Positions 1 through 57,076 of a DNA stretch of 57,076 nucleotides are shown piece after piece. The position numbers and the translations under genes are program-made. This DNA comes from Lachnospiraceae bacterium. Its GTDB lineage: Bacteria; Bacillota; Clostridia; Lachnospirales; Lachnospiraceae. The notes below the pieces were generated by a model. The model worked only from the letters and a program-made list of their open reading frames with translations. It ran no database searches and was not told where the DNA came from. The number at the start of each line of letters is the position of its first letter. Position 1 is the stretch's first letter. Location of the stretch: assembly GCA_017465475.1 (NCBI GenBank), contig JAFTWC010000023.1:1-57076 (forward strand), given 5' to 3'.

Positions 1-513
1 CTTACCGATGATAAAAAGGTCTTCTACTGTGGCTCCGGTATGGAATACCAAACAATTTTCCGCTCTATGATTAACGAGTTGCAGATGTGCAAAGAAAACT
101 ACCCGGAAATGTTGGAAATGTATTTAAAGCAAATCTTTATTTTGCTGCAACGTTTCTTCCAAACTTCCGCCAAGGTAAGCAATACACAGGCAGCGGAAGA
201 GATTGATAAAGCCACCCTATACTTCAACGAACATTACAGCGAGGACATCTATGTAGACGAATATGCCAAAGAACACAATATCAGCATCAGTTGGTTTATC
301 CGCAATTTCAAGCATTATACCGGTGTCACCCCGATGCAGTATATTTTAAACAAACGAATTTACAACGCAGAAGCGCTATTACAGAATCCCCAGTATAACA
401 TTACGGAAATCGCCAATATCGTAGGGTACGATAACCCTCTCTATTTCAGCCGGATTTTTAAAAAGGCAAAGGGCTTATCTCCGTCTGAATACCGCAAGAA
501 TATAAACCTGTAA
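1..513 (+). CDS. AraC-family transcriptional regulator, 3' part (5' end outside window)
   Basis: The frame is open from base 1, so the start codon lies upstream of the window and only the C-terminal ~170 residues are seen. The last ~100 residues form the AraC/XylS double helix-turn-helix DNA-binding domain. They include the recognition pattern YF-x-R-x-F-K near the end (residues YFSRIFKK), preceded by the helix ITEIANIVGYDN, and a final SPSEYR typical of this family. The preceding residues would belong to an effector-binding domain that cannot be classified here. It is followed immediately by an intrinsic terminator, so it is probably the last gene of its unit. The target is unknown; the small ORF just downstream is a candidate. 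Confidence 0.9.
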   Translation, partial: LTDDKKVFYCGSGMEYQTIFRSMINELQMCKENYPEMLEMYLKQIFILLQRFFQTSAKVSNTQAAEEIDKATLYFNEHYSEDIYVDEYAKEHNISISWFIRNFKHYTGVTPMQYILNKRIYNAEALLQNPQYNITEIANIVGYDNPLYFSRIFKKAKGLSPSEYRKNINL

Positions 514-516
514 AAG

Positions 517-556
517 AAAAAGAGAAAGGATGGCCGTTCCCATTCTTTCTCTTTTT
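517..556 (+). terminator. Intrinsic terminator after the AraC gene
   Basis: A 17-bp stem with one G-T wobble (AAAAAGAGAAAGGATGG pairing with CCATTCTTTCTCTTTTT) encloses a 6-nt loop and begins 3 nt after the stop codon. The downstream arm ends in a T run, as expected of a rho-independent terminator on the plus strand. Confidence 0.8.
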
Positions 557-649
557 GCAAGATTTGTCTACTTTTTATTTATATTTGGCAAGTAATTCTT
601 TCTTTTTTGCGCTATACTCAGCTCAGAAAACACGAAAGGAGATGATACC

Positions 650-733
650 ATGAAAAAGAAACTAAACAGCTACCTTCAAACCATCATGCTTTTCTATGCC
701 GACTTTTTTACCCGCCGAATGTACCGTAACTAA
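650..733 (+). CDS. Small ORF, 27-residue basic/hydrophobic peptide
   Basis: A 28-codon frame starts at an ATG placed 8 nt after a strong ribosome site (AAAGGAG) and ends in TAA at 731-733. The peptide begins MKKKLNSYLQ, has a hydrophobic aromatic centre (IMLFYADFF) and ends RRMYRN. A plausible -10 (TATACT, 613-618) lies just upstream but no good -35 is visible, so an activator may be needed. It sits between the AraC terminator and the convergent LysR gene. I do not recognise a family. It could be a membrane-active small protein, a signal peptide-like product or a leader peptide. The ribosome site is the main support; codon evidence is too short to judge. Confidence 0.5.
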   Translation: MKKKLNSYLQTIMLFYADFFTRRMYRN

Positions 734-753
734 CCATTTCTGCCTGCTTCCTT

Positions 754-1677
754 CTATTTCACATACTGACACCTTGCCTTACACAACTCCGTAATAAATA
801 AATTGTCCAACTCCGTCAACCGGTAATCCTTCTTATAAATCAATACATCCTTATATATTTTCTGGTTATCCATACATTTTTTCTGCACAAGACCGTATCG
901 CTCCAGCAGGGAATTCGGCACAGGAGATACCCACATAAAGGTTTCCGGGTTTTCCGAAAGCAGTTCAAATTGGCTTGCCCTTTCAAACACAAAAATACGA
1001 CGGTTAATATTATCCGGCAACTCTTCTTTCTTTACCTCTGCCATTGCCAAAGACGGCACATAAGGGTCTGCATGAGCTATCTCTATGTAGTCACACAAAT
1101 CAGGATAACGTATTTCTTCCATTCTGCCAAGCATACTTTCTTTATTCATAAGCAATACATAGTGAAACTCCGTAATCAACTCATAATTTAATCCTTTTTC
1201 CTCAAATACCGCTTTAAAATACTTATCATAATTTTCCGCATAACGAATAATCCCCAGGCGGTAATCCGAATGAAGTACATAATCTATCACACGCTTCGAA
1301 TTCGTTTCTTTATAAAAAATTTCCGCAGGCTCCTTAGCAATCCCTTTTGAAAAGCGTGCAAACGCCTCTGCAATATAACTTGCTCTCGGAACACAGATTG
1401 AAAACTGTTGCTTCGCAATCAGTCCCGTTTTATACATTGTCTCCACTTCATCTATCTGTGCAAGAATTTTCTTTGCGTGACCAATAAAACGTTCTCCCTC
1501 TTCCGTTAGAACCATTCCTTTCGCAGAACGATCAAATATGGTAATTCCAAGTTCCCCTTCCAATTCCTTTATTGAACGACTCAAATTCGGCTGAGCTATC
1601 AATAAAATTTCGGACGCTTTATTAATTGAACCGGCATTTGCCACCTCTACTGCATACTTCATATGTAAAATATTCAT
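754..1677 (-). CDS. LysR-family transcriptional regulator
   Basis: The 307-residue protein has the N-terminal LysR winged helix-turn-helix (first ~60 residues: MKYAVEVANAGS, ASEILLIAQPNLSRSIKELE, GITIFDRSAKG), then a periplasmic-binding-protein-like effector domain to the end. I chose the ATG at 1677 rather than the ATG 11 codons upstream because AAAGGAG lies 7 nt before it and the family normally begins right at the helix-turn-helix. It is monocistronic and convergent with the small ORF to its left. Function is a ligand-responsive regulator; neither the ligand nor the target gene can be told from sequence. Confidence 0.9.
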   Translation of the reverse strand: MNILHMKYAVEVANAGSINKASEILLIAQPNLSRSIKELEGELGITIFDRSAKGMVLTEEGERFIGHAKKILAQIDEVETMYKTGLIAKQQFSICVPRASYIAEAFARFSKGIAKEPAEIFYKETNSKRVIDYVLHSDYRLGIIRYAENYDKYFKAVFEEKGLNYELITEFHYVLLMNKESMLGRMEEIRYPDLCDYIEIAHADPYVPSLAMAEVKKEELPDNINRRIFVFERASQFELLSENPETFMWVSPVPNSLLERYGLVQKKCMDNQKIYKDVLIYKKDYRLTELDNLFITELCKARCQYVK

Positions 1678-1995
1678 CCCGGTCTCCTTTCCGTGGCAAA
1701 GTTGGTACATCCCTTCAAAAAATCACTTAAACTTATTGCTCTCCTTCCATATTCTACCATAACTCACCCCTATCGTCAATTTGGTTACTTTCCCACTTTT
1801 AATCCCCATCCTCTCCGCCAATCTCCCTATCCCCCACATAAACATCTCTCTGCAATAGCACTCTTTCCCCAGTTTCCCATATGTATCGACATTTTCTGAC
1901 AATGTTGTCAGCAGCGGGTCCCCCTCACGGATTCTTAAAGTTCTTCTGATTTTCATAACTTTGTTGTGGAGTTAGTATGCGGAAAAAACGGAAGA
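1678..1995. other. Intergenic stretch with one doubtful frame
   Basis: Between the LysR gene and the next membrane-protein gene there is a 77-codon frame on the minus strand (1723-1956) that has no ribosome site and no recognisable domain. It may be a gene remnant or chance. I see no RNA motif or repeat here. Confidence 0.3.
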
Positions 1996-2529
1996 TTATG
2001 TGCGGGAATCAATTTTCTTTTTTATGGCCTCAAATGCCAAAGAAATCACCGTCACGGTAAATACAAGCGCGCCTGCTGCCAATGCCGCATAACCTAGATA
2101 TTCTAACGCAACCATATTCTTCTCGATTTTGTTTATCGCGTCCTCAAAACCCAGCCAAGTCGATCCGTCTACTTCCAGCTCATAAATATGACGAGTTTCC
2201 TCATTCATTACAATCCGCATCTTCGTTCCGGACTTTAATTCCATCAAATCCTGCGTCAGCCTGTCATTGGCACAGCTGGAGTGAATATCAAGATTATCGG
2301 AATAGTCTTGAAAGGTCAAATATATACTGTTCGAATCCCATCCGCCGTCTACCGAATGATACTTACAATCATCAAAAGTCACCACCATTTCAACACAGTT
2401 TTCTCTCGTAACATCAGAATTCCAGTCCAATCCCACCATACAAAAGATGCCGACTGCCAGTAACAGCACGCCCAAAAGCAACCGCTTCTTCGGGTCCTTC
2501 AAACTCCGAAAATCAAATGAAAACTCCAT
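1996..2529 (-). CDS. Hypothetical membrane protein with two TM segments
   Basis: The 177-residue product has a first membrane segment at about residues 15-35 (RLLLGVLLLAVGIFCMVGL), an extracytoplasmic middle region of ~95 residues rich in Asp/Ser, and a second membrane segment near residues 143-165, ending in a short basic tail. The start at ATG 2529 is preferred over an in-frame GTG three codons earlier because GGAGG lies 8 nt upstream of the ATG. It stands alone on this strand. I do not recognise a family. The topology (both termini inside, small outer domain) is common to Firmicute envelope proteins of unknown role. Confidence 0.65.
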   Translation of the reverse strand: MEFSFDFRSLKDPKKRLLLGVLLLAVGIFCMVGLDWNSDVTRENCVEMVVTFDDCKYHSVDGGWDSNSIYLTFQDYSDNLDIHSSCANDRLTQDLMELKSGTKMRIVMNEETRHIYELEVDGSTWLGFEDAINKIEKNMVALEYLGYAALAAGALVFTVTVISLAFEAIKKKIDSRT

Positions 2530-2670
2530 CTCCAACACCTCCGTTTTTTATGTATCTTGCGATAGTTCTCAATAGAACCTCTGCATTATCCGGTGTCTCA
2601 TTTTTATAACACACCTATCATAAATAATTATAATCTTCATCCCCGCCGGCGTCAAATAAAAACTATGTCA

Positions 2671-2699
2671 TTGTAGTTTCTACGCGCTTATGGTATGAT
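2671..2699 (+). promoter_or_regulatory. Predicted sigma-A promoter for the YhhN/UDG pair
   Basis: TTGTAG (2671-2676), a 17-bp spacer and TATGAT (2694-2699) with an extended -10 TG, about 30 bp before the start codon of the YhhN-family gene. Confidence 0.55.
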
Positions 2700-2727
2700 A
2701 AAAGATATCATCCGGGGAGGCATTTTT

Positions 2728-3423
2728 ATGAAAACGCACAAAGCAATGTTACTGGTAAACGGAATCGGCATCCTTGCCGTTTCGGTTCTGAATTACTTTT
2801 TTCAGGCCAATCAGTTTGACTACACCATAAAGTGCATTTGCAGCAGTTGTTTCACGGTTTTTGGCCTGTTGAATCTGGTGTATGCATTAAAACGGAAAGC
2901 TTCTTGTCCGAAGTTTTATTGGACCATGGGAACCGGCGTTGTATTTGCCATGTTGGGGGATGTATTTATCTACCATAGTTTTATTCTCGGCGCGGGCGCA
3001 TTTGCCATAGGACATATTTGCTTTTTTATCGCATATTGCTTTTTACAAAAGTTTACTCTTACTGATTTTATTCCCAGCGGTGTTTTATTTACGGGAGCCT
3101 TGCTATTTTTGCTGTTTTGCCCGGTTCTTACCTTCGACGAACCGATTTTCAAGCCGGTTTGTATCATTTATGCCGCTATTATTTCTGCCATGACCGGAAA
3201 ATCCTTCACGCTTTTTCTGTCAAAGAAAACACTGTTTAACGGCATCGTCTTTTCCGGAAGTTTCCTTTTCTTCCTGTCGGATTTGCTGCTTGTTCTTAAG
3301 TTGTTCGCTGACATCGGTGATTGGCCGTATCATGGTTGTATTACATTGTACTATCCTTCGGTTTGCTTGTTGGCGTTGTCCATGTTACTAAAAGTCATGG
3401 AGAAGAAAGGAGCGCAAGCATGA
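2728..3423 (+). CDS. YhhN/TMEM86-family membrane protein
   Basis: The 231-residue product is almost entirely hydrophobic with about eight predicted membrane helices. It carries family-typical acidic and polar positions inside helices: GDVF near the third helix, GAGAFAIGHICFF, and a late FFLSDLLLV segment. This pattern matches the YhhN family, whose eukaryotic members (TMEM86) are lysoplasmalogenases. Bacterial function is not settled. The ATG at 2728 is 7-8 nt downstream of GGGGAGG, so the upstream in-frame ATG at 2695 is rejected. It overlaps the following UDG-fold gene by ATGA, indicating translational coupling. Confidence 0.75.
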   Translation: MKTHKAMLLVNGIGILAVSVLNYFFQANQFDYTIKCICSSCFTVFGLLNLVYALKRKASCPKFYWTMGTGVVFAMLGDVFIYHSFILGAGAFAIGHICFFIAYCFLQKFTLTDFIPSGVLFTGALLFLLFCPVLTFDEPIFKPVCIIYAAIISAMTGKSFTLFLSKKTLFNGIVFSGSFLFFLSDLLLVLKLFADIGDWPYHGCITLYYPSVCLLALSMLLKVMEKKGAQA

Positions 3424-4112
3424 CCGACTTCTCAAACATCCACTCCTTGGATGAACTTTTTTCAGAATGGAAAAAGGCACATCAAAACGAACCGGATGAA
3501 ACATATAACTCGTACAGAAACACGGACCTTCCCATAAACAAGGATATTAAGAATATGTTCTTTCCTGATGGCATTCTCTGTGAAGAAAATTTTTTTGAAC
3601 TGCAAAAACAAAGAAAGAGTATTCTGTTTGTCGGCAAAGAAGCCAACGAGTATGCTAAGGATCGTATGCCCGATTTTAACCCGGATTTCTGGTTAAAACA
3701 GGTGGCCTTCGGCAAAGAAAAGGCCGCGCCTCTTTCCAGAGGAATTTCCATGTTGGCCAACGCTTATTATAATAACAATTACACTGTTCCGAATAAGAAT
3801 CACGATATCTTACAATCTATCGCATTTATCAATTTAAATAAGCGGGGAGGTTCTGCCGATTGTAATGAAAACACGCTGGAGGGATATGTAAAAGAATATT
3901 CCGACTTCCTCTATAAAGAAATCGAACTGATTCATCCGGACATCATCATTTGTTGCGGAAAAAACCTACGGAATTTGGTTGTACGTTATCTTCCGTTCCA
4001 AAATACAGATACCATTTTCTCAGTATACCACCCGAGTTACCGCATAAGCGACCTGAAAAAGCTACAGCAACTGGAGCGCTGCATTAAAACGATGTCTTCC
4101 ACTCACCGTTAA
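3420..4112 (+). CDS. Uracil-DNA-glycosylase-superfamily protein
   Basis: The 230-residue soluble protein shows the two hallmarks of the UDG fold. An early beta-strand/loop FVGKEAN sits where family members have GxxPG. A late HPSYRIS loop matches the conserved HPS DNA-intercalation motif, preceded by a strand DIIICCGKN. Family members excise damaged bases from DNA, but many remote relatives are uncharacterised, so the substrate is uncertain. The start at 3420 overlaps the YhhN gene by four bases and follows a GAAAGGAG site. A strong terminator follows. The first ~60 residues have no recognisable domain. Confidence 0.6.
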   Translation: MTDFSNIHSLDELFSEWKKAHQNEPDETYNSYRNTDLPINKDIKNMFFPDGILCEENFFELQKQRKSILFVGKEANEYAKDRMPDFNPDFWLKQVAFGKEKAAPLSRGISMLANAYYNNNYTVPNKNHDILQSIAFINLNKRGGSADCNENTLEGYVKEYSDFLYKEIELIHPDIIICCGKNLRNLVVRYLPFQNTDTIFSVYHPSYRISDLKKLQQLERCIKTMSSTHR

Positions 4113-4130
4113 GCAACGACGTAACGTGCA

Positions 4131-4160
4131 AAAAGCGGAGCGAACACTCGCCCCGCTTTT
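4131..4160. terminator. Intrinsic terminator
   Basis: A 13-bp stem with one mismatch (AAAAGCGGAGCGA / TCGCCCCGCTTTT) and a 4-nt loop. It closes the YhhN/UDG unit; the A-rich 5' flank lets it also act on leftward transcripts. Confidence 0.8.
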
Positions 4161-4162
4161 AT

Positions 4163-4390
4163 TTATACCATCTCCGCTAAATCAAAGGTATTCACATCAA
4201 TGATGTATTCTTCTCCGCAATGCCCCAGTACCGCAAATCGGTTTTCGTCAAACGCACCGTCAATCAGTACCCAGCATTCCTCCATCTGGTTACAAAATTC
4301 CGTCGCAATAATTTGCGCCGCATCAGACTCCTCGGAAATCCTCGTCGGACAGGTCGCAAAGGCATTGGTGACTACTATTTGTTTTTTTCT
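4163..4390 (-). pseudogene. Orphan C-terminal gene fragment
   Basis: On the minus strand an uninterrupted frame runs from about 4390 to a TAA at 4163-4165 without a usable start. It encodes ~75 residues that look like a real protein end (segments TRISEESDAAQIIATEF, MEECWVLIDGAFDEN, IIDVNTFDLAEMV). It begins just where the upstream zinc-ligand frame stops, one frame over. It is most simply the 3' end of a gene whose 5' part was lost, or of the upstream frame after a frameshift. I do not recognise the family. Confidence 0.45.
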
Positions 4391-4767
4391 TTTAATTTTT
4401 CAAGAGCTTCAAATACTGCATCTACCGCTTCGTTCCGGGTGGCATATACCTCCCGGCAGAACACATTGTCCAAGGAATACTTCCAATTATCATTCTTTTT
4501 GTTATAATACAACACTACTAGATGGTCCTTGATTTTAAGATAACTGTTGGAATTCTTTGAGGTTTTCCACTGACGGTTTTTAAAGTTCTCTTTTCTCGCC
4601 TGCTTGTTTTTAAACTCCTGCTCCCGTCTTTTCGCTCCTTCCGGATCCCCTTCCATCCGTCCGGCACAGACGCATCCCACATCCAGACTCGGATAATTCG
4701 GATGTTGCATATGGTGAACATAGCGGATGATTTGATGTCCGCACATTTCGCAAGCACCTCCGGACAT
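4375..4767 (-). pseudogene. Cys-rich zinc-ligand protein lacking its N-terminus
   Basis: The frame encodes CEMCGHQIIRYVHHMQHP followed by VGCVCAGRMEGD, a two-CxxC/CxC zinc-site arrangement also found in small stand-alone Clostridia proteins (my recollection, not checked). A basic linker and a C-terminal region with WKYSLDNVFCREVYATRNEA follow. The only available ATG (4767) lies in sequence that also encodes the truncated helicase in another frame, and the zinc domain begins abruptly six codons in. So the true N-terminus appears to have been removed by the same event that truncated the helicase. It could still be translated from the ATG at 4767, which has no good ribosome site. Confidence 0.5.
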
Positions 4768-5381
4768 CGGTTAAAAATATCCAACGTAAAATAAATCAAA
4801 TCCTGAAAATCCGTGGCATACACCTGCTTTTGCCGTTGCAGAAACTCTTCCACAATCCGATCATCCAATGAACGGATATCCGGCATAATCTGACATTGCT
4901 TTGTATCACACATTTTCTGCACATAGTCCTGATTGGAACTCTTAAATTCCCCAATCTGTTTCATCACCTTCTCAAAGCTGGCATGGTCTAACTTCAATTC
5001 AAACTTCTGATAAATATCCCCTAACATCGCCTTTTGCTGCGACCCGTCTATAATCTGAAACTCTTTCGGATAAAATATTTTCTCCACGTCTTCCCGCAAA
5101 ACCCGAACACAGAACCCGTGGTAAGTACAAATCAGCGATGTATCATACTCCTCACCGATTAAACTTCTGATTCGTCGTCTCATTTCACCCGCCGCCTTAT
5201 TGGTAAACGTGACGCAGAGAATATTGGAAGAATCGATGCCGTATTCCTTTACCAGATAAGCATACCGACTGACCAACAGTTTTGTTTTTCCGCTGCCTGC
5301 ACCTGCGATTACGCGCAAATACCCTTCTGTTGTAGTAACCGCTTCCAACTGCTTTTCATTTAACGTAGACAAATAATTCAA
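4518..5381 (-). pseudogene. Truncated UvrD/PcrA-like helicase with out-of-frame tail
   Basis: A TTG at 5381 with GGAGGTGAT upstream starts a typical UvrD/PcrA/Rep N-terminus: Q-motif LNEKQLEAV, Walker A GAGSGKT (residues 27-33), motif Ia TFTNKAAGEM, and TYHGFC. Homology stops near residue 212 at CPEVLAK (about position 4745), before the DExx box (motif II) and every later helicase motif. The rest of the frame reads the zinc-protein DNA in the wrong frame and looks like random sequence. Full-length relatives are ~600-700 residues, so ATPase/helicase activity is lost. This looks like a deletion junction. Confidence 0.75.
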
Positions 5382-5534
5382 ACTATATCACCTCCGGGGT
5401 ATAGGATAACACATCTTATGTCCCATATTCGGTACTCTAGTGCAATAAGACCTCGTGATTTTCCATGCTCGTTGGTCCATTTATGAATATAGCACACAAG
5501 ATGCACACTATTTTGTACATCTGAGGTAAAAAGA

Positions 5535-5557
5535 AAAGGTCCCCCAAAGGGACCTTT
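5535..5557 (-). terminator. Intrinsic terminator after the GT2 gene
   Basis: A perfect 9-bp stem AAAGGTCCC/GGGACCTTT with a 5-nt loop, followed on the minus strand by TTTTCTTTTT. The rest of 5382-5589 shows no gene or motif. Confidence 0.85.
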
Positions 5558-5589
5558 CTAAATAGTCACAGACAAATCCGAATACTATA

Positions 5590-6570
5590 TTAATCGAAAT
5601 ATGCATCCATTCTCTTTTCAGCACCGCCGTTCTTATACCGTGCATATATCTGCGGGAAAAAAATACAAAACAAAATTTTACATCTTACCCCCATGGAAAA
5701 ATCTCTCTTATTCACCAATTGTTTTCCGACTTTTCGTAATCTTTTTCTTGCAGCTTTTTTTCCTACCTTATCTAAGTAAAGGTAATATTCTACATTCCGG
5801 TTAAAATACAATTTTAGCGCAGTAAAATATAATTTCGTTTCATTCACTTCCGCAAGATAATCTAAATGCATTTGAATCCATTCTAATTCACTTTGCAAAA
5901 GCAAACTCTTATTTTCTCCGTTCATAATACTGGATTTTCTTTGCCGATACAAATACAATCCTGACGGTATGTATGCAATTTTCTTGACTTTTTTCATCAA
6001 CAACAGCATCAATCTTGCATCTTCGTTTTTCTTTCCTATATCAAACTGTATATCATCAAACAAACAACGTCTATATCCTTTATTCCATACGACAGAGCAA
6101 CTTCCGGAAAACGTGTACAGATTCTGCAAATATTCTGTTGAACTCATGCACATACTGTGATTCGGCATACTTGTAACTAATTTTGTCCCATCTTTCCATA
6201 ATCCAACAAATCGGCTCATTGATATATCTGCATTTTCTTTTTCCATTGCCGATACTAATTCTTCTACATAGTTTTCTTTTACACAATCGTCCGAATCCAC
6301 AAAAAAGAGATACTCGCCTCGTGCCTTTCTCAAACCCGTATTTCTCGCTCCGGATATCCCTTGATTTCCCTGATGAATTACTTTTACCCGTTCATCTTTT
6401 TCTGCCCATTTATCTGCGATTTCACCCGACTTATCTTTCGCACCGTCATCAATTAATAATATCTCAATATTTTGATAGGACTGGGACACAAGCGATTGAA
6501 CACATTCATCTAAATATTTTTCAACATTATATATCGGTACAATAATACTTGCCAACAATCCTTCGTTCAC
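5590..6570 (-). CDS. Family-2 glycosyltransferase (end of lasso/EPS region)
   Basis: The 326-residue protein begins with the GT-A Rossmann core: SIIVPIYNVEKYLDECVQSL, then the nucleotide-binding IDDGAKD, RNTGLRKARGEY and the metal-binding FVDSDD near residue 93-97. The C-terminal ~100 residues are basic with aromatic-rich helices and no clear membrane segment. It should move a sugar from a nucleotide donor to a lipid-linked or peptide acceptor; the acceptor is unknown. It uses a GTG start (6570). It lies 76 bp downstream of the lasso exporter on the same strand and is followed by a terminator. It could either belong to EPS synthesis or modify the lasso product. Confidence 0.9.
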   Translation of the reverse strand: MNEGLLASIIVPIYNVEKYLDECVQSLVSQSYQNIEILLIDDGAKDKSGEIADKWAEKDERVKVIHQGNQGISGARNTGLRKARGEYLFFVDSDDCVKENYVEELVSAMEKENADISMSRFVGLWKDGTKLVTSMPNHSMCMSSTEYLQNLYTFSGSCSVVWNKGYRRCLFDDIQFDIGKKNEDARLMLLLMKKVKKIAYIPSGLYLYRQRKSSIMNGENKSLLLQSELEWIQMHLDYLAEVNETKLYFTALKLYFNRNVEYYLYLDKVGKKAARKRLRKVGKQLVNKRDFSMGVRCKILFCIFFPQIYARYKNGGAEKRMDAYFD

Positions 6571-6646
6571 TGCACGTCACCTTTGCTTTCTTCAATACTT
6601 CATATCACCATTCAGAACCTTCCTCGGTTCTGTTTCAATCTCGACT

Positions 6647-8323
6647 TTATACTTCCACCGTCTTCGAATTCTCAATTTTAATCTCTCTGTCACAGTACTG
6701 CAAAATACTCTTTCTGTGGGTAATAATGATACAGGTCGGTTTCGGCGTCAGGGCCTGCAGCCCTTCCAAAACGGACAGTTCCGTCGCCTCATCCAAAGAA
6801 GATGTGGCCTCATCTAAAATCAACAGCGGTGCCTTACGTACAAAGGCTCTGGCAATGGCAATACGCTGTGCCTGGCCCTCGGAAATACCGTGTCCCCGTT
6901 CTCCGATGACGGTATCCAGTCCGTTTGGCAAACCCATCACAAACTCATAGCCTGCGGAAAGCTTTAACGCATCGTAAATCTCCTCTTCCGTGGCATTCAG
7001 ATTACCCATTAAAATATTATCTCGCACCGTACCGCTGAACAGGGTATTTCCCTGGGGTACATATGCGATAAAGTTTCGAGTACTGGCATTGGCACGAATA
7101 CTCTCACCGTATGTATTGTAAAAATTAACATCTCCCTGTACGTCGCTCATAAAGGACATAATCAAACGGATTAACGTGGTCTTTCCGATACCGGACTCAC
7201 CGATAATCGCTACGAACTCGCCCGGCTTTACATCCAAGGACACGTTCTCTAAAACCTTTTCCTCTGTATAACCAAAGGTCAGTTCCTTAATATCCACACC
7301 GATATGTTCGGTCTTCATGGTGATTTCTTCTTTTTCCTCTAACGGAATGTTCTGCAGTTCCATAACACGTCCCGCAGAAGCCAACACTGACACCACCTTC
7401 GGAATCTGCTGTGCCAAACCCATAATCGGAGATTGTACCTTGTTAATTAAGGACAAAAATACCGACATGGTGCCGTATGTAATGGTTTTAGCAGCAATCA
7501 ATGTGGCGCCATAAGCAAAGGCCACAATATAGCCCAGCTGGAACGCTACCGACATGGTGGTGGAACTGGCAAGACCTAGTTTCGCCCGTTTGAAAATCCA
7601 ACCAAACCGCTCGTCCCGAAGTTTCGTCAAACGCTTTGCGGAATACTCTTCATTAGCAAAGGCTTTCACCACCAAAAGATTGGCCAGACTCTCCTGCAAA
7701 AAGGAACGATATTCCGACTCCGACTCTTGTACCTTAACCTGTAGCTTTTTTAGCTTCTTTCCAAACCACCAGGAAACAATAGCCGCCACCGGTGCTACCA
7801 AAAGCGCAAAGCATGCCAGCAACGGAGAATAATAGAACAGTGTAAAGAACACCATCAGCAGTTCCACTGCCAAAATAATAATGTTTGGAATGGTCCCGAT
7901 AATACCGTTGGCAATATTTCCCGCATCACTGGTAAGACGGGTCATCAAATCCCCCGTATGATATCTCTTCACATCCATCCAATGAGAATTGATAATCTTC
8001 TCATATACCTGCTTCCGGATGCCAAAGGAAAACTTTTCATTTAATACCGTTGACATTAAGGAGGAAATCACACCTACCACTTGTAACCCCAGTACCAATA
8101 CCAGATAGCCGACGATTAACGTAACAAATTCCTTCCCTTCCGTGGCATTGTCGATAATCTTTTTCGTCAAATTCACCATAACAAGAGAAGAAACCGTACC
8201 TGACAACGAAAAAACCATCATCAAAATAATACGTCCCAGGTACGGCTTGGTATACTTCATCAACCATTTGGCATACTTATACTGGTTCTGTCTGTCATCC
8301 CATAACTTTTTTAACTTACCCAT
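6647..8323 (-). CDS. Lasso-peptide ABC exporter (D protein), fused TMD-NBD
   Basis: 558 residues: six transmembrane helices in residues ~20-300, then an ATPase domain from ~340. The ATPase shows Walker A GESGIGKTT, a Q-loop region AYVPQGNTLF, Walker B LLILDEATSSLD and an H-loop THRKS. The signature motif reads ISEGQAQR rather than LSGGQ, a mild deviation. There is no N-terminal C39 peptidase domain, which fits lasso systems, where the leader is removed by the separate B2 protease. It sits 20 bp after the B1 gene in the K-C-B1-D order. Expected role is export of, and self-protection from, the mature lasso peptide(s), possibly from both loci of this window. Confidence 0.85.
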   Translation of the reverse strand: MGKLKKLWDDRQNQYKYAKWLMKYTKPYLGRIILMMVFSLSGTVSSLVMVNLTKKIIDNATEGKEFVTLIVGYLVLVLGLQVVGVISSLMSTVLNEKFSFGIRKQVYEKIINSHWMDVKRYHTGDLMTRLTSDAGNIANGIIGTIPNIIILAVELLMVFFTLFYYSPLLACFALLVAPVAAIVSWWFGKKLKKLQVKVQESESEYRSFLQESLANLLVVKAFANEEYSAKRLTKLRDERFGWIFKRAKLGLASSTTMSVAFQLGYIVAFAYGATLIAAKTITYGTMSVFLSLINKVQSPIMGLAQQIPKVVSVLASAGRVMELQNIPLEEKEEITMKTEHIGVDIKELTFGYTEEKVLENVSLDVKPGEFVAIIGESGIGKTTLIRLIMSFMSDVQGDVNFYNTYGESIRANASTRNFIAYVPQGNTLFSGTVRDNILMGNLNATEEEIYDALKLSAGYEFVMGLPNGLDTVIGERGHGISEGQAQRIAIARAFVRKAPLLILDEATSSLDEATELSVLEGLQALTPKPTCIIITHRKSILQYCDREIKIENSKTVEV

Positions 8324-8343
8324 ATGTATGCCTTTATCCTTTA

Positions 8344-8610
8344 TTAATCAATAAACTTTAACTCCTGCATCTTAGAAAGGAACTCCATTACGGACCGCTC
8401 ACACTCTTCCGGAGTCACTTCATACTCCGACAACAATTGCTCAATAATACGGGCCGGTGTGGTCTCTTCCTGTAACATATCCCAAATATCATTGCCGACA
8501 CCCTTAATCAGGAAATACTTACCGGTTTCAAAATCCACCATAACCTTCTCTCCCGCAAGGTCGGTTACATTCAGTTTCTTCTTCATTACGATTGTAGCTG
8601 TCTTATCCAT
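8344..8610 (-). CDS. PqqD-like lasso B1 protein (RiPP recognition element)
   Basis: The 88-residue protein has the compact PqqD/RRE fold pattern: two short strands (VMVDFETGKYFLIKG), then GVGNDIWDML and a C-terminal helical part (ECERSVMEFLSKMQEL). In lasso systems B1 binds the leader and delivers the precursor to the B2 protease and cyclase. I chose ATG 8610 because GGAGGAG lies 7 nt upstream. The longer in-frame start has no ribosome site. It is the only B1 in the window, so it must serve both precursor leaders if the second locus is active. Confidence 0.85.
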   Translation of the reverse strand: MDKTATIVMKKKLNVTDLAGEKVMVDFETGKYFLIKGVGNDIWDMLQEETTPARIIEQLLSEYEVTPEECERSVMEFLSKMQELKFID

Positions 8611-8694
8611 GAACTTCTCCTCCATCGTATAATAATATAATTTTATCATAAAGATATTAAAAATACAATCTACAATGGCAAAACTTATAGAATA

Positions 8695-10629
8695 TTACTC
8701 ATAAACTTGATTCAGAAACGTCGATAACGATGCAACGACAGCTGCTTTTGCCACAACCGACTTATCGAGGTGGCCTTCCTTTTGTCTGAGCTCATTGCGT
8801 AATTCCTGAAGTTTGTCTTTATCCAAGTATTCAAAAAGCTTAGGATTCTTAAGAAGTGTATCAATATCTCCCTCTATGCCGTCATAGTCACGATTCACCC
8901 GAAACGCAAAATCAGCCGCCTGCACTCCCCGTCCCGCATAATTATCAAGGATACTATCCGGAACATATCCTTTCATATAATCCCGGACCGCACGTCGTTC
9001 TTTTCCGTTTTTCACAAAGCAATCAATGGGCATACTAAGACAAAGTTCCAGCATCTCTTTGGTAAGGGTCGGGTCTACGGAGAGAATTCCATACCGAAGA
9101 CTTCCGTACGTATCATAAAACCCCATATGCTGGTATACCAACGGCATAAAACAAAAATTATTCCGTTGTTGTTCCGTATCCATGCATCCGTTTCCGCGCT
9201 GCTTTAATATCACTCTTTCTCCCGCAACAATCTTATAGTTACGCATATCTTCCTGTTTTAAAAAGCAATCGTCTCCCGGGTTGTATTTTGTACCATGTTC
9301 CTCTTTCCATGTTTGCAAAAACACTTTCATAAAGTATTTCTTGGAAATATGGTGCCTTTTACAAAAACAAACAAACTCCCGGTACGCCTCACGGAAACGA
9401 AAACGTCTCAACTTCTGATAGATATAGGTTAGGACCCGTCCGTAGGATATGGTGGCGTTCCCGTTCTGGCCGGTTAACATAAGTTTACAACCATCCCGCA
9501 TGGCCTGTTGCATCATTTCATGGGTGTTCACCATATTTATAATCGGTTTTACCGGTTCCATATAGCAGGAAGCATGGTTGTTGATATATGTAAAAGCATT
9601 CACCTTGTCGGAACTGATAAATTGCGGATAAATATTGGGATACATCCGCTGCTGGTCTAAAACAAAATTTGTCTCATCTTCAATATGAATATGTGTATTT
9701 TGGACCACATAATCTTTCGAAGGGACCGAGGTATAACTATACAGCTTCCGCTCTTTTTTTTGAAGTTCTGACGCCGCAAAGGCCGCTACGGAAGAGGAAT
9801 CCAAACCACCGCTTAACATAATTCCCACTTCGCCTTCTACCCACAACAAATCAGAAACTGCATTCCGAAAAGTTGACAAAAACAGTTCCCGGTATTCTTC
9901 ATCGTTTTTTAAATATAATTTTTTAGATTGTGCCAGAGGATTCCAATAAGTACACTTTTTGATACACCGGGTATCAATGTTGATTTTAATATACTGCCCC
10001 GGCTCTACGTGATAGATATTTTCATAGACTGTGGCGCCGTGAAGTTTTATTGTATCAGCCGTACAATCTGTATAAGCAGCCGCAATCCAATGTTTATTCA
10101 GTTTTCGTTTTTCTTTATCCAAAATTGCCAGCAGAGGCTGATATGCCGTAGAAAAGCAAACCATATGGTTGTCGCTGTAATATGCCAAATATCTCCGGGC
10201 AAAGTGGTCGGCAAATAAAAGAAGCTCCTTTTTTGCAACATCATAGATGGCAAAGGAAAATGCCCCCCGCAGATATTCCACAAACCGTTCCCCAAAGTGC
10301 AGGTAGGCTTTGTACGAAAGCTCACCGTCGCCCAACACAAGCAACGTTTCTTTCGAATAAGTATCTTCAAGTAGCCGGATGAGTTCATCCCTATTTGTCA
10401 GAACACAATCAGCAGTAAAATAGGTATCCGCATCTTCGTCATACAAAGGAAGCCGTTCGAAATGTGACATCTTTGTAAAATGCTGCAATCCGCAGGCAAA
10501 ATATACGGAATCACGCAGAACGCAGTGATAACGGTCGATGAAAAACTCTTTCATACTGTCCTGCATATTGGAAACAACTGAATTTGATATGTTCGTCTCT
10601 CTACAAATCACGCCCCAAATCGCCGACAT
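8695..10629 (-). CDS. Lasso macrolactam synthetase (C protein), asparagine-synthetase-like, locus 1
   Basis: 644 residues. The N-terminal half resembles the class II glutaminase domain of AsnB but starts MSAIWG, so the catalytic Cys2 is absent. The C-terminal half has the ATP-pyrophosphatase loop LSGGLDSSS near residue 270. This combination (dead glutaminase, intact adenylating domain) is typical of McjC-type lasso cyclases. These adenylate an Asp/Glu side chain so that the freed core N-terminus closes the macrolactam ring. It lies 13 bp after the kinase gene and 84 bp before the B1 start. A paralogue at 35533-37437 serves the second precursor. An ordinary AsnB is less likely given the missing Cys and the neighbours. 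Confidence 0.9.
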   Translation of the reverse strand: MSAIWGVICRETNISNSVVSNMQDSMKEFFIDRYHCVLRDSVYFACGLQHFTKMSHFERLPLYDEDADTYFTADCVLTNRDELIRLLEDTYSKETLLVLGDGELSYKAYLHFGERFVEYLRGAFSFAIYDVAKKELLLFADHFARRYLAYYSDNHMVCFSTAYQPLLAILDKEKRKLNKHWIAAAYTDCTADTIKLHGATVYENIYHVEPGQYIKINIDTRCIKKCTYWNPLAQSKKLYLKNDEEYRELFLSTFRNAVSDLLWVEGEVGIMLSGGLDSSSVAAFAASELQKKERKLYSYTSVPSKDYVVQNTHIHIEDETNFVLDQQRMYPNIYPQFISSDKVNAFTYINNHASCYMEPVKPIINMVNTHEMMQQAMRDGCKLMLTGQNGNATISYGRVLTYIYQKLRRFRFREAYREFVCFCKRHHISKKYFMKVFLQTWKEEHGTKYNPGDDCFLKQEDMRNYKIVAGERVILKQRGNGCMDTEQQRNNFCFMPLVYQHMGFYDTYGSLRYGILSVDPTLTKEMLELCLSMPIDCFVKNGKERRAVRDYMKGYVPDSILDNYAGRGVQAADFAFRVNRDYDGIEGDIDTLLKNPKLFEYLDKDKLQELRNELRQKEGHLDKSVVAKAAVVASLSTFLNQVYE

Positions 10630-10642
10630 ACCGGACCTCCTC

Positions 10643-11527
10643 TCAAGTTTGGTTGAATATTCGAATCATGGCATCCCTGATTTCGTCAATGGTATCTGTT
10701 CCGTCCGGTCTGGTAATTTTATAAATACGGATCTTCCCGGCAAGCTCCAGGGTTCGCGCTTTTTCTTCCGGAGGATAATCAAAGCTTTTGTAAGCATCCA
10801 AAAGAAACAGATTCTGTAACATGCAGTTCCATTTCGCAAGTCCGGTCAATTCCTCTGTCAGAACGGTGTCCCCGTCATATTTATCCAACATAATCATGAT
10901 AGATAGTTGTCGCGGTTCATTACAAAAATCTTCGGTGTTGTAATAGGCAAATTTATCCTTTCGTTCATTGATATAGAATAAATCCTCATCATCCATCTGT
11001 TCTGCCACATTCCGACATACCTTCTGTAACGGGAACCCCGGATAAACCAGCATATCTGCCGACGGCTTCACCATTATAATATCATCTGCCAAATAACGGT
11101 AACCCGCCTCAATAAGAGATAATGCGGCAGTAGATTTGCCGGCTCCGCTGACGCCGGCAATCAGAGCAGCTCTGTGTCCATCAATCTCCATGGCGCTGCA
11201 GTGAATGGCAGAAAAACCACGCTGCAAAAACAAAAAGGAAATACTCCATCCCAAAACAAAAGAAGCCAGTTCTTTTTCATCAACATCCCCAAACGGACAA
11301 ACCAATATTTCATTCCCGTTTTGAATAATAAAATGTCCGCTATCGTTCCGAAACCATATGCGTGATACCGACATGGCACTGGCTACTCCCTGAGCCGTAA
11401 GCAGTCCTATATCCTCCGGCACTGAAGCATAACGCACTGTTACATCAGGGGCAGCCGAAGTCTCTTCCAAATGATACAATTTAATTTCAGAGTGAAGCCC
11501 TAATCCATAGATATAATATTGATACAT
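10643..11527 (-). CDS. HPr-kinase-like lasso tailoring kinase, locus 1
   Basis: The 294-residue protein has a P-loop GVSGAGKST at mid-length followed by the downstream pattern YRYLADDIIMV, as in the HPr kinase C-terminal domain. It lacks the full HPrK N-terminal domain and lies in a RiPP operon. Relatives in paeninodin-type clusters phosphorylate the C-terminal Ser of the lasso precursor. I use ATG 11527 (MYQYYIYG), with GGGGA upstream, because the paralogue at 34590-35468 starts the same way (MYFYKVYG). Precursor 1 ends in Lys, so its phospho-acceptor, if any, must be internal. It is the first gene of the leftward unit from the shared promoter region at 11572-11624. Confidence 0.8.
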   Translation of the reverse strand: MYQYYIYGLGLHSEIKLYHLEETSAAPDVTVRYASVPEDIGLLTAQGVASAMSVSRIWFRNDSGHFIIQNGNEILVCPFGDVDEKELASFVLGWSISFLFLQRGFSAIHCSAMEIDGHRAALIAGVSGAGKSTAALSLIEAGYRYLADDIIMVKPSADMLVYPGFPLQKVCRNVAEQMDDEDLFYINERKDKFAYYNTEDFCNEPRQLSIMIMLDKYDGDTVLTEELTGLAKWNCMLQNLFLLDAYKSFDYPPEEKARTLELAGKIRIYKITRPDGTDTIDEIRDAMIRIFNQT

Positions 11528-11571
11528 AAACCGTTCCCCTTCACAAAATTCTATCAACATTGTTAGGTTTG

Positions 11572-11600
11572 TTGACAACTTCATTTGATATTGATATTAT
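11572..11600 (+). promoter_or_regulatory. Consensus sigma-A promoter for lasso precursor 1
   Basis: TTGACA (11572-11577), exactly 17 bp, then TATTAT (11595-11600). Transcription would start near 11607, ~34 bp before the precursor ATG. The -10 overlaps the -10 of the leftward promoter. Confidence 0.8.
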
Positions 11601-11624
11601 AGCACTGTAAACAAAAAAACTCAA
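11596..11624 (-). promoter_or_regulatory. Divergent promoter for the K-C-B1-D operon, overlapping the precursor promoter
   Basis: Reading leftward: TTGAG(T) as -35 (complement of 11619-11624), a 17-bp spacer and TATAAT as -10 (complement of 11596-11601). Five of its six -10 bases are the same base pairs as the rightward -10, so one polymerase would exclude the other. Confidence 0.65.
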
Positions 11625-11640
11625 TTCATGGAGGGGAAAA

Positions 11641-11817
11641 ATGAAGACTTGGACTAACGCAGAAATCATTGAATTAAACATTGCAGCAACCGCACAGGGT
11701 GGAAAGAATCTTGATCAGGTAGATAACTACTGGACCGATAAGGAAACCGGCGATCTTTACGCTTCTTACGCAAGCGGCGGCGACAAGACCGGTGATGAAT
11801 TCCAGGTAATTAAGTAA
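11641..11817 (+). CDS. Lasso-peptide precursor 1 (A protein), 58 residues
   Basis: The ATG has GGAGGGG 5-8 nt upstream and encodes 58 residues. The leader MKTWTNAEIIELNIAATAQ matches paeninodin-type leaders: an aromatic residue early, a conserved E-I-x-E-L-x-I block, then a Thr near the cut site (Thr17). The cut is either before Gln19 (Thr at -2, as in known systems) or Gly20 (Gly as residue 1). Acceptors would then be Asp25 (ring of 7) or Asp28 (ring of 9). The 39-40 residues after the leader, ending GDEFQVIK, are long for a lasso core. It is convergent with B2, divergent from K, and followed by a terminator. Precursor 2 (37639-37839) has nearly the same leader. Confidence 0.8.
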   Translation: MKTWTNAEIIELNIAATAQGGKNLDQVDNYWTDKETGDLYASYASGGDKTGDEFQVIK

Positions 11818-11829
11818 TTACGGCATGTT

Positions 11830-11861
11830 AAAAGCTGTTGCGTTGTAGCAACAGCTTTTTT
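11830..11861 (+). terminator. Intrinsic terminator after precursor 1
   Basis: A perfect 12-bp stem AAAAGCTGTTGC/GCAACAGCTTTT, loop of 6, then a T run, starting 12 nt after the precursor stop. It separates the convergent precursor and B2 genes. On the minus strand the T tail is only four bases, so leftward read-through from B2 is possible. Confidence 0.85.
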
Positions 11862-11872
11862 GTTTTTTGCCA

Positions 11873-12322
11873 TCAGATACAGTACTTATCCACAATTGCA
11901 TATCCTTCACCCGTTCCACCGGTTACAAACATTGCTCCGACTCTCAACCAGGCATGTGCAACCATTTTCCCGTCATCAAGCTTACATCCCAAATAAAGAG
12001 TACTCTGTATTCCCTTCTTTTTTAACAGCTTTTGCGCCGATAACGCACGTACAAGGCATTTGCTCTCCCAAGTTGTCCTCGTGCAAATCCTGTCTACAGC
12101 ATAGGATACCCGATAGGCGTAACGGTAGACTTCCTTTGTTTCTTCCGCCGGAGATTCTTCTCCCCGGATCCCCCAATGCTTCTGTAATCGCGCCGGTTTT
12201 AACAACCAAATGCACAACCGGTAATATGCCGAACAGCATAAGGCCTTACAACATAATGGCTTGTATTTACAATATTTCAGGAATCGATATCCCTTCGCAA
12301 ATATACTATCTTTCCACTTCAT
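11873..12322 (-). CDS. Lasso B2 leader peptidase, transglutaminase-like
   Basis: The 149-residue protein shows the pattern of the lasso B2 family (transglutaminase-core cysteine protease): Cys89 in WESKCLVRALSAQ, the helix after it, a strand LYLGCKL and His123 in VAHAWLRV. The third catalytic acid cannot be assigned with confidence because the residues after HAW are hydrophobic. B2 cleaves the leader from the precursor with B1's help. It lies 15 bp downstream of the nucleotidyltransferase gene and ends convergently with precursor 1. It is the only B2 in the window. Confidence 0.85.
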   Translation of the reverse strand: MKWKDSIFAKGYRFLKYCKYKPLCCKALCCSAYYRLCIWLLKPARLQKHWGIRGEESPAEETKEVYRYAYRVSYAVDRICTRTTWESKCLVRALSAQKLLKKKGIQSTLYLGCKLDDGKMVAHAWLRVGAMFVTGGTGEGYAIVDKYCI

Positions 12323-12337
12323 GACTACAAAATCCCC

Positions 12338-13504
12338 TTATTTTTTAAAGTGAAGCTCCATATTCTGATAAATGGTCTGATAGGTCTTTACCTTATCTGC
12401 TTCAATCTCGTGCACCATTTTACGCTTTTTCTCGCCTTTCTTCATGAAAATACCGCGCCATGCACGAATTCCCCATGCCACCGGAAGCAACCAGTGATGA
12501 GTTTCTAACCACGGATAATACTCCGCCATATAGGAAAGAGGCGGGAAATAGTACCATCGCTTCAGCTGACTCGGTGTGGCATCCTTATCCTTCATCTTCT
12601 CTTCCGAGAACTTATTCCAAATACCGTTTTCGTCTTTTCCGTAGATTCCGCTATCCATCATATATTGGAACAAATCATCGTAAAACGGACTGTTCTTTTC
12701 ACCCTTAAGCCAAATATCTGCCAACTTCTCCATGTGCTTTGTAAATTCCAAAATGCCACACTTCTTCAGTTCCTCTTTCACGTACTCAGCATTCATGGTC
12801 TTTCCGTACTTTTCTCGGTACACATACACATCCACCAGATTACGAATCCCGCATCCCATGGTATAAAAATGCTTCGCCATATGCGCCATCATGTAAACGT
12901 AAAAATCTTCCGGGCTAAAATCATAAGTATAATTCATTCCTTCCCGCAACACAGCTCTGGAGAAATTAGAAAAATACTTATACTGCTCCTCATCCACCGT
13001 CTTATCGTACATCGCTTTATGAGCCTCCACTACCACAAACGGTGCTTTTTTGTAGATATCATGATGCTTAACGGAACGTATCAAGCCATAGCCTTTTTCA
13101 GCCAATATTTCCGTCGCCTTTTTCATGCAATCCCCATCAATAAGCACATCAATATCGCTCATCTCGCGCATTTCCGGCGCCGGATAAATAAACTTCATCC
13201 GTGCCCCCTTCATCGGCTGGTTCTTAACACCGGCAGCCTCAAAGCAACTCTCCAATTCTTTTAATTCCGTTACTTGCGCCATAGTCCGCATAAGGCTTTG
13301 CATTACCTTCCCTCGCATAAGTCCCTTATGTTCCTCAGATAACTTATCCGTCTTTAACAGCGCCCCCAAAAGAAGATATTCCATGTGATTCCGATGTGCA
13401 ATGTCTATAATTTCTTCAATCACAATCCCTTGCGGTACCTCCGTAGGTTTTCTTCCTTCCAACTGAGCATGTACCAACTCCGCCAAATAAACAAATATAC
13501 TCAT
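12338..13504 (-). CDS. Nucleotidyltransferase-fold tailoring protein (NTP_transf_5-like)
   Basis: 388 residues. The region near residues 115-130 reads KGARMKFIYP, followed by MREMSDIDVLIDG, which supplies the DxD metal site of the nucleotidyltransferase fold. A helical C-terminal half contains HMAKHFYTMGCGIRNLVDV, typical of NTP_transf_5-type proteins that recur in lasso clusters with HPrK-like kinases. In pseudomycoidin-type systems (from memory) such an enzyme adds sugar to the phosphorylated peptide. Here the substrate is inferred only. Start ATG 13504 follows AAAGGGGAG; the frame is open further upstream but overlaps the preceding gene. Confidence 0.75.
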   Translation of the reverse strand: MSIFVYLAELVHAQLEGRKPTEVPQGIVIEEIIDIAHRNHMEYLLLGALLKTDKLSEEHKGLMRGKVMQSLMRTMAQVTELKELESCFEAAGVKNQPMKGARMKFIYPAPEMREMSDIDVLIDGDCMKKATEILAEKGYGLIRSVKHHDIYKKAPFVVVEAHKAMYDKTVDEEQYKYFSNFSRAVLREGMNYTYDFSPEDFYVYMMAHMAKHFYTMGCGIRNLVDVYVYREKYGKTMNAEYVKEELKKCGILEFTKHMEKLADIWLKGEKNSPFYDDLFQYMMDSGIYGKDENGIWNKFSEEKMKDKDATPSQLKRWYYFPPLSYMAEYYPWLETHHWLLPVAWGIRAWRGIFMKKGEKKRKMVHEIEADKVKTYQTIYQNMELHFKK

Positions 13505-13517
13505 ACGCTTCTCCCCT

Positions 13518-13829
13518 TTATTCTTCTCCAAACCACTGCTCATATACTGCATATAATGCAATAGCAATCGCACCTGCTTTTAAAGAACAACACCATTTAA
13601 AATGATCAAGTTCCAACCATGTCCCCACATAAAAGTAACATACCGCTGCAACCAGCATCGCCACACCCAGTAGCACCGTATTCCAGCGCTTATACAACAC
13701 ATACTGTCTGTCCTCGTCATATTCCACTCGTTCAACCATAGCAAAAATAAACTTCTTGATCGGGATTTTTATTGCCATCATCAAAACAAAGGTCATACAG
13801 CCTACAAAAAACGCAATTGCAGCATTCAT
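13518..13829 (-). CDS. Small membrane protein, lasso/EPS boundary (a)
   Basis: 103 residues with three predicted membrane segments (about residues 4-22, 50-66, 82-96). A short amphipathic stretch, IKIPIKKFIFAMVERV, follows the first helix. The start overlaps the end of the preceding gene by ATGA, so the two are translationally coupled. It resembles that neighbour in layout (N-terminal helix, then I-K-x-P-I-K-[KR], a charged loop and further helices), suggesting an old duplication. I do not recognise a named family. Immunity, export or membrane-organising roles are possible but unsupported. Confidence 0.7.
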   Translation of the reverse strand: MNAAIAFFVGCMTFVLMMAIKIPIKKFIFAMVERVEYDEDRQYVLYKRWNTVLLGVAMLVAAVCYFYVGTWLELDHFKWCCSLKAGAIAIALYAVYEQWFGEE

Positions 13830-14203
13830 TCGTCCTCTCCCTCCTCACGAATATCAAAAGTGATCTGATCAAAAAATGCATACTCACATAAAGCAAACAC
13901 ACCACTCATCACTGCTGTCGGAAAGGAAAAATCAATCAATGGCGACAACTTTGCCACCAATGCAAACACACCTATGGAAAGAAGCATCGTCAAGTAAATC
14001 AGATGCATATTCTTCCTCCGAATCAGCTTCTTTCTTTTCCCCGCCAGCTTTGGCCGTTTAGCGATTTTCCGATCCACCGACTGTACGAGTTTTCTTTTAA
14101 TCGGTCCCTTTATTAAGCTCATCAACACCACAACAAATGTCGCCACAAGTAAGGCATGTAATTCATAAATATGGGACTTGGCATAGCTTAAAATCTTATG
14201 CAT
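13826..14203 (-). CDS. Small membrane protein, lasso/EPS boundary (b)
   Basis: 125 residues. The N-terminal membrane helix is followed by LIKGPIKRKLVQSVDRKIAKR, a strongly basic loop (GKRKKLIRRKN), two more hydrophobic segments and an acidic tail (IREEGEDE). I chose ATG 14203 with TGGAG upstream; an in-frame start 13 codons earlier would overlap the glycosyltransferase gene spacing without a better site. It is paired with the overlapping gene 13518-13829. No family recognised. Confidence 0.7.
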   Translation of the reverse strand: MHKILSYAKSHIYELHALLVATFVVVLMSLIKGPIKRKLVQSVDRKIAKRPKLAGKRKKLIRRKNMHLIYLTMLLSIGVFALVAKLSPLIDFSFPTAVMSGVFALCEYAFFDQITFDIREEGEDE

Positions 14204-14245
14204 AATTTTTTCTCCATTGTTGGGCCATTCGTATTCCATCACCTA

Positions 14246-15184
14246 CTATTGTCTCAGATATATCGCATACCAGTACTTTAACTTCTGCTTCAGCCCCCAG
14301 TGATTCCATGCGATTTTTTTCCACTCCTTACATTTTCTTTTAGCATCCGCCACACCAACATCACCTTTCTCATACTTTGCATACAATAGCACTTGTACCG
14401 CGGAAGTGACATAATTCTTTTGCAAAACCTTCTGAACTCCTGAAAATTGTTTCCCCTGAAGTTTATCACATAACTTCAAAAACACTTCTGCTCCACTAAA
14501 GTCCGCTTTTTCTGCTCTCTTATGGCACGCACTATCCGGTCTTATATACCAATGATATAATTTCATTGTGGTCAAACAAGCAGTCTCACATCCGGACATA
14601 ATCTCATAGGTATACATGCAGTCTTCGTTTACCCTCAAATTCTCATCAAACCTGATACTTTTGAATTTTTCTGCATTATACAGTTTATTCCACACAAGAC
14701 CATGCATTGAGTTCCCACCACAAATGTAATTTCTAATACATTCTTCATTTGAGTGAAACATAAAAATATGTTCTTCACTTTCCTTTATCCCGGTAACATA
14801 CTCATATGTCTTGTCTATCCCGCATGCCACAATATCACAGTTCTTATCCTTCGCAAGTGAATACATCTTCTCTATGTAATTCGGTTCAATCCAATCATCC
14901 GGGTCCACAAAACAAAACCACGCCCCCTGCATCAGAGAGAGTCCACAATTTCTCGCATGACTCACCCCATGGTTGTCCATATGATAAACACTGATTCTGT
15001 TATCCTTCGCACAAAAAGAATCGCATATCTTTCCGGAGTCATCTTTGGAGCCATCATCAATACAAATTACTTCGAAATTAGAGTATGTCTGCATTAAAAC
15101 ACTGTTAAGGCATCTATCGATATATGCCTGTACATTGTAAACAGGAATTATTATACTTATCTTGTCCTTCTCATCTACATTCAT
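14246..15184 (-). CDS. Family-2 glycosyltransferase
   Basis: 312 residues with the GT-A fold: ISIIIPVYNVQAYIDRCLNS, the donor-binding CIDDGSKDDSG, ARNCGLSLMQGAW and the metal-binding FVDPDDW near residues 92-98. The variant DPDD replaces the common DSDD. The C-terminal half has WNKLYN and basic helices typical of EPS/CPS transferases. It is 34 bp after the flippase gene and is the last clear EPS gene before the lasso locus. Donor and acceptor sugars cannot be read from sequence. Confidence 0.9.
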   Translation of the reverse strand: MNVDEKDKISIIIPVYNVQAYIDRCLNSVLMQTYSNFEVICIDDGSKDDSGKICDSFCAKDNRISVYHMDNHGVSHARNCGLSLMQGAWFCFVDPDDWIEPNYIEKMYSLAKDKNCDIVACGIDKTYEYVTGIKESEEHIFMFHSNEECIRNYICGGNSMHGLVWNKLYNAEKFKSIRFDENLRVNEDCMYTYEIMSGCETACLTTMKLYHWYIRPDSACHKRAEKADFSGAEVFLKLCDKLQGKQFSGVQKVLQKNYVTSAVQVLLYAKYEKGDVGVADAKRKCKEWKKIAWNHWGLKQKLKYWYAIYLRQ

Positions 15185-15217
15185 GCTTCACGTCCTTTCC
15201 ACTGTGACTCATTACTG

Positions 15218-16642
15218 TCAGTCTTTTTTTAACTTTGCTTTTATCTTTTGGCTGATTCCAAACTTCCGCTCAGCCCATAATAATCCAACAATTCCGATTA
15301 CTGCCTCCAGCATCCAGCGAACCGGCCATGCCGTCTCCAACAGGATGGTACAACCTCCTACCACCAAAACGCCCACAGAAACACCTAACAAAGCCGTCAT
15401 CCTGAATAAAGAAGAACCATGAATTCTCCATGCCAAAAAAGAGTGAAATATAAAGTACAGAAAATAGGTAACTAAAGTTGTATAAGCTGCCGCTATATAT
15501 CCGCATCGCGGAATGAAAATATAATTCAACACAATATTTAATCCCGCTGCCAACATGGTACCGGTCGCAATACATTTTGTTTTTCCATAGAAATACTCAA
15601 TCACTGACGGAAGCGTATATAAAAATGCAAAATACCCTCCTATCAATACCGGAATTACACATTCCGTAGAACCCCAATATTCTTTATCTCCTAAAATCTT
15701 AATCATTTCCGGCGTTACCATCATGATTAAGGATGTAATCAGTGCCATTCCGAACGCATAATTCGTTCCCTGTTTCCGTATACTTTCATAATCCTTACTA
15801 TCCATTTTCTCATAGACCCACGGTTTCCATACCTTTTCCAGGGCTGTAGTCATCACCTTGAATAAAGAGTAAATGGTGTACGCAAAACTATAAATTCCCG
15901 CCTCTGCCGAACCGACGATATCTTTAATCATTATCCTATCAAATGCAGACAGGACAACTTGCGAAATGCCATGAGGAACAATCGGAAGGCTATATTTTAA
16001 ACCATACTTCCAATATTCACCGGACACTGTCGGTTTTGCTTTTCGGAAAAAGAAAACCGTAATATATGCTCCCACCAAAACCATCGGTAAAACAGTACCC
16101 ACTATTCGTCCCAAAGAACGTTGACCGTTAAATAGTGTTAGCAACAAAACAATGGACAACACCATATTTGATATGGCATAAAATGAACTTATCTTTACGT
16201 ACGATTTATAACTGTAGTTAAGACTGATATAAGTATTATACACCTGTAAAAGTGAGCTGCCCAAACAATGTATAATCAATATATTCGCAGTTAACCTGTC
16301 GAAGCCCCACCATTCCCGATATAACGGAAAACATAAATTTGCCCCCAAAAACCATACACCGGTGCTAAAAAAAAGAAATAGAACAATGGACGATACATAC
16401 TCTTCCAACCTATGTTCATATTTATATTTTGCGTTATTGATACTGGAATGTAACGCAAGTCCAATTAAAATATAAAATATTGATTCAAACGAAAGATAGG
16501 TATTATAATCACCATATTCCGCCGTTGTAAGCAATCTGGTAAAAATCGGTGCCGAAAGAAATGTAATTCCTTTCAGCAAAATATTGCCGAGCACGTATCC
16601 GATCCCCGCTTTTACAACCTTATTCGATGAATTCTTCTCCAT
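15218..16642 (-). CDS. Wzx-type polysaccharide flippase (MOP superfamily)
   Basis: 474 residues with about 12-14 membrane helices. The N-terminus GIGYVLGNILLKGITFLSAPIF and the loop TRLLTTAEYGDY are the signature start of Wzx/RfbX flippases. These move undecaprenyl-linked repeat units to the outer face of the membrane. A basic tail (KIKAKLKKD) ends the protein. It lies between a kinase-fold gene and a glycosyltransferase in the EPS operon, with spacings of 21 and 33 bp, which supports co-transcription. Confidence 0.9.
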   Translation of the reverse strand: MEKNSSNKVVKAGIGYVLGNILLKGITFLSAPIFTRLLTTAEYGDYNTYLSFESIFYILIGLALHSSINNAKYKYEHRLEEYVSSIVLFLFFSTGVWFLGANLCFPLYREWWGFDRLTANILIIHCLGSSLLQVYNTYISLNYSYKSYVKISSFYAISNMVLSIVLLLTLFNGQRSLGRIVGTVLPMVLVGAYITVFFFRKAKPTVSGEYWKYGLKYSLPIVPHGISQVVLSAFDRIMIKDIVGSAEAGIYSFAYTIYSLFKVMTTALEKVWKPWVYEKMDSKDYESIRKQGTNYAFGMALITSLIMMVTPEMIKILGDKEYWGSTECVIPVLIGGYFAFLYTLPSVIEYFYGKTKCIATGTMLAAGLNIVLNYIFIPRCGYIAAAYTTLVTYFLYFIFHSFLAWRIHGSSLFRMTALLGVSVGVLVVGGCTILLETAWPVRWMLEAVIGIVGLLWAERKFGISQKIKAKLKKD

Positions 16643-16663
16643 AACATTCCTCTTTTAGCATTT

Positions 16664-17974
16664 TTATTCTTCGCACAAAAAATATAGTCTGCCGATACGT
16701 TCTCTAATTTTCCTTGCATTCTCATCCTCCGGATTTCCTCCGGCGTTCAAATACACTAGTAAAGCAGATGCCGCATCATCCACAATTACTTCATTATACC
16801 TCATTTTTCCACACCCGTTTCTGTCCAAATACCGTCCCAAAAAGGAATCGCGATTCCACGGAACGCTTCCGTTACACGAAGCGCACCCAAAATCAATCAG
16901 TATAAACCCTTCAAGCGTTCCATCTTCCCTAGTCCTTACCATAATATTGTCTCCACGCAAATCATTATGAACGATATTCATGGAATATAACTTATCAAGT
17001 ACCTCTATCAAATAATCCCCCAAAAGCTTCCGTTCTTGTTCCGTCAAATCTCTTTCCTCAATATATCTACTCAACAAAGGCCATGTTACATATTCATACC
17101 GAATCCACCTTTTCAAATTATCGCAACAATCCATCGGCAAAAACCACGAAGTGTCCTTGGATTGCTCAAGCAATCTTTTTTGAATAAATATCTCATTGGT
17201 TACTCCTCTGTAATTTGACATTTCATTTCCTTTTAAGAAATAGGCTTTATCCTCCCTTACATCCCTAATGTAAATGCAAGCACTGGCCCCTTCTACATGA
17301 ACCATCTTCCAATCATTGCCAACCACGGAATTCTTCTTTATATAATCGAGATATCTCCCTTCATTAATTAAATAATGAGCTTTCGCAATTATACCTATTC
17401 TTTTGATTCCAAGTTTCCGCACTACTTTTCGTCTGATTTGCCCCACCGCTATCTTTTTTTTCTTAAAAGGAGATAGAACGTCCAGCAATTCTTGAGGCAA
17501 TTCCAAAATTTTATTAACCTCTATTCCATATTTTTTCTTTTTAATATATTCTGCCAGCCATCTCTTTAAATCCTCTTCACATGCATATCCCAACCTTTTT
17601 TTAATAACATGTAGAATATTATGATACAGCCAATTCTCTGTTTGAACACACACAAAGGCATAATACAAAAATACTGCAACACTATCTTCCTCATTTAACA
17701 ATGTTGCTCTATCATTTAACTTTATACCTTCCTCTTTCAGACCTTGTTCCCAAGATGTGATCCCTGCTTCTTTATAAGAAATAACTCGAATATGTCGCCT
17801 TGTTCCACGTTCCGTCACAACCGACACTTCTCCTTGCTTCTTCATTTCTTTCGAAACTGCTTTTTTCTTTTTTGTAAAAACAACTATCTCATTCGGATTT
17901 ATCAAATCATCATCAAGAATTATACAGTCTATACCCAACCGGCAAACTCTCTCGACAAATTCTTTCCTATCCAA
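16664..17974 (-). CDS. Kinase-fold protein in EPS operon (LPS-kinase/APH-like)
   Basis: 436 residues in two parts. The first ~190 residues are basic and helical with an early DDDLINPNE and no recognised domain. From ~200 there is a protein-kinase-like fold: a strand/loop ACIYIRDV...AYFLKGNE supplying the probable ATP-site Lys, then the catalytic loop IVHNDLRGDNIMV (H-N-D-x-x-x-x-N) and the metal motif IDFG. Such proteins phosphorylate sugars, lipid A or small molecules. Here a phospho-decoration of the repeat unit is the simplest inference. It sits 12 bp after the polymerase gene and 21 bp before the flippase gene, an unusual place for a kinase. Confidence 0.65.
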   Translation of the reverse strand: MDRKEFVERVCRLGIDCIILDDDLINPNEIVVFTKKKKAVSKEMKKQGEVSVVTERGTRRHIRVISYKEAGITSWEQGLKEEGIKLNDRATLLNEEDSVAVFLYYAFVCVQTENWLYHNILHVIKKRLGYACEEDLKRWLAEYIKKKKYGIEVNKILELPQELLDVLSPFKKKKIAVGQIRRKVVRKLGIKRIGIIAKAHYLINEGRYLDYIKKNSVVGNDWKMVHVEGASACIYIRDVREDKAYFLKGNEMSNYRGVTNEIFIQKRLLEQSKDTSWFLPMDCCDNLKRWIRYEYVTWPLLSRYIEERDLTEQERKLLGDYLIEVLDKLYSMNIVHNDLRGDNIMVRTREDGTLEGFILIDFGCASCNGSVPWNRDSFLGRYLDRNGCGKMRYNEVIVDDAASALLVYLNAGGNPEDENARKIRERIGRLYFLCEE

Positions 17975-17986
17975 TCTCAGTTCCTC

Positions 17987-19333
17987 CTATAACACCGCAT
18001 CCATTGTCTTACTTTCATCTCTTTTCTGCAGAACAAAGGCAAAGAATAACGCAATCATTATATACTCATACTTTAAGGTCTGCAAAGCATCCAGCCACCA
18101 CAGATTCACATAATAACACACTGTGGCAACCAACAACAACTTACAGAGCGCAGACTTATACCGAACAATACTTTTTACCATAACAACCAAAGTGGTTACC
18201 ATAAACAGTACATAAGAAATAAGTCCCGGATATGCATATTTAATATACTGTACCACATAGTAATTATCTACCGAATGTATATAAACACCGTTTATTTCCG
18301 CACCAAAACCACGCTTCACACCTCGTCCGATGAACGGATTCAACCAGTCCAATTTAAATATCTCCGGCAAATTTTCCCGGTAGCTTTCGCTGTTTTGTAA
18401 CGTCGTCACATCGGCGCCAAAATTCCCTGCCAATTCTGTCCCAAGCACCTGGTCAATCACACTGGTTATTTGCATCAGAATATAACGACCTATTCCCGTT
18501 TTATAAAACAATAATAAAAACAAACCTAATGCAAAAATAAAACACACAAGCATAAACAAAGACTTCTTTATATTGGTACGATTGCTGATTAATATAATAA
18601 CCACCACTTCAGCCAATGCAATCCCCAACGTAGATCTGGAACCGGTCAAAACAACATTTAACAACAAAAGAACCAACAATACCGGTCTTTTAAATAAATA
18701 TACCTCATTTTTTTCAAGATCCACACATGCCAGCGCAATCAGTAAAAGCAAAACAAGCCCATATCCTAATGGGTGACCGCAAGGTCCCATAACACGGTAA
18801 TGTCCGGAACGGTAACAATTGTTTACCGCCGTCGGCAGTGTTCTCAAAAATTTTAAAAACAAAGACTGCCCACATGCAAATTCCACCAATCCATAGATTC
18901 CGAAAAAGTATGCGCATGCGTTTATCCACTTAACCGCTCGCTGATACCCTATTACATAGCGAATCCCGTACACCATCATGAACAACAATAAGGCTTCAAA
19001 AAACACTAAAAAAAATGCATTTATATCTACACGGAAGACCATGGTATAACCCGCCACAATCAAATATAAAAAAAACGGATAAAAAATTTCACACCGCAAT
19101 GTTGTCTTAACAAAATGACTTAAAATCAACGGATTCAACATCATATAAACAACAAAAAGCAAATTCGCCATTCGGGCACAGGTAAGATCATACCCGATGT
19201 TTAGTCCAAAATATTGCGGCATAATAATCGTACCAAAAACAAAGAAAATATAAATCCCGTATAATACTTTTAAATTCTTTAATTCCGGTTCTTTAAGAGC
19301 AATCTGTCTTTGATCCTTAACACCTTGTAGCAT
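17987..19333 (-). CDS. Wzy-type O-antigen/EPS polymerase
   Basis: 448 residues with about 11-12 membrane helices. A large extracytoplasmic loop at residues ~300-360 contains NSESYRENLPEIFKLDWLNPFIGRG, including the GRG typical of the Wzy_C/O-antigen-ligase superfamily. Short conserved features GPCGHPLGYG and GSRSTLGIA support this call. Wzy joins undecaprenyl-linked repeat units in a block-wise manner. Wzx, Wzy and Wzz are all present in this operon, so synthesis is likely by the Wzx/Wzy route. An O-antigen ligase is a weaker alternative in a Gram-positive context. Confidence 0.85.
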   Translation of the reverse strand: MLQGVKDQRQIALKEPELKNLKVLYGIYIFFVFGTIIMPQYFGLNIGYDLTCARMANLLFVVYMMLNPLILSHFVKTTLRCEIFYPFFLYLIVAGYTMVFRVDINAFFLVFFEALLLFMMVYGIRYVIGYQRAVKWINACAYFFGIYGLVEFACGQSLFLKFLRTLPTAVNNCYRSGHYRVMGPCGHPLGYGLVLLLLIALACVDLEKNEVYLFKRPVLLVLLLLNVVLTGSRSTLGIALAEVVVIILISNRTNIKKSLFMLVCFIFALGLFLLLFYKTGIGRYILMQITSVIDQVLGTELAGNFGADVTTLQNSESYRENLPEIFKLDWLNPFIGRGVKRGFGAEINGVYIHSVDNYYVVQYIKYAYPGLISYVLFMVTTLVVMVKSIVRYKSALCKLLLVATVCYYVNLWWLDALQTLKYEYIMIALFFAFVLQKRDESKTMDAVL

Positions 19334-19387
19334 TTTTTCACCTTTCTTGGCTCTCTTACTGCCTTGTAGTTCCTTCGTGATTTCCTT

Positions 19388-20170
19388 TTACTGTTCTATT
19401 ATATCCTTCACATGACTCTTCAAAAAGTCCGGGAAATGATAACTCACATCCGAATGATTTGTGTAATCGGCTATATCTTTCTCTACACAGTATCCGGCCT
19501 CTTCCATGTCCTTTAGCATATGTACGATATGCTCCTCATACGTATGCTCTTTGTCCGAATAATGCAAATATACTTTTTGAGTCTTGATATTCGGATTTCC
19601 CTGTAACTTATTTCGCAAATAGAACTCCACTACTTCTTCTTTTTTCGCAGTGCGTTCTCCTACAATATGATTCAGAGTCTCTGTATTGCCCGCCAAAAGA
19701 TAGGTAGTCAAAAAATACTGCGGTGCCCCTACAATCATGACAGAATTCGGGATCTCTACACCGAAGTTTAATGCCGCATATCCTCCCTTACTGGAACCAC
19801 AACATACCACCTTCGTCGACTTCAATTCTCCCATTATCTTCTGAATCAGCGCCCTGGTAGCCGCTTCCTCATCAAATTTAAAATTCCCGCCGATATAGTA
19901 AGAGCCTCTGTGATCCGACGCATAGTCATCCAGAATATAGAGTCTGTTGCATTCCAGCCCATTCAACGTTCTCACATAATTGTATCTGGCACGCAAACCT
20001 GCCCTTGTACATGCACTGAATACAATAACCAGAGTATCCGCATTTTTCTCCTTCTTCAAAAGATATTTCACCCGAATACCCTTATAGCGAAACACTTTCT
20101 GTTCCCATAAAAGAATTATTTTAGTATGTATATACTCCACATACTTTCTGATTACCTTTTTGTTTATCAT
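19388..20170 (-). CDS. Alpha/beta-hydrolase-like EPS accessory protein
   Basis: About 260 residues, soluble. It has a strand TLVIVFSACTR, a nucleophile-elbow-like VVCCGSSKGGYAALNFG (G-x-S-x-G-G), and a C-terminal helix with a conserved His (near NHSDVSYHFPDF). This layout matches alpha/beta hydrolases found in capsule clusters. They may act as esterases or transferases that modify the polymer, but none of this is proven here. I prefer ATG 20170 (MINKK), 8 nt after AAGGA, over the ATG three codons upstream. It follows PssE by a few bases. Confidence 0.6.
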   Translation of the reverse strand: MINKKVIRKYVEYIHTKIILLWEQKVFRYKGIRVKYLLKKEKNADTLVIVFSACTRAGLRARYNYVRTLNGLECNRLYILDDYASDHRGSYYIGGNFKFDEEAATRALIQKIMGELKSTKVVCCGSSKGGYAALNFGVEIPNSVMIVGAPQYFLTTYLLAGNTETLNHIVGERTAKKEEVVEFYLRNKLQGNPNIKTQKVYLHYSDKEHTYEEHIVHMLKDMEEAGYCVEKDIADYTNHSDVSYHFPDFLKSHVKDIIEQ

Positions 20171-20181
20171 CTTCAACATCC

Positions 20182-20664
20182 TTATATCAATGTTTCCAAA
20201 TATTCCTCAATAGACTCCATAATCACATGGGTATTGGACACATAGGGCCGAAACTCTTTGTTACGGATTTCCCGATAATTCTCTTCAAAATCCTCCAAAT
20301 CATAACAAGCACAAATTATCTGCAACTCATCAAACTGATGCAACAACTGCAACTGATGATCATCCACATGTTCCTTATATTTTGCCAGTCGCGGCACAGC
20401 AATGACTTTCTTACCCTTTTTCACCGCGGTAATGATAACTCCGGTTCCTCCATGGGTCACCACGATGTCACACCCGTCCATAGTGGCAGCAAACTGTTCC
20501 CGGTCCATAAACCGTACATAAGGGAAATGCTTCGGAAGATAGGTACTGGCACCGATTTGTGCCGTAATCTCCTCCGTAATCACACCTTTTTCTACCAGGT
20601 TGTCCAGCTTCTGTAACAGGCGGTCAAACTGAAACTTCTGGGAACCTAACGTCACAAAAATCAT
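20182..20664 (-). CDS. PssE-like glycosyltransferase subunit (Alg13-like)
   Basis: 160 residues matching the C-terminal, donor-binding half of a GT-B (family 28) transferase: MIFVTLGSQKFQFDRLL at the start, then VVTHGGTGVIITAVKKGKKVIAVPR, which binds the UDP-sugar. Such short proteins work only with a membrane partner, the Alg14/PssD-like protein encoded directly upstream. The start codon shares one base with that gene's stop (TGATG). The pair adds the second sugar to the lipid-linked primer in several Gram-positive capsules. Confidence 0.9.
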   Translation of the reverse strand: MIFVTLGSQKFQFDRLLQKLDNLVEKGVITEEITAQIGASTYLPKHFPYVRFMDREQFAATMDGCDIVVTHGGTGVIITAVKKGKKVIAVPRLAKYKEHVDDHQLQLLHQFDELQIICACYDLEDFEENYREIRNKEFRPYVSNTHVIMESIEEYLETLI

Positions 20665-21128
20665 CAGTAAATCCCTCCTTTATAGATAGCATTCGGGTAC
20701 AGTTTTAACATTTCTTCCCATTGCACATAGAACCGGTCCGCAAAACGGTACAGAAGCTTTCCGCTTAATGTCTTGGACGTCACTTTTGCAAAGGACTCCA
20801 AATAGATTAACTTGCCTCCGAACAACTTCATAAGCAAAGCAAGCGGCACAATGGCCAACACTCCCGTAGTAATCATCACCTTAGGGCGTTCCTTAATAAT
20901 AATGCGTAGGGCGCGAAAGGAATTTCCGATGAGTTTCGGCAGAAACAATAACTCTTTTCGGTTAATTTGGGAAAGATAATAAGTCTTTACATCCGTCTTC
21001 CCCATGTTATATTCGGTTTTCTCTGTTACAAATACACTATCATACTTCTCCATCAAAGGTTTTAACATCAAAAGCTGCTCCAAATGTCCTCCGGACGAAG
21101 CCGCAAATACAATTTTCAGATTCTTCAT
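20664..21128 (-). CDS. PssD-like glycosyltransferase subunit (Alg14-like)
   Basis: 154 residues. Alg14/CpsF/PssD pattern: KIVFAASSGGHLEQLLML at the start, VFVTEKTEYN, then VMITTGVLAIVPLALLMKLFGGKLIYLES, and a C-terminal WEEMLKLYPNAIYKG. It anchors and activates the PssE-like catalytic subunit that follows. It begins 17 bp after the Wzz-like gene. As the partner is adjacent and intact, the heterodimeric transferase should be functional. Confidence 0.9.
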   Translation of the reverse strand: MKNLKIVFAASSGGHLEQLLMLKPLMEKYDSVFVTEKTEYNMGKTDVKTYYLSQINRKELLFLPKLIGNSFRALRIIIKERPKVMITTGVLAIVPLALLMKLFGGKLIYLESFAKVTSKTLSGKLLYRFADRFYVQWEEMLKLYPNAIYKGGIY

Positions 21129-21145
21129 CTTTTTATCCTTCTTTT

Positions 21146-21865
21146 CTACTTACGATACGGAATCATACCCAAAATCAATTCCTTCCGACTCTCACACTGT
21201 GCCACACTATACACTCTGGAAGATAAGAATTCCTTTATAAAAATCACCATACAAGTTAAGATAAACGCTACCGCTCCAAACAAAGCAATACATAGCGTTG
21301 CACTCATGGACTTAGCCGATGAAACTCCGTTAGCATCATCCACCACCTGTACCGTTTTCGTTCCCAATAAGTCATTGATTTCATCCGCAAATGCCCTGGA
21401 CATGGCATTGGAAATCTCTTCTACATACTCCGGGGAATCCGATACCGTAACTAAAGCAAGACGATATCCGTAGGATTTGGAATCAGAACTGGCTCCGCTA
21501 AGATAAATTCTTCCGCCGGATACCATGTTCTTTAACATCGTTCCCGTAATTCCTTCATCTTGCAAAGAAACCGCTGCACGCTCGCATACATTGGAGCTAC
21601 CCAAAAGGGATGCGTAGGTGTTCATCACTTTTACACCGTCCGTAGAATCTTCATAGGAACCGTATACCATACTGTAAATGGTGGCATAAGAACGATACTG
21701 TACACTGATTCCCACAATACTGATATACACCAAAGATGCCAACAAACCGACCAACGTCATCAATACCACTACTAACTTAAACTTCCAAAGTCTGTATAAT
21801 GCCGTTTTTATATTTTCAAACAAATCGTAATCAGCCATCTCTAACTCACGAACATCCACATTCAT
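21146..21865 (-). CDS. Wzz/CapA-type chain-length determinant
   Basis: 239 residues with an N-terminal membrane segment at ~33-55 (LVVVLMTLVGLLASLVYIS), an extracytoplasmic coiled middle, and a C-terminal membrane segment near 195-215 (LCIALFGAVAFILTCMVIFI). This two-helix layout, with an acidic cytoplasmic N-terminus DYDLFENIKTALYRLWKFK, is that of polysaccharide co-polymerases. Gram-positive versions pair with a CpsD-type BY-kinase, and one is encoded two genes upstream. It probably sets chain length of the exopolysaccharide with Wzy. Confidence 0.85.
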   Translation of the reverse strand: MNVDVRELEMADYDLFENIKTALYRLWKFKLVVVLMTLVGLLASLVYISIVGISVQYRSYATIYSMVYGSYEDSTDGVKVMNTYASLLGSSNVCERAAVSLQDEGITGTMLKNMVSGGRIYLSGASSDSKSYGYRLALVTVSDSPEYVEEISNAMSRAFADEINDLLGTKTVQVVDDANGVSSAKSMSATLCIALFGAVAFILTCMVIFIKEFLSSRVYSVAQCESRKELILGMIPYRK

Positions 21866-21878
21866 GTGTTATTCCTCC

Positions 21879-22841
21879 TTATCTCTTTTTCTTTATAATT
21901 ACAGCAGATAAAATAAAAATAGCAAGAATTAAAACACCGCTCAGAGCCAAAATCATGGTCTTCGTATCATCCGGTTCAGTAGTAGTATTATCTCCCGGCA
22001 GATTCAGCCCCGGGGTTGCATTCTCTATCTCTTTGACTTCCAATACCTTGGTGGCAATATACTCCGACTCCGTCTCGCCGTCAGCTCCTACATATTCCAT
22101 ATAAAAATCCACTGTATATTTTCCGGTTTCCGACATCTTAAAAGAAATGCTCTGAGTCTTTGTGGTTCCTGCATTCAGATTTCCGATGGAATTGGTCGCC
22201 ACCGTCTCGCCTTCACACTCCATACGAAGTACCACATCGCTTATATTCTCCTCCCCGAGCACTCGAAAATTTAAAGACACGGATGCTGTCTCTCCTACAT
22301 ACACAGTGCTTGGACCGTTGGCTGCCATCACATGGAAAATACTGTCAATTCCCACCGGTACCCTTAATACCAGTCCGTTTGAATTTTCATCAGAAACAAG
22401 TACTACTCCGAAATCCAACGTCTCAGTAGTAATACTTGTCCAGGAGTCATAGTCAAAACTAACTTCCCGGCTCTCTCCCGGCCCAAAATCTCCCAAAAAC
22501 ATTTGAGACACTGTTCCGTATACCGGCGCCACACCTTTCGGGTTCGTAATATCAACAAGTACTTGACTCGCACTTCGCGTTTCACTTAAATTCTTTAAAT
22601 GCAGGGTAAGCGTAAATCCATTCCCCGGAATAATTCTCTCACGACTTAATTCATAACGCTCTATTACAATAAACGGATCTTTCCCGTCGTCTACCACCGA
22701 CTCCTTTACTTCTTCCTCTACAGGCGAGGCTTCTTCTGTGGCCACTGTTGCATCTTCCTCTGCCCATGCCGTTACAGGTTTTAAACACAGCATCGACAAT
22801 AAACAAATCATTCCCAAACCAAACTTTATCTTTTTACTCAT
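21879..22841 (-). CDS. Secreted, membrane-anchored EPS-operon protein with CARDB-like domains
   Basis: 320 residues: signal peptide at 1-28 (GMICLLSMLCLKPVTAWA), an acidic linker, beta-rich domains, and a C-terminal membrane anchor at ~295-315 followed by KKKR. The beta-rich part has hallmarks of CARDB/NEW3-like Ig folds: GNGFTLTLHLKNLSETRS, VSFDYDSW, ETASVSLNFRV, TGKYTVDFYMEY. It overlaps the CpsD-like gene by 8 bases. It may position polymer or the export complex at the cell surface. No enzymatic motif is visible. Confidence 0.75.
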   Translation of the reverse strand: MSKKIKFGLGMICLLSMLCLKPVTAWAEEDATVATEEASPVEEEVKESVVDDGKDPFIVIERYELSRERIIPGNGFTLTLHLKNLSETRSASQVLVDITNPKGVAPVYGTVSQMFLGDFGPGESREVSFDYDSWTSITTETLDFGVVLVSDENSNGLVLRVPVGIDSIFHVMAANGPSTVYVGETASVSLNFRVLGEENISDVVLRMECEGETVATNSIGNLNAGTTKTQSISFKMSETGKYTVDFYMEYVGADGETESEYIATKVLEVKEIENATPGLNLPGDNTTTEPDDTKTMILALSGVLILAIFILSAVIIKKKR

Positions 22842-23619
22842 TCACCTGTCCTCCTCGCTTACTCTGCTTCTTTCGTCTCTTATATTTCTGGTAAGCTTCA
22901 CTCTTATGGAACTTCTGCTCGCCTCTCTTGTCCGTAAAGTAGTAATCATAATCCTTTACATTCTGGCGGTATACATCAAGGGGAATCTTATTCACAATCA
23001 TTCCGTAGTACTTCTCGGAAAACGGTGCCACCTTCCTTTTCGCATCCTTAATCTGGGCTTTTCTCGTTTCACCCAATGCAGACAGCAACACGATGCCGTC
23101 TACCATTGGGAATAAAATCTGGGCATCCGGTACAATTGCAACGGACGGTACATCCATCAAAATACACTCATAATCCTTTCTGAGACTCTCAATCAGTTCC
23201 TCCATCTTTGGGGAACACAACACTCTGGTGGAATAATCGGAATACTCCCCGCACGGCATATAAGAAAGATTCTCAATATTGGTGTCATAAATGGCATCTC
23301 TCATCTTTGCACCATCGTTTAACAGGCATTCCGCCAATCCTGTGGAGGCCTCTTCGTTTAACTTTTTATATTTAATTGCCTTACGCACATCACAGTCAAT
23401 AATCAAGGTCTTTCTCTGACTGTTGGCCATGGCAATTCCCAAGGCTATCCCTGTATAGGTAGTGCCTGCAAGAGGGGAACAGCCCGTCAGTACAATCACC
23501 TGACTGTTCTTTCCTTCTTCTCTTTTGTTAAACAAATCCACTACAATCTTATCAATGGCAGCGGTTACAATCTGTTCATCCTTTGCATACAAATTAATCA
23601 GTTTCTTATTTTCTTCCAT
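22834..23619 (-). CDS. CpsD/Wzc-like BY-kinase homologue with degenerate Walker A
   Basis: 261 residues of the MinD/BY-kinase fold. Walker A' TLIIDCDVRK (Asp75, Asp77) and Walker B CILMDVPSV are present. A Tyr-containing C-terminus (DYDYYFTDK) resembles a phosphorylation cluster. The Walker A loop, however, reads TGCSPLAGTTYT (residues 45-56), so the invariant Lys of PGxGKT/S is replaced by Thr53. This suggests loss or strong change of ATP hydrolysis and autophosphorylation, leaving a structural role with Wzz. The gene overlaps the next by 8 bp and follows a glycosyltransferase by 31 bp. Confidence 0.8.
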   Translation of the reverse strand: MEENKKLINLYAKDEQIVTAAIDKIVVDLFNKREEGKNSQVIVLTGCSPLAGTTYTGIALGIAMANSQRKTLIIDCDVRKAIKYKKLNEEASTGLAECLLNDGAKMRDAIYDTNIENLSYMPCGEYSDYSTRVLCSPKMEELIESLRKDYECILMDVPSVAIVPDAQILFPMVDGIVLLSALGETRKAQIKDAKRKVAPFSEKYYGMIVNKIPLDVYRQNVKDYDYYFTDKRGEQKFHKSEAYQKYKRRKKQSKRGGQVNE

Positions 23620-23650
23620 TTAAGCCACCTCGTTTTCCGCCGATATATTT

Positions 23651-24586
23651 CTATTTGTTTCTGTATTTCAATGCCATGTATGGTTCCACCAATACTGATT
23701 TTACACTGTGATAACAATTCAAATATCCCAAAAGCTTTATGGAATTCACCAGCTTACAATGCTCTACCAAATCTGCCCGCAGCTTGGTAGCCCGTAAAGA
23801 CTTCTCAATAAACTTAATTTTTCTCTTCTCCATCGGTATACTTTTTGCAAATTGCAGCATTCCGGTATAAGCTTCCGCCAAATCTCTCAAGAACTTCACA
23901 CGCTTGTCCTTCTGATGCATTTTACGCATGGACACATTATTTGCATGCAATCTGCGCTTAATCAACGGTTTGTGATAGGTAAAACAGCCTCTCACGCACT
24001 GCGCCATCTTCCATACATAATCGTCATGGGCCCAACCGGAAATCCAAAAGGGCTCAATCCGGTCTCTAAAGCTCTTCCGGATACACATGTCACATCCCAG
24101 GCTGGCAATGTGAACATTTCTGCTGCTTAATACAATTTCTTCTATGCTGCCGTCACCTGTCATTTTGTCCATAATCTTTTTCGGTACCGTCGGCGCATTT
24201 TCTGCAGAAGAAAAAGGCTCATAATCCGAACAAAGCAACTGTATCTTCGGATTTTCATCCAACACCCGGACCATCTCTGCTATCTTATCGGTACACCAGA
24301 TATCGTCCTGGTCCGAGAAAAAAATATACTCTCCGTTTGCTAAAGACATTGCCTTATGAAAATTATTGGCATATCCCAAGTTTGTTTCATTTTCAATTAA
24401 CTTCCACCGCTCACCCAAACCGTTTTTCTCAATATAGTCCCGAATCATGGAAACCGTCTCGTCCTTTGAACAGTCATCGCAAATAATCACTTCCTCAATC
24501 TGCATGGACTGATCCCGCAACGAATCCAACTGCTCCAACAAATAATCCACTCCGTTATAGGTGGCCATAACTACCGATGTTTTCAT
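23651..24586 (-). CDS. Family-2 glycosyltransferase
   Basis: 311 residues with a complete GT-A core: SVVMATYNGVDYLLEQLDSL, ICDDCSKDETV, NLGYANNFHKAM and FFSDQDDIW, the last being the metal-binding motif in the SDQDD variant seen in rhamnosyltransferases. With the rfb genes in this operon, transfer of dTDP-rhamnose is a fair guess. It overlaps the next upstream glycosyltransferase gene by four bases (ATGA), indicating coupled translation. Confidence 0.9.
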   Translation of the reverse strand: MKTSVVMATYNGVDYLLEQLDSLRDQSMQIEEVIICDDCSKDETVSMIRDYIEKNGLGERWKLIENETNLGYANNFHKAMSLANGEYIFFSDQDDIWCTDKIAEMVRVLDENPKIQLLCSDYEPFSSAENAPTVPKKIMDKMTGDGSIEEIVLSSRNVHIASLGCDMCIRKSFRDRIEPFWISGWAHDDYVWKMAQCVRGCFTYHKPLIKRRLHANNVSMRKMHQKDKRVKFLRDLAEAYTGMLQFAKSIPMEKRKIKFIEKSLRATKLRADLVEHCKLVNSIKLLGYLNCYHSVKSVLVEPYMALKYRNK

Positions 24587-25602
24587 GTGTATTCCCTCTT
24601 AAATCTGTTTGTAATGCGAAACAAAACCAACACAACATATGCCGTAACCTTATTTATTCCCTTCATATACAACGAAAGCTTCCCATGCTTCATATACGGA
24701 TTCTTCCGGTAATCCGGAAAATGTTGCCGGATAAACGCCAGTGTTTCCTTCACCAACTCACAGGCATCCCCGAACTTTCCCACTTTGCTGACCCGCTGTA
24801 AGGAACTGCACAGTAAAATTCTTACGCAAAAGTACTCCAGTTCCTTCCTGTATTCCTCCCGGAATCCGTGTTCGTTGTAATAATCAATACTTGTCTTCAG
24901 CACCGGGAAAATATGTCTGACCCGTTCCTTCTTAAAGGTGGCCATGGTAGAGTTGCTGTGACGAAGTCTTACCGCCAAAGCTTCCTCAATGACTCCCAAT
25001 TTCTTAACGTGAGGAATCAAATTCAAATAAAATGCCGTATCTTCATAAATGTACCCTTCCGGAAATGTCACACCGGAACGCACCATTATCTCTCGTTTAT
25101 AAAGATGTAAAAAGGGCGATGCCAATCCTCCGAAAAACATGTCCTTTGTCTGTTTGGCAACCTTAGATGCCACATACGGCTCCAACACCACTTCTTTTCC
25201 GTCTCTGTATGTGATATCTGTGTATCCGCAGGCCACATAATCGCAATTCTGCTCCGCTGCCTTCCGGTATAGTTTTTCAAACATTTCCTCCCGGACAAAA
25301 TCGTCCGAGTCCAGAAACCCGATATAGTCTCCGGTACAAACACCCAATGCCAGATTACGCGCAGAAGCCTGACCGCCGTTTTTCTTATGAATCACCACAA
25401 CCTTTTCCGGATACGCTTTTTTATACTCTTCCAAAATTTCCCCGCAACTGTCCGTAGAACCGTCATTCACTGCCACAATCTCAATTTCAGCTAAAGTCTG
25501 ATTCAACAATGAATCCAAACATTTTCTCAAATACTTTTCCGTATTGTACACCGGTACAATCACACTAACCTTCGGTCGCTTCTCCTGTCCGGTATTTTGC
25601 AT
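24583..25602 (-). CDS. Family-2 glycosyltransferase
   Basis: 339 residues. GT-A core: SVIVPVYNTEKYLRKCLDSL, VNDGSTDSCG, ASARNLAL and FLDSDDFV. A helical, basic C-terminal part ends in a short hydrophobic stretch (VTAYVVLVLFRI) that may touch the membrane. It lies 22 bp after the beta-helix lipoprotein gene. Substrates cannot be assigned. Confidence 0.9.
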   Translation of the reverse strand: MQNTGQEKRPKVSVIVPVYNTEKYLRKCLDSLLNQTLAEIEIVAVNDGSTDSCGEILEEYKKAYPEKVVVIHKKNGGQASARNLALGVCTGDYIGFLDSDDFVREEMFEKLYRKAAEQNCDYVACGYTDITYRDGKEVVLEPYVASKVAKQTKDMFFGGLASPFLHLYKREIMVRSGVTFPEGYIYEDTAFYLNLIPHVKKLGVIEEALAVRLRHSNSTMATFKKERVRHIFPVLKTSIDYYNEHGFREEYRKELEYFCVRILLCSSLQRVSKVGKFGDACELVKETLAFIRQHFPDYRKNPYMKHGKLSLYMKGINKVTAYVVLVLFRITNRFKREYT

Positions 25603-25624
25603 CTTTTGTCACCGCCTTTCGAAT

Positions 25625-27142
25625 TTACTGTATCACTCTATATACTGTTTCTTCACTCCAATTTACAAAGCGAATCTGATTTTCTTCTGTTTCCTCTCCG
25701 TCATAACACACCACCCAATCGCTTTCCGTATCCTCCGGAATAATCTCCATGTCGATTGCCAAATCATAATACTCCTTCGCTCCGGCCTGTTCCGAAGTTT
25801 CCTTCGACGGAATTGAAAACCTTTGCTTCCCATTCTTTGTCACCACCAAAAGAGTCCTGTCCTCTGCCGTATCGTTGCTGACACTCAAATGAATGCTTCC
25901 TTGCGAGTCCTTCCAAACCGATGCCACATAAAGTGTTTCTGTATCATGCAAATTGTCAAATACAATATTCTCGTCAATATCCGGATAAATATCTCCGAAC
26001 AAGTGCCCGTCCCCGATGGAAATATTGCAAAATACCACATTTTCTACGTTCCAGTCACCCTTTACCGCATGGGCATAAATGCTGTAGCCTCCGCCGTTTA
26101 TAATGCAATCTTCAAACAAAAAATCGCGTGCATTACTATATTCCAGCTGTACCATAAAGCAGGCATTTATCAGACGCTTTCGACCTGACTCAATAATCGG
26201 TATCTCAATTCTGCAATTCCGGAACGTGATATTTTCTGCATCAATCTCTGCCTTTCCGTATATCTGCATCGCATCCGAATGTTTTCCCTGCTCATTATAT
26301 TGAGGATATCCGGCAAAGTAACAATTCTCAACCGTTACATTTTGAAACGGATTCAAACCATCATAACCACTCCCGCCAAAAAAACAAGTTTCAAATGTAG
26401 AATTACTTCCTGTAAAATGTTCCACGGAACAGTCTTTAAAATAATAATACGTCATACTCTGCGCATACTCTGTCGCAATATGACCAAACTTACAATTTTC
26501 AAAACGGAGGATATGCTTTCTTTCCGTATTGACCCCATTACGTATCGCAAATTTCTTATCCGTAAAGTCCTTATTCCGAATAACCACTTCTTCTGCCAGT
26601 TCCGCATTATTTTTTCCGTAGTACAAGTCAATTACAATCGTATTCCCGTTATCCCCCATCCGGTATTCCACACCATCTGCCACACAGGCACTGTTTATCT
26701 TTTCCAGCACAGAAACATCACGGCATCCGGTGTTAAATTTGTCCGGGATTACAATCCCATCGTAATATTCTTTCTCCACCACTTCTTCGTACCGCACCGG
26801 TATCGGTGTGGGTGTTGGCGGAACCGTCGGCAACGGGGTAGCTGTTGGCAACGGTGTCGGCGTCGGCATTGGGGTCGGCGAAGCCGTCGGAACAAGTGTC
26901 ACCGTCGGAACCTCTGTCGGAATCACAACTGCCGTCGGTGAAATGGCCACCTCCGGTTCCTGTGTCACTACAGGTTCTGCCGTCACCAAGGCTTCCGGAA
27001 AATCCGTCACTTCCGCGACTTTCTCCGATGTCGGTGTCTCCCGTACAGGCTCTTTCTCCTTTGCACAGGCGCTTCCCAAACCAAGCAACAGTATGATTAA
27101 CACGGCCGCAAGACCGAATTCCCTAACTCCGTTTCGTCGCAA
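25625..27142 (-). CDS. Lipoprotein with Thr/Pro linker and right-handed beta-helix domain
   Basis: 505 residues. A lipoprotein signal ends at the lipobox LGSAC (~Cys26). A Pro/Thr/Val-rich linker (~30-115) with TPTP-type repeats follows, then a beta-helix-like domain with pectate-lyase-type coils: short strands separated by N-rich turns such as RFENCKFG, VENCYFAG, FRNCRIEI, FEDCIINGGG. It is closely related to the secreted protein at 32512-34290. Such folds bind or cleave polysaccharide; no catalytic residue can be named. It uses a TTG start with GGAG 9 nt upstream and sits inside the EPS operon after rfbD, so a role in surface polymer handling is likely. Confidence 0.7.
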   Translation of the reverse strand: MRRNGVREFGLAAVLIILLLGLGSACAKEKEPVRETPTSEKVAEVTDFPEALVTAEPVVTQEPEVAISPTAVVIPTEVPTVTLVPTASPTPMPTPTPLPTATPLPTVPPTPTPIPVRYEEVVEKEYYDGIVIPDKFNTGCRDVSVLEKINSACVADGVEYRMGDNGNTIVIDLYYGKNNAELAEEVVIRNKDFTDKKFAIRNGVNTERKHILRFENCKFGHIATEYAQSMTYYYFKDCSVEHFTGSNSTFETCFFGGSGYDGLNPFQNVTVENCYFAGYPQYNEQGKHSDAMQIYGKAEIDAENITFRNCRIEIPIIESGRKRLINACFMVQLEYSNARDFLFEDCIINGGGYSIYAHAVKGDWNVENVVFCNISIGDGHLFGDIYPDIDENIVFDNLHDTETLYVASVWKDSQGSIHLSVSNDTAEDRTLLVVTKNGKQRFSIPSKETSEQAGAKEYYDLAIDMEIIPEDTESDWVVCYDGEETEENQIRFVNWSEETVYRVIQ

Positions 27143-27172
27143 AAGGCTCTCTCCTTCCCTTTCACATACAAC

Positions 27173-28093
27173 TTACCGCACTTCCCTCAAATACCTCTCC
27201 AGGGCATCCTTCCACTCCGGTAAAGGTTCAAATCCCGCCTTCACAAGCTTACTCTTGTCAAGCCTGCTGTTAAACGGTCGCTTTGCCTTGGAAAGTCCGT
27301 ACTCCTCGGTAGTCACCGGAGTGACCTTTGTATCGTATCCTGCCTGTTTAAATATCTCACAGGCAAAGTCATACCAACTGATAAAACCGCCTTCATTGGT
27401 GGCGTGATAACAGCCGTATTTCTCCGTTTCTATCATATCTGCCAGAAGTCTCGCCAAATCCGGCGTATAGGTCGGGGTACCCACCTGATCGGATACTACC
27501 CGCAGGGTATCGTATTTCTTTCCGATGGTTAACATAGTCTTAATAAAGTTATTACCGTTTAATCCGAATACCCAGGCAATCCGCACGATAAAGTACTTGG
27601 TAAGCAGTTCCTTTACCGCCAGCTCACCTTCAAGCTTCGTCTGTCCGTACACACTAAGAGGTGCATACTCGGTACAGTCCGGGTCCCAGGGTGTTTCTCC
27701 CTGTCCGTTAAACACATAGTCGGTGCTGATGTAAACCATCTTACAGTCAAGGGTTTTACATACAGTGGCAATGTTCCTTGTCCCGGTTACATTAACCGCT
27801 TTTACCTTTTCCGCATTTTCCTCATCTTCTGCCGCATCCACCGCGGTCCATGCCGCACAGTGCACTACCGCATCCGGTCGTACGCGCTGTAATAAATCCT
27901 TCACAGCCGTTGCATCCGTGATGTCTAACGCAGCAAATTTATAAGATGCCGTACCCTTTGCCTCGTCCGTCAAAAGGGCACTCTTTTCATTTTCTGCAAT
28001 ATCGCTTCCCACTACCCCGTAACCACGGCCCAGAAGCTCTTTTACCACATCATAGCCCAGTTGTCCGGAAACACCGGTTACAAATACGTTCAT
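27173..28093 (-). CDS. rfbD: dTDP-4-dehydrorhamnose reductase
   Basis: 306 residues of the extended SDR family: the nucleotide-binding GVSGQLG at residues 7-13, the YGQTKLEGE active-site Tyr-Lys, and the family segment HCAAWTAVDAAEDE. It performs the last, NAD(P)H-dependent step of dTDP-L-rhamnose synthesis. It closes the four-gene rfb set (C-A-B-D order) 33 bp after rfbB and precedes the beta-helix lipoprotein. Confidence 0.93.
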   Translation of the reverse strand: MNVFVTGVSGQLGYDVVKELLGRGYGVVGSDIAENEKSALLTDEAKGTASYKFAALDITDATAVKDLLQRVRPDAVVHCAAWTAVDAAEDEENAEKVKAVNVTGTRNIATVCKTLDCKMVYISTDYVFNGQGETPWDPDCTEYAPLSVYGQTKLEGELAVKELLTKYFIVRIAWVFGLNGNNFIKTMLTIGKKYDTLRVVSDQVGTPTYTPDLARLLADMIETEKYGCYHATNEGGFISWYDFACEIFKQAGYDTKVTPVTTEEYGLSKAKRPFNSRLDKSKLVKAGFEPLPEWKDALERYLREVR

Positions 28094-28126
28094 CCGGTCA
28101 CACTCCTTCGATTCTACTCAATCTGT

Positions 28127-29146
28127 TTATCTGTTTCCGTACATCTGCTCGTAATAGTTCTGATATTCACCGGAAATGATGGTTTCCCACCATTCTTTAT
28201 TGTCCAAATACCACTGAATGGTCTTTTTAATACCGTCTGCAAACTTCGTCTCCGGAAGCCAACCCAGTTCTCTGTGAATTTTTGCCGGGTCGATGGCATA
28301 TCGCATATCGTGACCCTTACGGTCGGTTACATACGTAATGAGGCTCTCCGGCTTTCCCAGTTCCTTACAAATGAGCTTTACGATATCAATATTACGCATC
28401 TCGTTGTGTCCGCCGATGTTGTATACCTCGCCTACTTTTCCTTTATGTATAATCAAATCAATTGCCTTACAATGGTCCTCCACATACAGCCAGTCACGGA
28501 CATTGATGCCCTCACCGTATACCGGAAGCGGCTTATCATTCAGCGCATTGGCAATCATAAGCGGAATCAGCTTTTCCGGGAAATGATACGGGCCGTAGTT
28601 GTTACTGCAACGGCTGATGGTCACCGGCAAACCGTAGGTTCTGTGATATGCCTGTACAAGCAAATCCGCAGATGCCTTGGAACTGCTGTACGGAGAACTG
28701 GTATGAATCGGAGTCTCCTCCGTAAAAAATAAATCCGGACGATCCAGCGGTAAATCTCCGTATACTTCGTCCGTAGACACCTGATGATATCTCTGAATGC
28801 CGTACTTTCTGCAGGCATCCATAAGCACCTGGGTTCCCATAATATTGGTCTCTAAAAACACACCCGGATTCTCAATGGAACGATCCACATGACTCTCCGC
28901 CGCAAAATTCACCACCACATCCGGTTTCTCTTCTTCAAACAACTGATATACTGCATCTCTGTCACAAATATCTGCTTTCACAAACCGGAAGTTCGGATTA
29001 CTCATCACCGGCTCTAAAGTAGACAAATTGCCTGCATAGGTCAACTTGTCCAAACAAATGATGCGATACTCCGGATACTTCTTTAACATATGAAATACAA
29101 AATTGGAACCGATAAATCCCGCTCCGCCTGTTACAATAATCGTCAT
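28127..29146 (-). CDS. rfbB: dTDP-glucose 4,6-dehydratase
   Basis: 339 residues of the extended SDR fold: VTGGAGFIGSN near the start, HVDRSI, and YSSSKASADLL with the catalytic Tyr-x-x-x-Lys. It converts dTDP-glucose to dTDP-4-keto-6-deoxyglucose. I use ATG 29146 with GGAGGAG 6 nt upstream; the frame extends 14 codons further into the gap but lacks a site. It lies 16 bp after rfbA. Confidence 0.95.
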   Translation of the reverse strand: MTIIVTGGAGFIGSNFVFHMLKKYPEYRIICLDKLTYAGNLSTLEPVMSNPNFRFVKADICDRDAVYQLFEEEKPDVVVNFAAESHVDRSIENPGVFLETNIMGTQVLMDACRKYGIQRYHQVSTDEVYGDLPLDRPDLFFTEETPIHTSSPYSSSKASADLLVQAYHRTYGLPVTISRCSNNYGPYHFPEKLIPLMIANALNDKPLPVYGEGINVRDWLYVEDHCKAIDLIIHKGKVGEVYNIGGHNEMRNIDIVKLICKELGKPESLITYVTDRKGHDMRYAIDPAKIHRELGWLPETKFADGIKKTIQWYLDNKEWWETIISGEYQNYYEQMYGNR

Positions 29147-29162
29147 GGATACTCCTCCTCGT

Positions 29163-30047
29163 TTAATACTGAATCTTTCCTTCCGCAACCTTTCTCAAGT
29201 GCTCACCATACGGGGACTTTCCGTACTCTGCTGCTGCCGTAAGAAGGGTTTCTTTAGAAATCCATCCGTTTATGTAGGCGATTTCTTCCGGTGCGGAAAT
29301 CTCAATACTCTGTCTCTTCTGAATCATCTGTACAAAATCGGAAGCCTCCAAAAGACTATCCATTGTACCGGTATCAAGCCATGCAAAACCACGTCCCAAC
29401 AGCTTTACGTTCAAGTCTCCGCATTCCAGATAAATCCGGTTCAAATCCGTAATCTCCAGCTCTCCTCTTGCGGAAGGCTTGATGGTCTTTGCATACTCTA
29501 CCACCCGCTTGTCATAGAAATACAAACCGGTAATACAATAATTGGACTTGGGCTGCTTCGGCTTTTCCTCTACGGAAATTACCTTTCCGTTCTCATCAAA
29601 CTCTACAATTCCGAAACGCTCCGGGTCATTTACATAATAACCGAAAATCGTTGCCCTGCCCTCTTCTCCGTTCTTTACTGCCTCCTGCAACAACTTACGG
29701 AAGCCGTTTCCGTAGAAAATGTTATCACCTAACACCATGGCACACGGCTCGTCTCCGATAAACTCCTCCCCAAGTAAAAATGCCTGGGCAAGTCCGTCCG
29801 GTGACGGCTGTACCTTATACGAAAGGGACACTCCGTACCTGCTTCCGTCCCCTAAAAGGCGCTCAAAATTCGGCAAATCCTGAGGGGTGGAAATAATCAA
29901 AATATCTTTGATTCCCGCCAGCATAAGCGTGGAAAGGGGATAATAAATCATCGGCTTATCGTATACCGGAAGCAACTGCTTTGATGTTACCATGGTAAGC
30001 GGATAAAGCCTTGTACCGGAACCGCCTGCTAAAATAATACCCTTCAT
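29163..30047 (-). CDS. rfbA: Glucose-1-phosphate thymidylyltransferase
   Basis: 294 residues. The sugar-nucleotidyltransferase start [17 protein letters not shown], the uridine/thymidine loop [11 protein letters not shown], the catalytic-site VLGDNIFYG and [11 protein letters not shown] are all intact. It makes dTDP-glucose, committing glucose-1-phosphate to rhamnose synthesis. It lies 13 bp after rfbC and is co-transcribed with it. Confidence 0.95.
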
Positions 30048-30060
30048 CTTTTTTGTCTCC

Positions 30061-30633
30061 TTATCGTCCCAACACTTCCGTCAGTTCGGAAAAGTCATGG
30101 TTCTTTTTATCTTTCTCTGCCAGTATCGCTTCTTCCTCTGTCACCGGCCACGGAATATTTAATTCCTTATCGTTCCACATAATTCCGAATTCATCTCCCG
30201 GCGCATACAGTCTGGTACATTTATAGGCAAAGGTAGCTGTCTCGGAAAGCACTGCGAAACCATGCAAAAATCCTTCCGGAATCAAAAGCTGCTTTTTATT
30301 CTCTTCGGAAAGTACCACACCCAAATGCTGTCCGTAGGTAGGACTGCCTTTTCTTGCATCTACTGCCACATCGTAAACCTCTCCCTGAAGCACTCGCACC
30401 AGCTTGCCCTGAGGTTGTGTCAGCTGCATATGTAACCCGCGAAGCACTCCCTTCTGGGACCGGCTCTCATTGTCCTGCACATACTGACACGGTGTACCGT
30501 CCAAATGTTTCACATAAGGAGCAAACTCATCGTTATAAGTTTCCAGAAAATATCCTCTCTGGTCTGCAAACACCGTCGGTTCCACCACATACAAGCCCTC
30601 AATGGGGGTTTCGTGAAATGTAAATTTACCCAT
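30061..30633 (-). CDS. rfbC: dTDP-4-dehydrorhamnose 3,5-epimerase
   Basis: 190 residues of the RmlC cupin fold: [12 protein letters not shown], the catalytic His region [22 protein letters not shown] and [12 protein letters not shown]. It epimerises the keto sugar before RfbD reduces it. The start ATG 30633 has AAGGA 8 nt upstream and matches the family N-terminus ([16 protein letters not shown]). It is the first gene of the long leftward EPS unit, behind the promoter at 30719-30747. Confidence 0.93.
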
Positions 30634-30718
30634 GTTATTTATCCTTGCCTCCGTAAAAATATCTATCCATACAAAATTGTATATTTTTCGACCAAAATCG
30701 ATACAACAATCCAGTTTT

Positions 30719-30747
30719 ATTATACTCCCGTATTTTGCAACATGCAA
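30719..30747 (-). promoter_or_regulatory. Sigma-A promoter for the rfbCABD/EPS operon
   Basis: Reading leftward: TTGCAT (complement of 30742-30747), a 17-bp spacer, TATAAT (complement of 30719-30724). It leaves a 5' leader of about 80 nt before rfbC. Confidence 0.75.
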
Positions 30748-30818
30748 GATAATTTTATTACAGAAATATTCATTTGTATAGTTTAAATAAACATTATTGT
30801 TCCAAGTAGACAGTTTTG

Positions 30819-30827
30819 TGGTATAAT
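30819..30827 (+). promoter_or_regulatory. Extended -10 promoter for the two-component system
   Basis: TGGTATAAT (an extended -10 with perfect TATAAT) lies 75 bp before the response-regulator ATG. No good -35 is visible, which is usual for extended -10 promoters. It is divergent from the EPS promoter, with ~100 bp between them. Confidence 0.5.
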
Positions 30828-30901
30828 AGCCATAAAGTGGTATTATCCATCGCAATGATTACATAATTTACTATAGCATATAAAAGAAAAAGGAGGTCCC
30901 C

Positions 30902-31591
30902 ATGGCAAGTTTATTACTGATTGATGACGACGTTGATGTATTGGAAATTAATCGCAAGTTCCTAACAAGCGAAGGTTTTACCGTACATATTGCGGACACC
31001 CCGCAAAAAGGCATTGCTCTTGCGAGAAAACTCTCCCCTTCCTGCATTGTCCTGGACGTTATGATGCCGGACATGGACGGGTTTGAAGTATGCGAGACCA
31101 TCCGGACCTTTTCCTCCGCACCGATAATCTTTCTCACCGGTAAAAGCTCGGAGGACGACAAAATCAACGGTCTTTTGACCGGCGGGGACGATTACCTTGT
31201 AAAGCCTTACGGACTTAGAGAGCTTTCTGCCCGTATCCGAGCCTTGTTACGTCGTGCATCTCTGCAACCGGTACCACCGGCAAATGCCAATGTTCTGACC
31301 TTCCGTGATTTATCCATCGATAAACTGGAGCACAAAGCATTTTACAAAGGGGAAGACCTTGGGCTGGCCAACCGCGAATATGAAGTGCTTTTATATCTCG
31401 CCACCCATCCGAATCAGGATGTCACTTTTGAAGAACTGGGCACCACCCTCTTTGGTGTCTATTCAGAACTAGACCGCCGTTCCGTTATGGTAAATGTAAG
31501 CCGTTTGCGCAAAAAAATGACCATTGATTTCGCTTTGGAAAACATGATTGAGACCGTATGGTCCAAAGGGTATCGATTTATTGCAAAATAA
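30902..31591 (+). CDS. OmpR-family response regulator
   Basis: 229 residues. Receiver domain 1-120 with acidic pocket DDD (8-10), phospho-acceptor Asp52 in VLDVMMPDMDG and the conserved Lys in VKPYG. The winged-helix Trans_reg_C domain fills residues ~130-229 (LANREYEVLLYLATHPN, GYRFIA). An AGGAGG site precedes the ATG. It pairs with the histidine kinase 49 bp downstream. Divergent from the EPS operon, it is a plausible regulator of that operon. Confidence 0.95.
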   Translation: MASLLLIDDDVDVLEINRKFLTSEGFTVHIADTPQKGIALARKLSPSCIVLDVMMPDMDGFEVCETIRTFSSAPIIFLTGKSSEDDKINGLLTGGDDYLVKPYGLRELSARIRALLRRASLQPVPPANANVLTFRDLSIDKLEHKAFYKGEDLGLANREYEVLLYLATHPNQDVTFEELGTTLFGVYSELDRRSVMVNVSRLRKKMTIDFALENMIETVWSKGYRFIAK

Positions 31592-31640
31592 TTCATAATC
31601 ACTTACTTTATCAACTCAGATTTGCACCCAGGGGGATTTT

Positions 31641-32465
31641 ATGAAAAAAAATTCGTTTACCTCGCCTACCATTGAAAGTCAAACCATCGAAGAATTGTCA
31701 AAACAGTTATTAGAAACCACCGGTCAACTTTATGCCGCTAACGAACAATTAAAAAAAGAACAGGCACAAAAAAGAGAGATGTTAGCTAACATCTCTCATG
31801 ATTTGCGTGCTCCGATTACCGCTATCCGCAGCAGCATCGACTACCTAACCAGCGGACAGAATTTATCCAAAGAAGAACTGGATTCTTCCCTGCAACTCAT
31901 TCACCGCCGTACCCTTACACTGGAGAATCTGATACAGGACATGTATTTCCTGTTTTGTGTAGAAGACAATTCCAGAGCCTTCGAGTTCGAAGAAGTGGAT
32001 GCCGCACCTTTTTTGGAAACCTATTTCTATGACGCAATTTGTGATACCAAATTCGATGATAAAAACATGTCCCTAGACATGCCTGCAGACTTAGACTGCC
32101 GACTCTCCATCGATATCCAAAAGATAATCCGGGTTCTGGACAATCTATTTAATAACGCTGTGAAGTATTCACCGGCAAACGCAGATATTACGTTAAAGGT
32201 GGAGCTTGGCACAGATTCCCGGTGCCTTTCCGTCTCCGTCATCGATACCGGCTACGGCATCCCGGCAGATGCGGTGGAACATGTCTTTGGTCGTACCTAC
32301 ACCGTTTCCTCCGCCCGGACTCCCAACTCCGCTACCGGAAGCGGCCTGGGACTTGCCATTGTAAAAGCCATTGTAGAACGGCACGGCGGAAATGTAAAGT
32401 GCACAAGTACGGAAGGGAAGGGAAGCTGTTTTTCTTTCACATTGCCATGCATAAACATAAAGTAA
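31641..32465 (+). CDS. Cytosolic sensor histidine kinase
   Basis: 274 residues with no membrane segment or PAS domain. A short N-terminal coiled region leads to the H-box ANISHDLRAPI (His53), then the ATPase N-box DNLFNNAVKYS, the G1 box DTGYGI and the G2 box GSGLGLAI. It should phosphorylate the adjacent response regulator. Lacking a sensor domain, it must receive its signal from another protein or a cytosolic cue through the coiled segment. A strong hairpin terminator follows. Confidence 0.92.
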   Translation: MKKNSFTSPTIESQTIEELSKQLLETTGQLYAANEQLKKEQAQKREMLANISHDLRAPITAIRSSIDYLTSGQNLSKEELDSSLQLIHRRTLTLENLIQDMYFLFCVEDNSRAFEFEEVDAAPFLETYFYDAICDTKFDDKNMSLDMPADLDCRLSIDIQKIIRVLDNLFNNAVKYSPANADITLKVELGTDSRCLSVSVIDTGYGIPADAVEHVFGRTYTVSSARTPNSATGSGLGLAIVKAIVERHGGNVKCTSTEGKGSCFSFTLPCINIK

Positions 32466-32472
32466 CAAAGAA

Positions 32473-32512
32473 AGACCCAAAGACCGGAGTAATGGTCTTT
32501 GGGTCTGCTTTT
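32473..32512. terminator. Bidirectional terminator between the kinase and the beta-helix gene
   Basis: A perfect 13-bp stem AGACCCAAAGACC/GGTCTTTGGGTCT with an 8-nt loop. T-rich tails follow it in both directions (GCTTTTT rightward, TTTCTTTG leftward), serving the two convergent genes. Confidence 0.85.
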
Positions 32513-34290
32513 TAATATACTGTTCTATACACGTCTTCCCCACTCCAATTTACATAACGAATCTGATTTTCCTGTGTCTCTGCACCGTCATAGCACACCA
32601 CCCAGTCACTTCCCGCATCTTTCGGAACAATATCCATATCTATAGCCAAATCATAATACTCCTGCGCTCCGGCTGCTTCTGAAGTTGCTTTTGACGGAAT
32701 CGTAATTTCCTGCTTTCCGTTCTCCGTTACGATCAAAAGAGTCTTGTCCTCAGCGGTATCATTGCTGACACTCAGATGAATCTTCCCTAAAGAATCCTTC
32801 CATGCCGATGCTACATACAACTTTTCTGTATCATGCATATTGTCGAATACGATATTTTCATCAACATCCGGGTAAAGAGTTCCGAACAGATGCCCGCTTC
32901 CTACAGAAATATTGCGGAACACAACGTTCTCTACACTCCAGTCGCCCTTTACCGCATGGGCATAAATGCTATATCCCCCACCGTTAATAATGCAATCTTC
33001 AAACAAAAAATCACGTGCGTTACTATATTCCAGCTGAACCATAAAACAAGCATTTATCAGACGTTTTCTACCCGACTCAATAATCGGAATCTCAATTCTA
33101 CAATTCTGAAACAAGATATTCTCTGCATCAACATCTGCCTTTCCATATATCTGCATAGCATCCGAGTGCTTTCCTATTTCATTATATTGCGGGTAACCTG
33201 CAAAATAACTGCTCTTTACTGTCACGTTCTGAAACGGATTTAAACCGTCGTAGCAGCTGCCACCAAAGAAACACCGGTCAAAAGTTGCATTACTTCCCGC
33301 AAATTGTGTAATTGCGCAGTTTACAAAATAGTAATCTAACATATCTTGTTTATAATCCACTGTAACATTTCCAAACGTACAGTTTTCAAAGCGAATCGTC
33401 CTTTTCATCTCCGACCTGGAAGCGTTACGTATTGCCAACTTCTTATCCGAGAAATCCTTATTTCTGATTATTACTTCGCTTACCATCTCTTTATTGTTCT
33501 TTCCATAATACAGGTCAATCACAACTGTATTCCCGTTATCTCCCATCCTGTACTCAACACCATCTACCGTACATGCGCTATTAATCTTCTCAAGTACCGT
33601 CGTATCATAACATCCCGTATTATACTTATCCGGAATAATATTTTTATCATAGGTTCCTTCACTTACCAATTCATACACCGGTGCCGGTGTTGCTGTCGGC
33701 TTTGGTGTTGCTGTCGGTGCCGGGGTTGCTGTCGGTTTCGGCGTTGCTGTCGGCACTGGTGTTGCTGTCGGCACTGGTGTTGCTGTCGGTGCCGGGGTTG
33801 CTGTCGGCTTCGGCGTTGCTGTCGGCTTCGGGGTTGCTGTCGGCCTCGGTGTCGGAGTTGCCGCAACAACTGTCTTCGTGCTCATCACAATTTTATTGTC
33901 CAAAACGTATCCGTAATACTCTTTATTTTGATAGGTCACTCCCACATGGCGATAGACATCTCCATAAGCATCTCTATACAAACCATATAATTTCAAATCC
34001 ATATTTCTTGTAACAGTTACACCACGCCACCAGCTTCCCTGTACCATTACTGTCCGGCCATATCTCTGTGGTAATGTCTTTAACAGTAAAAGCGAAACCC
34101 TCGGGTAATTTATCTTACCCCATCCGATCTGCACTCCGCCTTGATTTGCTTTTGCTTTCGATGCAGACAAAATTTGTTCTTGTTTGTTTTCACTTGCCTG
34201 AACCTCAGTCGGTACTGTTGTTGCAAATACACAACCTATCATACAGAGTACAATTAATCCCCCTAAAATCCTCTTACATAGTTTTTTCAT
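32512..34290 (-). CDS. Secreted beta-helix protein under c-di-GMP riboswitch control
   Basis: 592 residues. The signal peptide (MKKLCKRILGGLIVLCMIG) is followed by a ~100-residue domain with VQGSWWRGVTVTRNMD. Then comes a low-complexity linker of PTATP/KPTATP repeats coded at 33664-33860, and a C-terminal beta-helix region that is a close homologue of the one at 25625-27142 (RFENCTFG, FDRCFFGGS, FQNCRIEI, FEDCIINGGG). The signal peptide lacks a lipobox-Cys arrangement as clear as in the paralogue, so it may be released or held by another route. ATG 34290 has AAAGGAGGG upstream. Its long leader carries the GEMM riboswitch, linking it to the motile/sessile switch. Confidence 0.75.
   Translation of the reverse strand: MKKLCKRILGGLIVLCMIGCVFATTVPTEVQASENKQEQILSASKAKANQGGVQIGWGKINYPRVSLLLLKTLPQRYGRTVMVQGSWWRGVTVTRNMDLKLYGLYRDAYGDVYRHVGVTYQNKEYYGYVLDNKIVMSTKTVVAATPTPRPTATPKPTATPKPTATPAPTATPVPTATPVPTATPKPTATPAPTATPKPTATPAPVYELVSEGTYDKNIIPDKYNTGCYDTTVLEKINSACTVDGVEYRMGDNGNTVVIDLYYGKNNKEMVSEVIIRNKDFSDKKLAIRNASRSEMKRTIRFENCTFGNVTVDYKQDMLDYYFVNCAITQFAGSNATFDRCFFGGSCYDGLNPFQNVTVKSSYFAGYPQYNEIGKHSDAMQIYGKADVDAENILFQNCRIEIPIIESGRKRLINACFMVQLEYSNARDFLFEDCIINGGGYSIYAHAVKGDWSVENVVFRNISVGSGHLFGTLYPDVDENIVFDNMHDTEKLYVASAWKDSLGKIHLSVSNDTAEDKTLLIVTENGKQEITIPSKATSEAAGAQEYYDLAIDMDIVPKDAGSDWVVCYDGAETQENQIRYVNWSGEDVYRTVY
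33664..33860 (-). repeat. In-frame tandem repeat encoding a Thr/Pro-rich linker
   Basis: Direct repeats with 18-bp periodicity (GTTGCTGTCGG plus variable GGCTT/GTGCC/CACTG) encode KPTATP, APTATP and VPTATP units inside the gene 32512-34290. It is a protein linker, likely length-variable between strains, not a CRISPR. Confidence 0.85.
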
Positions 34291-34340
34291 AAGATACCCT
34301 CCTTTGTTTATAAGAAAGTACGACGCAATTGCCCGGAAAC

Positions 34341-34371
34341 AAAAAAAGCGCTTTTGAAAAAACAAAAGCGC
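34341..34371 (-). terminator. Riboswitch expression-platform terminator
   Basis: On the minus strand a perfect 9-bp stem GCGCTTTTG/CAAAAGCGC (loop of six T) is followed by seven T. It lies between the aptamer and the ribosome site of the beta-helix gene. A small rival hairpin (AAACTTTA/TAAAGTTT) sits between it and the aptamer. Confidence 0.8.
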
Positions 34372-34394
34372 CTTGTATCAAACTTTATAAACAC

Positions 34395-34492
34395 CCCTAA
34401 AGTTTCGGCGACCGGCTGCCATAACATCTCTGTCTTAGGCCCCTGGTTTTGCGTCCTTACCTTTCGATAAGTTTGCCTTTTCGTCTTTTCTG
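34395..34492 (-). ncRNA. Cyclic-di-GMP-I (GEMM-I) riboswitch aptamer
   Basis: Reading leftward the RNA has the class signature: GGCAAAC, a stem CTTATC-GAAA-GGTAAG capped by a GNRA tetraloop, GGACGCAAAACC, then CCTAAG ... TATGG, which is the canonical 11-nt tetraloop receptor, and finally GCAGCCGGTCGCC. All conserved ligand-pocket segments are present. Followed by an intrinsic terminator and then the start of a secreted beta-helix protein gene, so c-di-GMP should control read-through. Whether it is an ON or OFF switch cannot be told with certainty by eye. Confidence 0.9.
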
Positions 34493-34497
34493 AGGTC

Positions 34498-34526
34498 ATT
34501 GTATCACGTTTTCCATCTATTGCCAA
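34498..34526 (-). promoter_or_regulatory. Promoter of the riboswitch transcript
   Basis: Leftward TTGGCA (complement of 34521-34526), a 17-bp spacer, TACAAT (complement of 34498-34503), just before the aptamer. Confidence 0.7.
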
Positions 34527-34589
34527 CAATTTTCGCAAAATCAGGACTATTTTCCCATGTAAAATACAACTTTGCCACCAGATATCTCT

Positions 34590-35468
34590 TTATACTTCCT
34601 CTATCCACTCAAATGCGGCCTTCACCACTTCTTCTGCCGTATTCCCCTCCTTGGGTCTGCCAATGCAAAGAATCGGCACCTTTGACGCCATCTCCAAGCC
34701 GATTTTTCCGATATACGGTGCATATTTCTGCTCTCTTGTCATGAGCTTACGTAAAAACAGATTTCCCACAAAGACATGCAACCGGTCCAAGCCGTTTACT
34801 TCCTGCACCGTCACCTTCTGTTCCGAAGTAAGATGCAACAAAAGAAACCCCTTTATCGGTCTTCCTTCTGTGGAAAATTCTCCCCGGTAACGGGCCAGAA
34901 ACTTATCTTTCTGCTCATCGATATAGATCAACTCCTCCGGATCATATCCTTCCCGCTCTACCACATCCCTGCACAGCTTCTGGTACGGAAAAGCCGGATA
35001 CACCTTGCTTCCGTCTGCCCATGCCATATCATCTGCCATCAGTGTATAGCCCGCCTTTAAAAAGGCTGTGGTTGCTGTAGATTTCCCGGTTCCGCTTTCT
35101 CCCGCAATCATAACAGCGCCCTGCTCGTCCGCCACCACACTGCAATGAATCGGAAGCATATCCCGTTGTAGTGCCAACATGGACATGCCATATCCCAAAA
35201 TGTACGTCTGCAACCACTCCGGATTCCCTTTTCCGGTGAGAGCATAGCCAATCCGTTTCCCCTCATATACCTGAATTTGGCAAGTTGTATTGCGGAGCCA
35301 GCTGTATTCATGTCCGAATTCACAAAAAGCAGACTGTTCTTCTATTTCTTTTGAAAACACCGTCTTCTCAACCGTCACATCCCAATGCGTGGTGTCATCC
35401 CATACCACCAATTGCGGGAACTCCAAATCCGAGGCAACAATCACTCCGTACACTTTATAAAAATACAT
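34590..35468 (-). CDS. HPr-kinase-like lasso tailoring kinase, locus 2
   Basis: 292 residues. P-loop GESGTGKST followed by the helix and YTLMADDMAW, as in the locus-1 kinase. Shared segments (SMLALQRDMLPIHCS here, SFLFLQRGFSAIHCS there; PAFPYQKLCRDV versus PGFPLQKVCRNV) show the two are paralogues. The predicted role is phosphorylation of precursor 2, whose last residue is Ser, fitting a PadeK-type reaction. It is the last gene of locus 2, 64 bp after the cyclase. Read-through is limited by the riboswitch-terminator region further left. Confidence 0.8.
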   Translation of the reverse strand: MYFYKVYGVIVASDLEFPQLVVWDDTTHWDVTVEKTVFSKEIEEQSAFCEFGHEYSWLRNTTCQIQVYEGKRIGYALTGKGNPEWLQTYILGYGMSMLALQRDMLPIHCSVVADEQGAVMIAGESGTGKSTATTAFLKAGYTLMADDMAWADGSKVYPAFPYQKLCRDVVEREGYDPEELIYIDEQKDKFLARYRGEFSTEGRPIKGFLLLHLTSEQKVTVQEVNGLDRLHVFVGNLFLRKLMTREQKYAPYIGKIGLEMASKVPILCIGRPKEGNTAEEVVKAAFEWIEEV

Positions 35469-35532
35469 AGAATCAATCCCCTTTACATCACACTTCGTGA
35501 CTACATTGTACCACAGTACTCATCTGCTGTCA

Positions 35533-37437
35533 TTACATATCCTCGCTGTTTCCCACTTTCCGTGAAAACGTGATTAAATTCTGAAGGCTGAGGCACTTGT
35601 CTATTCCCATGAACATGGCTGAATCCCGCTCCTCTTCTGCCGCAACCGATGCCCAATGTTCCAGCTCCTCCCAGTTAAGGTACCCGTTCCAGTATTCACG
35701 ATTCAGCATTCCCACCAACCGATTCTTTTTCTGCACATGCTCGGCAATGTCCACTTCTGTTTTCTCTATATTCCGCCAACTGGTGTCTTCTTTTCCGGTC
35801 AGATTATATAAAGACTCCGGAATCATATCCCGAAATGCCTCTCGGATAATATAACGATTCTTCTGTTCCTTCAAATACATATGACGCGGAATGGACAAGG
35901 CATAATCAATCACGCGATAATCCAAATAAGGTGCAAAATATCTTGCGCCGCAATACTCTCCCAAAAGAGCTACGATATCCAAACGATTACGGCTGCCGCC
36001 GTTTCGTACGTAACTTAACGGATCATAGGCAAATGTATTTGAAACTCCCCTTTTCGCTTCATATTTATCCATAATCTCCGGCGCCAACATGACTTTTGAT
36101 GCAAACACACTGATAAAAGGACTCCGCAGTTGCTTCCTCGTTTTCACAAGGTTCTTTAGGCTTCGCATCACCGTCTTATAACACCGATGCTTCAATCCCT
36201 TTGTGCTTTCCCACATGTAAGAGAAATAATGCACATATTCTCTATTGTAAAAAAGTTCATACGGGTTACACCGATGGCTTACACCTTCGTCACCGCCATG
36301 TCCGGTAAATACAACCTTTGCGCCGTAATCATGGGCCGATTGTGCTACCTTGCCAATCTGTGTCGTGCTGATATATGGTGGCAATACATAACGGCGATAC
36401 AGGCCGGCATTTAACTCCGGTTCCATACCGATGTCTCTCATTTTCTTATAAATCACACTGTCTTCCCGTAACTGCATTGCCTCATTGCTGAAATGGCAAA
36501 CCACACCCTCCTGTTTACATATATCCTCCACAATCAGACGTTCATCATTCTCTGCATAGGGCAGTTCCGAAGGAGACAACGACCAGGAAAAATAGAATGC
36601 CTCCCGTCCCAGACGATGAATTAAAATATCAATAATACTGGAATCCAAACCACCGGAAAGCTCTGCTGCCACAGGACCGGATACTGCATCCAATCTTCTT
36701 TTAACAGCATCCGTAATCAGCTCCTTGTGACGTTCGATATAAGCAGTATCCGAGGAAAGACGCACTTTCTTTTCTCCCGGTTTCCAGTAGCTTTTCACCG
36801 TTGCACAAAAAACATCTCCGGTACTCGTAACCGTATAATAGGCAGCCGGCTTTATACATCTGATGTTTGCAAACTCCGTATACTCCGTTCCCACATAAGC
36901 TCTCCCGGCCAAGACACTCCACAACCATTCTTCATCCACCGAAGCATCCACCACATCCATAGAAATCAGCCCTCTGATATCCGTAGAGAATGCCAGAATG
37001 CCTTTTTGATTGTAAACAAAAAGCGGACGCACCCCCATGTGGTCACGAAACAGTGTCATACCGTTCTTTTCTTCATCGAAAATTGCACCCGCAAAATCTC
37101 CGTTTACCTCCTTCAATGCTTCGTATCCAAACTTCTCTATATACAAAAAAAGCAGTTCCTCATCCGATAACTCCTCCGATAAACCACTTCTCATTTTTAT
37201 CTCATCCCGATTAAACAATAACCCATCAATGACTGCATATTTGCTTCCGTTTTTTAACACCGGGGCACTCTCCGGCATCCTGTCGGAATACCTGGACTGT
37301 GTACATCCCAAAAACATACTCTTTAAAGTCATCGTTTCTGTCTTTACTCCGTATGCCCTATTCCACTTCTGCAACCGCATCCGGTCTGTTTCTCCCGGCA
37401 GCTCTCCGTTCTTCCAAATCCCGTAGATTCCGCTCAT
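35533..37437 (-). CDS. Lasso macrolactam synthetase (C protein), locus 2
   Basis: 634 residues, same two-domain plan as the locus-1 cyclase. The N-terminus is MSGIYG, so the glutaminase Cys2 is absent. The pyrophosphatase loop is LSGGLDSSI near residue 265. The protein is diverged from the first cyclase along its whole length, which suggests adaptation to its own core peptide rather than recent duplication. AAGGA lies 8 nt before ATG 37437. The upstream gap carries three stem-loops, so this gene is probably expressed by weak read-through from the precursor promoter or from an unseen promoter. Confidence 0.88.
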   Translation of the reverse strand: MSGIYGIWKNGELPGETDRMRLQKWNRAYGVKTETMTLKSMFLGCTQSRYSDRMPESAPVLKNGSKYAVIDGLLFNRDEIKMRSGLSEELSDEELLFLYIEKFGYEALKEVNGDFAGAIFDEEKNGMTLFRDHMGVRPLFVYNQKGILAFSTDIRGLISMDVVDASVDEEWLWSVLAGRAYVGTEYTEFANIRCIKPAAYYTVTSTGDVFCATVKSYWKPGEKKVRLSSDTAYIERHKELITDAVKRRLDAVSGPVAAELSGGLDSSIIDILIHRLGREAFYFSWSLSPSELPYAENDERLIVEDICKQEGVVCHFSNEAMQLREDSVIYKKMRDIGMEPELNAGLYRRYVLPPYISTTQIGKVAQSAHDYGAKVVFTGHGGDEGVSHRCNPYELFYNREYVHYFSYMWESTKGLKHRCYKTVMRSLKNLVKTRKQLRSPFISVFASKVMLAPEIMDKYEAKRGVSNTFAYDPLSYVRNGGSRNRLDIVALLGEYCGARYFAPYLDYRVIDYALSIPRHMYLKEQKNRYIIREAFRDMIPESLYNLTGKEDTSWRNIEKTEVDIAEHVQKKNRLVGMLNREYWNGYLNWEELEHWASVAAEEERDSAMFMGIDKCLSLQNLITFSRKVGNSEDM

Positions 37438-37472
37438 AGTACCATCCTTTTCTTTTTTTTAAATAGAACAAA

Positions 37473-37600
37473 GAGTTTCGCTTGCGAAACTCTTGCGCCG
37501 AGCGCGGTCGCATGCGACATCTTCCAATCGCGCGAGTGCGCATCCATAGCGGAGCTTTTTTGCTCTATAGGAAATGCTCAATTTCCTATAGAGCAAAAAA
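37473..37600. repeat. Cluster of inverted repeats between precursor 2 and its cyclase
   Basis: Three palindromes in a row: GAGTTTCGC-TT-GCGAAACTC (37473-37492), a GTCGCATGCGAC palindrome near 37508-37519, and a perfect 20-bp stem with a 5-nt loop at 37556-37600 (arms start TTTTTTGCTCTATAGG and end in AAAAAA). The sequence between is unusually GC-rich (GCGCGAG, GCGC). It may be a dispersed genomic repeat and should act as an RNA-structure barrier or stabiliser. Confidence 0.7.
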
Positions 37601-37623
37601 GACCCTTGCCTGTGACAAGGGCC
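37595..37623 (-). terminator. Intrinsic terminator after precursor 2
   Basis: On the minus strand GGCCCTTG ... CAAGGGTC followed by TTTTTT, 16 nt after the precursor stop, sharing its T tail with the large palindrome. Confidence 0.75.
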
Positions 37624-37638
37624 TCCTATAACGCTCTA

Positions 37639-37839
37639 TTAGGACAAAGTATCCGGAGTGCTGTCATTGTCATTACCAGTCTTACCCGGCTTACCGTCTC
37701 CGTCACTATCTTTACCATCAGCTAAGTCATTGTTCCAACCAACACCATTACTACTGAACTCTACGTAAGAATCCCACTGACCATGAGCGGTCTCTGCAAT
37801 GTTAAGCTCTACGATTTCTGCTGCATTCCAAGTCTTCAT
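37639..37839 (-). CDS. Lasso-peptide precursor 2 (A protein), 66 residues
   Basis: I place the start at ATG 37839 (MKTWNAAEIV), 8 nt after GGAGG; an ATG two codons upstream is too near that site. The leader MKTWNAAEIVELNIAETAH differs from precursor 1 at only five of 19 positions, so one B1/B2 pair could process both. With the cut before His19 (Thr17 at -2) the acceptor would be Glu27 (ring of 9). Before Gly20 it is Glu27 as residue 8. The 47-residue remainder is very acidic and Asp/Gly/Asn-rich (ADGKDSDGDGK) and ends in Ser, a possible phosphorylation site. It has its own strong promoter. Confidence 0.8.
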   Translation of the reverse strand: MKTWNAAEIVELNIAETAHGQWDSYVEFSSNGVGWNNDLADGKDSDGDGKPGKTGNDNDSTPDTLS

Positions 37840-37888
37840 TTTCATATCCTCCATTGATGAATTTATGCTTTTTTCTTTCGATGGTGTT

Positions 37889-37917
37889 ATCATACAACAA
37901 TTCTTTTCTATGGTCAA
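37889..37917 (-). promoter_or_regulatory. Near-consensus promoter for precursor 2
   Basis: Leftward TTGACC (complement of 37912-37917), 17 bp, TATGAT (complement of 37889-37894), about 50 bp before the precursor start. Confidence 0.8.
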
Positions 37918-37957
37918 CATTTCTAACATACTTGATAGAATTATCTTCTTGTTTCCT

Positions 37958-38593
37958 TTACAGAATCTCTTTCACCACCGTCAACAACTCCTTAAAACAA
38001 CCGATTTTTGCCGTCTCCCGGTCTATGGTTCCGAAGCCGTAAGCAGCGTGGATAAATGTCAGTCCCGCTTCCATGGTGGCATTATAGTCTCCTTGGATAT
38101 CCCCTACATAGACAGCATCCGTCAGCCCGTTTCGGTTTGCCAGACGACGGATATTTTCCCCTTTCTGCAATCCGTTATTTCCAAAGCATTCCGTATCTTC
38201 AAAATAGTGTCCGAAGCCGTAGTGTTCCAAAAATGCTTCAATATAGCCGCTCTGACAATTGCTGACAATATACAGAGGATAGTCTTTTTGTAATTTTACT
38301 AACGTTTCTTCCAAATCCGGATATAACACACCTCCGTGCTCCCGGAGATATGCATTTTCATCGTCACAACACTTTTTCAGAAGCTCCAAACGCTCCTTCT
38401 CCGGCAGTTCCGAGAAAAGCACCTCTGCAATTTTATCCATGGTCAGCCCCATAACCCCGTGAATGTCTTCCACCGTGATGATTCGCTCCTTATCGTATTC
38501 CCGGTTCACAATCCGGGTCCAGGACTTTGCCACACCTTCTGCAGAATCCCACAATGTACCATCCATATCAAAAATAATGCCTTTTTTGCTCAT
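37958..38593 (-). CDS. HAD-superfamily phosphatase (phosphoglycolate-phosphatase-like)
   Basis: 211 residues with all four HAD motifs: DMDGTLWDS (nucleophile Asp at residue 10), the YIVSNCQ Ser/Asn motif, the later Lys and YVGDIQGDY. The cap is an inserted helical C1 domain (residues ~16-80). It should dephosphorylate a small phosphorylated metabolite. It stands just upstream of precursor 2 but has its own promoter, so a link to the lasso system is not implied. Confidence 0.88.
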   Translation of the reverse strand: MSKKGIIFDMDGTLWDSAEGVAKSWTRIVNREYDKERIITVEDIHGVMGLTMDKIAEVLFSELPEKERLELLKKCCDDENAYLREHGGVLYPDLEETLVKLQKDYPLYIVSNCQSGYIEAFLEHYGFGHYFEDTECFGNNGLQKGENIRRLANRNGLTDAVYVGDIQGDYNATMEAGLTFIHAAYGFGTIDRETAKIGCFKELLTVVKEIL

Positions 38594-38898
38594 ATATCAG
38601 TCTTCTCCTGCTTCTTTTTCCTATTTCCCGCCTCCGGCACTGTCTCCGGCGTACCGGGTACTACCGCGTTTTCTTCTGTCCTACTCATAGTATCACGAAG
38701 ATTTTCTTTTTTCAATCCTTTCCTGTTTTCTTCTTAGCTACATTCCGCGACAAACCGCCCGTCGTCAAACATGTTTATATCTTTATGTCTTCCTTCCTAT
38801 ATTCTATTGACTTTCTCTTGATTTTCCAGTAGCATATAACTATAAACGCAACATCAGATATGTTATTATTTTTACACTTTGTTACTTTAGGAGGGTAT
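38594..38898. other. Intergenic region with two predicted divergent promoters
   Basis: A leftward promoter for the phosphatase: TTGAAA (complement of 38710-38715), 17 bp, TACTAT (complement of 38687-38692). A rightward promoter for the xylanase: TTGATT (38818-38823), 17 bp, TATAAA (38841-38846). A 32-codon frame at 38590-38688 starts inside the leftward -10 and is dismissed. Confidence 0.5.
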
Positions 38899-40128
38899 AT
38901 GACAAATTACGAAAAGGTGGCTCACCGCAGAGCAAAAAAAGTATTACGCGTGGTGGATGCGCAAGGCGCACCGCTAAAAAACACAGAGGTACGTTTCAAA
39001 CAAACCAATCATAAGTTTTTATTCGGTTGGGGTTCCTTTGATTTCAACGCATATTTTGCAATAAAAGATCCGGAAAAGAAAGGGTTCTTTGAAGAACGCA
39101 TGAAAATTTGGATGGAATTATTTAACTACGGCACACTTCCGTTTTACCTTGGGCAGTATGAGCCGGAGGAAGGAAAGCCTCAATGGAAGAGCCGCATGGA
39201 TGCTGCCACCTATATGAAGGAACACGGTATTATGGCCAAAGGGCATCCTCTTTGCTGGCATACCGCCTGTGCGGACTGGCTCATGCAGTATGATAATGCC
39301 ACCATCTTAAAAAAGCAGCTGCAGCGCATCGAGCGTGACGTTACGCAGTTTAAGGGCACCGTGGATATTTGGGATGTTATCAACGAAGTGGTAATTATGC
39401 CGGTATTTGATAAATACGACAATGCCATCACCCGCATTTGTAAAGAATACGGCAGAACAGAGCTTGTGAAGCGTGTATTCGAGGAAGCAAAGCAGGCAAA
39501 TCCGGATTCCACCTTACTGTTAAATGACTTCAACACCTCCGATAAATATGCGGAACTGATTGATGAATGTTTAAACGCCGGCACTCCGATTGATGTCATC
39601 GGTATCCAGTCCCACCAGCATCAGGGCTACTGGGGCGCAGAAAAGGTGCATGAAGTTTTACGACGTTTTGAACGATTCGGAAAGCCGATTCATTTCACGG
39701 AAAACACCTTGATTTCCGGTGCTATTATGCCGCCGCATATTGTAGACTTAAACGACTGGCAAGTAAGTGAATGGCCGTCCACCCCGGAAGGCGAAGAACG
39801 CCAGAAAAATGAGCTGGAAGAAATGTACCGCATCCTCTTTGAACACCCTTTGGTGGAAGGCATTACCGGTTGGGATTTTACTGACGGTATGTGGTTAAAT
39901 GCACCGAGCGGAATCCTCCGCAAGGACAACAGCAAGAAGCCGGCATTCCATCGTCTCAACGAACTCATTCACGGCGAATGGTGGACCGACGCTTCCGTCA
40001 CCACTGATGAAAACGGTTTTGTAGCCGTAGAAGGCTTCAAGGGCGACTACGAACTTGTACTGGGGGACAAAAAGGTTACAGTATCCCTTTCAGCCTCCAC
40101 AACCGAACCGGAAACCGTCACCCTGTAA
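38899..40128 (+). CDS. Intracellular GH10 endo-xylanase-like glycoside hydrolase
   Basis: 409 residues. GH10 barrel features: GHPLCWHT (118-121 region), acid/base Glu163 in WDVINEV, LLLNDFNT, IGIQSHQHQGYW, nucleophile Glu268 in IHFTENT, and GWDFTDG near the end. The usual TELD around the nucleophile is replaced by TENT. The C-terminal ~45 residues form a small beta domain. No signal peptide is present, so it should act on imported xylo-oligosaccharides inside the cell. ATG 38899 has AGGAGGG upstream. A strong terminator follows. No sugar importer is adjacent; the orphan permeases at 44-46 kb are candidates. Confidence 0.85.
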   Translation: MTNYEKVAHRRAKKVLRVVDAQGAPLKNTEVRFKQTNHKFLFGWGSFDFNAYFAIKDPEKKGFFEERMKIWMELFNYGTLPFYLGQYEPEEGKPQWKSRMDAATYMKEHGIMAKGHPLCWHTACADWLMQYDNATILKKQLQRIERDVTQFKGTVDIWDVINEVVIMPVFDKYDNAITRICKEYGRTELVKRVFEEAKQANPDSTLLLNDFNTSDKYAELIDECLNAGTPIDVIGIQSHQHQGYWGAEKVHEVLRRFERFGKPIHFTENTLISGAIMPPHIVDLNDWQVSEWPSTPEGEERQKNELEEMYRILFEHPLVEGITGWDFTDGMWLNAPSGILRKDNSKKPAFHRLNELIHGEWWTDASVTTDENGFVAVEGFKGDYELVLGDKKVTVSLSASTTEPETVTL

Positions 40129-40189
40129 GTCGGTTCAACTTACATTACAAGACAATATCAAAATTTCCCCAAATAAATCTCCTCAACCA

Positions 40190-40224
40190 AGGACAGGCCA
40201 CCCAAATTCCGGGTGGCCTGTCCT
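40190..40224 (+). terminator. Intrinsic terminator after the GH10 gene
   Basis: A perfect 14-bp stem AGGACAGGCCACCC/GGGTGGCCTGTCCT with a 7-nt loop. Confidence 0.8.
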
Positions 40225-40284
40225 TTATCACGGGTAAACTTTCTACCTCGTTCCTAATACCAAATTCATCCTTGGCGTTCGCGA

Positions 40285-41694
40285 TTACTCTTCCGTTTCC
40301 TCTTCCTTTGCTTTAGACAGCATCACATTCACAATGATACCGAGAATCAATGCGCAGGCGATAGAGGTAAGTGTAACCTTTCCGAACGTCACGGAAAGTC
40401 CGCCGATACCGGCAATCAAAATGGTAGAAACCACAAACAGGTTTTTATTCTGTCCCAAATCCACCTTCTGCAACATCTTAAGACCGCTGACAGCGATAAA
40501 TCCGTACAGTGCCATACATACACCGCCCATAACACAAGACGGAATGGAATTTACAAATGCCACAAACGGACTTAAGAAGGAAATCAGAATTGCCCCTACT
40601 GCCGCACTGATAATCGTCACAATCGACGCATTTCTCGTAATTGCCACACAACCTACAGACTCACCGTAAGTGGTATTCGGACATCCACCGAAGAACGCAC
40701 CTGCCATGGAACCGACGCCGTCACCGAGAAGGGTACGGGAAAGTCCCGGTTCCTTTAAAAGGTCACGCTCAATAATGGAAGAAATATTTTTATGGTCTGC
40801 AATATGTTCTGCAAATACAACAAATGCCACCGGAACATAAGCTACCGCAATGGTGCCGATATAAGCACCGGTAATCTCACCGAAGCCGCCAAAAGCCGTC
40901 ATAAACGTAAACTCCGGTACAGAAATAAAGGTTTTCAATGTAATGCCAAAGCTTCCGTCAGCAGTCTTAAACAGCGCCGCCAAAGAATCAAAACTCATTA
41001 CCTTTAACGCATCAATGCCTGCGGCATTGCCGATTAAGGTCATCACCAAAGCAACTACATAACCTGCCAAAATACCGATAATAAACGGAATTAACTTTAA
41101 AGTCTTCTTACCGAAGGTGGAGCAAAGAATGGTTACAAACAAGGTCACCAGACCACAGACAATGGTTGCAAGAGGAGAGGCAAGCTGCGTACTTACTTCT
41201 GCGCCGTCTACAATCTCCTTTACAAACACTTCGCCTGACTGTAAATCACCGATGGCATTGCCTGCAAGAGAAAGACCGATAATGGCAACCGTCGGTCCGA
41301 TAACTACCGGCGGCATCAGCTTGTTCACCCAATCAACCCCTACAGCCTTTACAACCGCAGCAATGATTACGTACACAAGTCCTGCAAAAACAGCACCGAT
41401 AATCAAACCGAGATATCCCACCGCAGCAGACACACCACCGGCAAAGGCTGCCGCCATAGAACCCAGGAAGGCAAAGGAAGAACCTAAAAATACCGGACTC
41501 TTCTTTTTCGTGAAGGCAATGTACACCAATGTACCGACACCTGCACCGAACAATGCCGCCTCAGACTTCATCCCGTGACCGACAATCATCGGCACCACAA
41601 GAGTTGCAGCCATAATTGCCAAAAGCTGCTGAATTGCGAAGACAACCATTTTGCCGAAGCTCATCTTGTCTTCTACATCGTAAATAAGTTTCAT
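40285..41694 (-). CDS. uraA: Uracil/xanthine permease, NCS2 family
   Basis: 469 residues with about 14 membrane helices. It has the NCS2 start (MVVFAIQQLLAIMAATLVVP), the LGSSFAF loop, VFAEHIADHK, GDGVGSMAGAFFGGCPNTTYGESVG, which carries the substrate-binding Glu and family signature, and a final charged tail. It imports uracil or a related base with a cation. The ATG has GGAGGAC upstream. It stands alone behind its own promoter. No PyrR site or purine riboswitch is visible in the ~115-nt leader. Confidence 0.85.
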   Translation of the reverse strand: MKLIYDVEDKMSFGKMVVFAIQQLLAIMAATLVVPMIVGHGMKSEAALFGAGVGTLVYIAFTKKKSPVFLGSSFAFLGSMAAAFAGGVSAAVGYLGLIIGAVFAGLVYVIIAAVVKAVGVDWVNKLMPPVVIGPTVAIIGLSLAGNAIGDLQSGEVFVKEIVDGAEVSTQLASPLATIVCGLVTLFVTILCSTFGKKTLKLIPFIIGILAGYVVALVMTLIGNAAGIDALKVMSFDSLAALFKTADGSFGITLKTFISVPEFTFMTAFGGFGEITGAYIGTIAVAYVPVAFVVFAEHIADHKNISSIIERDLLKEPGLSRTLLGDGVGSMAGAFFGGCPNTTYGESVGCVAITRNASIVTIISAAVGAILISFLSPFVAFVNSIPSCVMGGVCMALYGFIAVSGLKMLQKVDLGQNKNLFVVSTILIAGIGGLSVTFGKVTLTSIACALILGIIVNVMLSKAKEEETEE

Positions 41695-41806
41695 TTGCTC
41701 GTCCTCCTAAAGTATTTTGTTTTATATAAACGCCGGAATCGGCTGTTTATATCCCCAAAATTTGGTAAAAAATAACAAAAAAAATTAAGACGGATATAAC
41801 AAGATT

Positions 41807-41835
41807 ATTATACCAAAACAAAAAGGGGCATACAA
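41807..41835 (-). promoter_or_regulatory. Promoter of the permease gene, inside the rubrerythrin terminator
   Basis: Leftward TTGTAT (complement of 41830-41835), 17 bp, TATAAT (complement of 41807-41812) with an extended -10 TGG. The -35 lies in the loop region of the upstream terminator. Confidence 0.65.
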
Positions 41836-41843
41836 CCCCTTTT
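41821..41843 (-). terminator. Intrinsic terminator after the rubrerythrin gene
   Basis: AAAAGGGG/CCCCTTTT stem with a 7-nt loop, then TTTTTGTTTT on the minus strand, about 100 nt past the rubrerythrin stop. Confidence 0.75.
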
Positions 41844-41944
41844 CGCCAAATTTCCGATTTTTTTCTCCGGCTCTTTGCCTCTTCCCGGAGCGAAATCGCC
41901 CGGACACCGGAAACAATCTCTCTTCTCTGTCCCGGACTACCACT

Positions 41945-42568
41945 CTAACCGAGAACCCCTTCCACACAGCAGTTCCCGGTATACGGTGCCAACTCTAATC
42001 GCACAAAATACCCTCTGTCATGGGAACACACCGGACAATGCTCCGGTGCCTGGGTTCCCTCAAACACATGACCGCAGTTCAGACAGAACCACCCGGTCTT
42101 TACATCGGAAATGAAAAGCTGATTCTTTTCCAATAAATCCGCCAATGCACCAAACCGGTTCCCGTGTATCTTCTCAATCTTCGCAATCTGCTCAAAAGAA
42201 GAGGCCACCGCAAGGAAGCCTTCTTCTCTTGCCTTGTCCGCAAAGGCACGGTACACATCATCATGCTCCTCATATTCGTTATGCTGCGCCATACGGAGAA
42301 GCTCCGTGATGCTGTCGGTAATATCCACCGGATAGCCTCCGTCTACATGGATGGTTTCTCCTGCCAGTTCCGATAAATGATTGTAAAAAATCTCAGCGTG
42401 TTCCTTCTCCTGATTTGCGGTAAAGGTAAACACTGCCTCAATCACATGAAACTTCTGCTGCTTCGCCTGATCCGCTGCAAAGGTATAACGATTTCTTGCC
42501 TGACTCTCGCCTGCAAAGGCCCGCATTAAATTATCCTTTGTTTCGCTGGTTTTAAAATCTACTGCCAT
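41945..42568 (-). CDS. rbr: Rubrerythrin
   Basis: 207 residues. The diiron four-helix domain carries ESQARNRY (Glu21), ANQEKEHAEIF and EEIxxxH-type ligands (FEQIAKIEKIHGNRF). The C-terminal rubredoxin-like domain has CLNCGHVF and CPVC iron ligands. It reduces hydrogen peroxide in anaerobes. ATG 42568 has GGAGG 6 nt upstream and matches the family start; the longer frame upstream is rejected. The last ~15 residues (TGNCCVEGVLG) add a second, unexplained Cys pair. Confidence 0.92.
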   Translation of the reverse strand: MAVDFKTSETKDNLMRAFAGESQARNRYTFAADQAKQQKFHVIEAVFTFTANQEKEHAEIFYNHLSELAGETIHVDGGYPVDITDSITELLRMAQHNEYEEHDDVYRAFADKAREEGFLAVASSFEQIAKIEKIHGNRFGALADLLEKNQLFISDVKTGWFCLNCGHVFEGTQAPEHCPVCSHDRGYFVRLELAPYTGNCCVEGVLG

Positions 42569-42698
42569 AACATACCTCCGATTATTTTCTTTACCGAAAG
42601 TATGCGCATGAAAAAGGAATATCATACATGCCGTTTCAATTCTTTCCAATTTTGTTTCCTGATTTCTCCACAAACCGAATCTTAAACCTGCCTTTTGC

Positions 42699-42745
42699 TT
42701 GTCAACTCTGACCTTTTCTGCTATAATAGACCCGAACATGTATTC
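42699..42745 (+). promoter_or_regulatory. dinB promoter with LexA (SOS) box
   Basis: TTGTCA (42699-42704), 17 bp, TATAAT (42722-42727). A CGAACATGTATTC box at 42733-42745 matches the Gram-positive LexA site CGAACRNRYGTTYC in most positions and covers the transcription start. Confidence 0.75.
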
Positions 42746-42794
42746 TTTTATAATTTTACTCATTCTGAATTATCCGCACGAAAGGAGGCTTCCC

Positions 42795-44012
42795 ATGGCA
42801 AAACCGGTCATTTTCCATATCGATGTTAATTCCGCTTTCCTTAGTTGGGAAGCGCACCATCGACTTCACGATTTAGGAGAAACCTTAGACATCCGTACCA
42901 TTCCTGCCATCATTGGCGGCGACAAGGAAGCACGGCACGGCATTGTGTTAGCCAAGTCCACCTTAGCCAAGCAGTGTGGTGTCATTACCGGCGAGCCCAT
43001 TGTAAAAGCACTGCAAAAGTGCCCGAACCTCTACATTGCCAAACCGAATCATACGCTGTATCTGGAACGTTCCCGGGCTTTTATGGAGCTTTTGCGCCGG
43101 TACGCTCCGGTAGTTGAACAGTTCAGTATCGATGAAGCCTTTTGCGACATGACCGGCACGGAAGGCCTGTACGGAGATTTGGTGGCTTTTGCCCATAAGA
43201 TAAAAGACGACGTAAGAGAAGAACTGGGCTTTACGGTAAATGTAGGCATTTCCGTAAACCGTCTGTTAGCCAAAACCGCCTCCGACTTTAAAAAGCCGGA
43301 CCTGGTACATACCTTGTTTCCGGAAGAACTGCCGGACAAATTCTGGCCGCTTCCCGTAGGTGATCTTCTTTACGTGGGCCACTCCACCGCAGAACGTCTG
43401 CGGGCATTAGGCATCCGCACCATCGGGGATTTGGCCCATACCGACAAAGAAATTCTTGTCTCCCACTTTAAAAAGCAGGGCATTTTCCTGCACGAAGCAG
43501 CCAACGGTATCGACACTGCTCTCGTTTCCGACGAGCCTTCCGCTTCCAAAAGCTACGGTAACTCCACCACCCTTCCTGCAGACGTGGTAAACGGTGCAGA
43601 AGCCGAACGGATACTTTTGGCTCTTTGTGAAAAAGTAGGCGCCCGCATCCGTAAGGACCGGGCTTATATTTCCATGGTGTCCGTCACCATCAAAGACACC
43701 GACTTAAAAAGCCGGAGCAGACAAGGTCAACTCGCCGCTCCGGACAATACCACCGAACAAATTTATTCTGCCGCCCGCAAGCTGTTCTACGAGCTTTGGG
43801 ACGGTTCCCCCATCCGCCTGCTGGGTGTTTCCACCGGCCACGTCACCGATGACGCCTGCTTCCAATACGACCTGTTCGACACCGGCAAGCGGGAAAAGCT
43901 CTCAAAGCTCAATGCAGCCGTGGACGAAATCCGCACAAAATTCGGCACCTCTGCCCTGAAGCGGGCCTGCTTTTTGGAGGATGATACACAGAAGAAGGAC
44001 AACGACGTGTGA
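42795..44012 (+). CDS. dinB: Y-family DNA polymerase IV
   Basis: 405 residues. Palm motifs FHIDVNSAFLSWEA (first metal Asp) and the SIDEAFCDMT catalytic Asp-Glu are intact. The thumb HhH region (YVGHSTAERLRALGI) and little-finger domain complete the fold. It is an error-prone translesion polymerase. ATG 42795 follows AGGAGG by 6 nt. The LexA box in its promoter supports SOS induction. It ends only 11 bp before the convergent sugar-permease gene. Confidence 0.93.
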   Translation: MAKPVIFHIDVNSAFLSWEAHHRLHDLGETLDIRTIPAIIGGDKEARHGIVLAKSTLAKQCGVITGEPIVKALQKCPNLYIAKPNHTLYLERSRAFMELLRRYAPVVEQFSIDEAFCDMTGTEGLYGDLVAFAHKIKDDVREELGFTVNVGISVNRLLAKTASDFKKPDLVHTLFPEELPDKFWPLPVGDLLYVGHSTAERLRALGIRTIGDLAHTDKEILVSHFKKQGIFLHEAANGIDTALVSDEPSASKSYGNSTTLPADVVNGAEAERILLALCEKVGARIRKDRAYISMVSVTIKDTDLKSRSRQGQLAAPDNTTEQIYSAARKLFYELWDGSPIRLLGVSTGHVTDDACFQYDLFDTGKREKLSKLNAAVDEIRTKFGTSALKRACFLEDDTQKKDNDV

Positions 44013-44023
44013 TTGCCGCAGGG

Positions 44024-44797
44024 TTATCCGTTCAATCGGAGTCCTTTTTTCAACTCATCACGAAACAGAAGATACCACAAAAGCACCGGCACCATAAACA
44101 GTACCGCCGCCGGCAGCAATACCTCTGCCTCATAACGTTCCGATTCACTGAACAAAAGAGAAAGATTTCTCCATTTATCCTCATTTAAATACAGCAACGG
44201 TTGTTCCACCAAATTCCATGTTTCCGCAAAGATCAAAAGTCCCACTGCAAAGATACACACCTTAAGCTGTGGCACAATACAATGCCAAATCACCTTCAGG
44301 CAGGAGTTGGTCTCCAGTCTGGCCGCTTCCACTACCGCCACATCGCATTCCCTCAAATACTGATGCAATACCACCACCGCAAGAGGAGAAAACAAAAGCG
44401 GAACAATAATCGCAAACGGTGTATTTAACAGTTTCAAATCCCGAAGGCCGATATAATTCGGCAAAATCATTACCTGTAGCGGCATCATCATCAAAATAAT
44501 ATAAATTACATAGAGCACATTTTTCCCCGGAAACTTTGCAAACCGGAAGCCGTATGCCGCGGGAATCGCAATCAAAACCGCCCCTACAGTTACACTAAAG
44601 GCATACAGCACAGAATTCCAAAACATCCGGTAAAACGGAAAGCAGTGAAAAAACAATGTTCTATATCCTACTCCCGATACCTTTCCGTTCAGCAGAAACG
44701 AACCGATTACCGTCAACACCACCGGCACCAAATACACCAGCCCCGCAAGAAGAATTGCTCCAAACAAAATCCATACCGCAATACGCTTTTTCATCAT
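44024..44797 (-). CDS. Carbohydrate ABC permease, MalG-type
   Basis: 257 residues with six membrane helices. The EAA loop reads VEAARLETNSCLKVIWHCIVPQLK, of the CUT1 sugar-permease subfamily, with the usual G replaced by N. It overlaps the upstream permease gene by ATGA. With its partner it forms a membrane channel for a sugar or sugar-like solute. No ATP-binding subunit or solute-binding protein is encoded beside it. Confidence 0.85.
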   Translation of the reverse strand: MMKKRIAVWILFGAILLAGLVYLVPVVLTVIGSFLLNGKVSGVGYRTLFFHCFPFYRMFWNSVLYAFSVTVGAVLIAIPAAYGFRFAKFPGKNVLYVIYIILMMMPLQVMILPNYIGLRDLKLLNTPFAIIVPLLFSPLAVVVLHQYLRECDVAVVEAARLETNSCLKVIWHCIVPQLKVCIFAVGLLIFAETWNLVEQPLLYLNEDKWRNLSLLFSESERYEAEVLLPAAVLFMVPVLLWYLLFRDELKKGLRLNG

Positions 44798-45600
44798 GAC
44801 TGCACCCTCCTTTGCATAGAAAGTCCCACAAGTACAATCACTAATACAAGCAACGAGGTCAGCACTGACGCAGACGCCAGGGACTGATAATCGAATTTTT
44901 GAAAATTATTATTCATATAATACTGCAAGGTATAGCTGTGATTCGGCGGATACTTGCTCCCGTAAAACAAAAAACTTTCCTTGAATATCTTAAAGGTATT
45001 CATAATTGCCAGCAACAGTGTAAACAAAATCGTCGGCGCAATTAACGGAATACTGATCTGAAGGTGCAGACGAAGCGGCTTTGCCCCGTCCAACCGGGCC
45101 GCTTCGTACACAGCTTCATCAATTGTAGTCAACGCAGCCGTCAGTAAAATAATACACAGTCCCAGATTCTTCCATACAAAAAGCGCATAAATCGGTAGCG
45201 CCGTTTCCGATGTCGCAAAAAACTCACGCCACACAATCACAACCGCAGCCGTCGGCACAAGCATAGGGAAAATAAAGAAATCCCGTAAAAAAGAGAACCT
45301 ACGCAGTGAGAAGGACAGCAAAAAGGAAAGCGTCAGTGACAACCCCATAAGCACCGGCACACCAATACCGATTAATAACAGACTGTTTTTCATGGCCAAC
45401 TGAAAAAACTCGTTTTCCATTACTTCAACATAATTTTCCGGTCCTACGAACTTCTTTTGAAACTGATTATTTATAACCGAATAGTACAGCACCCTGATAT
45501 AGGGAATCAGAAAAAAGAGGGCACAACCCAAAAAGCTCGGAACAATGCAGAACAGACAACGCAAATTCCATTTAGTACCATGACTTAATTTCTTCTTCAT
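44794..45600 (-). CDS. Carbohydrate ABC permease, UgpA/MalF-type
   Basis: 268 residues with six membrane helices. N-terminal basic stretch, then CIVPSFLGCALFFLIPYIRVLYYS typical of this subfamily, and the EAA loop YEAARLDGAKPLRLHLQISIPLI. Its start lies 29 bp inside the upstream accessory gene, an unusually long overlap. It partners the MalG-type permease that follows. Confidence 0.88.
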   Translation of the reverse strand: MKKKLSHGTKWNLRCLFCIVPSFLGCALFFLIPYIRVLYYSVINNQFQKKFVGPENYVEVMENEFFQLAMKNSLLLIGIGVPVLMGLSLTLSFLLSFSLRRFSFLRDFFIFPMLVPTAAVVIVWREFFATSETALPIYALFVWKNLGLCIILLTAALTTIDEAVYEAARLDGAKPLRLHLQISIPLIAPTILFTLLLAIMNTFKIFKESFLFYGSKYPPNHSYTLQYYMNNNFQKFDYQSLASASVLTSLLVLVIVLVGLSMQRRVQS

Positions 45601-45985
45601 TTAGTACTACAACCTCCTCCCCCTCTTTCAAGAACTCCATTCCTTCGGTGACGATTGCCGTATAGCCATCCAAGCCGTCCAATACCGGATAAAACCCATC
45701 CTTTGCTTCTCCGCATACAACCGACGTCCTCTCATATACCACGTAACGCACCTCACCGTTTTTCTCTTCTTCTCTCATGTAAAAAAGCCTTTTTCCAAAA
45801 AGCTCCTCCGGCAGTGCGGGAACATACCGCTGCTCTCCATCCAACCAAAAGCTCTTTTGATTCAAATACCCGATTCGCACCTTCGGCAAGTTAGCTTCAT
45901 AGAACCCTCTTGCAAACAGTGCAAGAAACAGCATCACTGCGTAAAACACACCGCCGATAATCAAAATCACTGTCTTTTTTTTCAT
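45572..45985 (-). CDS. Membrane-anchored accessory protein of the orphan permeases
   Basis: 137 residues: one N-terminal membrane helix (residues 4-25), then a ~110-residue beta-rich outer domain. It contains YVVYERTSVVCG, YTAIVTEGMEFLKEGEEVVVL, a pattern like the C-terminal beta-barrel of membrane-fusion (adaptor) proteins. The adaptor likeness is by eye only. The start ATG 45985 follows GGGGG by 7 nt. Its 3' end overlaps the first permease gene by 29 bp, tying the three into one unit behind the promoter at 46086-46114. Confidence 0.6.
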   Translation of the reverse strand: MKKKTVILIIGGVFYAVMLFLALFARGFYEANLPKVRIGYLNQKSFWLDGEQRYVPALPEELFGKRLFYMREEEKNGEVRYVVYERTSVVCGEAKDGFYPVLDGLDGYTAIVTEGMEFLKEGEEVVVLNEEEIKSWY

Positions 45986-46085
45986 ATGTACCCCCGTAAC
46001 ACCTTTTAGGATTTCCCGAATCAAAAACGTAACACAGTAAATACCCGTCGCTTATACAGTTTACCATATTTACCTTCATAATTCC

Positions 46086-46114
46086 ATACTATTAAGAATG
46101 TTTTAAGAATTCAA
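46086..46114 (-). promoter_or_regulatory. Promoter of the orphan-permease unit
   Basis: Leftward TTGAAT (complement of 46109-46114), 17 bp, TAGTAT (complement of 46086-46091). The remainder of 45986-46222 shows no gene. Confidence 0.5.
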
Positions 46115-46222
46115 TATACAAAAGAAAAAGTTTACATGTTTTCCTTCGTCCGTACAGTCAGACAACCATATCCTCAATCCATATAGCAGCAATAGTTTCC
46201 GAAATAAGCCAATAATGTGTAA

Positions 46223-46252
46223 AAAACCGGAGCACTAATTCACTCCGGTTTT
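46223..46252 (-). terminator. Intrinsic terminator after lipoprotein 1
   Basis: A 10-bp stem AAAACCGGAG/CTCCGGTTTT with a 10-nt loop, then TTTTTTA on the minus strand; 39 nt after the lipoprotein stop. Confidence 0.8.
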
Positions 46253-46290
46253 ATACCATCCCCCTCATTTCAAAAAATCCCCTAATCGTC

Positions 46291-47238
46291 CTACTCAAAC
46301 AATGCCTTTACCTTGTTATATTCTTCTACCCACTCCTTTGCTTTCGTTTCGACATCAGAAACCCACTGTATATCCTCCTGCATATCCTGCATCCACTGTT
46401 CCATTGCCGCTTCAAACTCTGCCTTAAGCCGGTCCCTCTCCTCACCCTCCAAAGCTGAAATCTCTGAAGGCTTCAGATCATACACCTCTCCGGTTCGTTC
46501 TCTCTTTGTCGGCGGTGTAAGCGGTACCGCATCCATCAGCTCCTTTGTCTTTTCCTTTAAAGTTTTCAGTTCCGGATAGTCGGCGCACTTTTCATAAATA
46601 TCCTCATAAACCGCCTTCACTTCCTCATACTTCTCCTTGTGATTCTCCCAAACCGTCTCCCTTAAAACACCGTCTGCCCACTCAAAAAAACTACCCAGTG
46701 TCAAGGTTCCCCAAGTCAATTCCCCAACGAGAACCTCATCCGGATCCATTTCTTCCGGATTATCCAATGCAGTCAGCACTTCTATCTCCGAGGAATATTC
46801 CTGTATCGCAGTCGTCAATGTCACTGCCAAGTCATTGGCTGCCACCTCAAACCGATATTCCATTTGCAGTACCAACTCCTTATTTAGCGACTGGCCGCAC
46901 AAGTCACAGATTCCTATGGTCATTCCTCCGTGGGCCAGCGGGGCTCCTTTTGTTTCACCACAAGACGCACACTCTTCTGCTTTCACACAGGAAGCTGCAA
47001 GAAAGCTGTGCGGAAGCGGGTCTCCCTCCGAGACTCCGCAGATTTCACAAGTCTTCGCCGATGTACAAGTCGCCTCTTTCCACCGGTGCTCCAATGCCTC
47101 GCCTTCCGTAGCCTCGCATTCCGTACAGTGTTTCGGCATCTCGCAGGTTGCCTCTTCCCAAACATGTTCATGTCCGCAACCGGCCAAAAGAAACATTCCG
47201 GACAACACCAAAACTCCCATTAACTTTTGTCTTTTCAT
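46291..47238 (-). CDS. Lipoprotein with Cys/His repeats (paralogue 1)
   Basis: 315 residues. A lipoprotein signal ends at LLAGC. Three repeats of ~25 residues follow (H-x-W, ATC, TC-x-x-C-x-x-x-EG, L-x-H), e.g. ATCTSAKTCEICGVSEG, and a final CDLCGQ. The C-terminal ~190 residues are helical and acidic (DNPEEMDPDEV, WMQDMQED). The Cys/His repeats may bind zinc; this repeat recurs in Clostridia surface proteins (from memory). Closely related to the gene at 50736-51674. ATG 47238 with GAGGAGGAG upstream is preferred over the start six codons earlier. Confidence 0.8.
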   Translation of the reverse strand: MKRQKLMGVLVLSGMFLLAGCGHEHVWEEATCEMPKHCTECEATEGEALEHRWKEATCTSAKTCEICGVSEGDPLPHSFLAASCVKAEECASCGETKGAPLAHGGMTIGICDLCGQSLNKELVLQMEYRFEVAANDLAVTLTTAIQEYSSEIEVLTALDNPEEMDPDEVLVGELTWGTLTLGSFFEWADGVLRETVWENHKEKYEEVKAVYEDIYEKCADYPELKTLKEKTKELMDAVPLTPPTKRERTGEVYDLKPSEISALEGEERDRLKAEFEAAMEQWMQDMQEDIQWVSDVETKAKEWVEEYNKVKALFE

Positions 47239-47287
47239 TTTCTTTCTCCTCCTCACTTTTTATGAGCAAATAGGTGCGCTTACCAAA

Positions 47288-47686
47288 CTATTGCCATTGC
47301 CAATCTTCCAATTGCCGCTCCAACTGCATTCCCACCGGAGCCGCCACCAAACCCGCCAGACGTAAATAAGTCAATGCAACCGGTACTCCAATCAAAGTAA
47401 CTGCGAACACACTTGCTATTAATATAAAAAGAAAGACCCACGGTGTTCCTACAAACAATAACCATAAAACATTTCCGATAAAACTGTAATCTCCTGTAGT
47501 CCCGATAACTCTTCCGTGAGGCCTTAGTGCAAACCGTGCAATCAAAAAACAGCACTTCGCAATGGGACGCCCTATGTAAGTCACATACCACAACAGACCA
47601 AACAAAGCCCATATTGCCGCAATAATCCATCCGCCGCATAATCCGAACATGAAATTCTCAATCTGCCACTTCTCTTTTGCTGTCAT
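47288..47686 (-). CDS. YccF-family membrane protein
   Basis: 132 residues with two copies of a YccF-like unit: MFGLCGGWIIAAIWALFGLLWYVTYIGRPI and then NVLWLLFVGTPWVFLFILIASVFAVTLIGVPVAL, each a helix hairpin ending in I-G-x-P. The C-terminus carries APVGMQLE, close to the family PFG motif. Function of the family is unknown. It lies 49 bp upstream of lipoprotein 1 and behind a good promoter, so the two may be co-transcribed. Confidence 0.75.
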   Translation of the reverse strand: MTAKEKWQIENFMFGLCGGWIIAAIWALFGLLWYVTYIGRPIAKCCFLIARFALRPHGRVIGTTGDYSFIGNVLWLLFVGTPWVFLFILIASVFAVTLIGVPVALTYLRLAGLVAAPVGMQLERQLEDWQWQ

Positions 47687-47761
47687 TTGTGCACCTCCCG
47701 GAAATCCTTTCTTCAGAGTTTCTTTAACACAATTGCAATTTAGTAAATTTCATTTACATAT

Positions 47762-47790
47762 ATAGTAACATATATTTTTACTATTGTCAA
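47762..47790 (-). promoter_or_regulatory. Promoter of the YccF/lipoprotein unit
   Basis: Leftward TTGACA (complement of 47785-47790), 17 bp, TACTAT (complement of 47762-47767). Confidence 0.75.
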
Positions 47791-48210
47791 TACATTTTAC
47801 CTTTGCCTGATTTGAACGATATATACTCCATTTGCAAACAATCCTTTTCTCAGGCTTTTTTCTCAAGAATCATATTTTCATGGGATTTGCCCCAAAGTTC
47901 CTTGTTTAATCACTGAAAAGAGAACAATATCTTATACTTCTCTTCCCGGATTTTCTCAAAAATGTTCATTACAGTCGTTTGTACCCAAGAAAGGAAGAAA
48001 AATTTTCTCAGAAAAAGTTCTACCGAAGGATTTGAGAAGATGCACTCGGAATGTTCAAACAAAACATGCAAAACCGCACCGAAAATGATGAACGAGAACA
48101 GTCCCGTGGGTCAAACACCATAAAAAACGGCAAAACGGCCCAAAATGGCTATATCGCCGGTATCCATCATTCTTCCGGACACTTGGCAATGCATCCCCCC
48201 TAATATACAA
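47791..48210. other. Gene-free stretch
   Basis: About 420 bp with no frame that has a ribosome site or protein-like composition, no riboswitch signature and no clear repeat. It lies between the YccF promoter and the terminator of the PII-like gene. Confidence 0.5.
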
Positions 48211-48257
48211 AAGGCCGCCGCAGTTACGAGCTTTCAAACCGTAACTGCGACAGCCTT
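48211..48257 (-). terminator. Intrinsic terminator of the DUF1538/PII-like operon
   Basis: AAGGC-x-GCCGCAGTTACG pairs with CGTAACTGCG-x-GCCTT around an 11-nt loop; TTTTG follows on the minus strand. Confidence 0.65.
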
Positions 48258-48311
48258 TTCACTTAACACTTTTTACTTATCCTTACTTTTTCTTATTTCT
48301 TTCCTGCTTTA

Positions 48312-49007
48312 TTACGCTTCCGACTTCGGCTCTTCCATCAGTGCCGTCAATCCGGCAATATCTTCTACCGGTAAGGAGAATACCACAGCCTTGGCATCGG
48401 TCTGCGGACCTGCCTTTTCCATAATGGCACGCATAATCTCCGCACGCTCGGACTTTCTCGTGGCAATATAAATCATTTCCTTTTCCGGGCTGATGGACAC
48501 GCCGAAGAACTTTGCATCTTCCTCTCTGCCGGTGCCTTTCGCATGCACCACCGTACCGCCTCTGGCGCCCACTTCTCTCGCCGCATCCATTACCATATCC
48601 GAACAACCCTTTTCCGTAATTACCGTAATCAAAGAATACTTCGCTTCCTTCATCTTCACATCCTCCGCTTCCTGCGTTTCCTGACCTTCCGTCAGATACT
48701 TCATACTCCAGGTTCCTCCGATACTTTCCATCGGGATGGACATCGCCACACCGGTACCCGGCAGATTAATTCCCATCCGGCTTACCAGACCTCCGAACAG
48801 TGCATCTACCTTTCCGGCAGCTACCACAGTCTGAATGATAATCTTCTCGTTATTTTCAATGCCAAGGTAATCCAGAATACTCTTGCTGGCAGTACCGTGC
48901 CCCAACATCTCTGTCATATGCGCAATGCCGTTCTGTTTTAAAAACGTCACATAATCTTTTTCATAGCTACGGTTCAGAATCATTAAAACCATGTTATATT
49001 TGCTCAT
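48312..49007 (-). CDS. Tandem PII-like regulatory protein
   Basis: 231 residues made of two PII-like halves: MVLMILNRSYEKDYVTFLKQNGIAHMTEMLGHGTA and later YSLITVITEKGCSDMVMDAAREVGARGGTVVHAKGTG. Both have the ferredoxin-like beta-alpha-beta pattern and T-loop position. Such proteins sense nucleotides and gate a partner membrane protein. The gene starts 14 bp inside the end of the DUF1538 gene, so the two are translationally coupled and probably physical partners. ATG 49007 sits 6 nt after GGAGG. Confidence 0.75.
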   Translation of the reverse strand: MSKYNMVLMILNRSYEKDYVTFLKQNGIAHMTEMLGHGTASKSILDYLGIENNEKIIIQTVVAAGKVDALFGGLVSRMGINLPGTGVAMSIPMESIGGTWSMKYLTEGQETQEAEDVKMKEAKYSLITVITEKGCSDMVMDAAREVGARGGTVVHAKGTGREEDAKFFGVSISPEKEMIYIATRKSERAEIMRAIMEKAGPQTDAKAVVFSLPVEDIAGLTALMEEPKSEA

Positions 49008-50583
49008 CGCCATCCTCCAATTCAAAGATTGTGTTATCAAAAATATCCACCTCTGTCTCAACTGCTTCTACCGGAATTATCGTCTTATCGTCTGTCTCAG
49101 CCACACGGAGCTTCTCTGCCTTGCGAAGCTTCAACTGATACATGAGGCCAAGAATCTGAATGGTAATAAGCGGTGTCATGGCTACCATAGCCACCACACC
49201 GAAGGCTCCCGTTACCACGTCGCCGCCCACGCCGGTACATACGCCGATGGACATAGGAAGTAAAAACGTAGCTGTCATGGGACCGGATGCAACTCCACCG
49301 GAGTCAAAAGCAATGGCCGTAAAAATCGGCGGAACAAAAAAAGATAACACAATCGCAATCAAATACCCCGGCACCAAAAAGTACATAATCGGAATATCCG
49401 CCACAATACGAAGCATGGAAAGGCCAACAGACACAGCCACACCAATGGAAAGGCTGGTACTTAATGCCTTTGGCGGTATCGCACCGGAAGTCATCTCATA
49501 CACCTGCTTATTCAATACATGTACCGCCGGCTCAGCCGTAACGATAAAGTAACCGATAAGCGCACCTAACGGCACCACAATCCAGCTAAAAGAAAGACCG
49601 CCAAGCTCTCTGCCGAGATAGTTACCTACCGTCATAAAGCCTACATTGGCTCCGCAGAGGAATAAAACCAAACCCACAAAAGTATAAACAAAACCTACTG
49701 CAATACGATAAATATTTTCTTTCTTCAGTTTCAACTTAAAAATCTGGAACAATGCAAAAAATGCCATAATCGGAAGCAACGCTTTTGACACTTCCAATAT
49801 GTATTCCGGAATCTCGTGTGCAAATAAATGCCACAAATCCTTTGAAGTCTCCACGGTAGGAATCTCTACCGGCGTATAGCTTCCGCCTTCTACACGGAAG
49901 AACAGACCCAACAGCATGACTGCCAAAATCGGTCCGATGGAGCAAAGGGCAACCAAACCGAAACTGTCATTCTGAGCGTCACTGTCGCTTCGAATGGATG
50001 CAACACCCACACCGAGAGCCATAATAAACGGCACAGTCATAGGTCCCGTAGTCACTCCGCCGGAATCAAATGCCACCGCCAGAAAAGACTTCGGCACAAA
50101 GGCCGCCAAAGCAAAGACTGCCACATAAAAGAAAATCAACAAATAGTTTAATTTCCACTTAAACAGAATTCGAAGCATGGCAACCACAAGAAACAAACCT
50201 ACACCCGCTGCCACCGAAAACACAATCACCTGATTCGGAATATTCGGCACCTGTTCCGCCAGCACCTGCAAGTCCGGCTCGGAAATCGTTACAATGGCAC
50301 CTACCAAAAAACTGATTAAAACAATAAACCACAACTTTCTGGACTTTGTCACTGCCGAACCGATATGCTCACCTACCGGCGTCATGGAAAGGTCCGCACC
50401 AAGGGTAAACATACCCATACCGATGATTACCATGGCTACACCCAGCACAAATGTCATAAGCAAATCCGTGGGTACCGGCACCACCGTGAAACAAAGCACA
50501 AAAACAATAGCCGCAATCGGCACTACCGATGCAAGTGATTCTTTTACCTTCGAAAAGAGAATAGTTCTACTGTTTCGGAACAA
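48994..50583 (-). CDS. DUF1538-family membrane transporter-like protein
   Basis: 529 residues with about 12-14 membrane helices in two repeats. Each repeat has the motif TISEPDLQVLAEQV / VTAEPAVHVLNKQV followed by AFDSGGV(T/A)(T/S)GPMT. The acidic/Gly-rich repeats look like a pore, and the duplication is internal. Substrate unknown. It uses a TTG start with GGAGG 7 nt upstream. The C-terminal acidic tail (EVDIFDNTIFELEDGDEQI) may contact the PII-like protein encoded next. Confidence 0.8.
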   Translation of the reverse strand: MFRNSRTILFSKVKESLASVVPIAAIVFVLCFTVVPVPTDLLMTFVLGVAMVIIGMGMFTLGADLSMTPVGEHIGSAVTKSRKLWFIVLISFLVGAIVTISEPDLQVLAEQVPNIPNQVIVFSVAAGVGLFLVVAMLRILFKWKLNYLLIFFYVAVFALAAFVPKSFLAVAFDSGGVTTGPMTVPFIMALGVGVASIRSDSDAQNDSFGLVALCSIGPILAVMLLGLFFRVEGGSYTPVEIPTVETSKDLWHLFAHEIPEYILEVSKALLPIMAFFALFQIFKLKLKKENIYRIAVGFVYTFVGLVLFLCGANVGFMTVGNYLGRELGGLSFSWIVVPLGALIGYFIVTAEPAVHVLNKQVYEMTSGAIPPKALSTSLSIGVAVSVGLSMLRIVADIPIMYFLVPGYLIAIVLSFFVPPIFTAIAFDSGGVASGPMTATFLLPMSIGVCTGVGGDVVTGAFGVVAMVAMTPLITIQILGLMYQLKLRKAEKLRVAETDDKTIIPVEAVETEVDIFDNTIFELEDGDEQI

Positions 50584-50735
50584 ACCAACACCTCCGTTTT
50601 TAATCTCTTTTTCTGCATGGACGGCAACCGGAAAAAAGTGCCGTCCAAACTATTGTACCACATTGCTTCTGTAAATACCAACCCGGCTATTACAAATCAA
50701 AAAAATTTATAACTTCTTAACACTCAAGACATCTT

Positions 50736-51674
50736 CTACTGAAATTGCGCTTTCAACTCTTCAAATACTTCCCCGTATTCTACCACCAGGTTATCAATTT
50801 CAATAAATTCCGTTACCGACTTCATGTAGGCTTCCTGCCACTCTGTCATAGCATCATTATAGGTCTGCATCCCCTCTTCATCCATAAAGTAATCCAAAAG
50901 CGGTGCATCATACTTTGCCCATGTCTCTTCCGACTGTTCCGGAACGGAACGCGGAACGCAATCCATAAATGCCTTTATCGTTTCCTTGAGTTCTGTTAAT
51001 TCCTCATAGTCACCGCAAAGGTTGTAAGCTTCTTCAAACAAAGCGTAGCTTGTATCATATACGGACATTCTGGACGTATATAACACTTCGTTTGCAATGG
51101 AATCCATCCAATCCAGAATATCCTGCAAGGTACGGAATCCAAGTGCGTCATATACCGCATCCACGGAATCCAGCTTATCTACAAGCAGTTCCATTGTATC
51201 CATCTTTTCATAAAGCTCTTCTAACTCTACTTCCATATCTGTCGCAAACGTCAGCAAGGATTCCAATATCTCATAATATCCGTCTTTCGTCTTGGAATCG
51301 ATTTTCTGCAATAAGCCGGTATACTGTTCCAAACCACACAACTCACAGGTTCCGAAAAAGTCTTCGTCATGCGCTACCGGCTCACCCTTTGTCTCACCAC
51401 AGGTACTGCAGGTCTCCGGTGCCACACAAGTTGCTTCCGCAAAGGAATGTCCCAATGCCTCTCCGTCCTTGTCTCCGCAAAGCTCACAAGTCTTCGGCTC
51501 GGTACAGGTAGCATCCGCATAGTCATGACCCAATGCTTCCCCTTCTGTTTCCTTACACTCAATACAGGTCTTTGCCGTATCACAGGTTGCTTCTTCCCAC
51601 TGATGTTCATGGCCGCATCCTGCCAGGCAAAATGCTCCCAACAATAACATACACAGATAGTTTCTTTTTTTCAT
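50736..51674 (-). CDS. Lipoprotein with Cys/His repeats (paralogue 2)
   Basis: 312 residues. The lipobox is FCLAGC. Three Cys/His repeats (ATCDTAKTCIECKETEGEALGH and two more) precede FGTCELCGLEQ and an acidic helical C-terminus. It shares plan and many residues with the lipoprotein at 46291-47238. The two flank the YccF gene and the DUF1538/PII-like operon. ATG 51674 has GGAAAG upstream. Possible metal-binding surface protein; role unknown. Confidence 0.8.
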   Translation of the reverse strand: MKKRNYLCMLLLGAFCLAGCGHEHQWEEATCDTAKTCIECKETEGEALGHDYADATCTEPKTCELCGDKDGEALGHSFAEATCVAPETCSTCGETKGEPVAHDEDFFGTCELCGLEQYTGLLQKIDSKTKDGYYEILESLLTFATDMEVELEELYEKMDTMELLVDKLDSVDAVYDALGFRTLQDILDWMDSIANEVLYTSRMSVYDTSYALFEEAYNLCGDYEELTELKETIKAFMDCVPRSVPEQSEETWAKYDAPLLDYFMDEEGMQTYNDAMTEWQEAYMKSVTEFIEIDNLVVEYGEVFEELKAQFQ

Positions 51675-51732
51675 ACTCTTTCCTCCAATTCGTACATAGA
51701 TGCATAAATATTACCTTGATTCCTTTATTTTG

Positions 51733-52623
51733 TCAACGAGATTTATTCCGAAAATTCATCTCACTAAGAAGTGTGGAGCCCAAAATCAACACCGCTCCCA
51801 CGATGCCAAGCGCACTTGTCTCTTCCCTTAACACCACCACAGAAAGTACCACCGCAAAGGCCGGATCAATATAGCTGTACACCGCTATCGTTTGTCCGCT
51901 TAACCCGTCCATACTGCCAAAGTATAACCAGTACGCGATTCCGGTGTGAATGATTCCCACTGCAAGAAGCAGAAAAAACTGCGGCAGGGTGAGTACGGTA
52001 AACTCCTGCACTCCGCTTGTGAGTAACGCGTAGGGAAGCACCACTACTGCTGCCACTCCAAGCTGCATTATGGTTTTGTCATACGCGGAAATCTCCTTTA
52101 TAAACTTATTGGTCAGCATGGCCGTAGCGTAAAATCCGGCTGCACCCAGCCCGAATACAATTCCCGTTCCGCTGCCGCCGGCTGTTGCTCCTCCGTCAAA
52201 AATGCCGGATACCAAAAGCATCCCCACGACTGCTACCAACGCACAAAGGGACTTCTTTGCCGTCATCTTCTCCTTTAACAAAACCGGAGCAAGTAAAAGA
52301 ACCGCCACCGGAGCCATGTAATAGCATAGCGTTGCAATGGCCACCGTGGTATACCGATATGCCTCGAACAGTAAAATCCAGTTTATGCCGATTGCCGTAC
52401 CGGAAATCAAAAGCGGTACCATATTTTTTCTAATCGCCTTTTTATCCACCCGTTTTTTTGAAACGGCCACCACACCCAGCAAAAACAAGGTTCCGATTAC
52501 TCCTCTGACGCACGCCATCCAAGCCGATGACAGAGGAATATACCGACGAAACACGCCGATCGAACCAAAAATCAACATTGCCAAAGATAACTTAAGCATG
52601 GCACTTTTTTTATCCTGTCCCAT
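51733..52623 (-). CDS. EamA/RhaT-family DMT transporter
   Basis: 296 residues with ten membrane helices in two EamA repeats: AMLIFGSIGVFRRYIPLSSAWMACVRG... and the second from ~150, with YSYIDPAFAVVLSVVVLREE near the end, a hallmark of the family. It exports or exchanges amino acids or metabolites; the substrate is unknown. ATG 52623 follows GGAAAGGA. It is separated by a terminator from the downstream ABC genes. Confidence 0.88.
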   Translation of the reverse strand: MGQDKKSAMLKLSLAMLIFGSIGVFRRYIPLSSAWMACVRGVIGTLFLLGVVAVSKKRVDKKAIRKNMVPLLISGTAIGINWILLFEAYRYTTVAIATLCYYMAPVAVLLLAPVLLKEKMTAKKSLCALVAVVGMLLVSGIFDGGATAGGSGTGIVFGLGAAGFYATAMLTNKFIKEISAYDKTIMQLGVAAVVVLPYALLTSGVQEFTVLTLPQFFLLLAVGIIHTGIAYWLYFGSMDGLSGQTIAVYSYIDPAFAVVLSVVVLREETSALGIVGAVLILGSTLLSEMNFRNKSR

Positions 52624-52660
52624 AGTTATGTCCTTTCCTGATGCATTATAAACACAGAAA

Positions 52661-52692
52661 GCCTGCAGGATTTTGAACAAAGTCCCGCAGGC
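52661..52692 (-). terminator. Intrinsic terminator after the amino-acid ABC operon
   Basis: GCCTGC-GGA-TTTTG ... AAGTCC-GCAGGC: a stem of ~12 pairs with one mismatch, about 10 nt after the ATPase stop. Confidence 0.65.
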
Positions 52693-52701
52693 CGTTATCA
52701 T

Positions 52702-53502
52702 TTATAAGCCTTCTGCAGCGTTCGCCAAAAACGCTTTCAATTTCTCACTCTTCGGATTCGTAAAAATCTGTTCCGGCTCTCCCATTTCTTCGATGACACC
52801 GTCCGCCATAAACATAACCTTATCCGCCACACGTCTCGCAAACTCCATTTCGTGGGTTACCACAATCATGGTGCGCTCCGAAGACTTAAGACCGCGAATG
52901 ACACGAAGCACCTCTCCGGTAAGTGCCGGATCCAATGCACTGGTAGGCTCGTCAAAGCAAAGAATGTCCGGATTTAATGCAAGCGCACGGGCAATGGCCA
53001 CACGCTGTTGCTGTCCCCCGGAAAGTTCGCACGGATACGCACTTTTCTTCTCTAAAAGTCCCACTTGAGAAAGCAACCCTTCTGCATGGGCAGTTACCTT
53101 TGCAAGGGCTTCCTTCATCTCGTCCTTGGAAATCTTTTTGGCCTTACAAGCATCCTTTATCTGTAATTCCTCCGCCAAAGTCACATTACGCAACACATTG
53201 TACTGCGGAAACAAGTTAAAGGACTGGAATACCAAACCAAAGTGAAGACGCTTCTCACGAATCTCTTTTTCATTTAATTTCTGTACATCCCTTGCATCAA
53301 AGATGCATTCCTCATTTACAAAAAGCTGTCCCTGATCCGGGGTTACCAAAAAATTCAGGCAACGGAGAAGCGTTGTTTTCCCGCTTCCGGAAGAGCCGAT
53401 AATCGCCAAAACCTCGCCCTTTTCCATGGAAAAATCAATGCCCTTTAAAACCTCTTCCCCATCAAAGCTTTTTCGAATGTTGTTAACTTCCAATACCGCC
53501 AT
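52702..53502 (-). CDS. Polar amino-acid ABC transporter ATPase (GlnQ-type)
   Basis: 266 residues: Walker A GSSGSGKTT, Q-loop FQSFNLFPQ, signature LSGGQQQR, Walker B ILCFDEPTSALD and H-loop VTHEM. These and the FNLFPQYNVLRNV stretch mark the amino-acid (PAAT) subfamily. A ~25-residue insertion (DACKAKKISKDEMKEALAK) lengthens it slightly. It lies 3 bp after the permease gene and completes a three-gene importer. Confidence 0.93.
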   Translation of the reverse strand: MAVLEVNNIRKSFDGEEVLKGIDFSMEKGEVLAIIGSSGSGKTTLLRCLNFLVTPDQGQLFVNEECIFDARDVQKLNEKEIREKRLHFGLVFQSFNLFPQYNVLRNVTLAEELQIKDACKAKKISKDEMKEALAKVTAHAEGLLSQVGLLEKKSAYPCELSGGQQQRVAIARALALNPDILCFDEPTSALDPALTGEVLRVIRGLKSSERTMIVVTHEMEFARRVADKVMFMADGVIEEMGEPEQIFTNPKSEKLKAFLANAAEGL

Positions 53503-53505
53503 ATG

Positions 53506-54153
53506 CTATCCCTTATAATAATCCATCTTTTTCTCAATCCAGTTAAACAGTAACGTAAGCGCTCCGGATACTAACAGGTAGAATGCGCCGATGTAGAAAA
53601 TCGGCCAAATGATACCTTTCAGACCTACAATATCCTGGGCTGCCTTTACCAGCTCTACCACGGAAATTACCCGGGCAAGCGAAGTATCCTTTACAAGGGT
53701 AATGACTTCGTTTCCCATGGCAGGAAGAATCCGCTTAATTACCTGGAACAAAACGACTTTAAAGAAAATCTGGCGTTTTGTCATGCCAAGTACTTGTCCC
53801 GCCTCATACTGACCGGCCGGAATACTTTCAATTCCGCCACGATATATTTCCGAAAAATAGGCCGCATAATTGATAATAAAGGCAATGAGCACCGCCGTCA
53901 TACGCGGCAGTGCCTTTGCCCCAAAAATCAATCCCGGACCGTAAAACACAAGAATAATCTGCAACATTAACGGCGTTCCGCGGATAATCCAGACAAAGGT
54001 CCGGGTTAACCATCGGAGCGGCTTAATCTTGGACATGGAACCAAAGGTAATCACAAGACCAAGCGGCAGGGAACCAAGCAACACGATAAAGAAAATCAGC
54101 ATGGTTACCTTAAAGCCGTCCAAAAGCTGCATAGTAACGTCAATAAATGACAT
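53506..54153 (-). CDS. Polar amino-acid ABC transporter permease
   Basis: 215 residues with about five membrane helices and the PAAT-type EAA loop: YEAGQVLGMTKRQIFFKVVLFQVIKRILP. N-terminal GFKVTMLIFFIVLLGSLPLGLVI and WIIRGTPLMLQI are characteristic. GGAGAAGGA precedes the ATG. It works as a homodimer with the ATPase and the lipoprotein below. Confidence 0.93.
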   Translation of the reverse strand: MSFIDVTMQLLDGFKVTMLIFFIVLLGSLPLGLVITFGSMSKIKPLRWLTRTFVWIIRGTPLMLQIILVFYGPGLIFGAKALPRMTAVLIAFIINYAAYFSEIYRGGIESIPAGQYEAGQVLGMTKRQIFFKVVLFQVIKRILPAMGNEVITLVKDTSLARVISVVELVKAAQDIVGLKGIIWPIFYIGAFYLLVSGALTLLFNWIEKKMDYYKG

Positions 54154-54180
54154 AACGTCCTTCTCCTTTTGGTATGTATC

Positions 54181-54981
54181 TTACTTAAATGCCAAAGACT
54201 CGCTCATATCGTACTTCTCTGCAAGAGACTTCATGAAGCCCTCTGCCACAAGCTCATCGATTGCCTTATTTACGGCAGCTAAAAGCTCCTTATCTTCCAA
54301 ACGGAAACCGATTGCATATTCTTCCGGGGCCAAATCAATCCCCTCAACAATCATTAAGTCACTGAAATCAGACTCGTCATTAACAACAGCCTTCGCCATA
54401 ATGTAGTCAAGAACAGCAACATCGGAAGTACCTGCCTTTACCTCTAAAAGAGCATCCTTCTGTGCAGCAGCTGCTACGAACTTATTCTGGGAAAGGGTAG
54501 CGTCGCTCTCGATAGCAGTCTGACCTGCAGAACCGTTCTCGGCAATCATGTTTGCACCGGCCATGCTTGCAATATCTACATACTTTGCAGCATCTGCCTT
54601 ACGAATAATAGCCACCTGACGATTGCTTACATAAGCGGTAGAGAATGCCATATTCTCCTTACGCTCCTCAGTAACGGTAAGACCGTTCCAGATACAGTCG
54701 ATGGACTTCGCCTTTAACTCATTCTCCTTCTGCTCCCAGTCAATCACCTGGAACTTTGCTTCTACACCGAGTTTTTCGCAAACTGCCTTTGCAAACTCAG
54801 TCTCAAAACCGGTTAACTCACCATTCTCATCATTGTAGTTCATCGGCTCGAAAAGGGTAATACCCATAATCATCTCACCGTTATCCTTGATATACGCAAG
54901 GTCTTCCTTTGCTGCGCCGCAACCTGCAAACAAAGACAGGCAAAGCACTGCAGTTAATAATGCTGCTAACTTCTTCTTCAT
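54181..54981 (-). CDS. Polar amino-acid ABC solute-binding lipoprotein
   Basis: 266 residues. Lipobox SLFAGC, then the SBP_bac_3 fold: MIMGITLFEPMNYNDENGELTGFETEFAKAVCEKLG, VIDWEQKENELKAKSIDCIWNGLTVTEER, and the ENGSAGQTAIES hinge. It captures the amino acid outside and delivers it to the permease 27 bp downstream. The exact amino acid cannot be read from sequence. Confidence 0.93.
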   Translation of the reverse strand: MKKKLAALLTAVLCLSLFAGCGAAKEDLAYIKDNGEMIMGITLFEPMNYNDENGELTGFETEFAKAVCEKLGVEAKFQVIDWEQKENELKAKSIDCIWNGLTVTEERKENMAFSTAYVSNRQVAIIRKADAAKYVDIASMAGANMIAENGSAGQTAIESDATLSQNKFVAAAAQKDALLEVKAGTSDVAVLDYIMAKAVVNDESDFSDLMIVEGIDLAPEEYAIGFRLEDKELLAAVNKAIDELVAEGFMKSLAEKYDMSESLAFK

Positions 54982-55074
54982 AAAAAATCTCCTTTTCTTC
55001 GGGACTCTACCCGCTAAAATCTAATTCTCCCTCTAAACCGTTTATCATACTGTTTTGTCTTCTAACGCTTTATC

Positions 55075-55103
55075 ATAGTAGCACGAAAGACCTACTTTGT
55101 CAA
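55075..55103 (-). promoter_or_regulatory. Consensus promoter of the amino-acid ABC operon
   Basis: Leftward TTGACA (complement of 55098-55103), 17 bp, TACTAT (complement of 55075-55080). Confidence 0.8.
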
Positions 55104-55110
55104 GATTTAA

Positions 55111-55475
55111 ACGGAGCTGCGCGCAGGGGTAACGGGCGCGGCGGGCTCTGTTTTTTCTTTTGAACTGTTTTATCCACGGCAATGGCAAGTTACATGTTTT
55201 AAACATCTCTTTGAACTTTACGCAGGATAGTAGACTTTCTTATTACTTCGAAGACCTGTCAGCAACCCTCGAACAGGAGGTTCGAGGGAGCCCGCCATAA
55301 GGCATGGATGCCGCATCAGGGCGATTGCGTCACTCCATAATTCACCTTCCCGAAGTAATTAGAAAGACTCTATCCGGAGTAGGAGAAAAGAGAAGTTTAA
55401 AACATGTAACTTGCCTATGGATATCCTGCAAAAGAAAAAACAAGAGCGGGACTGCGCGTTTCCACGCGTCAGCCC
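55111..55475. repeat. Large imperfect palindrome / structured RNA candidate
   Basis: The core (55184-55415) has arms of a perfect 21-bp stem (GGCAAGTTACATGTTTTAAAC / its complement at 55395-55415), a 7-bp inner stem, an asymmetric internal loop, and a ~24-bp imperfect stem (55225-55250 with 55351-55375). The top carries a 9-bp hairpin CCCTCGAAC-AGGAG-GTTCGAGGG. Outside the core both flanks also mirror each other: GCTCT(T)GTTTTTTCTTTTG on each strand, preceded by a GC-rich hairpin, pointing inward from both sides. It could be a small mobile element, or an ncRNA such as a 6S-like rod; no known family motif is matched. Confidence 0.6.
55444..55475 (-). terminator. Intrinsic terminator after proS
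   Basis: GCGGG-CTG-CGCGT pairs with ACGCG-CAG-CCCGC; TTGTTTTTTC follows on the minus strand, 12 nt past the proS stop. Confidence 0.8.
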
Positions 55476-55486
55476 CGCAGTCAATC

Positions 55487-56920
55487 TTAATATGCCTTAC
55501 CCCAGTATACCATACTCTTAGCCGGTTTGCCGCAGCAAACACAGGTCTTTGCAAGTTCTTCCTGTGCAAACGGCATGCAACGGGAACTAACGCCCGCCTT
55601 TTCTTTTAATGCCTCTTCACAAGCAAGCTCGCCGCACCACATGGCCTTGATGAATCCCGGCTTATTCTCCGCCACATCCATCATCTCTTCCATGGTGGTT
55701 GCACTGTAGGTATGCTCATCACGATGCACTCTTGCACGCTCTAACATTTCCTTCTGCATGGTGTCAAGAAGCTCGCCTACCTTTACTTCCAGTTCATCCA
55801 AGGATACGGTTACCTTCTCATTGGTATCACGTCTTGCAATCACCGCCTGATTTGCCTCGATGTCCTTCGGACCGATTTCAATACGAAGCGGCACACCGCG
55901 CATCTCATGCTCTGCAAACTTCCAACCCGGAGACTTGTCGGAATCATCTACCTTTACACGGAAGCCCTTTAAGATGTTACCAAGCTCGTATGCCTTATCC
56001 AACACGCCTTCCTTGTCCTGACGTACCGGAATAATCACTGCCTGCACCGGAGCAATGGCCGGCGGAAGCACAAGACCGCTGTTGTCACCGTGTACCATAA
56101 TAACCGCACCGATTAAACGGGTAGTCATACCCCAGGAAGTCTGGTGAACATACTGCAACTTATCTTCCTTATCCGTATACTGAATATCAAATGCCTTTGC
56201 AAAACCGTTACCGAAGTTATGGCTGGTGCCGGACTGCAATGCCTTACCGTCATGCATCAAAGCCTCGATGGTATAGGTAGCTTCTGCGCCCGCAAACTTC
56301 TCCTTATCGGTCTTGCGTCCCCGAACCATCGGAATTGCCAAAATTTCCTCACAGAAATCCGCGTAGAGATTTAACATCTGAATGGTTCTCTCTTCTGCTT
56401 CCTCTGCAGTCGCGTGAGCGGTGTGACCTTCCTGCCATAAAAACTCCATGGAACGAAGGAACGGACGGGTGGTCTTTTCCCAACGAACTACAGAACACCA
56501 CTGATTGTATACCTTCGGAAGATCACGGTAAGAACCGATGATCTTGGAGTAAAAATCACAGAACAGGGTCTCTGAGGTCGGACGTACGCACATACGCTCC
56601 TGCAACGGTTCGCTGCCGCCGTGGGTTACCCACGCAACTTCCGGTGCAAAACCTTCTACATGATCCTTCTCCTTATTGAGAAGACTCTCCGGAATAAACA
56701 TCGGCATGTACACGTTCTCTACACCGGTTTCCTTAAAGCGACGGTCAAGCTCCTTCTGAATGAGCTCCCAAATCGCATAACCTGCCGGACGGATTACCAT
56801 ACATCCCTTAATACCGGAATACTCCACAAGCTCTGCCTTCTTCACAATGTCGGTATACCATTGTGCGAAATCCTCTTCCATGGAGGTAATCGATTCTACC
56901 ATTTTCTTGTCTTTTGCCAT
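55487..56920 (-). CDS. proS: Prolyl-tRNA synthetase, archaeal/eukaryote-like type
   Basis: 477 residues. Class II motifs: motif 1 region [28 protein letters not shown], motif 2 [27 protein letters not shown], motif 3 near the end of the catalytic core, then the anticodon-binding domain ([10 protein letters not shown]). A C-terminal zinc-like domain ([19 protein letters not shown]) ends in Tyr. It lacks the bacterial-type editing insertion, and its ~480-residue length fits the short archaeal-like class found in some Firmicutes. ATG 56920 with AGGAGG upstream is chosen over the long in-frame extension to 57070, which has no ribosome site. Confidence 0.95.
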
Positions 56921-56961
56921 TTTCTTTCCTCCTTTTTGATACGGTCGTTTACTAAAAAGTC

Positions 56962-57010
56962 GAAGATAACTGTGCAAAAGAATTAATGTACCTTCCTCAC
57001 AATTATCTTC
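56962..57010 (-). other. Inverted repeat in the proS leader
   Basis: GAAGATAATTGTG and CACAGTTATCTTC (on the minus strand) form a 13-bp stem with one mismatch around a 23-nt loop, 42 nt before the proS start. It has no T-box sequence and no T tail. The leader continues beyond the window edge. Confidence 0.45.
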
Positions 57011-57076
57011 TTGTGTACGTTTGAGGGAACCTTCCCTTTTGCGCGCCGGCTCCGGGCGTGGCAGATTCATACGTGC

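Follow-up and report, generated by a model that had tools for sequence, protein, structure and literature searches.

How can a second lasso peptide precursor be matured when its locus carries a cyclase and a kinase of its own, but no leader-binding protein (B1), leader peptidase (B2) or exporter (D)? The question is raised by the window, a stretch of 57,076 nucleotides from a Lachnospiraceae bacterium. Here the original prediction placed a split twin system, with a single B1, B2 and D at locus 1 acting in trans on the precursor of locus 2. All ten genes named for the two loci are present and intact, with coordinates that agree exactly or to within a few codons. Judged by their sequences, both loci can be assigned to the paeninodin/pseudomycoidin lasso type.

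Gene content of the two loci

With the exception of its precursor, locus 1 lies on the reverse strand. D (6647..8323) encodes an MsbA-like ABC exporter (PF00664 and PF00005); its top NCBIfam match is MsbA, below the cut-off, and it is 86% identical to its counterparts in the relatives G001/G004, 84% in G008 and 66% in G105. B1 (8344..8610) is a stand-alone RiPP recognition element (RRE) of the PqqD family. It scores 66 bits against PF05402 (cut-off 23.4) and 78 bits against NF033536, just below the cut-off of 80, and aligns with 57 bits to the solved paeninodin-type RRE 9x90. B2 (11873..12322), a transglutaminase-like leader peptidase, matches NF033537 with 75.6 bits, above the cut-off of 33, and PF13471 with 72 bits. 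The nucleotidyltransferase N (12338..13504; PF14907, 150 bits), which we take to be PsmN-like, after the enzyme from the pseudomycoidin cluster, is 86% identical to its counterpart in G001/G004 and adjoins B2 in G001/G004, G105 and G009. We refer to D, B1, B2 and N as the hub. Two small proteins encoded next to it on the same strand (13518..14242) appear membrane-like by eye and are conserved near the hub (homologues in L026, L027, L065 and L066), and a Pfam search gave no match for them.

Each locus also carries a module composed of a kinase, a cyclase and a precursor. In locus 1 these are the type-1 cyclase C1 (8695..10629), the type-1 kinase K1 (10643..11527) and A1 (58 aa; 11641..11817), which is on the forward strand, opposite to the other genes. 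In locus 2 all three are on the reverse strand: the type-2 kinase K2 (34590..35468), the type-2 cyclase C2 (35533..37437) and A2 (66 aa, with a C-terminal Ser; 37639..37839). Lasso cyclases are asparagine synthetase-like enzymes without the glutaminase cysteine. The lasso cyclase model NF033535 is the top NCBIfam match of both C1 (194.8 bits) and C2 (166.3 bits), in each case far below the cut-off of 525. In the cyclase tree C1 belongs to the type-1 clade and C2 to the type-2 clade, the latter with support of 100/100. The two cyclases are 22% identical, in line with their earlier description as well diverged, and K1 and K2 are 33% identical. Both kinases are HprK-like tailoring enzymes with HprK-related profile matches, all below cut-offs, and H109, K131, D148 and D149 are invariant in 12/12 aligned kinases. 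The precursors were recognized from their sequences, the leader of A2 matching that of A1; a profile search of A1 and A2 returned no family match.

A third kinase-cyclase-precursor module is present in the same genome, on a different contig from the window and in a neighbourhood without B1, B2 or exporter. Its cyclase C3 also has NF033535 as top NCBIfam match, below the cut-off, and all three cyclases carry an SGGLDSS/SSGLDSS motif (SGGLDSS in C1 and C2) and a Met-Ser N-terminus. The system is therefore not a twin, as initially proposed, but at least triple.

The space between the loci had been described as a 23-kb exopolysaccharide cluster. Its content is confirmed, since mainly exopolysaccharide genes occupy 14246..30047 on the reverse strand, with polysaccharide-type Pfam matches in 10 of the 16 ORFs scanned (one, Wzy_C, below cut-off), but the distance from the nucleotidyltransferase to K2 measures 21 kb. 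Closer to locus 2, Pfam identifies a response regulator and a histidine kinase on the forward strand (30902..31591 and 31641..32465) that recur beside lasso loci: homologues of the pair are found at those of G001, G004, G008, G105 and G211, and a single partner at those of G009 and G293. A promoter-like site of A1 (TTGACA-17-TATTAT, 11/12; 11572..11600, forward strand) is a consensus match, in a scan that found four such sites against 1.2 expected. The same holds for a site upstream of A2 (TTGACC-17-TATGAT; 37889..37917, reverse strand), where two were found against 1.6 expected. A terminator-like hairpin with a 12-pair stem and a following T run lies 3' of A1 (11830..11859, forward strand), one of two terminator-like sites found there against 0.5 expected.

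Precursor leaders and cores

The first 20 residues of A1 and A2 are identical at 15 positions, whereas 20,000 shuffles of the A2 leader gave 3.2 matches on average and never more than 10. The common frame, previously written MKTW-NAEI-ELNIA-TA-G, is indeed shared, but its strict form is MKTW--AEI-ELNIA-TA-G. In an alignment of 11 precursors, taken from four genomes of the genus, W4, E11, L12 and T17 are invariant and W4-x-x-[A/P]-x-[I/V] is kept in all. A1 and A2 have Ala at the position of the RRE motif where Pro is usual, and conservation of E11 and L12 is incomplete in the precursors found later outside the genus. With respect to the lasso leader criterion, [Y/W]xxPx[L/V/I/F/A] and Thr at -2, T17 stands at -2 or -3 depending on where the core starts. 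Precursors were searched with a hand-made motif (W, Y or F required) and a ribosome-site filter. This finder failed to pick up a precursor of G008 and those of type 3 in the genus, which were taken from other outputs. In a recount, two precursors lie by one cyclase in G075 and two by the type-2 cyclase in G105, and all were included.

Counted from the Gly after T-x-x, the candidate ring acceptor is Asp at position 9 in 7/8 type-1 precursors and Glu at position 8 in 8/10 type-2 precursors (lasso criterion, Asp/Glu at 7-9), positions that move by one if the core begins one residue earlier; the four type-3 precursors have no T-x-x-G. The type-1 core of A1 is kept in G001, G004, G105 and G075. Ser is the last residue of seven of the ten type-2 precursors, including A2, of one of the eight type-1 precursors, which is not A1, and of none of the four type-3 precursors. 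Counted from Gly 20, the cores comprise 39 (A1) and 47 (A2) residues, compared with the 13-33 quoted in the available text of PMC13352647.

Copy number of B1 and B2 in this genome and its relatives

The genome itself (88.8% complete, 81 contigs) contains one lasso-type B1 and one B2 above cut-off, versus three kinases and three cyclases of lasso type. The search for a second copy, proposed as a check of the original prediction, found no further lasso-type B1 or over-cut-off B2 in this assembly; the single-copy statement is genome-wide for B1 and B2, and D is the hub gene at locus 1. Several weaker matches were considered and set aside. A second PqqD-family match (C9, 24 bits) covers the N-terminal region in a protein of 456 aa, radical SAM-like by eye, that adjoins a small Cys-rich peptide and was thus not taken as a lasso B1. 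A second PF13471 match (C11, 21.5 bits, below cut-off) is a protein of 302 aa whose start, by eye, resembles a signal sequence, and was rejected as B2. The cyclase-like match C32 has Met-Cys-Gly near its start and was therefore taken as an ordinary asparagine synthetase; a further cyclase-like match, C27, scores 24 bits.

In the genus, lasso kinases occur in five of ten genomes and B2 in the identical five; G001 and G004 have three kinases each, three and four cyclases, respectively, and one B1 and one B2 each. In the family, a sample of 397 genomes from a larger group contains 13 kinase-positive genomes and 12 with B2, 11 having both. B2 is thus present in 11/13 kinase-positive vs 1/384 kinase-negative genomes, counting B2 over the cut-off only (35 further genomes have weaker matches). 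The arrangement, at first thought unusual, is not rare in the family: a cyclase match was obtained in 16 genomes, three of them (G202, G269 and G378) having weak matches only, and six of the 16 carry at least two cyclases. None of these six multi-cyclase genomes has more than one PqqD match of at least 55 bits. Counts of three cyclases per family genome mean at least three, as at most three candidates were scored in each.

One hub and many modules are combined in G001, G004, G388, G211 and G105. In G388 (99% complete), a precursor-kinase-cyclase cassette stands alone on a 379-kb contig, and the only over-cut-off B2 and the only strong PqqD match are on a different contig. In G211 (98% complete), which carries two cassettes, B1, B2 and D are spread over three contigs. 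G008 contains two B2 copies and G009 PqqD matches of 71, 51.5 and 24.7 bits; weaker PqqD matches occur elsewhere, for instance in G388 (37 bits) and G105 (41 bits), and the sole one of G293 (C192, 46.9 bits) has a short peptide of another kind beside it and was left out of the lasso B1 count.

Read literally, one of the observations named as contrary to the original prediction, locus 2 in genomes lacking locus 1, is made in part: type-2 modules occur without a type-1 module in G008, G009, G293 and G366. The B1/B2 hub is found in 6/8 genomes carrying a type-2 cyclase. In the other two, G293 (two cassettes; 200 contigs, 93% complete) and G366 (one cassette; 300 contigs, 91% complete), neither B2 nor a convincing lasso B1 was found; both assemblies are fragmented, but these could be truly hub-less genomes. 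In G002 (72% complete), a cyclase and a precursor were found, but neither B2 nor a lasso kinase. These genomes would suit satellite modules that are independent of the hub, a general protease trimming their precursors or the cyclase acting on an otherwise processed product; moreover, a work cited in a review states in its title that pseudomycoidin is formed in vivo in the absence of leader and leader peptidase. However, satellite precursors retain the leader for RRE binding with its register unchanged, and B2 accompanies the kinases throughout the genus and in nearly all kinase-positive family genomes, so we consider hub independence unlikely.

Cassettes, proposed mechanism and known systems

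The cyclase tree contains three clades that extend across genera, and the kinases mostly agree. These trees comprise 20 modules. Left out are the unfetched modules of G054, G056, G135, G179 and G344, the G001 type 2, G009, extra G004, G008-C87 and G002 cyclases, the additional kinases found in G075 and G105, and type 3 of G008, which is truncated; the type-2 assignment of G001 and G009 follows their best BLAST match. The hub encloses modules of two types in G105, of type 1 in the window, of type 2 in G008 and none in G001/G004. The satellite modules might also be decaying remnants of old complete clusters, giving no product. Indeed, the type-3 cyclase of G008 is truncated, neither comparison with A3 nor the motif finder revealed a precursor in the surrounding 16-kb stretch, and K2 is separated from C2-A2 in G001. 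On the other hand, the module genes of G000, G001 and G004 are open with catalytic motifs retained. The module enzymes are under purifying selection, with dN/dS of 0.05-0.18 between G004 and G001 (simple Nei-Gojobori dN/dS and dS; two genome pairs, three background genes; four G000/G004 values saturated), and we regard decay as highly improbable. Just as improbable is a second dedicated B1/B2/D set in the unassembled ~11% of the genome, which could be missing since the assembly is 88.8% complete, but whose absence would also be needed in G001 (82%), G004 (86%), G388 (99%) and G211 (98%).

It is thus likely that one B1/B2/D/N set serves at least three precursor-kinase-cyclase cassettes in trans. 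Against this speak the modules of G293, G366 and G002, the two B2 copies of G008, the Ala of A1 and A2 in the RRE motif and the incomplete conservation of E11 and L12 outside the genus. The predicted action of one B1, B2 and exporter on separate precursors is supported at the level of gene content, B1/B2 copies and recurring one-hub genomes. From these observations, together with co-occurrence, synteny and selection on the enzymes, we infer leader binding in trans, cleavage, cyclization, phosphorylation and export. B1 would bind the W-x-x-[A/P]-x-[I/V] leader common to A1, A2 and A3 and hand each precursor to B2. The kinase of each cassette would phosphorylate its own precursor, its cyclase would close and thread its own core, and D would export the product. 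Since only the leader must fit the hub, cassettes could leave, enter or be exchanged without B1/B2. A wider reading is more tentative and, taken as a whole, falls somewhat short of an even chance: throughout the family, cassettes would be exchanged, some of them at fixed chromosomal positions, around one B1/B2/exporter/nucleotidyltransferase hub located close to capsule genes and to a two-component regulator that is itself conserved. The conserved type-1 product would then serve at the cell surface or in signalling, and not as an antibiotic in an arms race. Its ring would have ten residues if the cut follows Thr -2; otherwise the Thr of the leader would stand at -3.

If hub sharing is true, a lasso pathway does not have to form a cluster, and a cassette of precursor, kinase and cyclase alone can make use of the processing hub that a genome already has. 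Mining by rules like that in the available text of PMC13289728, where either PF13471 plus Asn_synthase or a match to one of two named models of cyclase type is asked for, can overlook such cassettes or label them incomplete, so lasso diversity in the family may be undercounted. Natural cyclase sets sharing one B1/B2 would be useful for engineering, and with this system one could study directly how several cores are served by a single RRE.

Precursors that share processing enzymes are already known; a literature search covering few subscription papers found no account in which scattered modules, each with its own cyclase, share a single B1/B2. The cebulassopins reportedly come, by the title of a 2026 JACS paper, 'from a split biosynthetic operon' and, compared by title alone, also have a lasso pathway in separate pieces. 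Paeninodin/pseudomycoidin clusters, as far as described in the available text of PMC9266682 and PMC13381572, comprise A, B1, B2, C, D and an HprK-like kinase, with or without the PsmN nucleotidyltransferase. They resemble our system in the kinds of hub and module enzymes, a leader close to the W-x-x-P type, the His-Lys-Asp-Asp residues of the kinase and a frequent location near capsule loci. Here, in contrast, modules without B1/B2/D stand apart from the hub, and a C-terminal Ser, the reported kinase site, is absent from most precursors of types 1 and 3. In caulosegnin and other multi-precursor lasso clusters (available text of PMC13352647 and PMC13381572), several precursors likewise depend on one machinery; in the caulosegnin type, one enzyme set, including the cyclase, serves all precursors of the cluster, whereas by gene content A1, A2 and A3 each have a nearby cyclase of their own, and each precursor its own kinase, these sets often lying at a distance. 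In lanthipeptides with unclustered proteases, a peptidase from elsewhere in the genome completes maturation (PMC8960859, available text), but this is another RiPP class, without lasso cyclases or an RRE hub. Finally, linear polyphosphorylated peptides (LPPs) share the RRE, HprK-like kinase, NTP transferase, MsbA-like exporter and capsule locus. In the available text of PMC13381572 they have no cyclase, a signal-peptidase-type protease and a Tyr-type leader, whereas here cyclases are present in all three modules and the leaders carry Trp.

Gene content of the lasso modules and their hub

All genes that the original prediction had assigned to the two loci were recovered. Locus 1 carries, on the minus strand, the exporter D (6647-8323), the PqqD-family leader binder B1 (8344-8610), the lasso cyclase C1 (8695-10629), the HprK-like kinase K1 (10643-11527), the leader peptidase B2 (11873-12322) and the nucleotidyltransferase N (12338-13504). 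The precursor A1 (11641-11817, plus strand) lies between K1 and B2 and has its own promoter-like site and its own terminator-like hairpin. Locus 2 consists of K2 (34590-35468), C2 (35533-37437) and A2 (37639-37839), all on the minus strand. B2 scores above its family cut-off and B1 above that of Pfam, though 2 bits short of that of NF033536, a B1-type model. The top match of C1 and C2 is the lasso cyclase model, yet both lie far under its cut-off. The kinases retain the His-Lys-Asp-Asp set described in lasso kinases (PMC9266682). An SGGLDSS-type motif and a Met-Ser start are kept in all three lasso cyclases of the window's genome, C1, C2 and C3; since they start with Met-Ser, they lack the cysteine found at the N-terminus of true asparagine synthetases.

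A genome-wide search supported the predicted single B1 and B2: the window's B1 is the only lasso-type protein of two PqqD matches, and the window's B2 the only one of two PF13471 (B2-type) matches above cut-off. The predicted twin system, however, has to be extended, since the cyclase search of this genome revealed a third module on contig C76 (stretch L010). It comprises K3 (7280-8179), C3 (8221-10194) and A3 (10274-10525), an 83-aa precursor starting with MRKWVSPAIEELQLKYTAS. No match to B1, B2 or D was found beside it in the 18-kb stretch. With precursor-kinase-cyclase sets at locus 1, locus 2 and C76 and one B1/B2 set, three modules therefore face one hub (B1, B2, D and N). The C76 module (L010:7280-10525) is followed by a gene resembling, by eye, a MATE transporter, and its counterpart in the genus genome G008 has a truncated cyclase. 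The second PqqD match was rejected as a lasso B1, being part of a radical-SAM-like protein. This protein, on contig C9 (L012:5819-7601), has the PqqD-like part at its N-terminus and adjoins a small Cys-rich peptide, a unit which we take to be SCIFF/ranthipeptide-like.

Precursor leaders and cores

The common leader frame proposed for both precursors is well borne out: A1 and A2 leaders are identical at 15 of 20 positions, and the best of 20,000 shuffles reached 10. M1, W4, E11, L12 and T17 are invariant in 11 precursors from four genus genomes (types 1, 2 and 3, the counterparts of the three modules, plus two from an extra G008 module); outside the genus, E11 and L12 are lost in some later-found precursors. 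In the register described for a paeninodin-type precursor, leader Trp -15, Pro -12 and Leu -10 occupy the RRE pocket (PMC13381572). Trp 4, residue 7 and Ile 9 match this spacing, except that Ala replaces Pro in A1 and A2. Furthermore, the window's B1 aligns over 81 residues (57 bits) with 9x90, the RRE structure from that study.

Counting from the Gly of T-x-x-G places Asp at 9 in 7/8 precursors beside type-1-clade cyclases, the exception being the second precursor of G075 (another family genome), and Glu at 8 in 8/10 beside type-2 or type-2-like cyclases, the exceptions being the extra G004 and second G105 precursors. The cut usually follows Thr at -2, and Ile at -2 is also reported (PMC10368454). 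If Thr is at -2, the core would begin at the position before that Gly, and the type-1 ring would then count ten residues, outside the 7-9 quoted for lasso peptides; a ten-residue analogue has been made in vitro (PMC8498205). If Gly is residue 1, Thr would stand at -3, a position without report in the literature consulted. A C-terminal Ser, the reported kinase site when last, is present in 7/10 type-2, 1/8 type-1 and 0/4 type-3 precursors. A fourth precursor type, with a core motif like DGG[Y/R].GDG..SGH, was seen by eye in four genomes (L072:6646-6837, L059:7777-7980, L060:6422-6625 and L071:2917-3132).

Distribution of hub and modules

Strong lasso-kinase matches occur in five of the ten genus genomes, three each in G000 (the window's genome), G001, G004 and G008 and one in G009. 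B2 is found in exactly these five (two copies in G008, one in each other), and the remaining five have neither, only a weak match taken as an ordinary HprK. Each of the positive five has one PqqD match of at least 66 bits; further matches occur in G009 (51.5 and 24.7 bits) and in G006, without B2 (37 bits). In G002 (72% complete), a cyclase and a precursor lie on a 3-kb contig and neither lasso kinase nor B2 was found.

G001 and G004 have counterparts of all three modules, and G004 also has a fourth cyclase with its own precursor. In both, the hub has the order N-B2-x-B1-D with no module within, type 1 is on a different contig, the type-2 kinase is on the hub contig about 25 kb away, and type 3 is on a further contig, adjoining cheW- and prfB-like genes (by eye) as in G000. 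In G001, K2 no longer adjoins the cyclase and precursor of type 2. The type-2 module of G008 is flanked by D and B1. On G009 contig C35, L074:531-7564 resembles the linear polyphosphorylated peptide cluster type: a 166-aa protein, signal-peptidase-like by eye and without NCBIfam match, is surrounded by a PqqD-like protein, an ABC transporter and a nucleotidyltransferase homologue.

Across 397 family genomes, kinases were found in 13, over-cut-off B2 in 12 and both in 11; G293 and G366 have a kinase without B2, and G354 the reverse. Cyclase matches occur in 16 genomes, with at least two in G000, G105, G211 and G388 (one B2 each), G008 (two) and G293 (none), and each of these six has at most one PqqD match of at least 55 bits. 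In G388 (99% complete), one cassette of the order A-K-C stands alone on a 379-kb contig, and a second contig carries B1, B2 and another module; in G211 (98% complete), B1, B2 and D are spread over three contigs, with two modules. A single stretch of G105 (99% complete) reads N-B2-A1-K1-C1-B1-D-K2-A2-C2, which repeats the gene order of locus 1 in the window and adds a type-2 module. This compact arrangement may be an old one, from which modules would later have moved out. G105 also carries a lasso-type kinase homologue inside a 690-aa open frame (L065:5421-7493), with an adjoining precursor-like ORF (7556-7792).

It is quite probable that a shared hub acts in trans on several cassettes. What the sequences show directly is which genes are present, how many copies of B1 and B2 there are, their co-occurrence with the modules and the selection on the enzymes. 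Leader binding and leader cleavage would be performed by the hub in trans, and cyclization, phosphorylation and export steps would belong to the same route. G293, G366, G002, genome incompleteness and the second B2 of G008 are weak points of this reading. Several precursors sharing machinery in lasso clusters (PMC13352647, PMC13381572) and unclustered proteases in lanthipeptides (PMC8960859) are already known, and the title of a 2026 JACS paper contains 'split biosynthetic operon'. Kinase-bearing lasso clusters, and several precursors per genome, are reported from rumen Lachnospiraceae (PMC7533575), where no hub sharing was found described. Our literature search did not turn up any description of scattered modules, each with a cyclase of its own, that share one B1/B2 hub.

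Module evolution and an adjoining regulator pair

In trees of 20 modules, the type-2 cyclases, type 3 with G293 and type 1 with G105 each form a clade at 100/100, and each clade spans genera. Kinases, some with long branches, mostly track cyclase types; the exception is one G293 module, with a type-3 kinase and a type-2 cyclase. Identity between G000 and G004 amounts to 86-90% for hub proteins and 53-76% for module enzymes; five neighbouring background genes span 80-97%, a range that includes the hub values. Since dN/dS (G004 vs G001) is 0.05-0.18 for module enzymes, these are maintained by selection; it is 0.36-0.52 for precursors and 0.02-0.07 for the hub. In the same pair, hub genes have a synonymous divergence of 0.30-0.40 and three background genes one of 0.46-0.78, whereas K1, C1 and C2 reach 0.97-1.24, a hint that some cassettes were exchanged. 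Such a rise is not seen in K2 (0.29), C3 (0.22) and K3 (0.55).

Between A1 and its G105 counterpart (L065:16197-16373), identity is 81%, above that of K1 (58%) and C1 (52%), which is unexpected for an arms-race peptide. This order is not universal, since the G001 counterparts show the reverse (A1 67%, K1 71%, C1 73%). A2 shares 32-50% identity with its counterparts.

A response regulator and a histidine kinase adjoin locus 2 (30902-32465). In several genera, this pair recurs next to B1 or to lasso modules, with homologues 45-86% identical at the lasso loci of G001, G004, G008, G105 and G211 and one partner each in G009 and G293; no homologue showed up in the stretches analysed from G075, G388 and G366. 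Weaker pairs (25-36%) also appear, and two-component regulators of this kind are common. The pair is a candidate regulator of the lasso system. The same regulator-rmlA site is present in G008, where a different precursor-cyclase pair occupies it.
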